From: Gammaproteobacteria bacterium
GTDB lineage: Bacteria > Pseudomonadota > Gammaproteobacteria > Pseudomonadales > Azotimanducaceae
Length of the DNA: 41,187 nt
Reading direction: 5' to 3'
Assembly (NCBI GenBank): GCA_028821515.1
Contig: JAPPGA010000039.1
Coordinates: forward strand, 166,181-207,367
Each line of letters begins with the position of its first letter. Positions within the stretch are counted from its first letter, which is position 1. Made by a program: the position numbers and the translations under genes. Of this stretch, positions 1 to 41,187 are shown piece after piece. The notes below the pieces were generated by a model, which saw only the letters and a list, made by a program, of their open reading frames with translations, made no database searches and was not told where the DNA came from.

Positions 1-90
1 TGCGAGGGGTGCCCCCCTCGCGCTCCCCGGCTGAGGGCTCTCTTTTGCGAGGGGTATCCCCCTCGCGCTCCCCGGCTGAGGGCTCCTCCA
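1..90 (-). repeat. Two 45-bp coding repeats (family A) forming the MurC C-terminal tail
   Basis: Bases 1-45 and 46-90 are two copies of the same 45-bp unit, and the array may continue beyond the left edge. Each holds CGAGGGG and CCCCTCG arms around a 4-base loop (7-bp stem). In the murC frame each unit encodes 15 residues, [15 protein letters not shown] or a close variant, so the enzyme ends in a charged repeat tail. The murC mRNA reads the complement of the polarity used in murD, so the same DNA sequence is translated as a completely different peptide. Confidence 0.9.
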
Positions 91-1450
91 GTCCCTGGGA
101 AACCCGGCTCACGTTGCCGGCACCCTGGACGATCAGCACGTCGTCGTCCCGGAGCAGCGACCCCAGCAGTTCCAGGGCCTCTTCCGGCGTCGCGGTGAAC
201 AGGGGATTCATGCCGCCGAAGCGCCGCACGCCGCGGCACAGCGCGCGCCCGTCCGCGCCCGCGATCACGTCTTCGCCGGCCGCATACACCTCGACGACCA
301 GCAACAGGTCGACAAGCAGGAGCACCTTGACGAAGTCGTCGTACAGCTCCTGGGTGCGCGTATATCGGTGGGGCTGGTAGACCATCACCAGGCGCCGTTC
401 GGGCCAGACGCTGCGCGCCGTTTCGATAACCACCCGCACTTCCGTCGGGTGGTGCCCGTAGTCATCGATCAGCGTGATGGACTTTCCGTTGACCACGCGA
501 GACCCGACTTCGAACCGCCGGCCCACGCCCCTGAAAGACTTAAGGCCGTCCACGATGTCGTCGTCGGAAACGCCCTCCTCCGTCGCGATCGCGATCGCAG
601 CGAGCGCGTTGGAAACGTTGTGCATGCCCGGCATCGGTATTTCGATGTCGAGATCCGAACCGTTCGGCCGCGTGGCCGTAAAGCTCCAGCGCATCCCCCC
701 TGGAACCACGTTCACCGCCCGGAAGTCCGCACCTTCGCGCAGCCCGTAGGTCACCACCGGCCGGGCAAAGTCGCCGATCATCGAACGCACGTTGTCGTCG
801 TCCACGCAAAGCACCGCCACGCCGTAGAAGGGCAGCCGGCCCACGAAGTCGAGGAAGGCGCGCTTGAGACGTTCGAAGTCGTTGCGGTAGTACGAAAGGT
901 GGTCCCGGTCGATATTCGTAACGACGGCGGCAATGGGCTGCAGGAACAGGAACGAGGCATCGCTCTCGTCCGCCTCCGCGACGATATAGCGCCCGGCACC
1001 TAACCTGGCGTTGCGCCCTTCGCCTTTCAGCAGCCCGCCGATCACATAGGTGGGATCCAGGCCGGCACGCTGAAAAATCGCGGTGATCAGGCTCGTGGTC
1101 GTTGTCTTGCCGTGCGTGCCTGCAACCGCGATGCCGTGCCGGTATCGCATGAGTTCGCCCAGCATCGCCGCACGGGATACGACGGGCACGCGTTCCTCCC
1201 GCGCCATCACCACCTCGGGATTCTTCCCGCTGATCGCGGCCGAAACCACAACCACGTCGGCTTCCCGCACGCTGTCGCCTCCGTGGCCGATATCGATGGG
1301 AATGCCCTGTCTCGCCAGGCGTTCCGTATTGGCGGAACACGCCATGTCTGAACCCGTGACGGTGTAGCCCTGGTTCAGGAGAACTTCCGCGATGCCGCAC
1401 ATACCGGAACCGCCAATCCCGACGAAGTGGATTCTCCTGACGCGGCGCAT
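1..1450 (-). CDS. murC: UDP-N-acetylmuramate--L-alanine ligase, partial (C-terminus runs off the window)
   Basis: MurC adds L-alanine to UDP-MurNAc in the cytoplasm, the first amino-acid step of the peptidoglycan peptide stem. The minus-strand frame opens with ATG at 1450 and reads [20 protein letters not shown], the Mur nucleotide-binding start. It continues with the ATP loop GTHGKTTTT, the motif [19 protein letters not shown] and QPHRYTR. The frame is still open at base 1, so 483 codons are visible. After the conserved end motif GAGNV at about residue 440 the chain passes into a repeat-derived tail (bases 1-90) instead of a normal C-terminus. The start lies 13 bp after the ftsW stop; murG, usually between these two genes, is absent. 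A TTG four codons upstream is an alternative start. Identity is very secure; the true C-terminus is unknown. Confidence 0.96.
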
Positions 1451-1463
1451 TCTCGCGTCCAAC

Positions 1464-2549
1464 TCACCGCCTCCCAAGGTTGTCACCCTCCAGGTGGGTC
1501 CTGAAAGCGAGCGCCAGGAGCGCCGTGCACACGAGCAGGCTGTTACCGCCAAAACTGATGAACGGCAGCGTCAGGCCCGTGGTCGGCAGGACGCCGGTGT
1601 TGACGCCGACACTGATCAGCACCTGCGCCCCGATCACGAGGCCCGCGCCATAGGCGAGGTAGGCCCCGAACAACCTTCCCTGATCCGCGGCGGCGCGCGC
1701 GATGGAGAACGTGCAAAGCACCAGGAACGCAAGCAGCACGATGAGGGCGCCGGCGCCGATCAGCCCGAGTTCTTCGGCGACGACCGCGAAAATGAAGTCG
1801 TTGTGCGCCTCCGGCAGATAGGCGAGTTTCTGCACGCCTTCGCCGAGACCGACACCGAGCCATTCACCGCGGCCGAAAGCGATCAGCGCCTGCGTCAACT
1901 GGTATCCGCCGCTGTGCGGCAGGGACCAGGGATCCAGGAACGCGACCAGCCGCTCCTCCCTGTAGACCTCCAGTCGCAGGAGAACGATGAGACCCACCGC
2001 GGCCGCGCCCGCTACACCAAGGAAGTGCCGCAGCCGCGCTCCAGCGAGCAACATGAGCCCTCCGGTCAGCAGGACCAGGAGCAGCGTGGTGCCGAAGTCG
2101 GGCTCGATCAGCACCAGGCCCGCGAGAACGCCCGCCCACGCCAGCGGCCGCAGGAATGCCCAGATGTCGTCCTGTACCGCATCCCCCGTGCGGGCAAAGT
2201 ACGCCGCCAGGTACACCACCAGCAGGAACTTCGCCAACTCCGAAGGCTGCAGGGTGAAGGCGCCGAGCCAGATCCAGCGATGGGCCCCGCCCGCCTCGAG
2301 ACCGATCCCGGGAATGAGCACCGCCGCACAGAGCGCGATGGCGGCGACCAGGCACCAGCGATGCAACGCTTCCCAGAGGCGGAGCGGGATGTTCGCGATC
2401 GCCGCGAACACGGCAAGCGCCGCCGCGACGAAGACGCAATGCCGCACCACGTAAGAATTCGCCGTGGCGGCCGACGCCACCATTACGACGCCGGCAGCAA
2501 GCGCGGTGAACCACGCCATCAGTACGGTTGTGCCGAACCGGTCAACCAT
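1464..2549 (-). CDS. ftsW: Peptidoglycan glycosyltransferase FtsW (SEDS family)
   Basis: FtsW is the polytopic SEDS glycosyltransferase that polymerises septal glycan strands with FtsI. The 361-residue protein is almost entirely hydrophobic segments joined by short loops. It shows SEDS landmarks: [27 protein letters not shown], the loop [20 protein letters not shown], and near the end [16 protein letters not shown] chose ATG 2549 ([10 protein letters not shown]), which overlaps the murD stop by 8 nt; the frame could extend to 2630, but those 27 residues lie within murD and lack SEDS similarity. RodA is the alternative family member, but the position between murD and murC fits FtsW. The next gene, 13 bp on, is murC; the expected murG is missing. 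Confidence 0.95.
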
Positions 2550-4104
2550 GCGTACCTGCCGCTCTGTCGACCGCCGCTCGAAATGCGTCGCCACGGGCCT
2601 CGAAGTTGTCGAACATGTCGAAGCTGGCACAGGCCGGCGACAACAGGATGGTTCCCCGCCCGCGGGCCGCCGCCAATGCCTTCGCGACGGCTCGATCCAT
2701 GTCGCTGGCCCGGCTGACGGGCACGATGCCGGCCAGCGCGGCTTCGATGCGGGGCGCGTCCCGCCCGATGAGCACGACGTGTTTCGCGTGGCGCGCGACC
2801 GGGTCCTTCAGGGGTTCGAACGAAGCGTTCTTGCCGTCACCTCCGGCGATGAGCACGATGTCCCGGTCTTCCCCGCCGAATCCATTGAGCGCGGCCACGC
2901 AGGCACCGACGTTGGTTGCCTTTGAGTCGTCGATACAGCGCACCGACCCCACCGAACCCACGAACGCCGAGCGGTGCGGAAGTCCGGGAAAGTCGAACAG
3001 CCGCCGAGGCTCGGCGCCGCTTCCCGTCAGCGAGGCGATGGCGCACGCTGCGAGAACATTGTAGGCGTTGTGACGTCCTCCGAGCTGGAAAGACGAAAGC
3101 GGGAATGGCGTACCGTCGATGATCACTTCATCCCCGTCCACCCGCCAGTTGGGGCATCCATTAAGGGCGATGGCGGGGGTTTCCGGGGGCGGCCGCGTGT
3201 GGGGATCGCTGCCATCGTAGACAGCCGCGCGACAACCAAGGTAAACGCGGCGTTTGGCCCGCACATACGCGTCGAAGGAGCCATGGCGATCCAGGTGGTC
3301 CGCGCTGATGTTCAGCACGGCCGCTATATCGAACGCTCCGGAGCCCATTCGCTCGAGCTGAAAGCTGGACAGTTCGAGCACATACCAGTCCACTTCAGAG
3401 CCTTCAGCCGGGGAGCGCGAGGGGGATGCCCCTCGCAGAAGAGAGCCTTCAGCCGGGGAGCGCGAGGGGGATGCCCCTCGCAGAAGAGAGCCTTCAGCCG
3501 GGGAGCGCGAGGGGGATACCCCTCGCAGAAGAGAGCCTTCAGCCGGGGAGCGCGAGGGGGATACCCCTCGCAGAAGAGAGCCTTCAGCCGGGGAAGTTTC
3601 CCCGACCGCTGACGCGTGAGGAAGTGCCGGCGTTGCGTCCGTCGCCGGAGGCGGACTTCGATGCAGGTCGAGCAGGTCGAGCGCCGGAACGCCGAGGTTC
3701 CCGCCGACACGCACGCTCCCCGACCCGCGGTCGAGGAGCTTCCCGACCATCGATGCCACCGTACTCTTGCCATTGGTGCCCGTGATGGCAATGACCGGCG
3801 CTCTGGCGAGGCCCAGGAACAGGTCGATGTCTCCCAGGATTTCGAGATCCGCGTCCCGCGCCCTTCGGGCGAGACAATGATCGAGTCCGATGCCTGGGCT
3901 GATGACGGCACGATCGAAGTCATCGAAATTCACCGCCGCCGGCTCGAGAAGCTCCGTGTCGGCGAATTCGGTCCGCGCCGCATCGAGGTAGGGCGGATTC
4001 GCCCGCGTGTCGCAGACCGCGACGGGTACTCGCCCATGGAGGGATTTCAGGCAGGAATATCCTGTCGCCCCCAGGCCGATAATCAGCGTCCGTTGCCCTG
4101 TCAT
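2542..4104 (-). CDS. murD: UDP-N-acetylmuramoyl-L-alanine--D-glutamate ligase with an in-frame repeat insertion
   Basis: MurD adds D-glutamate to UDP-MurNAc-L-Ala in the cytoplasm. The 520-residue product begins with the Rossmann motif [15 protein letters not shown], has the ATP loop [11 protein letters not shown] at about 107-117, and continues with [13 protein letters not shown] at about 241 and [10 protein letters not shown] further on. It is some 80 residues longer than the E. coli enzyme (438). The excess is one block, about residues 147-237, between the LLD end of the ATP-loop helix region and [11 protein letters not shown]. That block is encoded by the family A repeat element at 3398-3660. 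Frame and motifs on both sides are intact, so the gene looks functional. The ATG overlaps the mraY stop (ATGA). Confidence 0.96.
3398..3577 (-). repeat. Four tandem 45-bp family A repeats inside murD
   Basis: Units start at 3398, 3443, 3488 and 3533, with a fifth, partial unit starting at 3578. They are contiguous and almost identical: the first two have GATG in the loop and the last two GATA. Each contains CGAGGGG, a 4-base loop and CCCCTCG. In the murD frame each unit encodes 15 residues of the type [15 protein letters not shown]. The unit length is a multiple of three, so copy-number change would not shift the murD frame. Confidence 0.95.
3577..3660 (-). repeat. 84-bp family A core segment inside murD
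   Basis: Read on the minus strand from 3660 to 3577, this segment aligns without gaps to plus-strand 23243-23326 inside kdsC, with about 72 of 84 positions identical by hand. It is read in the same frame in both genes and encodes variants of [18 protein letters not shown]. In murD it leads directly into the 45-bp array. It contains the inverted pair GGGGAA and TTCCCC. Confidence 0.88.
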
Positions 4105-5183
4105 CGGATCTTCAGTGTCGAAAGGCCGATGAGCACCAGCACCAGGGCAATGATCCAGAATCGCACGATGACCCGGGGTTCGGGCCAGCCCTTGAGCTCG
4201 AAATGGTGGTGAATCGGCGCCATTCGGAAAACGCGTCTGCCGGTGGTCTTGAACGATGCCACCTGCATGATCACGGAAACGGTCTCGAGCACGAACAGAC
4301 CGCCCATGATGAGCAGAACGATCTCATGGCGGATGATGACGGCGACCAGTCCAAGCGCCGCTCCCAGCGCAAGGGCACCCACGTCTCCCATGAACACCTG
4401 CGCCGGGTAGGTGTTGAACCAGAGAAAACCGAGACCGGCGCCGATGAGCGCGCCGCAGAACACCGCCAGCTCACCCGCACCGGCCACGTAGGGAATCTGC
4501 AGGTAGCTCGCGAACTCGACGTGTCCGGCCAGGTAGGCGATGAAACCCAGTCCGGCGCTCACCATCACTGCGGGGAGAATGGCCAGGCCATCCAGCCCGT
4601 CCGTGAGGTTGACCGCATTGCTCATGCCGACCACCATCAGGTAGGCAATCGCGACGAACCCCACGCCGAGCGGAATGGCCACCTCCTTGAAGAAGGGCAC
4701 GATGAGGCTGGTGTCGGATGGGGTCGCTGCGAGTTCGTAGAGGATGACAGCCGCCGCGAGGCCGACGACGGACTGCCAGAAGTACTTCCACCTGGCCGAG
4801 AGGCCCTTCGCGTCTCCCTTCGACACCTTGAGGTAGTCGTCGTACCAGCCGATCACGCCGAAGCACAGTGTGACCGCCAACACGATCCAGACGTGCCGGT
4901 TGGCGGGGTCGCACCAGAGGACCGTCGTCAACAACGTCGTCACGAGAATCAGGGCGCCGCCCATGGTCGGCGTGCCGGCCTTGTGCAGGTGGGTCTCCGG
5001 CCCTTCCTCGCGCACGGTCTGGCCGATCTGGAAATAGGCGAGCTTGCGAATCATGAGCGGCCCGACGGCGAGCGATACCGCCAGCGCGGTCAAGGCGCTC
5101 ACCATGGTGCGGAACGTGATGTACTGGAACACGCCAAAGACGCCAACGTACTCGGCCAGGTACTCGGTGAAGCGCAGCAGCAC
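4101..5183 (-). CDS. mraY: Phospho-N-acetylmuramoyl-pentapeptide transferase
   Basis: MraY is the inner-membrane enzyme that moves phospho-MurNAc-pentapeptide onto undecaprenyl phosphate, forming lipid I. The 360 residues match the family length. Visible motifs are the PTMGG loop after the first membrane segment, GWYDDYLK (catalytic aspartates), [25 protein letters not shown] and the histidine triad in [13 protein letters not shown]. The start is GTG at 5183, directly after the murE TAG; an AGGAGG site inside the end of murE lies 6 nt upstream. MurF is normally encoded between murE and mraY and has no room here. Confidence 0.97.
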
Positions 5184-6614
5184 CTACACCCTCCTACCAT
5201 CGAGGGCGGCCTGCGCGAAACGCAGGTCGCTGTGCGGGATCCGTTCTTCCCCAAGGTCCTGGAAGTCCTCGTGGCCCTTGCCTGCGATCAGCACGACATC
5301 GCCAGCTCCGGCGCGCTCGACGGCCATCCTCACCGCCGCCGTCCGGTTCGGCTCGACGGTGTAGAAGCCGGGCGAAGTGAAGCCGGCCACGATATCCGAG
5401 ATGATCGACTCTGGATTCTCGGTACGGGGATTGTCCGACGTCACGATCGCCGAGTCCGCGCCCTCCTCCACGGCCATCGCCATCATGGGCCGCTTGCCCG
5501 GATCACGATTCCCGCCGCAGCCGAATACACATGTGAGACGGCCCCGAAGGTGTTGGCGCACTGCGGCAAGCGCCGCAGAGAGCGCCGCCGGCGTGTGGGC
5601 GTAGTCGATGAAGACCACCGGGCCCGAACAGTTCGGTGACGCCACGCGCTGCATCCGGCCCGGCACCGGCATCATGCAACGCATTTGGGCCACGGCGTCG
5701 TCGAACGGCTTGCCCGCGAGACACACCGCAGACAGGGTTGCGGCAGCGTTGTACAGGGAAAACTCCCCGTGAAGGGGCAACCAGAAACGGCTATCGCCCC
5801 AGGGCGTATGCCATCGACCCGTTATGCCGTGCGGATGAAAGCCTGGTTCCGACCACGAGACCGCAGCATTCGGCGACAGGCCGTAGCCTATCGTCCTGGC
5901 GTCGACTTCCGCGGCCAGGCCTCGACCGAAAGGGTCGTCCAGGTTGAGGACGGCGGTGCCGAGGGAGGGCATCTCAAACAGCCTGCGTTTTGCCGCCGCG
6001 TAGCGTTCCATCGTGCCGTGGTAATCGAGGTGGTCGCGCGTCAGGTTGGTGAGCACTGCGATGTCGAAACGCACGGCCGCGACGCGATCCTGTTCCAGCG
6101 CATGCGAACTGACTTCCATCGCCACACGCTTGTGGCCTTCGCCTCGCATGCCCCCGAGCCGACGCTGGACGGTCACCGCGTCTTCCGTGGTCAACTTGCT
6201 CCGACACAGCCGCGCGATGTCGCCCCACCCGATGGTGCCCATATACGCCGTATCGTCCAGCAGCGAAGCGCACTGATAGGCGACCGATGTCTTGCCGTTG
6301 GTGCCCGTGACGCCGATGCAGGCAAGGGCGGCACTCGGATCGCCGAAGTACCGTGCCGCTATTTCTCCCTGGCGGACGCGGAGGTCGCTCATCACGACGT
6401 TGGGAACACAAGCGGCGACGGGCCGCTCCGAACACACGGCCGCGGCGCCGCGGGCAACCGCTTCATCCACGTGGCGATGGCCATCGTCCACCTCGCCCGC
6501 ACATGCGAGGAACAGATCCCCTGCCGATACGCGCCTCGAGTCGTTGGCAACGCCCGTTACGACAGTCGCGCCACCCGTGCCCAGGAGTTGGTCAAGAGTT
6601 TTGGCTGTTGTCAT
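5184..6614 (-). CDS. murE: UDP-N-acetylmuramoyl-tripeptide synthetase (meso-diaminopimelate adding)
   Basis: MurE adds the third stem residue. The 476-residue protein has the ATP loop GVTGTNGKTS, the segment AMEVSSHALEQDRV, TNLTRDHLDYHG and FIDYAHTP. The motif DNPRTENP is the family signature for meso-diaminopimelate rather than lysine, as expected for a Gram-negative. Length is near the E. coli enzyme (495), so this is not a MurE-MurF fusion. ATG at 6614 overlaps the ftsI stop in an ATGA junction, indicating translational coupling. The downstream neighbour should be murF but is mraY. Confidence 0.97.
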   Translation of the reverse strand: MTTAKTLDQLLGTGGATVVTGVANDSRRVSAGDLFLACAGEVDDGHRHVDEAVARGAAAVCSERPVAACVPNVVMSDLRVRQGEIAARYFGDPSAALACIGVTGTNGKTSVAYQCASLLDDTAYMGTIGWGDIARLCRSKLTTEDAVTVQRRLGGMRGEGHKRVAMEVSSHALEQDRVAAVRFDIAVLTNLTRDHLDYHGTMERYAAAKRRLFEMPSLGTAVLNLDDPFGRGLAAEVDARTIGYGLSPNAAVSWSEPGFHPHGITGRWHTPWGDSRFWLPLHGEFSLYNAAATLSAVCLAGKPFDDAVAQMRCMMPVPGRMQRVASPNCSGPVVFIDYAHTPAALSAALAAVRQHLRGRLTCVFGCGGNRDPGKRPMMAMAVEEGADSAIVTSDNPRTENPESIISDIVAGFTSPGFYTVEPNRTAAVRMAVERAGAGDVVLIAGKGHEDFQDLGEERIPHSDLRFAQAALDGRRV

Positions 6615-8380
6615 GCTACGCCTCCTTCATGGAACAAACGCCTCGTCGGAAAGCCAGCAACCGCGGGCGGTTGTTGCGCGGTCGAGGAGCGGAGCCGGGC
6701 CAGAAGCGACGCCGCGAGCGTCGACTCTGGGGTGGCCGGAGCGAGATGGTCGGGGGCAACGCCAAGAATGCGGAGCGCGCGCGCCATGACCCGTGCGAAA
6801 ACCGGTGCCGCGACGCTGCCGCCGCCAATCGCCACGCCCCGGGGCTCATTGATGACCACGACGAGGACGATTCTCGGATCGGCCGCCGGTGCGAAACCCG
6901 CAAACAGGGCAACGTGCCGCCCGTCATCGTATCCGCCCGCGGAAACCTTGCGCGTGGTTCCCGTCTTTCCCGCCACGCGATAACCGCGAACCGCCGCCTT
7001 CGGCGCCGTGCCCACTGTGCTCACGACCTGCTCCAGCATCCGCGAGACCTCGCGCACATGACCCTCCTCGAACACCCGGATACCCGCCAGGTCCACCGTC
7101 TGCTTGAGCACGCCTACCGAACGCCTTACGCCGCCCGACGCCAGCGTCAGGTAGCACCGCGCAAGCTGCATCGGTGTGACCGTCAGACCGTAGCCGTATG
7201 CCAGCGTGGTGCGGCCGATCGGCTTATCTAGGTCCTGGGAGGTGAGCACGCCGAACGTCTCTCCCGGCAGGCCCGATCCGGGTGACTCGCCAAACCCCGC
7301 GCGTACCATGACATCGAACACCGCGTCCTGCCGCAGATCCAGGGCGATCTTCGTGATCCCGACCTGGCTCGACTTCGCCAGCACCTGTGCAAGTGTGATC
7401 ACGCCTCGATTGCTGGGATCCTCGATCAGCTTCCTTCCCACGAAGACATGGCCCGGCGACGTATCCACAGTGGTTTCCGACGTATATCGACCGCTTTCCA
7501 GGGCGGCCAGCGCGGTGAGCGGCTTGACGGTCGACCCCGGCTCATACGCGTCTGTCACGGCCCGGTTGCGAACACCCTTCGATACCCGTGCCGCCGTATT
7601 GTTCGGGTTGTAGGAGGGTTGGTTCGCGAGCGCCAGGACCTCTCCGGTGCGGGCATTGAGCATGATCAGCGACCCTGACTCGGCATTGTTGTGCTCGACT
7701 GCCGACTTCAACTCGCGATAGGCCGAGAACTGCAGCCTGAGATCGAGGCTCACGGTGATGTCATTGCCCATGTCCCGGTCGAGAAATCCCAGTTCCTCCA
7801 CGGTGCGCCGGTGGTTGTCGAGCAATACCCGTTTGCTGCCCGGCTTCCCCTTGAGCAGGGAGTCAAAGGTGAACTCGATGCCTTCCTGGCCGACGTCATC
7901 GATGTTCGTCATGCCCACGATATGCGCCGTGGTCTCGGCGGCGGGATAGAAGCGCCTGTACTCGGAAAGGGATCGCACCCCGTCGATGCCGAGTTCCCGG
8001 ACGGCCCGGTCGATCTCCGGACTGACGTGTCGTTTGAGATACGCGAATCGCCTGCCCGAGTTGGCCACGCGGCGTTCGAGCGCCGCCGGCGAAACTCTCA
8101 AGACCTCGCCGAGCGTGGCCAACTCATCGGCCGAGAGGGTTGCCTTGCTAGGATCCATCCAAATCGAGTGGACCGGCGTACTGACCGCCAGGAGTTCGCC
8201 ATGCCGGTCGTAGATGACTCCCCGATGCGCGGGGATGCTCACCGTTCGCACGGCAATGGCCTCGCCCCGCTGCTTGAGGAAATCCCGCCGTTCGGTCACG
8301 CTCAGGTAAGCGACACGTGCCAGCAGCCCCACGACCGAAATCATGAAAAACGCGACCAGCATGTAGTGGCGCCACTTCAC
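6611..8380 (-). CDS. ftsI: Septal peptidoglycan transpeptidase (penicillin-binding protein 3)
   Basis: FtsI crosslinks septal peptidoglycan in partnership with FtsW. The 589-residue protein has a short cytoplasmic tail, one membrane segment (about residues 7-27), the periplasmic dimerisation domain beginning RGVIYDRHGELLA, and a transpeptidase domain. The catalytic SxxK box is S283-T-V-K286, the second motif is SSQ at 337-339 (usually SSN in the family) and the third is KTG at 472-474. The start is GTG at 8380, overlapping the ftsL stop by 4 nt. Position and length exclude PBP2 of elongation. The Asn-to-Gln change in the second motif is a mild oddity. Confidence 0.96.
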   Translation of the reverse strand: MKWRHYMLVAFFMISVVGLLARVAYLSVTERRDFLKQRGEAIAVRTVSIPAHRGVIYDRHGELLAVSTPVHSIWMDPSKATLSADELATLGEVLRVSPAALERRVANSGRRFAYLKRHVSPEIDRAVRELGIDGVRSLSEYRRFYPAAETTAHIVGMTNIDDVGQEGIEFTFDSLLKGKPGSKRVLLDNHRRTVEELGFLDRDMGNDITVSLDLRLQFSAYRELKSAVEHNNAESGSLIMLNARTGEVLALANQPSYNPNNTAARVSKGVRNRAVTDAYEPGSTVKPLTALAALESGRYTSETTVDTSPGHVFVGRKLIEDPSNRGVITLAQVLAKSSQVGITKIALDLRQDAVFDVMVRAGFGESPGSGLPGETFGVLTSQDLDKPIGRTTLAYGYGLTVTPMQLARCYLTLASGGVRRSVGVLKQTVDLAGIRVFEEGHVREVSRMLEQVVSTVGTAPKAAVRGYRVAGKTGTTRKVSAGGYDDGRHVALFAGFAPAADPRIVLVVVINEPRGVAIGGGSVAAPVFARVMARALRILGVAPDHLAPATPESTLAASLLARLRSSTAQQPPAVAGFPTRRLFHEGGVA

Positions 8381-8658
8381 TGCGGGATCCAGTTGACCTC
8401 CTCCGGGAAATGCATGGACAACACATCGTTCGCGATTCGATCCACGTTTCGGTACGACGAAAGCGTTCCGCGCTCCAATATCAGGCGGCTGTATTCCTCG
8501 AGCAACGCATCCCGACGCGCCTGCTCTTCACTCAACCGCGTATAGGCGGCCCGCATCTCGCCCGCCTTGCCGGCGACCTGCACGCCAGAGGCAGCCGCCG
8601 CCGCGCAGATCACCGCCCCGAAGATCCATTGCCTTGCTTTCGCCCGCTTCACGCGCAC
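8377..8658 (-). CDS. ftsL: Cell division protein FtsL
   Basis: This small bitopic protein forms the FtsQLB complex that activates FtsWI. The 93 residues comprise a basic start (MRVKRAKARQ), one hydrophobic segment (about 11-28) and a helical, heptad-like periplasmic part (LSEEQARRDALLEEYSRL), ending in an FtsL-like ERIA/RIAND region. The protein is somewhat shorter than in E. coli (121). It starts at GTG 8658 inside the end of rsmH and overlaps ftsI at its stop. Sequence is poorly conserved in this family, so the call rests partly on position between rsmH and ftsI. Confidence 0.88.
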   Translation of the reverse strand: MRVKRAKARQWIFGAVICAAAAASGVQVAGKAGEMRAAYTRLSEEQARRDALLEEYSRLILERGTLSSYRNVDRIANDVLSMHFPEEVNWIPQ

Positions 8659-9587
8659 TTCTCCACTACCTGCAACATCGCGCTCTTCGCGCGGGGGTTG
8701 GCCGCGATCTCCGCCCCCGATGGCCGCCCATTTCGCAGGATGTGACGGGCACCGCCGCCCGGTTCCCCCGGAATTGACACGCGCCTCAACACCGGGTCGC
8801 CCTGCACCCAGGCGCGAAAACGTCGCCGTACCATGCGGTGCTCGATGCTATGGAAGGAAATCACTCCGAGACGGCCCCCGAGGTCGAGACATTCGAACGC
8901 CGCGTTCAATCCTTCGTCGAGTTGGTCAACCTCATCGTTCACGTGCATCCGTACCGCCTGAAACACGCGTGCGAGCGTCTGGCGATGCAACTGGCGCCCC
9001 ATCACCCTCTCCCTGACCACCCTCTCCCCTGTGGCACCCTCCCGGATCGCGCTCACAAGATCCAGGGTCCTCGCCAGCGGTCGCCTCCTGACAACCGCGC
9101 GCGCTATGCGGGCAGCGTGGTGGTCTTCGCCGTAGCGTCGAAACACTTCGGCCAGGTCTTCCTCTTCCGCGGAATTGAGCCACTGCGCGGCGGTCACGCC
9201 CTGCTTGCGGTCCATCCGCATGTCGAGCGGTCCGTCACGCATGTAGCTGAACCCGCGATCGGGATCCTCCAACTGGTATCCCGAGATGCCGATGTCCATC
9301 ATGACGCCAGTAATCGGCTGAAACCCCCGCCGGCGGGTCACCTCGTTGATGTGCGAGAACGATGCACACTCGACCGCCACGCGGGAATCCACCTTGGCCA
9401 GGCTGCGCGCCTGAGCGACCGCCTCCTCATCGCGGTCCATCGCCAGGAGTCTCGCCTCCGGCCTCAGGCCGCCGAGCAGCGCCCGGCTGTGACCGCCGCC
9501 GCCGTAGGTCGCGTCGACGTACCTGCCCGATACGTCCGTCGTCACCGCCGACACGATCTCGTCCAGCAATACGGGGGTATGGGGCAT
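8649..9587 (-). CDS. rsmH: 16S rRNA (cytosine1402-N4)-methyltransferase
   Basis: RsmH methylates N4 of C1402 in the decoding centre of 16S rRNA using S-adenosylmethionine. The 312-residue protein starts MPHTPVLLDEIV and has the SAM motif DATYGGGGHS, AMDRDEEA, DIGISGYQLEDPDRGFSY, FQAVRMHVNDE and VISFHSIEHRMV. Near residue 190 it has roughly 12 extra residues compared with my recollection of E. coli, rich in Gly, Arg and Val, and the usual HPATRTFQA motif reads HRQTLARVFQA. The insert coincides with a short GA-rich direct repeat at 9001-9045. ATG 9587 lies 15 bp downstream of mraZ. Confidence 0.95.
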   Translation of the reverse strand: MPHTPVLLDEIVSAVTTDVSGRYVDATYGGGGHSRALLGGLRPEARLLAMDRDEEAVAQARSLAKVDSRVAVECASFSHINEVTRRRGFQPITGVMMDIGISGYQLEDPDRGFSYMRDGPLDMRMDRKQGVTAAQWLNSAEEEDLAEVFRRYGEDHHAARIARAVVRRRPLARTLDLVSAIREGATGERVVRERVMGRQLHRQTLARVFQAVRMHVNDEVDQLDEGLNAAFECLDLGGRLGVISFHSIEHRMVRRRFRAWVQGDPVLRRVSIPGEPGGGARHILRNGRPSGAEIAANPRAKSAMLQVVEKCA

Positions 9588-9602
9588 TGCATCACGACCG
9601 CA

Positions 9603-10067
9603 TCAGATGGACAGGGCATCCAGGCCGGCCGACTCGGTCAATTCCGACGTGACCTCAGAGGCCATGGAGCGCGAGTTCTCCTCGCGCTCGCGCCAACGCT
9701 CCTCGGCCCAGATTTCGATCTTCCGGCCGATCCCGAACACGATCAGCCGCTTCTCCAGTCCAGCGAACTCGCGCAAGGTTGGAGGCAGCAGCACCCGGCC
9801 ATGGCCATCGAGTTGGACATCCGTGGCGTGACCGATGAGAAGCCTCTGGATGGCGCGCGCGGCAGGACGCATGTTGGCCAGCGACTGCAGGCTGGATTCG
9901 ATTTCCTCCCACTCGGGGAGCGGATACAGGAGCAGACATCGCTCGTGCAGATCGATCGTGACGACGACCTGTCCGTCGAAACGCTCGAGCACGACCTGGC
10001 GAAAACGCGCTGGCAGAGCCATGCGGCCCCTAGCGTCGAGCGTGACTGAATTACTGCCCCGGAACAT
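9603..10067 (-). CDS. mraZ: Transcriptional regulator MraZ
   Basis: MraZ is a nucleoid-associated repressor of its own dcw operon. The 154 residues contain the two AbrB-like repeats: MFRGSNSVTLDARGRMALPARFR at the start and GHATDVQLDGHGRVLLPPTLREF in the middle (both with the DxxGR signature). Length equals the E. coli protein (152). ATG 10067 is the first gene of the cluster, and a four-box operator lies about 50-90 bp upstream. An obvious Shine-Dalgarno is not visible before the ATG. Confidence 0.96.
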   Translation of the reverse strand: MFRGSNSVTLDARGRMALPARFRQVVLERFDGQVVVTIDLHERCLLLYPLPEWEEIESSLQSLANMRPAARAIQRLLIGHATDVQLDGHGRVLLPPTLREFAGLEKRLIVFGIGRKIEIWAEERWREREENSRSMASEVTSELTESAGLDALSI

Positions 10068-10119
10068 GGTAGTGAACGAGCGTCGGCTACCCTTCAGTAC
10101 ACATCGTGTACCCTATATA

Positions 10120-10153
10120 CCGCATTTAGCCTATTTTTTCCCACTTTTTCCTA
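10120..10153 (-). promoter_or_regulatory. Probable MraZ operator with four boxes at 10-bp spacing
   Basis: Read on the minus strand, four boxes begin exactly every 10 bp: TAGG (10153-10150), TGGG (10143-10140), TAGG (10133-10130) and GCGG (10123-10120), separated by A-rich 6-bp spacers. MraZ is known to bind direct repeats of the type TGGGN with about 5-bp spacers upstream of mraZ. The site lies upstream of mraZ in the correct orientation. The promoter itself is less clear: TTGAAT at 10159-10154 could be a -35, but no good -10 follows at standard spacing. Confidence 0.75.
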
Positions 10154-10198
10154 TTCAAGCCCCCGACGATAAATCCCATGCGCAGGGGGGTCAAGCGG

Positions 10199-10214
10199 AA
10201 AAAGCGCGTCGCGC
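10199..10214 (-). terminator. Possible short terminator after rnpB
   Basis: On the minus strand a small hairpin GCGC-GAC-GCGC (10214-10204) is followed by a run of five T (10203-10199). It lies about 20 bp after the rnpB 3' end and before the mraZ promoter region. The stem is short, so this is a weak call. Confidence 0.4.
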
Positions 10215-10234
10215 AACTGTTTGAAAAGGAAGGA

Positions 10235-10584
<350 letters not shown>

Positions 10585-10620
10585 CGGCCTACGATACCAC
10601 TGAGTCGCGCAAGGCCGGGC

Positions 10621-11454
10621 CTACCGGGTCAGCGTGACGGCCTGCCGATACAACTCTGCCCGGTCGGCGCCCGTCAGCCGCGACGCGACGCGCGCGGCGC
10701 GTGAGGGAGGCAACTCCTCCAGCAGCACGCGAAGGACCTCGCCGGCAGACAGCAGCGGGCTCTCTTCGCCAACGCCCGCGAGGATGCAGACGAACTCCCC
10801 CTTATGCGTCTCGATCTCGTCGGCGACCTCGGCAACCGTACCGTGAACGATGGTTTCGAACATCTTCGTGAGTTCCCGGCAGACGACGATTTCGCGTTCC
10901 TCTGCCCCCAGGTCGAGCAGGTCGCCCAGGGTGTCTCCTATGCGATGGGGCGCTTCGAAGAATACCGTCGCCTCGCACCGCGCCAGCATGCTCGACAACA
11001 CTGCGCGCCGGCGCTGCGGCCGCGCCGGGAGGAACCCTTCAAACGTAAAGCGGTTAGTGGCGACCGGGGATGCCGATACGGCAGCCGTGACGGCACTGAC
11101 ACCCGGTACGGGGATCACCCTGATACCCTCGCCAAACGCCAGGCGCACAAGTTCGAATCCGGGGTCCGACAGCAGGGGAGTCCCGGCATCCGAGACCAAC
11201 GCGACGTCCGAACCGCCCTCCAGGCGTACCAGGACGCGGCGGCTCGCCGCCGTTTCGTTCTGATCGTGCAAACTGATGATTTCGGCGGGCACGGCACCGA
11301 CGTGGCGCAACAGGGTACGGCAACGTCTGGTATCTTCGCAGGCCACAATCTCAACCTTCTTGAGGGCATCGACCGCTCGCGCGGTGATGTCCGAAAGGTT
11401 TCCAATAGGGGTCGCCACAACGAACAGGCAACCGGTGTTTCGCAAAGCTGTCAT
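10621..11454 (-). CDS. rsmI: 16S rRNA (cytidine1402-2'-O)-methyltransferase
   Basis: RsmI methylates the ribose of C1402, the same nucleotide whose base is modified by RsmH. The 277-residue protein has the tetrapyrrole-methylase fold signatures LFVVATPIGNLSDITARAVD at residue 9 onward, CEDTRRCRTLLRH, LVSDAGTPLLSDPG and VIPVPGVSAVTAAV, then FEGFLPARPQRRRA. Length is normal (E. coli 286). ATG 11454 is divergent from lpoA, and the two 5' ends overlap by about 20 nt, so the promoters must lie inside the opposite gene. Confidence 0.96.
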   Translation of the reverse strand: MTALRNTGCLFVVATPIGNLSDITARAVDALKKVEIVACEDTRRCRTLLRHVGAVPAEIISLHDQNETAASRRVLVRLEGGSDVALVSDAGTPLLSDPGFELVRLAFGEGIRVIPVPGVSAVTAAVSASPVATNRFTFEGFLPARPQRRRAVLSSMLARCEATVFFEAPHRIGDTLGDLLDLGAEEREIVVCRELTKMFETIVHGTVAEVADEIETHKGEFVCILAGVGEESPLLSAGEVLRVLLEELPPSRAARVASRLTGADRAELYRQAVTLTR

Positions 11455-13282
11455 CGTCCCGCTCCAGATCCCGTTAGCGATCTGCCTGATTGTCTCAATC
11501 GTGGGCTGTCAATCACAGGGCGAAGGCGGACCACGCGTGCCGAGCGTCGACGATGTCACCGACGAGCGGGAAATCGTCGCAGACCCGATCCAGCGCGCCC
11601 GGCAACTACTGGCGCGGGGAGACCCCGCGGCGGCCGCCGCAGAGCTGCGCCGGGTCGATGCCGAGAAGTCCGTCTCTCCCCTCCGACGATTCGAGTGGAC
11701 GTTCGTGAACGCCGAGATCCAGATCAGCCTGGGGAGACTCACGGCCGCTGAAGAACGGGCAGCGGCGGCCAAACCCGGGAACGCGGAGCAACGCTCGCGG
11801 CTCGCCCTGCTGTTCGCCCGAATCCACGCCGCCAGGGGGGACTATGCCACCGCATCGGCGGCGCTCGCTATTGCGGCACAGGATGTCGATCCATCCGCCA
11901 CCAACGGCGACCTGGCGAGATCAATGATCGCAGCGGCGTGGCACCACGCCCAACGCGTTCCGGGACATCGCGTTGCCGGCCGACTTCTTGAGTCCGGGAA
12001 CCCTTCGGAAAGGGCGTGGTGGCGGCTCGTCGACGCGGTCAACGGGGCGCTCACGACGCAGGGACAGCGGACTGCCTGGCGACGTTGGCGCCTGAATCAC
12101 CCGAACCATGCCGCCGGGCGTTTCGTTCCGCCAACACTTGCCGGCACGGATTCCGGCCCTGCCCGCATCGCCCTGTTCCTCCCGTTCACAGGCCGCCTGA
12201 AGAGTGCCGGGGAAACCGTCCGCGACGGATTCCTGTCCGCCTACTTCCTGTCGGGGGCGACCTCCCGACAGTCGATTCATCTGTACGACACCACCACGGC
12301 ACCCATTGCAGCGCTCTACCGTGAAGCGCAGCGGGACGGCGCGGACGCCATAGTTGGCCCATTGTCGAAGGAGCACGTTGCCGACATGTGGTCACTCGAC
12401 CCGGTCATACCCACGCTCACCCTGAATACCGTTGCAGTCTCGGAGACGAGGCGATCACATCCGATCCAGTTCGCATTGACGGTGGAAGACGAGGCGCGGG
12501 CGATCGCAAATCGCGTAGTGGCGGACGGCTGGCGCCGCGTGATCGTGCTGCGCAACCCCGAGAATTGGACTGCCCGGGCATTCGCGGTGCTGTCCGAGCA
12601 CCTCGGGCCGGGGCCGGGAGGAGCGGGACAACAACAGTCAGTGAATGGCGAGGGAACGCGATTGGTGAGTACCGGGGTTTTTTTGGAGGGGAGTGACGTG
12701 ACCGCTGTCGTGGGAGAAACGCTGCTCATCGAAGCAAGCAAGCAACGGCATGCACAAATCGAGCGCCTTGTTGGAGACGAGGTCGAGTTCACACCCCGGC
12801 GCCGGTCGGATGTCGACGCGGTCATCGCCCTGGTCGAAGGCAGCCAACTGGCATCCCTCAAGCCAGCGCTCGCCTTCCACTTCGCTTCAGACCTGCCAAT
12901 CTACGTGTCCTCCCAGGCAGGGCGCGACGTGACAAACCCGGACGACCTGGAACTTCTTCGAATCTGCGACATGCCCTGGCGCCTGTTTCCACCGCAGATC
13001 AAGTCGGAGTTGCGCGAGGCGTTTCCGAATAATCACGGCACCGCGGACACGCTGTTCGCATTCGGGCTGGACGCTTACCGACTGGTCAACCAGATGACCC
13101 GGCTGACCACCTTCAAGGACACCAGGATCATGGGTAGCACCGGCATTCTTGCGCTGGGCACCGACGGCGTCATCCGGCGGGAGCCCGTGTGGGCGCTCGT
13201 CAAGGACGGTCGATTCGAACCGCTCGCGCCGGTTGGAGCAACCGAACCGGGCAATGCGGACCTGGCGACAGCGGGCCGGTAG
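11435..13282 (+). CDS. lpoA: Outer-membrane lipoprotein activator of PBP1A (LpoA/LppC family)
   Basis: LpoA is an outer-membrane lipoprotein that reaches through the periplasm to activate PBP1A. I chose GTG 11435 because it gives a short basic start and hydrophobic stretch MFRKAVIVPLQIPLAIC, ending at a lipobox IVGC; cleavage would leave Cys25 for lipidation. The 615-residue protein has an N-terminal helical repeat region (many Ala/Arg helices to about 230) and a C-terminal periplasmic-binding-like domain starting IALFLPFTGRLKSAGETVRDGFLSA. Family members are similar in size (E. coli 678). It is followed by yraN with a 29-nt overlap, the usual rsmI-lpoA-yraN arrangement. Confidence 0.9.
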   Translation: MFRKAVIVPLQIPLAICLIVSIVGCQSQGEGGPRVPSVDDVTDEREIVADPIQRARQLLARGDPAAAAAELRRVDAEKSVSPLRRFEWTFVNAEIQISLGRLTAAEERAAAAKPGNAEQRSRLALLFARIHAARGDYATASAALAIAAQDVDPSATNGDLARSMIAAAWHHAQRVPGHRVAGRLLESGNPSERAWWRLVDAVNGALTTQGQRTAWRRWRLNHPNHAAGRFVPPTLAGTDSGPARIALFLPFTGRLKSAGETVRDGFLSAYFLSGATSRQSIHLYDTTTAPIAALYREAQRDGADAIVGPLSKEHVADMWSLDPVIPTLTLNTVAVSETRRSHPIQFALTVEDEARAIANRVVADGWRRVIVLRNPENWTARAFAVLSEHLGPGPGGAGQQQSVNGEGTRLVSTGVFLEGSDVTAVVGETLLIEASKQRHAQIERLVGDEVEFTPRRRSDVDAVIALVEGSQLASLKPALAFHFASDLPIYVSSQAGRDVTNPDDLELLRICDMPWRLFPPQIKSELREAFPNNHGTADTLFAFGLDAYRLVNQMTRLTTFKDTRIMGSTGILALGTDGVIRREPVWALVKDGRFEPLAPVGATEPGNADLATAGR

Positions 13283-13619
13283 ACGCGCCGAGCGCAAGGC
13301 GCGGCGTCACCTCGAACGGCGCGGCCTCAAGACCATCGCCCGGAACTATTCGCGGCCGTACGGCGAGATCGATCTCGTCATGCGGGATGGGCCAGTGGTG
13401 GTCTTCATCGAGGTACGCTACCGGGGTCCCGGGTCGTGGCTCGACGGGGTTCATTCCGTCGACGCGGCGAAGCGGCGCCGCCTGACAAGGGCCGCCGAGT
13501 CCTTCCTTCAGGCGCACCCGGAATACGACACCGATCCGACAAGGTTTGACGTGGTATCGGTGTCGAGGACAAACTTTGGCAGACGAATCGAATGGGTGGC
13601 AGATGCGTTCACGGGCTAA
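13254..13619 (+). CDS. yraN: YraN family (UPF0102) endonuclease-fold protein
   Basis: The 121-residue protein has the family core: GRRAERKARRHLERRGLKTI, RPYGEIDLVMRDG, VVVFIEVRYRG and a closing EWVADAF. The Glu/Asp and ExxR-like residues resemble Holliday-junction resolvase folds, but the biochemical role is not firmly established. ATG 13254 lies inside the end of lpoA (29-nt overlap); longer upstream frames are overlap with lpoA. In relatives diaA follows yraN, then dolP; here a family B repeat takes the place of diaA. Confidence 0.9.
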   Translation: MRTWRQRAGRRAERKARRHLERRGLKTIARNYSRPYGEIDLVMRDGPVVVFIEVRYRGPGSWLDGVHSVDAAKRRRLTRAAESFLQAHPEYDTDPTRFDVVSVSRTNFGRRIEWVADAFTG

Positions 13620-13627
13620 GGGCTTGA

Positions 13628-13727
13628 GCCGTAGAACGGCACGCCGTGCCGAACAAGGCGCAAGACCGCAGGTGGGCTTGGGCGGGGGTGGAATGCGGCG
13701 CGCCGAGGGGCCGACGAATTTCATGGC
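13628..13727 (+). repeat. Dispersed ~100-bp repeat, family B, copy 1
   Basis: This copy aligns with 41049-41145 (same orientation) and 28354-28454 (reverse). Shared blocks are GCCGTAGA, a hairpin CGGCAC-3 bases-GTGCCG, the invariant GGTGGGCTTGGGCGGGG, GGCGCGCC and a terminal TTTCATGGC. It begins 8 bp after the yraN stop and reaches into the start of dolP. Confidence 0.9.
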
Positions 13728-14250
13728 TGGATTCTGTTTCTGCGCAGGATTGCTGTTGCTGTCGTCCTGCGCCAGCGAAGACCTTCGCAAACGCACGACC
13801 GGCGCGTTGATCGACGATGTCGGTATCGAGCACGTCGTCATGCGGGAAATCAAGGCTGACGAGCGCCTGAAGCCCGCTCACCTCATCGTCGTCAGCGTGG
13901 ACGGGGTGGTGTTGCTGGCGGGGCAACTCCCGACGGAGGAACTCAAGACCGCGGCACAGGAGGCTGCCGAGCGGGTGCGGAAAGTACGGAAGATCCACAA
14001 CGAGATCGAGGTGGCCCCACCGACCAACATCGGCGTGCGGACCAACGACAAGTGGATGAAAACAAAGGTCAAGACGGCCCTTTTGAGCGACGAGAACGTG
14101 GACGCGAACCTCATCAAGGTGGTGGTGGAAAACAGCGTCATCTACCTCATGGGTACCCTCCCCCGGCAGGCAGGCGACGCGGCCTCAGAAATCGCGCGGT
14201 CGGTCTTCGGGGTGCAGAAGGTCGTCAAGGTGTTCGAGTACATCGACTAG
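13693..14250 (+). CDS. dolP: BON-domain outer-membrane lipoprotein (DolP/YraP)
   Basis: DolP is an outer-membrane lipoprotein with two BON domains that supports envelope integrity. A hydrophobic stretch ending in the lipobox LSSC is followed by BON1 (from about GALIDDVGIEHVV, with VDGVVLLAGQLP) and BON2 (NDKWMKTKVKTALLSDENVD, VIYLMGTLP, VQKVVKVFEYID). ATG 13693 gives an arginine-containing start and 185 residues; ATG 13723 (MAGFCFCAGLLLLSSC) would give 175 but lacks a basic n-region. Both start codons lie inside the family B repeat. The TAG stop coincides with the edge of a TA-flanked inverted-repeat element. Confidence 0.88.
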   Translation: MRRAEGPTNFMAGFCFCAGLLLLSSCASEDLRKRTTGALIDDVGIEHVVMREIKADERLKPAHLIVVSVDGVVLLAGQLPTEELKTAAQEAAERVRKVRKIHNEIEVAPPTNIGVRTNDKWMKTKVKTALLSDENVDANLIKVVVENSVIYLMGTLPRQAGDAASEIARSVFGVQKVVKVFEYID

Positions 14251-14368
14251 TGTTCCGTCAAGCCTAAATATGCGAGTGCCCCACAGCCGACGCCTCCGGC
14301 TTCGGCTGTGGCCCGGCCCCGCTCGTCGACCGCAGATACCCGTAGATCTGGGTTTGACGGAGCACTAG
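14247..14368. mobile_element. MITE-like element with 18-bp terminal inverted repeats
   Basis: The left end CTAGTGTTCCGTCAAGCC (14247-14264) and the inverted right end CTAGTGCTCCGTCAAACC (14368-14351 on the minus strand) match at 16 of 18 bases. Both sit at TA dinucleotides, consistent with a TA target duplication as in the IS630/Tc1 group (inference). Inside is a perfect 10-bp stem, CCACAGCCGA (14281-14290) with TCGGCTGTGG (14302-14311), and a small CAGAT/ATCTG pair. It has no coding capacity. It lies between convergent dolP and sspB, so the stem could also end transcription. Confidence 0.65.
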
Positions 14369-14417
14369 GGCGGCTCAGACCTCCCGCGTCGCTGCGAGGC
14401 GCGGATGTACGAAACTA

Positions 14418-14804
14418 CTACGGGACGAGGCTGAGGGTCGGTCGCTTCCCGCTGCCCTGATCCGGCGTAGCGCCGCCGGTGGGACGCAGGTTTGCCGTCC
14501 CGACTTCGAATGCCATGCCCTGCCCCGTCTCCCTGGCGTAGACGGCGATCACCGCGTCAAGAGGCACGACCACGCGAAAGGGGCTTCCGCCGAAGCGGGA
14601 GTCGAACGTCATCAAACCGTCGGCAATACCGAAATCGCGCACCGCGCGAGAAGAGATATTGAGAACGATGCGATTCGATTCGACGTAGTCAGCGGGCACC
14701 TTCACGCCAACGACGTCGGCGGCAACGACGACGAAGGGGGTACAGTCGTTGTCCGAGATCCAGTCGATGAGCGCATTCACCAGGTAGGGCCGGGAGGAAT
14801 TCAC
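14418..14804 (-). CDS. sspB: ClpXP protease adaptor SspB
   Basis: SspB delivers ssrA-tagged and other substrates to ClpXP. The 128-residue protein opens with SSRPYLVNALIDWISDNDCTP, the family dimer and tag-binding fold, includes VLNISSRAVRDF and TFDSRFGG, and after a flexible linker ends KRPTLSLVP, a match to the ClpX-binding tail motif (usually RPxLRVVK). It starts at GTG 14804, one base after the sspA stop, as in the usual sspA-sspB operon. Confidence 0.93.
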   Translation of the reverse strand: MNSSRPYLVNALIDWISDNDCTPFVVVAADVVGVKVPADYVESNRIVLNISSRAVRDFGIADGLMTFDSRFGGSPFRVVVPLDAVIAVYARETGQGMAFEVGTANLRPTGGATPDQGSGKRPTLSLVP

Positions 14805-14805
14805 G

Positions 14806-15438
14806 TCAGTCGTACATTTCCATTTCGGTCTCGGTGAGGCTTCCCCGGAACGACGGGCGGGCGAATAACTCGCGCATGTACCTGCGCATCGGGCGCGCCT
14901 GGCGCTCCGGCAGCTTGACGCCCATGTACTTCAGCCGCCAGAGGATGGGCGCCACGCAACAATCGACCAGGGTGAATTCGTCGCTCATGAAGAACGGCTT
15001 GTCCGCGAATATCGGCGCGACCGTGATCATGCTTTCGGTCAACTCCTTGCGCGCCCTGGCCAACGTCGGCTCACGGCTTCTTCCAGACATGAGGAGATCG
15101 ACGTTCCTGGTCCAGTCCTTCTCGATGCGGTGTATGAGCGAACGGCTCTGCGCCCGCGCGACGGGATAGACCGGCAGCAGCGGCGGGTGGGGGAAACGCT
15201 CGTCGAGGTATTCCATGATGACCGTGCTCTCGAACAGGACCAGTTCGCGGTCGAGCAGCGTAGGCAGCGAGTTGTAGGGATTGATCTCCGCCAGGTCCTC
15301 GGGTTTCTTGCCCGGACTGACGTCAACGATGTCGACGTTCACACCTTTTTCCGCGACGACCATTCGCACGCGATGGCTGTAGTGGTCCGCCGCATCGGAA
15401 AACAGTGTCATCGACGATCGCCTGGTGACAATACTCAT
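14806..15438 (-). CDS. sspA: Stringent starvation protein A
   Basis: SspA is a glutathione-S-transferase-like protein that binds RNA polymerase and lacks GST activity. The 210 residues from ATG 15438 begin MSIVTRRSSMTLFSD and contain DHYSHRVRMVVAEKGV, NPYNSLPTLLDRELVLFEST, the SspA hallmark IMEYLDERFPHPPL and RIEKDW, and DEFTLVDCCVAPILWRL. An in-frame extension to 15474 was rejected because an AGGTG site precedes 15438 and alignment to the family starts there. It follows petC by 17 bp and is coupled to sspB. Confidence 0.95.
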   Translation of the reverse strand: MSIVTRRSSMTLFSDAADHYSHRVRMVVAEKGVNVDIVDVSPGKKPEDLAEINPYNSLPTLLDRELVLFESTVIMEYLDERFPHPPLLPVYPVARAQSRSLIHRIEKDWTRNVDLLMSGRSREPTLARARKELTESMITVAPIFADKPFFMSDEFTLVDCCVAPILWRLKYMGVKLPERQARPMRRYMRELFARPSFRGSLTETEMEMYD

Positions 15439-15455
15439 GGGCACCTCGCGCAGGA

Positions 15456-16328
15456 TCAGTGGATGTCCTTCCAATACTCGCGATTGAGCAGGTAGGCGAA
15501 CACGAACAGGAGACCCAGGAACAGGAGGACATAGACTCCCAGTCGCTCGCGTTCCAGGCGCGTCGGCTCGCCCACGTAGTAGAGGAAGTTGACGATGTCG
15601 TATACGGCCTGGTCGAAATCTTCTTCGCTCAAGATCCCCGTCCCCGCCTCGACCGCGAGGCTGTCGCAGCGGTTGCGCCGCCCGATCTCTTCTTCCCGCT
15701 TCTGTCGATCCTCCGACGTCAACGCCAGGAACCCGCCCAGCACCGCCTCTTCGCCGGCCAGCAGGTCAACCGGCTCGGGGCCGCATCCGGCTTCCCGTTG
15801 CTCTCCCTGAAGCTCCATCAGGACGTTCGGCATCCCGACATTGGGAAAGACCTTGTTGTTCACGCCGAACGGCCGATCTTCGTCGATATAGAACGTCATC
15901 AGGTAGTTGTACAGCCAGTCCACGCCCCGAACGCGCGCCACCATCGTCAGATCCGGCGGCGGTGCGCCGAACCAGGCCTTCGACTCTTCGGTGGGCATTG
16001 ATGTGGCCATCAACTCGCCGAACTTCTGGCCGGTGAAGACGAGGTTCTCGAGGAACAGGTCTTCCGGTACGCCGAGGTCGACCGCAGTGCGTTCGTAGCG
16101 CTGGAACTTCAACGAGTGGCATCCAAGGCAATAGTTGACGTAGTACTTGACCCCCCGCTGGAGCGAAGCCTCGTCGTGGAGGTCCGGCTGCATCGAACGC
16201 AAGGGCCAGTCCGACTCGGCGGCGGCGGCACCCGCACCGAACATGACGGAGAACGCCAGAACGCCGGTCACCCCCAATGAGCGGCAAGCCGAGAGTTGCG
16301 GGACCAAACCGGTCGTTCGAAGGCTCAC
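15456..16328 (-). CDS. petC: Ubiquinol-cytochrome c reductase cytochrome c1
   Basis: Cytochrome c1 passes electrons from the Rieske centre to soluble cytochrome c. GTG 16328 overlaps the petB stop (GTGA) and gives a 290-residue precursor with a signal peptide ending AGAAAA. Heme is bound covalently at C67-L-G-C70-H71, the likely axial methionine is in NVGMPNVL, and a C-terminal membrane anchor (VYVLLFLGLLFVFAYLL) precedes a basic tail. A longer frame up to 16376 exists but has no signal-peptide support. Confidence 0.95.
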   Translation of the reverse strand: MSLRTTGLVPQLSACRSLGVTGVLAFSVMFGAGAAAAESDWPLRSMQPDLHDEASLQRGVKYYVNYCLGCHSLKFQRYERTAVDLGVPEDLFLENLVFTGQKFGELMATSMPTEESKAWFGAPPPDLTMVARVRGVDWLYNYLMTFYIDEDRPFGVNNKVFPNVGMPNVLMELQGEQREAGCGPEPVDLLAGEEAVLGGFLALTSEDRQKREEEIGRRNRCDSLAVEAGTGILSEEDFDQAVYDIVNFLYYVGEPTRLERERLGVYVLLFLGLLFVFAYLLNREYWKDIH

Positions 16329-17602
16329 GTCACCCGATCCGGTACCGGCTTGGTGCGCTCGACGCGCGTATACCACGGCATGAGAAGGAAGTACGAAAAG
16401 TAAAGCAGCGTGAAGACCTGGGCCGCCACCGTGGCCGGGGTCGACGCGGGGATCGTTCCCAGGTAGCCGAGGATGAGAAAACTGACCACGAACATCGCCA
16501 GCATCAGTTTGGACAATGCGCCCTTGTGCCGAATGGAGCGAACACGGCTGCGATCGAGCCAGGGCAGTGTCGCTGGGATCAGTATGGCGCCCGCCATCAC
16601 GATCAGCCCCCAGAACTTGGCGGGCAGGCCGAACAGCGGGAAGGTGGTGGCCCGCAGCATCGCGTAGAAGGGCGTGTAGTACCAGACCGGCGCGATGTGC
16701 TCAGGTGTCTTCAGGGGGTCGGCCTGCTCGAAGTTCGGCTTCTCGATGAAGTAGCCGAACATTTCAGGCGCGTAGAACATGACCGCGCAGAACGCGAACA
16801 GGAACACGATGAGGGCGCGAAAATCGTGCACCGTGTAGTAGGGGTGGAAGGGAATGCCGTCCAGCGGTTTTCCTGACGCGTCCTTCCGACCCTTGATCTC
16901 GATGCCGTCCGGATTGTTCGAACCGACGTGGTGCAACGTGACTACGTGCAGGAACACGAGGCCCACGAGCAGCAGGGGCAACGCGACGACATGCAGCGAG
17001 TAGAAACGGTTCAGCGTGATTTCCGACATCAGGTAGTCGCCTCGCACCCACTGCATCAGGTCCGGGCCGATCACCGGCACCGCGCCGACCAGCGATACGA
17101 TCACCTGCGCCCCCCAGTACGACATGTTCCCCCAGGGCAGCAGGTAGCCGAAGAACCCTTCCATCATGAGGACCAGGTAGATCGCCATGCCGATCAGCCA
17201 GAGGAGTTCCCTCGGCTGCCGGTAGGAACCGTATGCCAGCCCGCGAAACATGTGCAGGTAGATGACCAGGAAAAATGCCGAGGCCCCCGTGGAGTGGATG
17301 TAGCGAAGGAGATATCCATAGTCCACGTCGCGCATGATGTACTCGACGGAGGCGAACGCGCCGTCCCCGCTTGGCACATACATCATGGCCAGCCAGATAC
17401 CGCTGACGATCTGGACGACGAGGACAAAGAGGGCGAAGACGCCGAAGTAGTACCAGAAGTTCAGGTTCTTCGGGGCGTAGTACTTCGTGGCGTGGTACTC
17501 GACGGTCTCCGTGAGCGGCATGCGCTCATCGAGCCAGGCGACGAAACGAACCCAGCGTTCTGCGAGGGGTAATCTCCCCGGGCGCCCGGCAGACTCCGCC
17601 AT
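16325..17602 (-). CDS. petB: Ubiquinol-cytochrome c reductase cytochrome b
   Basis: Cytochrome b carries both quinone sites and two hemes across the inner membrane. The 425-residue polytopic protein shows the two heme-ligand histidine pairs, in RYIHSTGASAFFLVIYLHMFR and SLHVVALPLLLVGLVFLHVVT, plus MMEGFFGYLLPWGNMSYWGAQV and the PDWY/PEWY-like region IAPVWYYTPFYAMLR of the Qo site. ATG 17602 is the first codon after petA (1-bp gap). The first 17 residues, MAESAGRPGRLPLAERW, have no counterpart that I recall in pseudomonads and resemble a decayed family A repeat. Confidence 0.96.
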   Translation of the reverse strand: MAESAGRPGRLPLAERWVRFVAWLDERMPLTETVEYHATKYYAPKNLNFWYYFGVFALFVLVVQIVSGIWLAMMYVPSGDGAFASVEYIMRDVDYGYLLRYIHSTGASAFFLVIYLHMFRGLAYGSYRQPRELLWLIGMAIYLVLMMEGFFGYLLPWGNMSYWGAQVIVSLVGAVPVIGPDLMQWVRGDYLMSEITLNRFYSLHVVALPLLLVGLVFLHVVTLHHVGSNNPDGIEIKGRKDASGKPLDGIPFHPYYTVHDFRALIVFLFAFCAVMFYAPEMFGYFIEKPNFEQADPLKTPEHIAPVWYYTPFYAMLRATTFPLFGLPAKFWGLIVMAGAILIPATLPWLDRSRVRSIRHKGALSKLMLAMFVVSFLILGYLGTIPASTPATVAAQVFTLLYFSYFLLMPWYTRVERTKPVPDRVT

Positions 17603-17603
17603 G

Positions 17604-18215
17604 CTAAGCGGTCTCCTCGTCCTCTCCGATGACGATCAGGTTGTCCGTCTCGAAACGGTAGGGCGGCACCGGCAGGTTGTCCGGCGCCGGCTTGTTCTTG
17701 AACACCCTCCCCGCCAGGTCGAATATCGACCCGTGACAAACGCAGAAAAACGTCCCCTCCTCGCCGCGGAACTTCGGCGAGCAGCCGAGGTGGGTACAGA
17801 GCCCCAGGTACACGCCGATCTCGGGGCGCCGTGAACGCCATGCGTTCTTCGCGTACACCGGTTGCATCTCGGCGTTTTTCGAATCCGGATCGGCGAGGTC
17901 GGCATCTTCCGAAACAAGACGTTCAACGGTTTCGGCTGTTCGCCGTACCACGAATACGGGGCGGCCTCGCCAGGCAGGTATCGGACCCAGCATCTCTCCC
18001 GGCTTCAACTTCGAGATATCCACCTCGATGGGCGCGCCCAGGGCACGTGCCCTGGCACTGGGATTCCAGGAAGCGATAAACGGCACTGCCGCCCCGGCGA
18101 CGCCGATACCACCGACGACCGCGGTCGATCCCACCAGCAAACGGCGTCGCGCCTTGTCCACGTTGCCCGCGCCACCCTCGTCGGGGCAATCGTCGTGCGA
18201 CTCTACATCACTCAA
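17604..18215 (-). CDS. petA: Ubiquinol-cytochrome c reductase Rieske iron-sulfur subunit
   Basis: The Rieske protein carries a 2Fe-2S cluster that accepts electrons from ubiquinol. The 203-residue protein has a twin-arginine signal anchor (ARRRLLVGSTAVVGG, about residues 23-45) and cluster motifs C140-T-H142-L-G-C145 and C158-V-C160-H161-G-S. The start is TTG at 18215, supported by GAGG 7 nt upstream; no ATG or GTG gives a better fit. Genes petA-petB-petC follow with 1-bp and overlapping junctions. Confidence 0.95.
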   Translation of the reverse strand: MSDVESHDDCPDEGGAGNVDKARRRLLVGSTAVVGGIGVAGAAVPFIASWNPSARARALGAPIEVDISKLKPGEMLGPIPAWRGRPVFVVRRTAETVERLVSEDADLADPDSKNAEMQPVYAKNAWRSRRPEIGVYLGLCTHLGCSPKFRGEEGTFFCVCHGSIFDLAGRVFKNKPAPDNLPVPPYRFETDNLIVIGEDEETA

Positions 18216-18256
18216 GAGGAGACCTCTCCCTCAACTCAACCGGTGCGTTGCGTTGC

Positions 18257-18273
18257 TTTCCCATAACGGGAAA
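18257..18273 (-). other. Perfect 6-bp hairpin between rpsI and petA
   Basis: On the minus strand TTTCCC, a 5-base loop and GGGAAA form a perfect stem immediately after the rpsI stop and before petA. There is no following U-run, so it may protect the rpsI mRNA end or attenuate readthrough rather than terminate strongly. Confidence 0.4.
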
Positions 18274-18278
18274 CGGCA

Positions 18279-18671
18279 CTAACGCTTGGAGAATTGCGGA
18301 CGCTTGCGGGCCTTGCGCAGCCCAACTTTCTTGCGTTCCACTTCTCTCGCATCGCGCGTAATGAAACCCGCGCGGCGCAAATCCGTGCGCAACGTCTCGT
18401 CGTACTCGACCAATGCGCGTGCCACGCCGTGACGAATCGCACCCGCCTGACCGGATGCGCCACCGCCTTTTACCGTAACCCTGATATCGAACCGGTCCAC
18501 GACGTCGGCCACCTCCAGCGGCTGCCGGATAATCATGCGGGCCGTTTCACGGCCAAAATACTCGTCGATGGGCCGACCGTTCACGACAATCCGGCCGTTG
18601 CCGGGAGACATGAACACCCGCGCCGTGGACGTCTTGCGCCGACCCGTGCCATAGCTGTACGGCTCTGCCAT
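18279..18671 (-). CDS. rpsI: 30S ribosomal protein S9
   Basis: S9 binds the head of the 30S subunit, and its C-terminal tail reaches the P-site tRNA. The 130 residues equal the E. coli length: [55 protein letters not shown], and the basic end [19 protein letters not shown] 18671 has GGAG about 8 nt upstream. The frame stays open upstream to 18815, but that stretch is low-complexity repeat and not S9-like. The 169-bp spacer to rplM is unusually long for this operon. Confidence 0.97.
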
Positions 18672-18693
18672 TCGACTATTCTCCGCCACTATT

Positions 18694-18789
18694 CTCTTCC
18701 GCTCTTCCGCTCTTCCGCTCTTCCGCTCTTCCGCTCTTCCGCTCTTCCGCTCTTCCGCTCTTCTGCTTTTCTGCTCTTCTGCTTTTCTG
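18694..18789 (-). repeat. 8-bp tandem repeat in the rplM-rpsI spacer
   Basis: Eight perfect copies of CTCTTCCG (plus strand, 18694-18757) are followed by four imperfect copies (18758-18789). On the mRNA strand this is CGGAAGAG repeated, so each unit presents a purine-rich, Shine-Dalgarno-like GGAAGAG. The last unit ends 22 bp before the rpsI start. Eight bases is not a multiple of three. Confidence 0.95.
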
Positions 18790-18840
18790 CTCTGCTCTGC
18801 GCTCTCCGCCGCCATTCTCCGCCGGTATTCTCTACCAGCC

Positions 18841-19278
18841 CTACTGGACCTGTAACTGCAGCGGCTTCGGCTGTTGCGCCGAGTGAGGGTGCTCGGACCC
18901 GGCGTAGACCTTGAGCTTGCGGAATACGGCGCGGCCGAGCGGATTGCGGGGCAGCATGCCCCTGACCGCCTTCTCGATCACCCGTTCGGGGTGTTTCTCA
19001 ATCATCTCTTCGAAACGTGCCGCCTTGATTCCGCCGGGGTAGCCGCTGTACCGGTAGTAGATCTTGTCGGTATGCTTCTTGCCCGTGACGCGAACCTTCT
19101 CCGCGTTCACCACCACGATGTAGTCACCGGTATCCACATGCGGCGTATACGAGGGCTTGTGCTTGCCGCGCAGCCGTCGCGCGACCGCCGCCGCCAAACG
19201 CCCAAGCGTCTGATTTTCGGCATCCACGACATACCAGTCGTGCTGGACGTCCTGTGGACGCGCGCTCAGGGTCTTCAT
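18841..19278 (-). CDS. rplM: 50S ribosomal protein L13
   Basis: L13 is an early-assembly 50S protein. The 145 residues (E. coli 142) contain [17 protein letters not shown] near the start, [35 protein letters not shown] and the C-terminal signature [20 protein letters not shown] followed by [12 protein letters not shown] 19278 lies about 20 nt after a predicted transcription start. It is the first gene of the rplM-rpsI operon, which may read on into petABC and sspAB. Confidence 0.97.
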
Positions 19279-19305
19279 CCGGAGGGCCTGAAATTCGGAG
19301 GCGCG

Positions 19306-19334
19306 ATTTTACCGGCCGACCCCCGCAATCGCAA
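19306..19334 (-). promoter_or_regulatory. Predicted sigma-70 promoter of rplM
   Basis: On the minus strand, TTGCGA (19334-19329) and TAAAAT (19311-19306) are separated by exactly 17 bp. The -10 differs from consensus by one base. Transcription would begin near 19298, giving a leader of about 20 nt. Confidence 0.7.
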
Positions 19335-19383
19335 CCAAGGTGCGGGTTTCCGGGCGAGTTCAGGGATAGTGCGCCAACCGCGG

Positions 19384-20460
19384 TCAGGGCTTGTGCGTGC
19401 GCCCGAGATAATCGGCCGAACGCATCTCGCGCAGACGGCTCCGGGTTCGCTCGAACTCCACTTCCAGGCGGTGTCCACGATAGAGCCCCCCGATTTCGCA
19501 GGCGGCCGACAGAACGAGATTGACGCGCCGGTCGTAGAACTCGTCGACGAGGGCAACAAACCGTCGCGCCAGGTCCTCGACGCTGGCGTCGAAACACGGT
19601 ACGCCGCTTACCAGGACGGTATGGAACTCCCGTGAGACCTCGATGTAGTCGTTCGCGCTGCGGGGGCCGCCGCAGATATCCCCGAAGTCGAACCAGGCAA
19701 CGCCGTCACCCGAGCCCCTCGCAGGAATGGGACGGCCGTTGATTTCGATCGACGAGTCCATTTGCCCGCGAGGGGCAAGGGAGGCGAACGACGCAGCGAG
19801 GCGCTTTTCCGTTTCGTCCGAGGCCGGGTGAAGAAAGGTGTCGTTGGCCGCCAGCAACCGCAACCGATAGTCGACGCCGTCACCGATGTGCAGCACCCGC
19901 ATATGCGACCGGATGCGGTCGATGGCCGGCAGGAAGCGGCGCCGCTGCAAGCCGTTCTCGTACAGCCGCGACGGTTCGGTGTTCGACGTCGCCACCACGG
20001 TCACACCGCGGTCGAACAGGCCTCCGAGCAGTTCGCCCAGGATCATGGCGTCCCCGATGTCCGAAACCGAGAACTCGTCGAAGCAGAGCACGCGTCCCTC
20101 CGCCGCCATGCGCGCCGCGACATGCGTCAGCGGGTTGGCCACACCATCCAGCGATCTGAGGTCGCCGTGCACGCGACGCATGAAACGGTGAAAGTGCATC
20201 CGGTATTTCGCTTCGAATGGCAGGCACTCGAAGAACAGGTCCATCAGGTAGGTCTTGCCGCGGCCAACGCCGCCCCACAGGTAGAGTCCCTTCGGTGCCG
20301 CGTTTCGTCGGCGCGCCAGAATCCGGGGCCAGAATGGCGGGTCGGCATCCACGACACGCCGATGCACGTCGTCCAGCGCCGCCAGCGCCTCCGCTTGTCC
20401 GGGATCCCGGACCAAGCCCCGAGAGACGACATTCCGATCATGGGCTTCCCCCGGCGACAT
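19384..20460 (-). CDS. zapE: Cell division protein ZapE (AFG1-like ATPase)
   Basis: ZapE is a cytoplasmic AAA-type ATPase that associates with the Z ring in E. coli. The 358-residue protein has Walker A GGVGRGKTYLMD, Walker B LCFDEFSVSDIGDAMIL with the family FDEF signature, the segment FHRFMRRVH between them, and TSNTEPSRLYENGLQRRRFLPAI after. The C-terminal part includes ARRFVALVDEFYDRRVNLVLSA. ATG 20460 lies 9 bp after the hisD stop. Its position upstream of rplM fits the gammaproteobacterial pattern. Confidence 0.94.
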   Translation of the reverse strand: MSPGEAHDRNVVSRGLVRDPGQAEALAALDDVHRRVVDADPPFWPRILARRRNAAPKGLYLWGGVGRGKTYLMDLFFECLPFEAKYRMHFHRFMRRVHGDLRSLDGVANPLTHVAARMAAEGRVLCFDEFSVSDIGDAMILGELLGGLFDRGVTVVATSNTEPSRLYENGLQRRRFLPAIDRIRSHMRVLHIGDGVDYRLRLLAANDTFLHPASDETEKRLAASFASLAPRGQMDSSIEINGRPIPARGSGDGVAWFDFGDICGGPRSANDYIEVSREFHTVLVSGVPCFDASVEDLARRFVALVDEFYDRRVNLVLSAACEIGGLYRGHRLEVEFERTRSRLREMRSADYLGRTHKP

Positions 20461-20469
20461 GCCGCGGCG

Positions 20470-21774
20470 TCAGCTTTCGTCGAGTCGCGCCAGCGCCGCC
20501 AGGGCGTGCGCCCGAAGCCCCTCCGCTTCCGCGATGGCGGCTGCGGTTTGCGCCAGCTCGCGCACACCGCGCCGGCCGATTCGGACAACCGAACTGCGCT
20601 TGAGGAAGTCGGCGACGCCCAGGGGCGACGCGTACCGCGCCGTGCCGAACGTCGGCAGCACATGACTCGGTCCCGCGCTGTAGTCGCCGAATACTTCCGC
20701 AGAATAGCCGCCGAGAAAGATCGCTCCAGCGTTTCGCACCTTAGGCAGCAATGCCTCGGGATCGGCCACCGCGAGCTGCAGGTGTTCCGGCGCGACGCGG
20801 TTCGCGATGGCCACGGCCTCGTCGAGATCGCGGGTCCTGATCAGCGCGCCCCGGGCGCCGAGCGAGGCGCCGATGATCCGGGCGCGCGCCATTTCCGGCA
20901 GCGCCGTTGTCATCCGCTCCGCCACGGCATCCAGGTAGTCTGCATCGGGACAGAGCAGCAGTGCCTGCGCCGCCGCGTCGTGTTCGGACTGGGAGAACAT
21001 GTCAAGCACCGTCCAGTGTACCGGCACGCTGCCATCGGCAACGATCAGCACCTCGCTGGGACCGGCAATGCTGTCGATCCCCACGGGACCGAATACCTGG
21101 CGCTTGGCGGCGGCGACATGGGCGCCGCCGGGACCGACGATCTTGTCCACCCTGGCAACCGTCTCGGTACCAAAAGCCAGGGCCGCGATGGCCTGTGCCC
21201 CGCCGATGGCGAAGACTTCATCCACGCCGGCGATGTCGAGCGCCGCCAGGACGTGTTCGTTTCGCTCGCCGTTCGGGGCCGGCACCGTCACCGCCACCTC
21301 GCGAACGCCCGCCACACGCGCGGGAATCACCGTCATCAGAACCGTGGACGGATACGCCGCCTGCCCGCCGGGGACGTAGACGCCAACGCGGGCAAGCGGC
21401 GCGAGGCGCTGACCGAGACGATTGCCCAGACCGTCCTCGTACTCGAACGCCCCGCCTTGCTGGAGTTGCAGCTCGTGGTAGCGTCGGATGCGCCGCGCTG
21501 CCGTGACGAGAGCTTCAGCCTGCGGTTCGGGCAAGCGCTGTCGACAGTCGGACAGCATCCCGGCGTCGATGCGCAACGCGTCTACGGCGGGCGCGGCCAC
21601 CCCATCGAATCGTGCCGTGTAGTCGAGAAGGGCCGCGTCGCCGCGCTTCCGCACATCCCCCAGCACCCGAGCGACGGATTCCTCGACTTCACGCCGGGTC
21701 GGGTCATCCCAATGGATGAGCCTCTCCAGCGCATCATCGAAGTCGCGTGATGCCGTGTCCAGGCGGTTGATCAC
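20470..21774 (-). CDS. hisD: Histidinol dehydrogenase
   Basis: HisD is a zinc enzyme that oxidises L-histidinol to L-histidine in two NAD-dependent steps. The 434 residues equal the E. coli length. Visible motifs include RVGVYVPGGQAAYPSTVLM, KIVGPGGAHVAAAKRQVFG, GPSEVLIVADG, MFSQSEHDAAAQALLL (zinc ligands) and RVAPEHLQLAV (catalytic Glu-His). The start is GTG 21774, sharing one base with the ibaG stop. In relatives murA and hisG sit between ibaG and hisD; both are absent here. Confidence 0.96.
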   Translation of the reverse strand: MINRLDTASRDFDDALERLIHWDDPTRREVEESVARVLGDVRKRGDAALLDYTARFDGVAAPAVDALRIDAGMLSDCRQRLPEPQAEALVTAARRIRRYHELQLQQGGAFEYEDGLGNRLGQRLAPLARVGVYVPGGQAAYPSTVLMTVIPARVAGVREVAVTVPAPNGERNEHVLAALDIAGVDEVFAIGGAQAIAALAFGTETVARVDKIVGPGGAHVAAAKRQVFGPVGIDSIAGPSEVLIVADGSVPVHWTVLDMFSQSEHDAAAQALLLCPDADYLDAVAERMTTALPEMARARIIGASLGARGALIRTRDLDEAVAIANRVAPEHLQLAVADPEALLPKVRNAGAIFLGGYSAEVFGDYSAGPSHVLPTFGTARYASPLGVADFLKRSSVVRIGRRGVRELAQTAAAIAEAEGLRAHALAALARLDES

Positions 21775-22013
21775 TACGGATCGTCTGCGGCTACGGTACG
21801 AATGGTCACCGCATGCACGGTCCCATCGCGGATCAGGTCGCCAATGGCCTCATAGACGAGTTGCTGCTGCCTGACGCGGCTCAACCCCCTGAAGGCCGCG
21901 CTTGCGACCATCACGTCGAAACGGTTCCCCTCGCCGGTGACCTCGACCTCGGCCTCACCGAGGTGATCACGGATCAAGTCTCGGAGGGTCGATTGTTCCA
22001 AGGGCGCGTTCAT
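21774..22013 (-). CDS. ibaG: BolA-family iron-sulfur/acid stress protein IbaG
   Basis: IbaG is a small BolA-like protein that partners with monothiol glutaredoxins in Fe-S handling. The 79 residues from ATG 22013 show RFDVMVASAAFRGLSRVRQQ followed by LVYEAIGDLI and VHAVTIRT, with the conserved histidine. An in-frame extension to 22124 is not family-like. Neighbours are divergent yrbG and overlapping hisD. IbaG is preferred over BolA because of position and sequence. Confidence 0.9.
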   Translation of the reverse strand: MNAPLEQSTLRDLIRDHLGEAEVEVTGEGNRFDVMVASAAFRGLSRVRQQQLVYEAIGDLIRDGTVHAVTIRTVAADDP

Positions 22014-22139
22014 GGTCGGCGCTGAGGTTATCACGGTCCACCCGTCGTCCATGGTGGCCGGGCTGAACGCCGATGCGCCTGATTGACGCAGCCGTGCCAA
22101 TGTTGCAATGCTTGAGGTCACCATTCCGCGAAATCCTCT

Positions 22140-23099
22140 ATGTGGCTTCCCGTCCTGGGTCTGATCGTCGGCTTCATCACTCTGGTATGGAGTGCGGACC
22201 GATTCGTGGCGGGCGCGGCGGCGACGGCGAACAACCTCGGGGCATCCAAGATCCTCATAGGTCTGACGGTCGTCTCCATCGGCACGTCAGCGCCGGAAAT
22301 CCTGGTGGCCCTCGCCGCCGCCATTGAAGGCACGTCAATCCTTGCCATAGGCAACGCGATCGGTTCGAACATCGCAAACATCGGGTTGGTGCTGGGCGTG
22401 ACCGCCATGGTCGCGCCGCTGCCGTTCGCGGCGTCGGTGTTGAAGGTGGAACTGCCATGGCTGATCGGCGCGACCCTGCTCGCGCTGTTCTGTCTGCACG
22501 ACCTCCACCTCGGCGTGGTCGACGGGTTTCTGCTGGTGGCCGGACTGAGCCTGATCATCCACCGACTGGTGCGGGCGCAGCGGCGGAAACCGGAGTTGCC
22601 TGATTCGATCCAGGAGGAACTGGACGAACTGGAAGACTTGCCGATGGCGCGCGCTCTCGTCTACCTCATCATCGGTCTGGGCGTGCTGCTCGCGTCCGCG
22701 CAGACGCTCGTCTGGGCTGCGACGGAAGTCGCCGAGTACCTCGGCGTCAGCGAACTCATCATCGGCCTTACCGTGATCGCCATCGGCACGAGTCTGCCGG
22801 AGCTCGCAGCCACCCTCGCCGCCGCCATCAAGGGACATCCGGACATCGCCATCGGCAATGTCGTCGGCTCAAACATCCTCAACATCGTCGCCGTGCTGGC
22901 GGTTCCGGCACTGGTGACACCCGTGGGCTTCGACACCCAGGTGTTGTGGCGGGATTTCGGCACCATGGCCGCGCTGACCCTGCTACTCGTCCTGTTCGCC
23001 TACGGATTCGGCTCGCGGCCGATCATCACGCGCTTTGAAGGATGCATCCTTGCACTGAGCTGGATCGGCTACAACGTGCTGCTATATACCCAGGCATGA
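22140..23099 (+). CDS. yrbG: Calcium/sodium antiporter family protein YrbG
   Basis: This 319-residue inner-membrane protein belongs to the CaCA exchanger superfamily. The two alpha repeats are clear: SIGTSAPEILVALAAAIEG with AIGNAIGSNIANIGLVLG near residue 45, and AIGTSLPELAATLAAAIKG with AIGNVVGSNILNIVAVL near 220. About ten hydrophobic segments surround an acidic loop (EELDELEDLP). Physiological substrate is not proven for this family. It overlaps kdsC by 4 nt (ATGA); kdsD, usual in between, is absent. Confidence 0.93.
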   Translation: MWLPVLGLIVGFITLVWSADRFVAGAAATANNLGASKILIGLTVVSIGTSAPEILVALAAAIEGTSILAIGNAIGSNIANIGLVLGVTAMVAPLPFAASVLKVELPWLIGATLLALFCLHDLHLGVVDGFLLVAGLSLIIHRLVRAQRRKPELPDSIQEELDELEDLPMARALVYLIIGLGVLLASAQTLVWAATEVAEYLGVSELIIGLTVIAIGTSLPELAATLAAAIKGHPDIAIGNVVGSNILNIVAVLAVPALVTPVGFDTQVLWRDFGTMAALTLLLVLFAYGFGSRPIITRFEGCILALSWIGYNVLLYTQA

Positions 23100-23773
23100 A
23101 ACACCCCGGCGCTGAGATCTTTCCCGCGTCCGCGCTCGCGCTCGCGCGGGACATTGACCTCCTGATCCTGGATGTGGACGGCGTGTTGACGGACGGCCGC
23201 ATCTACTATGCGGATTCCAGCGGCCTGTCGCAGGGCTTTCGTGGAAGCACGCCTCCGGCAACGGGGGAAACGCCGGCACTTCCCTACGCGTCAGCGGTCG
23301 GGGCAACTCCCCCGGCTGAGGGCTCTGGTGAACAGGGGGGCGAAATCAAGGCGTTCCATGCGCAGGATGGAGCGGCCATCAAGATGCTCCAGGCGGCGGG
23401 TATCCCCGTCGCCGTGATCACGGGCCGCTCTTCCGGGGCCACGGCACGACGCGTGTCCGAACTCGGTATCGCCCACGTTTACCAGGGTGTTGAAGACAAG
23501 ACCGCCGCCCTCGGCACACTGTGCAGCGAGTCCGGCATGATGGCGGAACGAATGGCCCATGCCGGAGACGACATACCGGACCTGGCGCTGTTCGACCGCG
23601 TCGGCATGCGGCTGTCAGTGCCACAGGCCCATCCGGAGGTCGCCGCGCGAGCGGACTACGTCACTGCGGCCAGCGGCGGCGCCGGGGCCGTCCGCGAAAT
23701 CTGCCATCTCATCCTCATTGCCAAGGGGCTCTGGGAGTCCGCCCTGACCGAGGCGGGCGCATGGCCCCGGTGA
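23096..23773 (+). CDS. kdsC: 3-deoxy-D-manno-octulosonate 8-phosphate phosphatase with an in-frame repeat insertion
   Basis: KdsC removes phosphate from Kdo-8-phosphate, giving Kdo for lipopolysaccharide core. From ATG 23096 the protein is 225 residues versus 188 in E. coli. HAD motifs are intact: D26 and D28 in LILDVDGVLTDG, VITGRSS, a conserved Lys region VYQGVEDKTAAL, and AGDDIPDLALFDRVG, with ADYVTAASGGAGAVREICHL at the end. The additional residues, about 44-81, lie between the IYYADSSG strand and EIKAFHAQDG, that is, in the beta-hairpin flap typical of KdsC. They are encoded by the family A core (23243-23326). ATGA coupling to yrbG and 13-nt overlap with lptC. Confidence 0.94.
   Translation: MKHPGAEIFPASALALARDIDLLILDVDGVLTDGRIYYADSSGLSQGFRGSTPPATGETPALPYASAVGATPPAEGSGEQGGEIKAFHAQDGAAIKMLQAAGIPVAVITGRSSGATARRVSELGIAHVYQGVEDKTAALGTLCSESGMMAERMAHAGDDIPDLALFDRVGMRLSVPQAHPEVAARADYVTAASGGAGAVREICHLILIAKGLWESALTEAGAWPR
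23243..23326 (+). repeat. 84-bp family A core segment inside kdsC
   Basis: This matches the core inside murD at about 72 of 84 bases with no gap, in the same reading frame, giving the peptide block PPATGETPALPYASAVGA. It ends with GGCTGAGGGCTCT, the beginning of a 45-bp unit, but no tandem units follow. In murD the same core continues into four units. Confidence 0.88.
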
Positions 23774-24354
23774 TTCGCCGATACGCCGCCGCGGCCATAT
23801 CCGCGTTGGTGCTTACGCTGGCCTACATGTATTCCGGGGAACGAACGCCTTCCCCCCTTCCCCCGGAACTTGCGGATGAACCCGACATCTACATGGAAGG
23901 TGCAACCATCACCAGGTACGGGGCCGACGGGGACGTCCGCTACCGGCTCCGGGCCGACCGGATCAAGCAGTTCGAGGAACGCAGCATCACCTATTTCGAC
24001 AACCCGGTCATCCGCCTGAGTCAGAAGTCGGGGCCGCCCTGGGAGGCGAACGCCTCGCGCGGGGAGATCCGGGAGCGGGCCGTCAACGATGGCGAAAAGG
24101 AAGAGCACCTGCTTCTGCGCGACAACGTGGAACTGACGAGACGGTACGACGACGGACGCCTGTTCGCACTGACAACGGCCGTGCTCGATGTCTATCCGGC
24201 GCGGCAATACGCGCGCACGGACCAAGCTGTTATGATCGAGACTTCCGGCAGCAAGACGACGGCCTCGGGATTCGAGGCCGACATGGAACGCGGATGGATG
24301 AAGCTGCTATCGGGGCCGGGCCGACAGGTCCAGGGCGTTATCGAGCCACACTGA
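23761..24354 (+). CDS. lptC: LPS export protein LptC
   Basis: LptC is a single-pass periplasmic protein that links the LptB2FG transporter to LptA. The 197-residue chain starts MAPVIRRYAAAAISALVLTL (membrane anchor), then has the LptC-type beta-jellyroll with DIYMEGATITRYGADGDVRY, DNPVIRL, LLLRDNVELTR and LDVYPARQYARTDQAV. ATG 23761 overlaps kdsC by 13 nt. Lies between kdsC and lptA as in most gammaproteobacteria. Confidence 0.9.
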   Translation: MAPVIRRYAAAAISALVLTLAYMYSGERTPSPLPPELADEPDIYMEGATITRYGADGDVRYRLRADRIKQFEERSITYFDNPVIRLSQKSGPPWEANASRGEIRERAVNDGEKEEHLLLRDNVELTRRYDDGRLFALTTAVLDVYPARQYARTDQAVMIETSGSKTTASGFEADMERGWMKLLSGPGRQVQGVIEPH

Positions 24355-24374
24355 CGGATTCCCCGAAACCACCG

Positions 24375-25097
24375 ATGTCTTCTGCACGGCGCGGACCTTT
24401 CCTGTTCGCGCTACTGGTGTTCGGCTCCCCGGGAGGGCTTGCGGAACAGGCGCACGGCCTGCCGGACGACGCCAATCAACCGATACACTTCCGCGCCGAC
24501 AACGTGGAAGGCGATCTTCTCGTCGGCGGGCTCTCGTCTTCCACGGCCGACGACGCATCCGCTGACTCCCCGGTCAAACGTGTGGTGGCCACGGGTTCCG
24601 TGCAAATCGGCCAGGGATCGATGCGACTCACGGCGGACCGGGTCGTCATCGAGAGCGAGGGCGACCGGATCACCCTGATGGATGCCCAGGGTGAACCCGC
24701 CCGCTACCGGCAGCAGACGGAACCCGGCGCAGGATTCATCGAGGCCCGCGCGTCCAACATCATCTATCGTCCGGCCGACGCGCGCATCGAGTTGATCGGG
24801 CGCGCCTTCCTCACCCGTGACAGCGACGAGTTCCGCGGCGAGGTAATCACCTACGACATTCGCCAGGGCAAAGTCGTAGCCACCGGCGAAACCAAAGGCG
24901 TCGAGATGATTATTCAGCCAGGGAGCGCGAGGGAGAGCCCTCAGCCAGGGAGCGCGAGGGAGAGCCCTCAGCCGGGGAGCGCGAGGGGGGACCCCTCGCA
25001 GGAAAACAGCCTTCAGCCGGGGAGCGCGAGGGGGGACCCCTCGCAAGAAAACAGCCCCTCGCATGAAGACAGCCCGTCCCAGGAAAACAGCCCGTAA
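24375..25097 (+). CDS. lptA: LPS periplasmic bridge protein LptA with a repeat-derived C-terminal tail
   Basis: LptA forms the periplasmic bridge carrying LPS to the outer membrane. From ATG 24375 the protein is 240 residues, longer than E. coli (185). A signal peptide (MSSARRGPFLFALLVFGSPG) precedes the jellyroll: PIHFRADNVEG, VVATGSVQIGQGSMRLTADR, ASNIIYRPADARIEL, FRGEVITYDIRQGKVVA. From about residue 181 the chain becomes a low-complexity tail of QPGSARGDPSQENSL-type repeats to the stop. This tail is family A repeat read in a third frame. It sits where the C-terminal LptA-LptD contact would be, so effect on assembly is uncertain. Confidence 0.9.
   Translation: MSSARRGPFLFALLVFGSPGGLAEQAHGLPDDANQPIHFRADNVEGDLLVGGLSSSTADDASADSPVKRVVATGSVQIGQGSMRLTADRVVIESEGDRITLMDAQGEPARYRQQTEPGAGFIEARASNIIYRPADARIELIGRAFLTRDSDEFRGEVITYDIRQGKVVATGETKGVEMIIQPGSARESPQPGSARESPQPGSARGDPSQENSLQPGSARGDPSQENSPSHEDSPSQENSP
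24915..25094 (+). repeat. Family A repeats, partly shortened, forming the LptA tail
   Basis: Units are 24915-24941 and 24942-24968 (27 bp, lacking the distal part), 24969-25013 and 25014-25058 (full 45 bp, stem CGAGGGG-GGA-CCCCTCG), then two 18-bp sub-repeats 25059-25076 and 25077-25094. Every length is a multiple of three. TAA follows at 25095. Confidence 0.93.
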
Positions 25098-25100
25098 CGC

Positions 25101-25862
25101 GTGTCCAAGTCCTCCTCCGAACCCGGTTCAGGCGGCAGTTCCCAACTCGCCGCAACCAACCTGACAAAGCGCTATCGCGGCCGCACCGTCGTCGAAGGCC
25201 TGGACATATCCCTGTCCAGCGGAGAGATCGTCGGGCTTCTCGGACCGAACGGCGCCGGAAAGACAACCTGCTTCTACATGATCGTCGGACTGGTCCGGAT
25301 GGACGCCGGGGCGATCCTCCTCGACGGCACGGACCTGAGCCGTGCCCCGATGCACGCGAGGGCGCGCGCTGGTATCGGTTACCTGCCACAGGAGGCGAGC
25401 GTGTTCCGGAAACTGTCCGTGAAGGACAACCTGAGGGCGGTCGTGGAACTGCGAGGTGATCTGGACCGCGAGTCGCGGCGACAGCTCGTGGACCGCCTGC
25501 TGGACGAGTTTCGCCTGACGGACGTCCAGGCCGCCAGGGGCGAACAGTTGTCGGGTGGGGAGCGCCGCCGCGTCGAAATCGCCCGCGCGCTCGCGGCGGA
25601 ACCCGCATTCATGCTGCTCGACGAACCCTTTTCCGGGGTCGACCCGATCTCCGTTGCCGACATCAAGGACGAGATCCGCGACCTCGCGGAACGCCGGATC
25701 GGCGTTCTCATTACCGATCACAACGTCAGGGAAACACTCGACATCTGCGACCGCGCCTACATCGTCAACGACGGGCACGTCATTGCGGCCGGGGATGCGG
25801 ACGCCATACTATCCGACGAAACCGTGAGAAGCGTATACCTTGGAGAGCGGTTCGAACTGTGA
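25101..25862 (+). CDS. lptB: LPS export ABC transporter ATP-binding protein
   Basis: LptB is the ATPase that drives LPS extraction with LptF and LptG. The 253 residues contain Walker [10 protein letters not shown] (48-56), the Q-loop region [17 protein letters not shown] typical of LptB, signature [15 protein letters not shown], Walker [14 protein letters not shown] and H-loop [14 protein letters not shown] 25101 lies 3 bp after the lptA stop. LptF/LptG are not in this window, as usual. Confidence 0.97.
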
Positions 25863-25931
25863 CCGGGAGGCGCGCCCCTGCCACCGCCCGTGGCCCGTCC
25901 CCGAGATCCCGGAACAACCGATGAACGCCGA

Positions 25932-27422
25932 ATGAAACAGTCACTTTCGCTCAGATTCGGCCAGCAGATGAAGATGACGCCGCAGTTGCAGCAGGCGATT
26001 CGCCTGATGCAACTCTCGTCCATGGAGTTGAACCTCGAGATACGCGAAGCCCTCGAAACGAATCCAATGCTCGAGCTGGCTGAAGACGACGACCTCGGCG
26101 ACGTCGCGACAGAAGACCTCGGAAGCGATCCCGAATGGGAACGCCGCGAAGAATCCCCGCCGGACGGGGAGAGCGAAGACGAAGGCTTCATCGAAGACTT
26201 GGGCATTCCCGACGAACTCCCGGTCGACACGAGCTGGGACGACGTCTACCAGGCGTCGACCCCGATGTCGCCCCCAGCTTTGCCCGAAGGCGTGGACTTC
26301 GACAATCCCGCCTCCGAATCCCTTGCCGATCATCTCCTGTGGCAACTGAACCTCTCACCGATGCCACCGCAGGACAAGCTTGTCGCGGCGGCCATCATCG
26401 AAGCCATCGATGCCGACGGGATGCTGCAGCTCGACCTTCAGGACATCGCCGAATCCGTCGTCGGCGCTTTCGGTGGCCACGGCGTTTCGGCCGAGGATGT
26501 GGAGGCAGTGCTTGCACGCGTGCAGCAATTCGAACCGGCAGGAGTCGGCGCCAGGAATCTGCGCGAGTGCCTGCTGCTGCAGCTCCACCAGTTGTCCCCG
26601 GACACCCCCTCGCACGACGATGCCGTCAGCCTGGTAGAGCGACACTTCGACACGCTCGCACGGAGCGACCTCAATGCGCTGGCGCGAGCTTCCGGGCTCG
26701 ACGTGGACGCGCTGCAGCGGGCCATCGAGTTGATTCGGTCGCTAAACCCCCGACCGGGTGCGGCGGTCGGCGACTTCGATTGCGAGTACATCGAGCCCGA
26801 CGTGTTCGTGCGCAAGGACTTTAACGGGGACAGGGGGCGCTGGCTCGTGGAACTCAATACCGAGTCCCTGCCGGCACTGCGCATCAACGAGGTATACGCC
26901 GGCCTGGTGCGGCGTGGGGACGGGAGCGCCGACAACGCGTTCCTGCGCAACAACCTGCAGGACGCCCGCTGGTTTCTGAAGAGCTTGAGGAATCGCAACG
27001 AAACGCTGCTTAAGGTCGCGACCCAGATCGTCGAGCGCCAGCGCGGATTTCTCGACCACGGTGAAGAGGCGATGAAACCCCTCGTCCTCGCAGACATCGC
27101 GAATGCCGTGGGGATGCACGAGTCAACGATTTCACGCGTCACGACGCGCAAGTACATGCGGACACCGCGCGGAGTCTTCGAACTCAAGTACTTTTTCTCG
27201 AGCCATGTCGGCACCGCAACCGGAGGAGAAGTATCCAGCACTGCGATTCGCGCACTGATCAAAAGATACGTCGGCGAGGAGAATCCGAACCGGCCATTGA
27301 GCGACAGCCGGATTGCGTCCATGCTTCGCGAACGCAACATAGCAGTGGCACGCCGAACCGTCGCAAAGTACCGGGAGTCCATGGCGATACCTTCTTCCAA
27401 CGATCGAAGGAGATTGGTTTGA
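25932..27422 (+). CDS. rpoN: RNA polymerase sigma-54 factor
   Basis: Sigma-54 recruits polymerase to -24/-12 promoters activated by enhancer-binding proteins. The 496-residue protein begins MKQSLSLRFGQQMKMTPQLQ (region I, glutamine-rich activator-interaction helix), has an acidic region II (about 45-90), the core-binding region with RNLRECLLLQLHQL, the helix-turn-helix MHESTISRVTTRKYM, and the RpoN box ARRTVAKYRESM near the C-terminus. ATG 25932 is used because homology begins there. The lptB-rpoN-hpf-ptsN order is standard. Confidence 0.97.
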   Translation: MKQSLSLRFGQQMKMTPQLQQAIRLMQLSSMELNLEIREALETNPMLELAEDDDLGDVATEDLGSDPEWERREESPPDGESEDEGFIEDLGIPDELPVDTSWDDVYQASTPMSPPALPEGVDFDNPASESLADHLLWQLNLSPMPPQDKLVAAAIIEAIDADGMLQLDLQDIAESVVGAFGGHGVSAEDVEAVLARVQQFEPAGVGARNLRECLLLQLHQLSPDTPSHDDAVSLVERHFDTLARSDLNALARASGLDVDALQRAIELIRSLNPRPGAAVGDFDCEYIEPDVFVRKDFNGDRGRWLVELNTESLPALRINEVYAGLVRRGDGSADNAFLRNNLQDARWFLKSLRNRNETLLKVATQIVERQRGFLDHGEEAMKPLVLADIANAVGMHESTISRVTTRKYMRTPRGVFELKYFFSSHVGTATGGEVSSTAIRALIKRYVGEENPNRPLSDSRIASMLRERNIAVARRTVAKYRESMAIPSSNDRRRLV

Positions 27423-27519
27423 CCGCCGTGGGAACCCCTCGGAAGTCCCCGCGTTCCAATAGTTCGGGGGACACCGAACACTCTCGAGACGTCAACCGCA
27501 AACCAGACAGGGAGTCTTC

Positions 27520-27822
27520 ATGCAACTGAACATTTCCGGACACCACCTGGAGGTCACCGATGCCATTCGGGCCTATGCCGAGAACAAGATCGGACGCCTG
27601 GAACGTCATTACGACCACATCACCAATGTCCGCGTGGTCCTGTCCGTCGACAAGCTGGTGCAGCGGGCCGAGGCCACCGTCCACGCGAACGGCATCGAAC
27701 TCTTCGCCAGCGCCAACGACGCGGACCTCTACGCCGCCATCGACGCGTTGTCGAACAAGCTCGATCGCCAGGTGCTCAAGCACAAGGAAAAGATCTCCGA
27801 TCACCGTACGCGGGCGGTGTAG
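27520..27822 (+). CDS. hpf: Ribosome hibernation promoting factor (short HPF)
   Basis: HPF binds the 30S A- and P-site region and promotes 100S dimers in stationary phase. The 100-residue protein is the short form: MQLNISGHHLEVTDAIRAYA, ENKIGRLERHYDHI, TVHANGIELFASANDADLYAAIDALSNKLDRQV. GGGAG lies 9 nt upstream of ATG 27520. The 97-bp gap after rpoN contains a small GTTCGG/CCGAAC pair. Confidence 0.95.
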   Translation: MQLNISGHHLEVTDAIRAYAENKIGRLERHYDHITNVRVVLSVDKLVQRAEATVHANGIELFASANDADLYAAIDALSNKLDRQVLKHKEKISDHRTRAV

Positions 27823-27855
27823 CGCCGGCTCGGATGCCTTAAGGACTTGAGCGCC

Positions 27856-28326
27856 ATGATCGACTTTCGATCAGTCCTCGACCCCGGCTGCACGCGAACG
27901 AACGTGCACGCCGCTTCCAGGAAATCGGCGCTCGAACAGGCCGCACAGCTAATTGCCGGGCAGAATCCCGACGTGGATGCGAGGCTCCTGCTTCGCGAGT
28001 TGCTCGCGCGCGAACGCCTCGGCAGCACCGGTCTGGGCGACGGCGTAGCGGTCCCCCACTGCCGCATGCAGTGCGAGCGGCCCCTTGCGGCTTTCCTGCG
28101 CCTGGCGCAGCCCATCGACTTCGACGCGCCGGACGAGCGCCGCGTCGATCTCGTCTTCACGCTCGTGGTTCCACGCGATGCCGCCCAGGTTCACCTCGAC
28201 ATCCTCAGCGTGCTGGTAAGCGTGTTGAACGAACCGGCCAATCAGATACGTTTGCGCCGCGCCCAGGACGATCCCGAGCTGTTCCGGGAAATGATGGCCA
28301 TGCTCGATGGCGCCGCCGCCGCGTGA
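27856..28326 (+). CDS. ptsN: Nitrogen PTS EIIA component
   Basis: EIIA-Ntr is the phosphorylatable regulator of the nitrogen PTS. I prefer ATG 27856 (156 residues), with AAGGA 10 nt upstream; TTG 27847 would leave only 1 nt between that site and the start. The phospho-acceptor histidine is in GVAVPHCRM. Other landmarks are LLLRELLARERLGSTGLGDG and HLDILSVLVSVL. In relatives rapZ follows; here the next 145 bp hold only a family B repeat, then HPr. Confidence 0.93.
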   Translation: MIDFRSVLDPGCTRTNVHAASRKSALEQAAQLIAGQNPDVDARLLLRELLARERLGSTGLGDGVAVPHCRMQCERPLAAFLRLAQPIDFDAPDERRVDLVFTLVVPRDAAQVHLDILSVLVSVLNEPANQIRLRRAQDDPELFREMMAMLDGAAAA

Positions 28327-28353
28327 GTTCCACATGACCACGTTTCGGCAAGA

Positions 28354-28454
28354 GCCATGAAATCCGTCGACCCTTCGGGTACGCCGTCTTTCACCCCCGC
28401 CCAAGCCCACCTACGACTCCTTGCCTTGACCGGCACTCGCATGCCGCTCTACGG
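28354..28454 (-). repeat. Dispersed ~100-bp repeat, family B, copy 3 (reverse)
   Basis: On the minus strand from 28454 to 28354 this aligns with 13628-13727 and 41049-41145 end to end, sharing GCCGTAGA, the hairpin (here CGGCAT-GCGA-GTGCCG), GGTGGGCTTGGGCGGGG and TTTCATGGC. It occupies most of the ptsN-HPr gap. Plus-strand reading gives an ATG-AAA open frame of 36 codons ending at TAG near 28466. Confidence 0.88.
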
Positions 28455-28471
28455 CGCGGACCACTAGCTCC

Positions 28472-28741
28472 GTGACCGATGGAGAAGTCGTCATCGTCAA
28501 CGCCCTCGGGCTTCACGCGCGCGCGGCGGCAAAGCTCGTCAATCTCGCCAAGACCTTCACCTGCAGTATCGAGCTTTGCGTGGGCGACAAGAACGTCGAT
28601 GCCAAGAGCATCATGAAGGTGATGATGCTTGCCGCCGGTCAAGGGACCGTCCTGACCCTGCGTACCAGCGGCGACGAGGAGAAGGAAGCGTTTGCAGCGG
28701 TTTCCTGCCTGATAAGGTGCCGTTTCGGCGAAGAGCAGTAA
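28472..28741 (+). CDS. ptsO: HPr-like phosphocarrier NPr of the nitrogen PTS
   Basis: This 89-residue protein passes phosphate from EI-Ntr to EIIA-Ntr. The active-site histidine is H15 in NALGLHARAAAKLV, and the second conserved helix is DAKSIMKVMMLAAGQG around residue 45. It starts at GTG 28472. It is the last gene of the lpt-rpoN block and is convergent with pmbA (36-bp gap). Location next to ptsN argues for NPr rather than sugar-PTS HPr. Confidence 0.92.
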   Translation: MTDGEVVIVNALGLHARAAAKLVNLAKTFTCSIELCVGDKNVDAKSIMKVMMLAAGQGTVLTLRTSGDEEKEAFAAVSCLIRCRFGEEQ

Positions 28742-28777
28742 CTTGGATCGGAGTACGCCGACGCCGTTGCCGCCGAT

Positions 28778-30115
28778 TCAGTTCGCCACGGTCATTGATC
28801 TGACCAGTATCGATCCAGTGTGTACGTTGCTGCGGCGATCGATGTCGTCGCCAGCGGCCACTATGCCGTGGTACATCTCGTTCAGCGTCGAGGCAATAGT
28901 CACCTTCTCCACCGGAAACGCCGGTTCGCCGTTCTCGATCCAGAACCCGGCCGCCGCGCGCGAATAGTGTCCGGAAACCAGGTCGACGCCCTGGCCCATC
29001 AGTTCGGTCACGACCAGACCGGTTCCCATTTCCCGCATCAGCGCCTTCGGACACACCGTATCCGTCTCAAGCCGAAGGTTGAACACGCCCCCTGCATTAC
29101 CGGTCGTTTGCATTCCGAGCCGCCGGGCTGAGTAGGACCCGAGGACATAGTGATCGAGGCGTCCCGCGTGCACGAACGCCTTGCTGGCCGTCGCCACGCC
29201 GTCGCCGTCAAAACCCGCGCTGCCGAGACCTTTCGGCAGGTGCGGATACTCGGCGAGGGTAATGCCCTTCGCCGCAACGGGCTTGCCAAGCGAGTCCGTG
29301 AGGTAGGAGGCACGCCGATACAGCGCACCTCCGCTGATGGCACCGACGAGATGCCCGATCAATCCCGCCGCCATGCGTGGACTGAACAGTACCGGCCAGT
29401 TTCCGGTCCTTATAGGCTTCGTGCCCAGCCGGGCCAGGGCGCGCCGGGCGGCCTCCTCGCCAATGCTGACATGGCTGTCGAGGTTTTCCGGGTCGCGGGC
29501 GATGCTGTAGAACTGATCCCGCTCCATTCCCGCGTCGTCTCCCGCCACCACCGCGCAATGAACGCTGTGCCGCGTCCCCGTCACGGCGCCCACGAAGCCG
29601 TGAGAGTTGCCGTAGACGCGGCACGAACGCTGCGTTGCAACTTCAGCACCCTCCGAATTGACGATCCGGCCGTCGTAGTCAAGCGCGGTGGCCTCCGTTT
29701 CAAGGGCCAGGTCCCGCAACGCGTCGGCGTCCATCGTCCACGGGTGATGGAGATCGAGGTCCGGCAGATCCCTCGCCATTCGTTCCGGGTCGGCGAGACC
29801 GTTGCATTCGTCGTCCTCGGTGTGGCGCGCGATGCCGAGGGCCGCCCCTACCGTCGCGCGCACGGCCTCGGGCCGGCTATCCGACGTCGTGGCGGTTCCC
29901 TTGCGGGCGCCCGCATACACCGTGATGCCGAAACCTCGATCCTGGCTGAACTCGATGGTCTCGATATCGCGCTGCCGCACCACGATGGTCAAACCCTCGT
30001 CGTCGCCCACGGATACTTCCGCGGCGGTGGCGCCCTGCCTCCTCGCTTCGTCGAGAATATCGCCGACGAGGTGCTTGAGATCCGACTCCAGGCCGGACAC
30101 GCCCATGGGTTCCAC
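28778..30115 (-). CDS. pmbA: Metalloprotease subunit PmbA (TldE)
   Basis: PmbA/TldE pairs with TldD in a protease that processes small peptides such as microcins and CcdA. The 445 residues lack the zinc HExxxH, as expected for TldE. Family features are DRGFGITVYAGARKGTATTSD near residue 85, FSPRMAAGLIGHLVGAISGGALYRRASYL and the C-terminal NEMYHGIVAAGDDIDRRSN. GTG 30115 or ATG 30106 could be the start. tldD lies only 3 bp upstream. Confidence 0.94.
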   Translation of the reverse strand: MEPMGVSGLESDLKHLVGDILDEARRQGATAAEVSVGDDEGLTIVVRQRDIETIEFSQDRGFGITVYAGARKGTATTSDSRPEAVRATVGAALGIARHTEDDECNGLADPERMARDLPDLDLHHPWTMDADALRDLALETEATALDYDGRIVNSEGAEVATQRSCRVYGNSHGFVGAVTGTRHSVHCAVVAGDDAGMERDQFYSIARDPENLDSHVSIGEEAARRALARLGTKPIRTGNWPVLFSPRMAAGLIGHLVGAISGGALYRRASYLTDSLGKPVAAKGITLAEYPHLPKGLGSAGFDGDGVATASKAFVHAGRLDHYVLGSYSARRLGMQTTGNAGGVFNLRLETDTVCPKALMREMGTGLVVTELMGQGVDLVSGHYSRAAAGFWIENGEPAFPVEKVTIASTLNEMYHGIVAAGDDIDRRSNVHTGSILVRSMTVAN

Positions 30116-30118
30116 GTC

Positions 30119-31567
30119 TCAGGCCGTGCCGCCGACGGTGATCTCGTCGATCTTTACGGTCGGTTGCCCGACCCCGACGGGAACGCTCTGCCCCTCCTTC
30201 CCGCACGTGCCGACACCCTGGTCGAGCGCGAGATCGTTCCCCACCATCGAGACCCGGGTCATGACTTCGGGACCGCTGCCAACCAGGCTCATTCCCCGGA
30301 CCGGCCGTGTCACCCTGCCGTTCTCGATCCTGTACGCCTCGGTGGCGGAGAAGACGAATCGACCCGACGTGATGTCCACCTGTCCGCCGCCGAAACTGAC
30401 CGCGTATACGCCATCGGCAACACTCGCGAGTATCTCCCCGGGATCGGATTCCCCCGCCAGCAACAACGTATTCGTCATTCGCGGCATGGGCAGGCAGGCG
30501 TACGACTCCCTGCGTCCGTTTCCGGTGGGAGCAGCCTTCATCAGGCGCGCGTTGAGCTTGTCCTGCATGTATCCCTTCAGCACACCATTTTCGATCAGCA
30601 CGGTGCGCTGGCCCGGCGTCCCTTCATCGTCGAGGTTGAGCGATCCGCGCCTGTCCTTCATCGTCGCGTCGTCTACGACCGTACACAGTTCCGATGCCAC
30701 CTTCTCGCCGACCCTTCCGGCATAGGCGGACGTTCCCTTCCGATTGAAGTCCCCCTCCAGTCCATGCCCGACCGCTTCGTGCAGCAGTACTCCGGCCCAC
30801 CCCGGGGCGAGGATCACCGGCATGGAACCTGCGGGCGCATCCACTGCCTCAAGGTTCGTGAGTGCCTGCCGCACCGCTTCGCGCACGTACCGCCGCGCTT
30901 GCCCGTCGGCATCGCCGGACAGTATCCAGGAGAAATCGTGCCGACCGCCGCCGCCGGCAAAACCCCGTTCCCTGCGGCCATTCTTCTCGACGATTACGGA
31001 CACGTCGAAGCGCACCAGGGGCCGCACATCGCCGGCGAAGGTGCCGTCGCTCCCCACCACCAGGTTCGTCTCAAAACTCGCCGCGAGCCGGGCCGTGACC
31101 TGCGTCACGAGCGGGTCGAGGCTTCGCGCGAACGCGTCCGTGCGTCCGAGGAGCGCCACCTTGTCCCGTTCCGGAAACGACGCCAGCGGATCCGTGCCCG
31201 CATAGCGGGGAGCCACCTCGCGTCGGCGGTACGCCTGAATCGACCCGTCGCCGCCGGACCGGGCGATCGTGCGCGCCGCGTCCGCAGCCTTCCCGAGCGC
31301 CGGCAGGACGATGTCGTCGGCGTAGGCGAACCCCGTCTTCTCGCCGCTGACCGCACGCACTCCCACCCCCCGGTCGACGCTGAACGCACCGTCCTTGACT
31401 ATGCCGTCCTCCAGGGTCCAGGACTCCGACCTCCTCTGCTGGAAGAACAGCTCACCCGCGTCCACTTGCCGGTGCATCAGTCTCCCGATGAGCCGCGACA
31501 CGTCCCTCTCGCCGATCTCGCCAGCCTCCCACAGTTCCCGCTTTGCGGTTTCGATGAGCTGCGTCAC
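30119..31567 (-). CDS. tldD: Metalloprotease subunit TldD
   Basis: TldD is the catalytic half of the TldD/TldE protease. The zinc site is H263-E-A-V-G-H268 in [15 protein letters not shown] of the 482-residue chain. Other TldD features are [32 protein letters not shown] and [18 protein letters not shown]-like text near the end. GTG 31567 overlaps the yhdP stop (GTGA). Having pmbA directly next to tldD is not the E. coli layout, where they are far apart, but is sensible for heterodimer partners. Confidence 0.95.
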
Positions 31568-34500
31568 TCCTCTTCTCCGGGGCGATCCATTTCACTTCTG
31601 AATATATCAACGAATTCCAGGTTCGGGTCCTCGATGGTGCCCGTGATTCGATACCTGGCACTGGAAAGCGTCTGGATCTGCTCCTTGAATATCTCGCTTC
31701 CCACCAGGACACCCACGGCTGTCACGGGCTCGGCCGTGGCAAGCCACGCGTACCACGGCAAGTTGGAAGACAGGGGCAACGTGACGATCATCTCGTTGTC
31801 CAGCGCGCCATCCGCCAGGTCCACCGTGCCGTTGATCCTGAAGTCGGAACCCGGACCGTGTATTTCCATCGGTTCGGTAAACGACAGCACGCCCCGGTGG
31901 AGTTCACCATTGGCACGGACGTGATCGAAGCCGATCCCCTTGTCGAACACGTCGGAGAAGTCGAGTTGCAGACGTCGCGCGATGTTCGCGAAGTTGAGCA
32001 ACGACAGGATTCTCGCGCCCGCCGCTTCGTCCACTTCAAGGAACCGGCCCGTTTCTATCGCCATTCCCATGCTGCCGGTCAGTTCGCCCAGTTCGAAGTT
32101 GAGCGGCGAGCCGGGCCATTCCACTGCCGCTTCGATACTTACACTGGTGCTCTCGACGCTCGGCGCATAGTCCCACTGCGGCAAGACCAGTGCCAAGTCC
32201 GAGGCCGTAACCCGTCCGCGGAATAGTGACGCATCGGATTCCCCCGCCCACACCAGGTCGTCCTCGGCCTCTATCTGCATGCCCTTGATATGGCCCACGA
32301 GACCCGTGAGGCGAATGACGCCGTCGTCGGGACGAACGCCGAACGCCCAGGCGCCGTAGTCATCGTCTCCGAGGAGAACCCTGGCAATCGTGACGTCGGC
32401 GGCAGGCACCTGGTCAAGTATGGAAACATCCAAAAGATCGCCATCGGATTCCTCCCCGGAGACACGGACCTCGTCCAGCGACAGCAGAACGGGTTCCTCG
32501 CCCTCAAGGACAACCGTGCCCCGCACCTCGTTGCTGTCGATGCCAATGGCAAACCCGTCCTTGCCGACGATGCCGTTGAGGGCGACGGCCGTAAGTTCGA
32601 TGTCGCGCAGCCAGACGCTCCCCGCCGACAGGCGATCAAGCCGCCAGGGCACCGTCTCCGGCAGCAATTCGGACGCCTCCCCTTCGAGCCGAATCGTCTC
32701 CAGGTGTCCGGACAGGCGGACGTGCGACGAAGTAATGTCCTGCGGTCCGGGCGGCACGCCGATGCCGATCGAACCGCGCGCCAGGACATCGTCACGCAGG
32801 TGCAACCACCCTTCAAACGCTTCGCCTCGCACCACGGCGCGGGTGTAGTCATCGTCGAAGACCATTTCGACATCAACCCGCCCCGGCTGCGTGGCAGACT
32901 TGTGCAGGGGCGGAGGCAGATTCACGGCGATTCCCACCCCGTCCGAATCCACGTCGAGTTCCAGGGCGCGGGATGGATCGGCGAACGCGCGCAGCCGCGC
33001 ATCAAAGCCGAATACGCCCGCCGCCAGAGGGAACTCGTGCGTTTCGAGAATGCGGTAGACGTCCGCCACGGCACCCGTTCCACGAAAGTCGAGAATGTTC
33101 GCTTCTTCCGAAGCCGCAGCCGATATCTCGACGGGAAAGCCGAACAGTGATCCCTCCAATCCGGATGAAGAAAAGTGATGCGGAGACTGGAATCGCGCGT
33201 TCCCGTTCAGGCCGCCAAACAGCAGTTTCAGGTCAACCAGGTCGAGCGTCACGTCGTCCACCTCGAACCCGAGGTCGAGGTCCGCGGGACCCGAGGCATC
33301 ATCGATGGGGATCCGCAGGTCTCCGTCGATGCCCAATGCACCGTCGGCTCGCCAACTTTCCGAGACGAAGTGCAGTTCCTCCGCCAGCGGCGTGGTACGC
33401 ACGAACTCGAGAGCGCGCGCGGCAGCGGCCCGCGCATGCAGCGTCATGTCCACATATCCCCCGCGCAACGGCACCCGGATATCCGAGTCCCGGATCTCGC
33501 CCCCGAACAACACGCCCTCGGCGACGCGTCCCCGTGCCTCTTCGCCGGTAATCGTGACACTTCCGTGCAAGCCCTCAGCGGGCGGCCAGTCGACGTGATA
33601 GTCGACCGTGCCGTCAACCACCAAGCCAGTGACCTCGAAGCGGCGGTTCGGCAAGCCCGGACGCGTTTGCGTATGCCCGTGGAACGCCGCGGAAGCGGAA
33701 TTCAGTTGTCCATCCACAAGACTCGACCTGAGCCAGGCCTTCAGGTCGCGGCCCAACCCCTGGGGCAAATGTCGCTTGATCACCCCGGCCGGCAAGCCAT
33801 CGGCCAATCCGAGGAGCACGAATTGGCCGTCGAAAGAGTCCCGGGGACGAGTGAGCGAGAAGCCGCCACCCGCCGCAGCAGTCCCCAACGCAACCTGCAC
33901 GTTGCCGCGGACACCGAGATAGCCCGGTTCGAACCAGAAAGTGACATCTCCCGATCCAGCATCGTAATCCCACGGATTGTCGAAGTGCCGGGGCAGTCCG
34001 AAACGCAACGCCTCGCATCGAAAGTCGACCCGAAACCCCTGCAGATGGCCCCGCAGGTGCCCGCAGCCGTTCGCCAGTTCGGGCACGCCCTGGTAATTCG
34101 ACATGGAGAGGGAATCGAGCCTGGCTTCGTAGGCGAGTCCGCGTTCACTCAGGTGGGCACGAACCGCTCCCAGTCTGCCCTCGGCAGCCACACCTTCGAA
34201 CCAGTGTCCGTGCGGTCCCAACCCGGCAGCGAGCAACGAATTCAGGACGGCAATGTCGACACCGGCGAACCAGAATCCGACTCCAGCCGCATCGGCGCTG
34301 ACACCGATGCCTTCCAGATCAAGGAAAGCATCACCCGCCGTTACCTGGAGTGATGAGACGCCTCGATACGCGCCGTCCCGACCGACTGAACGGGCAACGG
34401 TCGTGCCCACGGCCGTAAGCGGTCCCGCCTCTCCGCCCGATACTCGCGCATCCGCCACGGCCGCAGCGCTGCTGCCGTCGCCGGTCCATTTTCCGTCCAC

Positions 34501-35217
34501 GGCGAGGAGCACGTCCGGAAGCGCAAGCGCCTGGGCAAGTTCGCCGGCGAGCGACACGTCATCGACGAGGAACCGCGCGTTTCCCGCTGGCACGGTGCCA
34601 CCCACATCCGTCATGTCCAGGTCAACGAAGACACAGCCGCATTCTTCCCCCGGGGCGCCACCCCCGTTGTTGACCCGAGGACTTCCCGACTCGGGGACAA
34701 CGATCGCCCGCCAACGATGCCGGTCGCCACGATTCGTCGCCTCGACTTCCGCCCGCACCGTGCCAGTCGCGGAATAGCCTGCGAGTTCGAGCAGACCAGC
34801 GAAGGACACCTCGTCGCTGTGTTTGAGGAATTCTCCCAGTTCCGTGTCCCCGGCTTCGCCATCGAGCCGCCAGCCCGACCGCGTCCGGACGAAACGCAGA
34901 AGCGCCGATTCGACACGCAGGCGGCGAGCCACCAGCCGATTGCGCCAGAGGCTCTCCAGGACATCGAGTTCGACGTCCAGCCCCTTGAGTTCCCCGCCGC
35001 CAAAGGTAACGGTCGTGGCGGAGACCGACGGGTTCAGGTGGCGCCAGGATCCTGCCAGTCCCTCAACGGCCACCCCGGTCTTCGCGAGGTGCGCGTTGAC
35101 GCGATCTTCGAACTCGTGGATCTTGGCAAAGAAGAGCCGGCCGCCACCCTGCATGAGCGCGAAGACCACGGCCAGCACGGTGACGAGTAGCAAGGCAGTT
35201 CGTGCGAGAGTCGCCAC
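31564..35217 (-). CDS. yhdP: AsmA-like phospholipid transport protein YhdP
   Basis: YhdP is a very large periplasm-spanning AsmA-family protein that helps deliver phospholipids to the outer membrane. The 1217 residues (E. coli 1266) comprise an N-terminal membrane anchor ([20 protein letters not shown]), a long series of beta-rich segments, and the conserved C-terminal block [37 protein letters not shown] and [19 protein letters not shown], typical of AsmA. GTG 35217 starts 18 bp after mreD. In relatives rng (cafA) and maf lie between mreD and yhdP; both are absent here. A Gly-rich stretch [12 protein letters not shown] near 200 looks inserted. Confidence 0.92.
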
Positions 35218-35235
35218 GTGCCGCTCCTGGTGCCG

Positions 35236-35730
35236 TCAGCCCCAGGCAACGCGGCGGGTACAGCGTTGAACCAGCTCAGCCACGAGCGGCCACCAGACCA
35301 TCGTCATGACGGCGGGAACCACCAACGTAACCGACATCGGCGTATCCTGCGCAAGCGCCGCCGCGCCACCCTTGGCGCATCCCAGTCCAAGCGCCAGCAG
35401 GAAGACCACGACGGCCTGCTGCAAACGGGAGTACATTCGAAGCCGCTCGTAGTACGACCATGCGACGAAGACCACGGCCGCGAGGCATAGCCCATTGACC
35501 CCAAGGGGACCTCCCTGCAGAACGTCGAGGACGAGACCGACGAACCAGACGAAGATCATGGGAACCCTGTCCGGCCGCTCCACCCCCCAGTAGAACACGG
35601 CGAGCAGGACCCATTCTGGCCGCAGCAGCGCCACCCACCCGGGCGTATCGAACGGAAAGTCCGTCACCGATAGCGGCAGGGCGAGCAATAGTGTCAGGAA
35701 TACGACCCATCCCCCGCGAAAGGGATTCAC
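35236..35730 (-). CDS. mreD: Rod shape-determining protein MreD
   Basis: MreD is a small multi-membrane component of the elongasome. The 164 residues are mostly hydrophobic with about five membrane segments: WVVFLTLLLALPLS, VLLAVFYWG, FVWFVGLVLDVLQGGPLGVN and others. The motif LVLDVLQGGPLGVNGL is typical. GTG 35730 overlaps the mreC stop by 4 nt. Confidence 0.9.
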   Translation of the reverse strand: MNPFRGGWVVFLTLLLALPLSVTDFPFDTPGWVALLRPEWVLLAVFYWGVERPDRVPMIFVWFVGLVLDVLQGGPLGVNGLCLAAVVFVAWSYYERLRMYSRLQQAVVVFLLALGLGCAKGGAAALAQDTPMSVTLVVPAVMTMVWWPLVAELVQRCTRRVAWG

Positions 35731-36572
35731 TGCATCTGCCCGGCTGACGGCTGGGACACGACCAGCACATAGCGACTGCGATCAAGGTCCGCAGCCGGTT
35801 TCACCTCGACCTGGGCGTAGGGCGCCGTTCGCAACTTCTCGACAGAAGTCACCGTACCTACCGGGTAGCCCTGGGGGAAGCGGCCGCCCAGCCCCGAACT
35901 GTTGAGGAGGTCACCTTCGCGAATGTCCGCCGACTTCGGAACAGGGTCCAGTTCGAGGACGTCCGACTTGCCCACGCCGGCGGCGATCACGCGGATGTTG
36001 TTGCGAACTACCTCCGCCGGCACGGCGTGTGTCGTATCGGTGATCAGAAGTACGACACTCGTTGCTCGGGCTGTCTCCACAACCTGTCCAAACAGGCCGC
36101 GGGTGTCGATCACCGCCTCGCCGACAGCGACACCGTCGGCCGCGCCCTTGTCGATGACGACCCGGTGTTTCTGCGGGTCCGGCACCACGGCGACGAGTTC
36201 GGCGATGAGCTTCTCCCCCGGCACCCGCGCGCTGCTGCCCAGAAGCTCCCGCAGCCTGTTGTTCTCCTCCCGCAGGGCCAGGAACTGCTGCGAAACCGCG
36301 GACAGTTCCACCACCTGCTTCTCGAGCCGCGTTATCTGTTCGCGCATCCCCACCCGGTCTGACACGACATCGACAAACCAACTGCCGCCGTCCCAGACAT
36401 TGGTGGGTACATTCGCAACCATGTACACGGGGGTGGCGACAGTACCGACCACCGACCGGACAGGGGCCAGAAGGCGGGTGTTCGCTTCGACGAAAGCGAG
36501 GAGAACGGACAGCGTGGCAAGTCCGGCGAGCAGGTATCCGGCAGTGGATTCTCGCGCGAACAACCCTTTCAT
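35727..36572 (-). CDS. mreC: Rod shape-determining protein MreC
   Basis: MreC connects cytoplasmic MreB to periplasmic PBP2/RodA. The 281-residue protein has one N-terminal membrane segment (AGYLLAGLATLSVLLAFVEA), a coiled-coil EQITRLEKQVVELSAVSQQFLALREENNRLR, and the beta-domain with VIDKGAADGVAVGEAVID, GQVVETARATSVVLLITD and VGTVTSVEKLR. The start ATG 36572 lies 51 bp after mreB. Confidence 0.95.
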   Translation of the reverse strand: MKGLFARESTAGYLLAGLATLSVLLAFVEANTRLLAPVRSVVGTVATPVYMVANVPTNVWDGGSWFVDVVSDRVGMREQITRLEKQVVELSAVSQQFLALREENNRLRELLGSSARVPGEKLIAELVAVVPDPQKHRVVIDKGAADGVAVGEAVIDTRGLFGQVVETARATSVVLLITDTTHAVPAEVVRNNIRVIAAGVGKSDVLELDPVPKSADIREGDLLNSSGLGGRFPQGYPVGTVTSVEKLRTAPYAQVEVKPAADLDRSRYVLVVSQPSAGQMQ

Positions 36573-36623
36573 GGGCCGCTGCCCGTTACTGCCGAAACCC
36601 GGGTCATCCCGAAACCAGGCGGG

Positions 36624-37729
<1,106 letters not shown>

Positions 37730-37847
37730 GAATGCCGACGGAGCACCCGAGCCCGGCCAGTCCACCCCGAAGAGGGTCTCTCCGAAATGAGAATGCGCCG
37801 CCGGATGTAGTAGAGTCAGCGAATTGCCGACACCGACGATACCGCCG

Positions 37848-38129
37848 ATGGACCGCGAGACCCTCGCCAGGCTGGCACGCCTCGCCCAACTCGAACTGAC
37901 GCCGGAAGAAGTGGGTCCCGCGCTTGACGATCTCAGCAGGATCGTCGCACTGATCGACGAAATGCGCGCCGTCGATACCCGGGACGCAACGCCGCTTGCA
38001 CATCCCCTGGATGCCGATCAGCCGCTGCGCGACGACATCGCGACGGAGTCGGTGGATCGCGAAACCTACCAGGATATCGCCCCGGCGACGCGCCAGGGTC
38101 TCTACCTGGTTCCCAGGGTCGTGGAGTGA
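37848..38129 (+). CDS. gatC: Asp-tRNA(Asn)/Glu-tRNA(Gln) amidotransferase subunit C
   Basis: GatC stabilises the GatCAB amidotransferase that converts Asp-tRNA(Asn) and/or Glu-tRNA(Gln). From ATG 37848 the protein is 93 residues: MDRETLARLARLAQLELTPE, LSRIVALIDEMRAVDT, TPLAHPLDADQPLRDD and a C-terminal GLYLVPRVVE. Upstream TTG 37824 adds eight residues without family similarity. First gene of gatCAB; 9 bp before gatA. Confidence 0.94.
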   Translation: MDRETLARLARLAQLELTPEEVGPALDDLSRIVALIDEMRAVDTRDATPLAHPLDADQPLRDDIATESVDRETYQDIAPATRQGLYLVPRVVE

Positions 38130-38138
38130 GCCGCTCCG

Positions 38139-39608
38139 GTGAACGGGGATGAATCCATCGCCGCGCTCCGGCGCGGCCTGCTCGACAGGCGCTACAGCGC
38201 CGTCGAACTGACCGAACACTCCCTTTCCCGCATCGCCGCCAACGAAACGCTCAACTGTTTCATTACGATCGATCCAGACGGGGCGTTAGCCGCGGCGGCG
38301 GCCGCGGATTCACGCATCGCCCGGGGCGAGGCCGGACCATTGACGGGCATTCCCCTGGCGCACAAGGATGTCTTCTGCACGAGGGGCATACGCACGACGT
38401 GCGCATCCCGGATGCTTGCGAATTTCATCGCGCCTTACGATGCGACGGTGGTAAGCAGGCTGGCGCAGGCCGGGGCGGTATGTCTCGGCAAGACGAACAT
38501 GGACGAATTCGCGATGGGGTCCTCCAACGAAACCAGTTGGTTCGGTCCGGCTCGTAACCCGTGGGATTCGGGCCGCGCGCCTGGCGGCTCATCCGGGGGG
38601 TCCGCAGCCGCGGTCAGCGCCGGCCTCGTACCGTGCGCCACCGGCACCGATACCGGAGGGTCCATTCGCCAGCCCGCGGCATTCTGCGGCGTGACCGGTC
38701 TCAAGCCCACCTACGGCCGCGTCTCGCGGTACGGGATGGTGGCATTCGCATCGAGTCTCGACCAGGGCGGTGCCTTCGCCCGCGATGCCGAAGACGTGGC
38801 GGCCCTGCTGCAAGTCATGGAGGGGCACGATCCCCTGGATTCCACCAGTACCACGGCGGAACCCACCGCATTTGACGGTTCCGGGTCGATGACCATCGGC
38901 CTGCCCGGCGAATACTGGGACGACCTGGATGCGGACATGGGCGCGGTTCTCGAGGCCGCGACGCGGGAACTCGAGGCCGCCGGCCACACGTTGAAGACCG
39001 TGTCGCTCCCGCACACGGCGGCAGCGGTACCGGCCTACTACGTCATCGCAAGCGCCGAAGCGTCCGCCAACCTGTCCCGTTACGACGGCGTCCGGTTCGG
39101 ATACCGTGCCGAGTCACCAGACAACATCGACGACCTCTACCGCCGTTCCCGCGCCGAGGGCTTCGGCGCGGAGGTCAAGCGGCGCATCCTAACGGGAACC
39201 TACGCGCTCTCGATCGGCTATTACGACGCCTACTACCTGCAGGCGCAACGGGTGCGTCGCCTGATTCGCCAGGACTTCCTCGACACGTTCGACCAGGTCG
39301 ACGTGATCGCCGCGCCGGTGACGCCGGGGGTCGCCTTCCCGCTCGGCGCCGTCACCGAGCCGGTGGCGATGTACCGCCAGGACGTTTTCACGATTCCCGC
39401 CAGTCTCGCGGGCCTGCCGGCGATGTCCCTGCCGTGTGGGCTGCTGGAAGGGCTACCCGTGGGGCTGCAGCTCATCGGACCGCACTTCGAGGAAGGCAGA
39501 GTCCTCGAACTTGGGGCACATTATCAGCGCCGCACGGACTGGCACCGCCAGCGCCCCCACATCCCGCTGGACACCGATGGTCCCCGGGAGGTTTCCGATG
39601 CAGTTTGA
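38139..39608 (+). CDS. gatA: Asp-tRNA(Asn)/Glu-tRNA(Gln) amidotransferase subunit A
   Basis: GatA is the amidase subunit that releases ammonia from glutamine. The 489-residue protein has the amidase triad Lys76 (IPLAHKDVF), Ser151 ([11 protein letters not shown]) and nucleophile Ser175 ([12 protein letters not shown]), inferred by the constant 3-residue offset from the S. aureus numbering. Further signatures are [15 protein letters not shown] and [15 protein letters not shown] 38139 is the start; the stop overlaps gatB by 11 nt. Confidence 0.97.
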
Positions 39609-41040
39609 AAGCGTCATCGGACTAGAGATCCACGTGCAACTCGCCACCGCCTCAAAGATCTTTTCCGGCGCGGCCACGGCCTACGGCGCTGCCCCGAATA
39701 CGCAGGCCTGCCCTGTGGATCTTGGCCTGCCGGGGGTTTTGCCGGTCGTTAACCGGGAGGCTATCCGCATGGCATTGACCTTCGGTCTCGCGATCGATGG
39801 CGAGATCGCGCCGGCCTGCCGTTTCGACCGCAAGAACTACTTCTACCCTGACCTCCCCAAGGGCTACCAGATCAGTCAGTTCGAGCAACCCATCGTCGGC
39901 CGTGGCACGGTCACCATGGATTCCGTGGACGGCGACGGGGAGCCCCGCGCTATCGGCATCACCCGCGCGCACCTCGAGGAGGACGCCGGAAAGTCGGTCC
40001 ACGATGCGTTTGCCGGCTTGACCGGCATCGATCTCAACCGCGCCGGAACGCCGCTGCTCGAGGTGGTATCGGACCCAGACCTGCGCACACCAGAAGAGGC
40101 TGCGGCCTTCTTCCGGGAAATGCATGCACTGGTGCGAGCCTTACGAATCAGCGATGGCAACCTGAACGAGGGATCCATGCGTTGCGATGCCAACGTCTCG
40201 GTTCGCCCCGTGGGGACCAGCGAACTCGGCGAACGCACGGAGATCAAGAACCTGAACTCCTTCCGGTTCGTGGAACGCGCCCTGCGCCACGAAATCGAGC
40301 GCCAGATCGATGTCCTCGAGGCGGGCGGAGCCGTCCAACGCGAGACGCGCCTCTACGATGCGGAACGCGACGAGACGCGGCCGATGCGCGGCAAGGAGCT
40401 ATCGGACGACTATCGCTACTTTCCCGATCCCGACCTGCTACCCGTTCGAATTACGTCAGAAATGATGGAGGAAGCACGCGCGCACCTGCCGGAACTGCCC
40501 TCGTCGAAACGGGCCCGTTACGTGGACGACCTGGGCCTGTCCCAATACGCCGCGCGCGCGCTTGCCAACGACCCGGATACCGCCGGCTACTTCGACGCGA
40601 CCGTCGAGGCCGGCGCCAACGCCAGGCAGGCCGCGAACTGGGTCATGGACCACGTGGCAGCCACGCTGCACCGCCACGAGACCGACATCTCGCAGTGCCC
40701 CGTGTCGCCGGGCCGATTGGCGCAACTCATCGCACGCATCGAGGACGGTTCAATCTCCAACACCGCCGCGAAGACCGTTTTCGACGCGCTATGGGAGGAA
40801 GGCGGCGACGTCGACGGGATCATCGATGCGAAGGGCCTGCGGCAGATGCGCGACCCCGACGAACTCGCCCGCATCGTGGCGCAGGTCATTGAAGGAAATC
40901 CAGACCAGGTCGCAGACCTCAAGGCGGGGCAGACCAAGATCCTGGGTTTCCTCGTCGGCCAGGTCATGCGCGCGACCCGGGGCAAGGCGGACCCGAGACA
41001 GGTGAACGCACTGCTGAAGGAAGCGCTTGGCGTCGGCTAG
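39598..41040 (+). CDS. gatB: Asp-tRNA(Asn)/Glu-tRNA(Gln) amidotransferase subunit B
   Basis: GatB activates the misacylated tRNA with ATP and amidates it with ammonia tunnelled from GatA. From ATG 39598, with GGGAGG upstream inside gatA, the protein is 480 residues. Landmarks are [53 protein letters not shown] and the tail domain ending [19 protein letters not shown] of the YqeY-like type. An earlier in-frame ATG at 39436 lies within gatA and is rejected. A family B repeat follows 8 bp after the stop. Confidence 0.97.
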
Positions 41041-41048
41041 CAGCCTGC

Positions 41049-41145
41049 GCCGTAGAGCGGCACAAAGTGCCGGTCAAGGCGCGGCGCGACAGGTGGGCTT
41101 GGGCGGGGTGAAACACGGCGCGCCCGGGCCGGCGGGTTTCATGGC
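41049..41145 (+). repeat. Dispersed ~100-bp repeat, family B, copy 2
   Basis: Begins 8 bp after the gatB stop and matches copy 1 from GCCGTAGA through the hairpin CGGCAC-AAA-GTGCCG, GGTGGGCTTGGGCGGGG and GGCGCGCC to TTTCATGGC. The 42 bases remaining to the window edge hold nothing recognisable. Confidence 0.9.
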
Positions 41146-41187
41146 GCTGATATGTTTTGACCTGTCAAGTTGGCCAAGGAACACTCG

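What the first reader, a model, noticed from the sequence alone, without database searches (positions are those of the whole stretch)
1..25097. Family A is an undescribed-looking protein-coding palindromic element, open in three frames and on both strands
Within 25 kb the element occurs inside four genes (murC, murD, kdsC, lptA), all in envelope biogenesis, and never between genes. The 45-bp unit keeps its frame and lacks stops in murC frame (EPSAGERE), murD frame (SPAEGSLL) and lptA frame (QPGSARGD). Rickettsia palindromic elements are the known precedent for in-frame intragenic repeats; I do not recognise this sequence as one of them.
Basis: partly seen in the sequence, partly recalled or inferred. 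Interest (0 to 1): 0.88.

Follow-up and report, generated by a model that had tools for sequence, protein, structure and literature searches.

The report
Mobile palindromic repeat inside core genes
A short, mobile, palindromic DNA repeat found in a few related bacteria sits mostly between genes, but some copies have landed inside core genes without breaking the reading frame, adding about 29 amino acids that look tolerated rather than useful.

Summary
The repeat is real, and in the window it lies in frame in murC, murD, kdsC and lptA. murD and kdsC carry internal inserts; murC and lptA carry C-terminal tails. Genome-wide, "never between genes" is wrong: of 98 repeat clusters in 77 sampled stretches, 55 are intergenic, 22 overlap a gene end and 21 lie within an ORF. 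The genic copies are genuine insertions: 11 genes carry an internal core copy (MurD, KdsC, DnaE, MetG, ZipA, a PilT-like gene and others), and for 10 of 11 a relative lacks it. The core is an 87-nt unit (3 x 29) placed beside GGAG, with internal inverted repeats, no terminal inverted repeats and no long target duplication. Nine of the 11 share one reading frame (FHGSTPPATGxxPALPYASAVGEAPPAEGS); the codon phase of the target plus stops in other frames explain most of this. Shared inserts evolve almost neutrally while their hosts are constrained. Best reading: a new REP/RPE-like family, seen in one genus and, diverged, in one other of its family, whose genic copies are tolerated passengers. In-frame intragenic REPs are already described (PMC3733652).

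The parts
1..86 (-). Two 45-bp U units forming part of the C-terminal tail of MurC ([15 protein letters not shown]...); the tail runs on beyond the window
   Evidence: in relative G003 the same tail is five 45-bp units ending inside the core element
2..1402 (-). murC, incomplete at the window edge; Mur ligase domains end at aa 429, before the tail
2542..4104 (-). murD with in-frame internal insert (aa about 146-235 of 520); the only above-cut-off MurD-like N-domain hit in the genome
3397..3576 (+). Four tandem 45-bp U units inside murD (one unit in G003)
3577..3667 (+). Family A core element inside murD, read on the opposite strand as [29 protein letters not shown]
23096..23773 (+). kdsC with in-frame internal insert
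23236..23326 (-). Family A core element inside kdsC, read as FRGSTPPATGETPALPYASAVGATPPAEGS
   Evidence: absent from G003, G005, G004, G008, G002
24294..25097 (+). lptA (LptD_N domain) with a repeat-encoded C-terminal tail; true start may be further in
24913..25055 (+). U-type units in the lptA C-terminal tail (QPGSARGDPSQENS...); shorter in G003, different in G005

Best explanation
This is a REP-like mobile palindromic element of narrow distribution. The core is 87 nt, inserted directly 3' of a GGAG tetranucleotide: GGAG|CCTTCAGCCGGGG..TCCCCGACCGCTGACGCGTAAGGAAGTGCCGGC..GGCGTACTTCCATGGAAG. Each half holds an imperfect inverted repeat. A second 45-bp module (core head plus a GCGAGGGG/CCCCTCGC hairpin) expands in tandem. 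Copies are retained mainly between genes. Because the unit is 3 x 29 nt and one reverse frame is open and linker-like, a minority of insertions into coding GGAG/CTCC sites give full-length proteins with a 29-residue Pro/Ala/Gly/Ser-rich insert and survive purifying selection. SHOWN: copy number, context, sites empty in relatives, GGAG at a minority of comparable junctions, in-frame reading, frame bias, relaxed evolution of shared inserts. INFERRED: that the inserts are translated and form flexible loops, that each half folds as a hairpin in single strands, and that movement is by a single-strand HUH (Y1, IS200/IS605 or RAYT-like) enzyme acting in trans. No such enzyme was found in this genome.
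For: Copies: 110 head matches against 5 control. Context: 55 intergenic, 22 gene-end, 21 within-ORF of 98 clusters. Relatives lacking the insert for 10 of 11 genes with an internal core: MurD and KdsC; PilT-like, CoA-transferase, GT/Kdo kinase, DnaE, MetG, sulfatase, GlcE-like and amidohydrolase; none seen for ZipA, where G003 is filled. GGAG stands at the junction in the empty relative at 5 of 11 comparable core sites (PilT-like, MetG, L167, L190, sulfatase). Forty of 65 aligned core copies begin GGAG and 34 of 65 have a net length of exactly 87. Targets by codon phase: classes with a stop-free consensus reading hold 9 insertions per 1262 targets; classes that meet a stop hold 2 per 3211, both with that stop mutated (Fisher p 0.0003). 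Shared inserts against the rest of five genes, G000 vs G003: nonsynonymous:synonymous 25:10 vs 127:212, p 0.0002. Solved MurD 8dp2_A has 2 residues where this MurD has 91; solved KdsC 3n07_A has none where this one has 39. A MurD-like N-domain is found once above cut-off.
Against: No Y1_Tnp match in this genome (3 candidates scored). The 12 Y1 loci of relatives show no core or U copy within their flanks of up to 1500 bases, four of them cut by contig ends. Y1 does not track the element: present in G001 and G006, where no core passed the threshold. The minimum-energy fold of the consensus joins both halves in one long imperfect stem (-36.2 kcal/mol, no shuffle control) instead of two hairpins. 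No compensatory change in the first 18 stem pairs over 38 copies; pairing equals shuffles (0.805 vs 0.807). GGAG is not seen at 6 of 11 comparable junctions. Strand bias in complete G005 is not significant (p 0.07 and 0.147). The stretches were chosen around copies, so the intergenic retention figure (36 core copies per 684 targets) is inflated. Genes were called by my own codon-usage script. No structure model was obtained. Translation was not observed.
Confidence: 0.72

Rival explanations
1. The element is an adaptive coding cassette: it is kept in envelope and other genes because the encoded peptide is useful, and it evolved to be protein-coding.
For: Nine of 11 internal core copies use the same frame; 45-bp array numbers change in multiples of three nt in murD.
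Against: Most copies are not within genes. Open-frame number equals shuffles. Frame bias is largely given by target phases: 773 of 1262 open-class targets are of that phase, leaving p 0.007-0.012. The commonest target class (2017 of 4473) is closed by a stop in the consensus. Little codon-phase rhythm in conservation over 41 copies (0.889/0.875/0.860). Shared inserts evolve near neutrally.
Confidence: 0.08
2. A MITE moved by a classical DDE transposase of an insertion sequence.
For: Short, non-coding, high-copy, presence/absence differs between close relatives.
Against: Its two ends are not inverted repeats of each other (sequence) and the aligned empty sites show no duplication beyond 2-4 shared nt. 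No search for DDE transposases was made.
Confidence: 0.12
3. A structured RNA or transcription-terminator family rather than a mobile element; genic copies are accidents.
For: Mostly intergenic and gene-end positions; inverted repeats in the sequence.
Against: No Rfam match in the window; no compensatory changes in the main stems; insertion at unrelated sites including inside core genes.
Confidence: 0.05

Closest known systems
Rickettsia palindromic elements (RPE) and CGTC-tagged REPs
   Same: Interspersed palindromic repeats with in-frame copies inside many unrelated genes, including dnaE; described in PMC3733652 (read: section 15, section 4 part 1 of 4, section 17 part 1 of 2, and passages)
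   Different: CGTC families have 8-9 bp stems with A-T in the first two positions, 4-5 base loops and a CGTC end. Here the inserted unit is 87 nt, begins after GGAG, and comes with a separate 45-bp tandem module, in a gammaproteobacterium
GTAG-tagged REPs / BIMEs / REPINs
   Same: Tetranucleotide at one end, inverted repeats, mostly intergenic with a minority inside ORFs, tandem clusters (PMC3733652)
   Different: Tag is GGAG, outside the listed variants GYAG, GYRG, GTRG, GTMG, GTGG; longer unit; no flanking RAYT gene found
IS200/IS605-type single-strand transposition and derived non-autonomous elements
   Same: Insertion next to a fixed tetranucleotide, hairpins near the ends, no terminal inverted repeats, no target duplication (general knowledge, recalled; only the start of the abstract of PMC6006769 seen, in the listing)
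   Different: No Y1 transposase match in this genome and no autonomous copy seen

Membership tests
GTAG-type REP | Terminal GTAG (or listed degenerate forms) next to the stem | tested here: not met
   40 of 65 copies begin GGAG, 13 AGAG; GGAG is not among the forms listed in PMC3733652 section 4 part 1
GTAG-type REP | Short stem-loop of 20-40 bp | tested here: not met
   Net unit 87 nt in 34 of 65 copies; size definition from the abstract of PMC3733652
GTAG-type REP | Mostly intergenic, minority inside ORFs | tested here: met
   55, 22 and 21 of 98 clusters
RAYT-associated REP/REPIN | Y1 transposase gene flanked by the repeat | tested here: not met
   No PF01797 match in G000; no core or U copy in 12 Y1 loci of relatives, flanks up to 1500 bases, four cut short
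RPE / CGTC repeat | CGTC end, stem beginning with two A-T pairs, CCA-like tail | tested here: not met
   Consensus of 41 copies read by eye against the description: a CGTC beside a possible stem on the reverse strand is followed by AGC
RPE / CGTC repeat | In-frame copies inside ORFs of known function | tested here: met
   11 genes, 10 with a relative lacking the insert
Classical MITE | Terminal inverted repeats | tested here: not met
   Ends GGAGCCTTCAGCC and CTTCCATGGAAG are unrelated (by eye)
Classical MITE | Target-site duplication | tested here: not met
   13 sites aligned to empty relatives, at most 2-4 shared nt where the junction is readable
IS200/IS605-derived element | Fixed target tetranucleotide on one side | tested here: inconclusive
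   GGAG present in the empty relative at 5 of 11 comparable core sites; not seen at six
IS200/IS605-derived element | Mobilised by a Y1 HUH transposase | not testable with these tools
   needs experiment; no gene match in G000
Rfam RNA family | Covariance-model match | tested here: not met
   Only RNase P RNA in the window at gathering thresholds

The most novel reading that the evidence does not exclude
A palindromic mobile element with a GGAG target, 87 nt (3 x 29) long and lacking any Y1/RAYT partner is spread by an as yet unidentified enzyme. Its length and its one open linker-like frame make it a natural frame-preserving linker cassette that keeps adding peptides to core enzymes such as MurD, DnaE and MetG.
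Probability: 0.3. Interest if true: 0.68.

Novelty: new variant of a known kind. Interest (0 to 1): 0.5.

Why it matters
It gives another case, outside Rickettsia and with filled and empty sites in close relatives, for a question raised by RPEs: do repeats enter genes because the peptide is useful, or because some insertions can be tolerated? Here target phase, insert length and stop codons account for most of the pattern, and the inserts evolve nearly freely. It also marks positions in MurD, KdsC, DnaE, MetG and a PilT-like protein that take 29 or more extra residues, which could be of use for protein engineering.

Tried and rejected
Envelope-gene preference: rejected, because other hosts include DnaE, MetG, amidohydrolase, sulfatase and CoA-transferase.

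RAYT in cis: not supported.

Covariation support for the stems: none (the last three pairs I wrote for the second half were mis-specified and should be ignored; the three compensatory cells found lie in the last four pairs).

Two separate hairpins: the minimum-energy fold does not show them; they are my reading of the inverted repeats.

Strand bias in G005: not significant.

Frame bias as proof of coding selection: weakened once target phases were counted.

Multiple-of-three net length: the automatic count gives 10 of 13 'through' copies against 20 of 36 intergenic and 10 of 16 gene-end. The three exceptions are L131 (85 by the aligner but 87 net when I compare with the G003 empty site by hand), L171 (C-terminal tail) and a truncated second ZipA copy. 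Counted per gene it is 11 of 11 against 20 of 36, p 0.0085; weak support only.

Literature searches found no paper on this repeat. They covered only the held open library; one search covered the letters of the head and hit one unrelated paper.
Full report
OBSERVATION. Family A has two modules. The core is about 91 bases including its 5' tetranucleotide; the consensus of 41 copies is GGAGCCTTCAGCCGGGGGAGCTTCCCCGACCGCTGACGCGTAAGGAAGTGCCGGCATTTCCCCCGTCGCCGGAGGCGTACTTCCATGGAAG. The U module is a 45-bp unit made of the core head plus a GCGAGGGG/CCCCTCGC hairpin; it forms tandem arrays, and in some loci sits inside the first half of a core. The 16-base head with at most 2 mismatches occurs 110 times in the 4,037,002-base, 86-contig genome, against 5 for the reversed control. 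The listings score or show only part of the candidates, so a few weak copies were not followed.

GENE CONTEXT. I fetched 76 stretches around the listed copies. With the window they make 77 sources and about 615 kb, 64% GC. I called genes with a simple codon-usage script trained on them, with the repeats masked in the second run. About 85% of the sampled bases are coding. Of 98 repeat clusters, 55 are intergenic, 22 overlap a predicted gene end, 10 lie within a gene with coding signal on both sides and 11 lie within an ORF with weak signal on one side. One cluster is counted twice and a few are weak hits. In 35 stretches from related MAGs there are 46 clusters: 14 too near a stretch end to judge (7 core, 7 U), 31 other core clusters (16 intergenic, 13 at gene ends, 2 within genes, both shared with this genome) and one U cluster within a gene. 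In the complete relative G005, in the overlapping loci of the first 30 exact copies, 33 of 37 clusters show no gene running through; 1 is internal and 3 are gene-end readings, two of them the same place. A further set that I picked for arrays and for known genic copies in G003 and G005 gave 4 internal, 2 gene-end, 1 edge and 14 other of 21. So 'never between genes' is a property of this window only.

GENIC COPIES. Eleven genes carry an internal, in-frame core: MurD, KdsC, an amidohydrolase (L125), MetG (L149), DnaE (L148), a GlcE-like FAD protein (L184), ZipA (L197; one full and one partial copy), a sulfatase (L132), a glycosyltransferase/Kdo kinase (L161), a PilT-like ATPase (L194) and a family III CoA-transferase (L131). 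Seven were 'through'; L132, L161, L194 and L131 were 'through?' there and are accepted because relatives show the same gene without the insert. The names PilT, DnaE, MetG, ZipA, GlcE and HflX are my readings of the Pfam domains. HflX (L171), MurC and LptA carry tails. U units also lie inside a few ORFs, among them L145 (lacking in G005). A relative lacking the insert was found for 10 of the 11. MurD: G005, G004, G002, G008, G006 and G007 lack it, and G003 has it with one U unit where this genome has four (in one search the G002 and G008 rows were on the wrong strand). KdsC: G003, G005, G004, G008 and G002 lack it. The other eight are; the amidohydrolase comparison (G004) is diverged at the junction. 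ZipA is filled in G003 too, and no relative lacking it was seen. MurD is probably not duplicated: one above-cut-off MurD-like N-domain hit in the genome, the other two hits being below the cut-off, one of them at murC. Against solved structures the MurD insert replaces residues 153-154 of chain 8dp2_A, and the KdsC insert falls between residues 43 and 44 of 3n07_A.

INSERTION ANATOMY. Filled and empty sites aligned side by side (13 sites; 12 carry a core and one, L145, a U array) show the unit placed directly after GGAG where the junction is clear. For example, on the element strand at L190 the empty site reads cGGAGacatg and the filled one cGGAG-CCTTCAG...GGGGAG-acatg. Of the 11 core sites whose junction can be compared, GGAG stands in the empty relative at five (PilT-like, MetG, L167, L190, sulfatase) and not at six, which are diverged there. 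No duplication beyond 2-4 shared bases is seen, and the ends are not inverted repeats. The net length is exactly 87 in 34 of 65 core copies. Each half holds an imperfect inverted repeat, but the minimum-energy fold joins the halves in one long stem.

WHY ONE FRAME. Nine of the 11 internal cores, plus the HflX tail, are read on the reverse strand in one frame, giving FHGSTPPATGExPALPYASAVGEAPPAEGS. MetG and the PilT-like gene use a forward frame whose consensus stop is mutated in both copies. I counted GGAG and CTCC in predicted genes of the 77 sources by codon phase: 4473 targets. Three of six phase classes give a stop-free consensus reading (1262 targets, of which 773 are the used class). The most frequent class (2017) runs into a stop. 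Insertions: 9 in the open classes and 2 in the stop classes, p 0.0003. The preference for one of the three open classes has p 0.012 (9 of 9) or 0.007 (10 of 10 with HflX). Thus target phase plus stops explain most of the frame bias; a modest residue may reflect poor tolerability of the Arg-rich alternative. The number of open frames itself is what shuffles give (3 against 2.99; U tandem 5 against 4.13).

SELECTION ON THE INSERTS. Five genes with a core shared by G000 and G003 (MurD, GlcE-like, ZipA, sulfatase, HflX tail) give 25 nonsynonymous and 10 synonymous changes in the inserts, and 127 and 212 elsewhere (p 0.0002). Without ZipA the figures are 9:1 against 80:144, p 0.0009. The sulfatase insert is identical in both genomes and the HflX one has a single change, so the signal rests mainly on MurD and ZipA. 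Core copies show little three-base conservation rhythm. The inserts look like tolerated passengers.

DISTRIBUTION. The exact 25-base core was found in 35 stretches of genome contigs, all from four MAGs labelled Gammaproteobacteria or Pseudomonadales, and in no viral contig. G005 has the length of OX638346.1, and G003 matches the copy spacing of COS4_bin_29. In the family, 7 of 206 genomes have a match at 1e-6: 5 of this genus, this genome included, and 2 diverged ones of one other genus. In the class sample only this genome does (1 of 369). No plasmid or phage match.

MECHANISM. A tetranucleotide on one side, inverted repeats, no inverted ends and no duplication are what single-strand HUH transposition would leave (recalled knowledge of IS200/IS605 and RAYT-REP systems). 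Against it, no Y1 transposase match was found in this genome, the Y1 genes of relatives are not flanked by the repeat within the loci held, the stems show no compensatory changes and strand bias is not significant. The moving enzyme remains unknown; other transposase families were not searched for.

COMPARISON. PMC3733652 (read: section 15, section 4 part 1 of 4, section 17 part 1 of 2, and passages) describes GTAG and CGTC REPs, mostly intergenic, with in-frame copies in dnaE, uvrA, tRNA synthetase and other genes, and relates RPE-4 and RPE-6 to the CGTC type. This element works like those but meets neither tag nor size definition, so I file it as a new variant of a known kind.

Noticed in passing
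window 13614-13700, 28382-28468, 41035-41120: A second interspersed repeat (family B): 9 places in 7 of 77 sources, other copies 76-85% alike, 1 of 9 within a predicted gene.
   Followed up: partly
L135:3301-3490; window 6630-6732 and 14275-14370: A third repeat family (C), 20 places in 16 sources, 2 of 20 within a predicted gene; in the window a 76% match overlaps the C-terminus of the penicillin-binding-protein gene 6611-8380. Flanks of several U arrays match it.
   Followed up: partly
window 18670-18805: An 8-bp tandem repeat (CTCTTCCG) at the 5' end of ORF 18279-18815 (minus), next to ribosomal L13, encoding an [12 protein letters not shown] extension if translated; a period of 8 would shift frame with each unit gained or lost. 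That the ORF is ribosomal S9 is recalled, not tested; my gene finder starts it after the repeat.
   Followed up: partly
murC, beyond the window edge: The MurC tail of this genome is interrupted by a run of N (gap or withheld), so its true length is unknown.
   Followed up: no
window 10233-10583: RNase P RNA, bacterial class A, minus strand.
   Followed up: no
G005 chromosome: Copies tend to lie on one strand over one arc (40 of 55 clusters concordant with a two-arc split), but permutation p is 0.07.
   Followed up: partly
L111, L112, L117, L118: A Y1-type transposase-like protein with a DDHAHFLVEA/LIEA motif in G004, G006 and G007; PF01797 matches also in G001, G003 and G005, none in this genome, G002 or G008.
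   Followed up: partly
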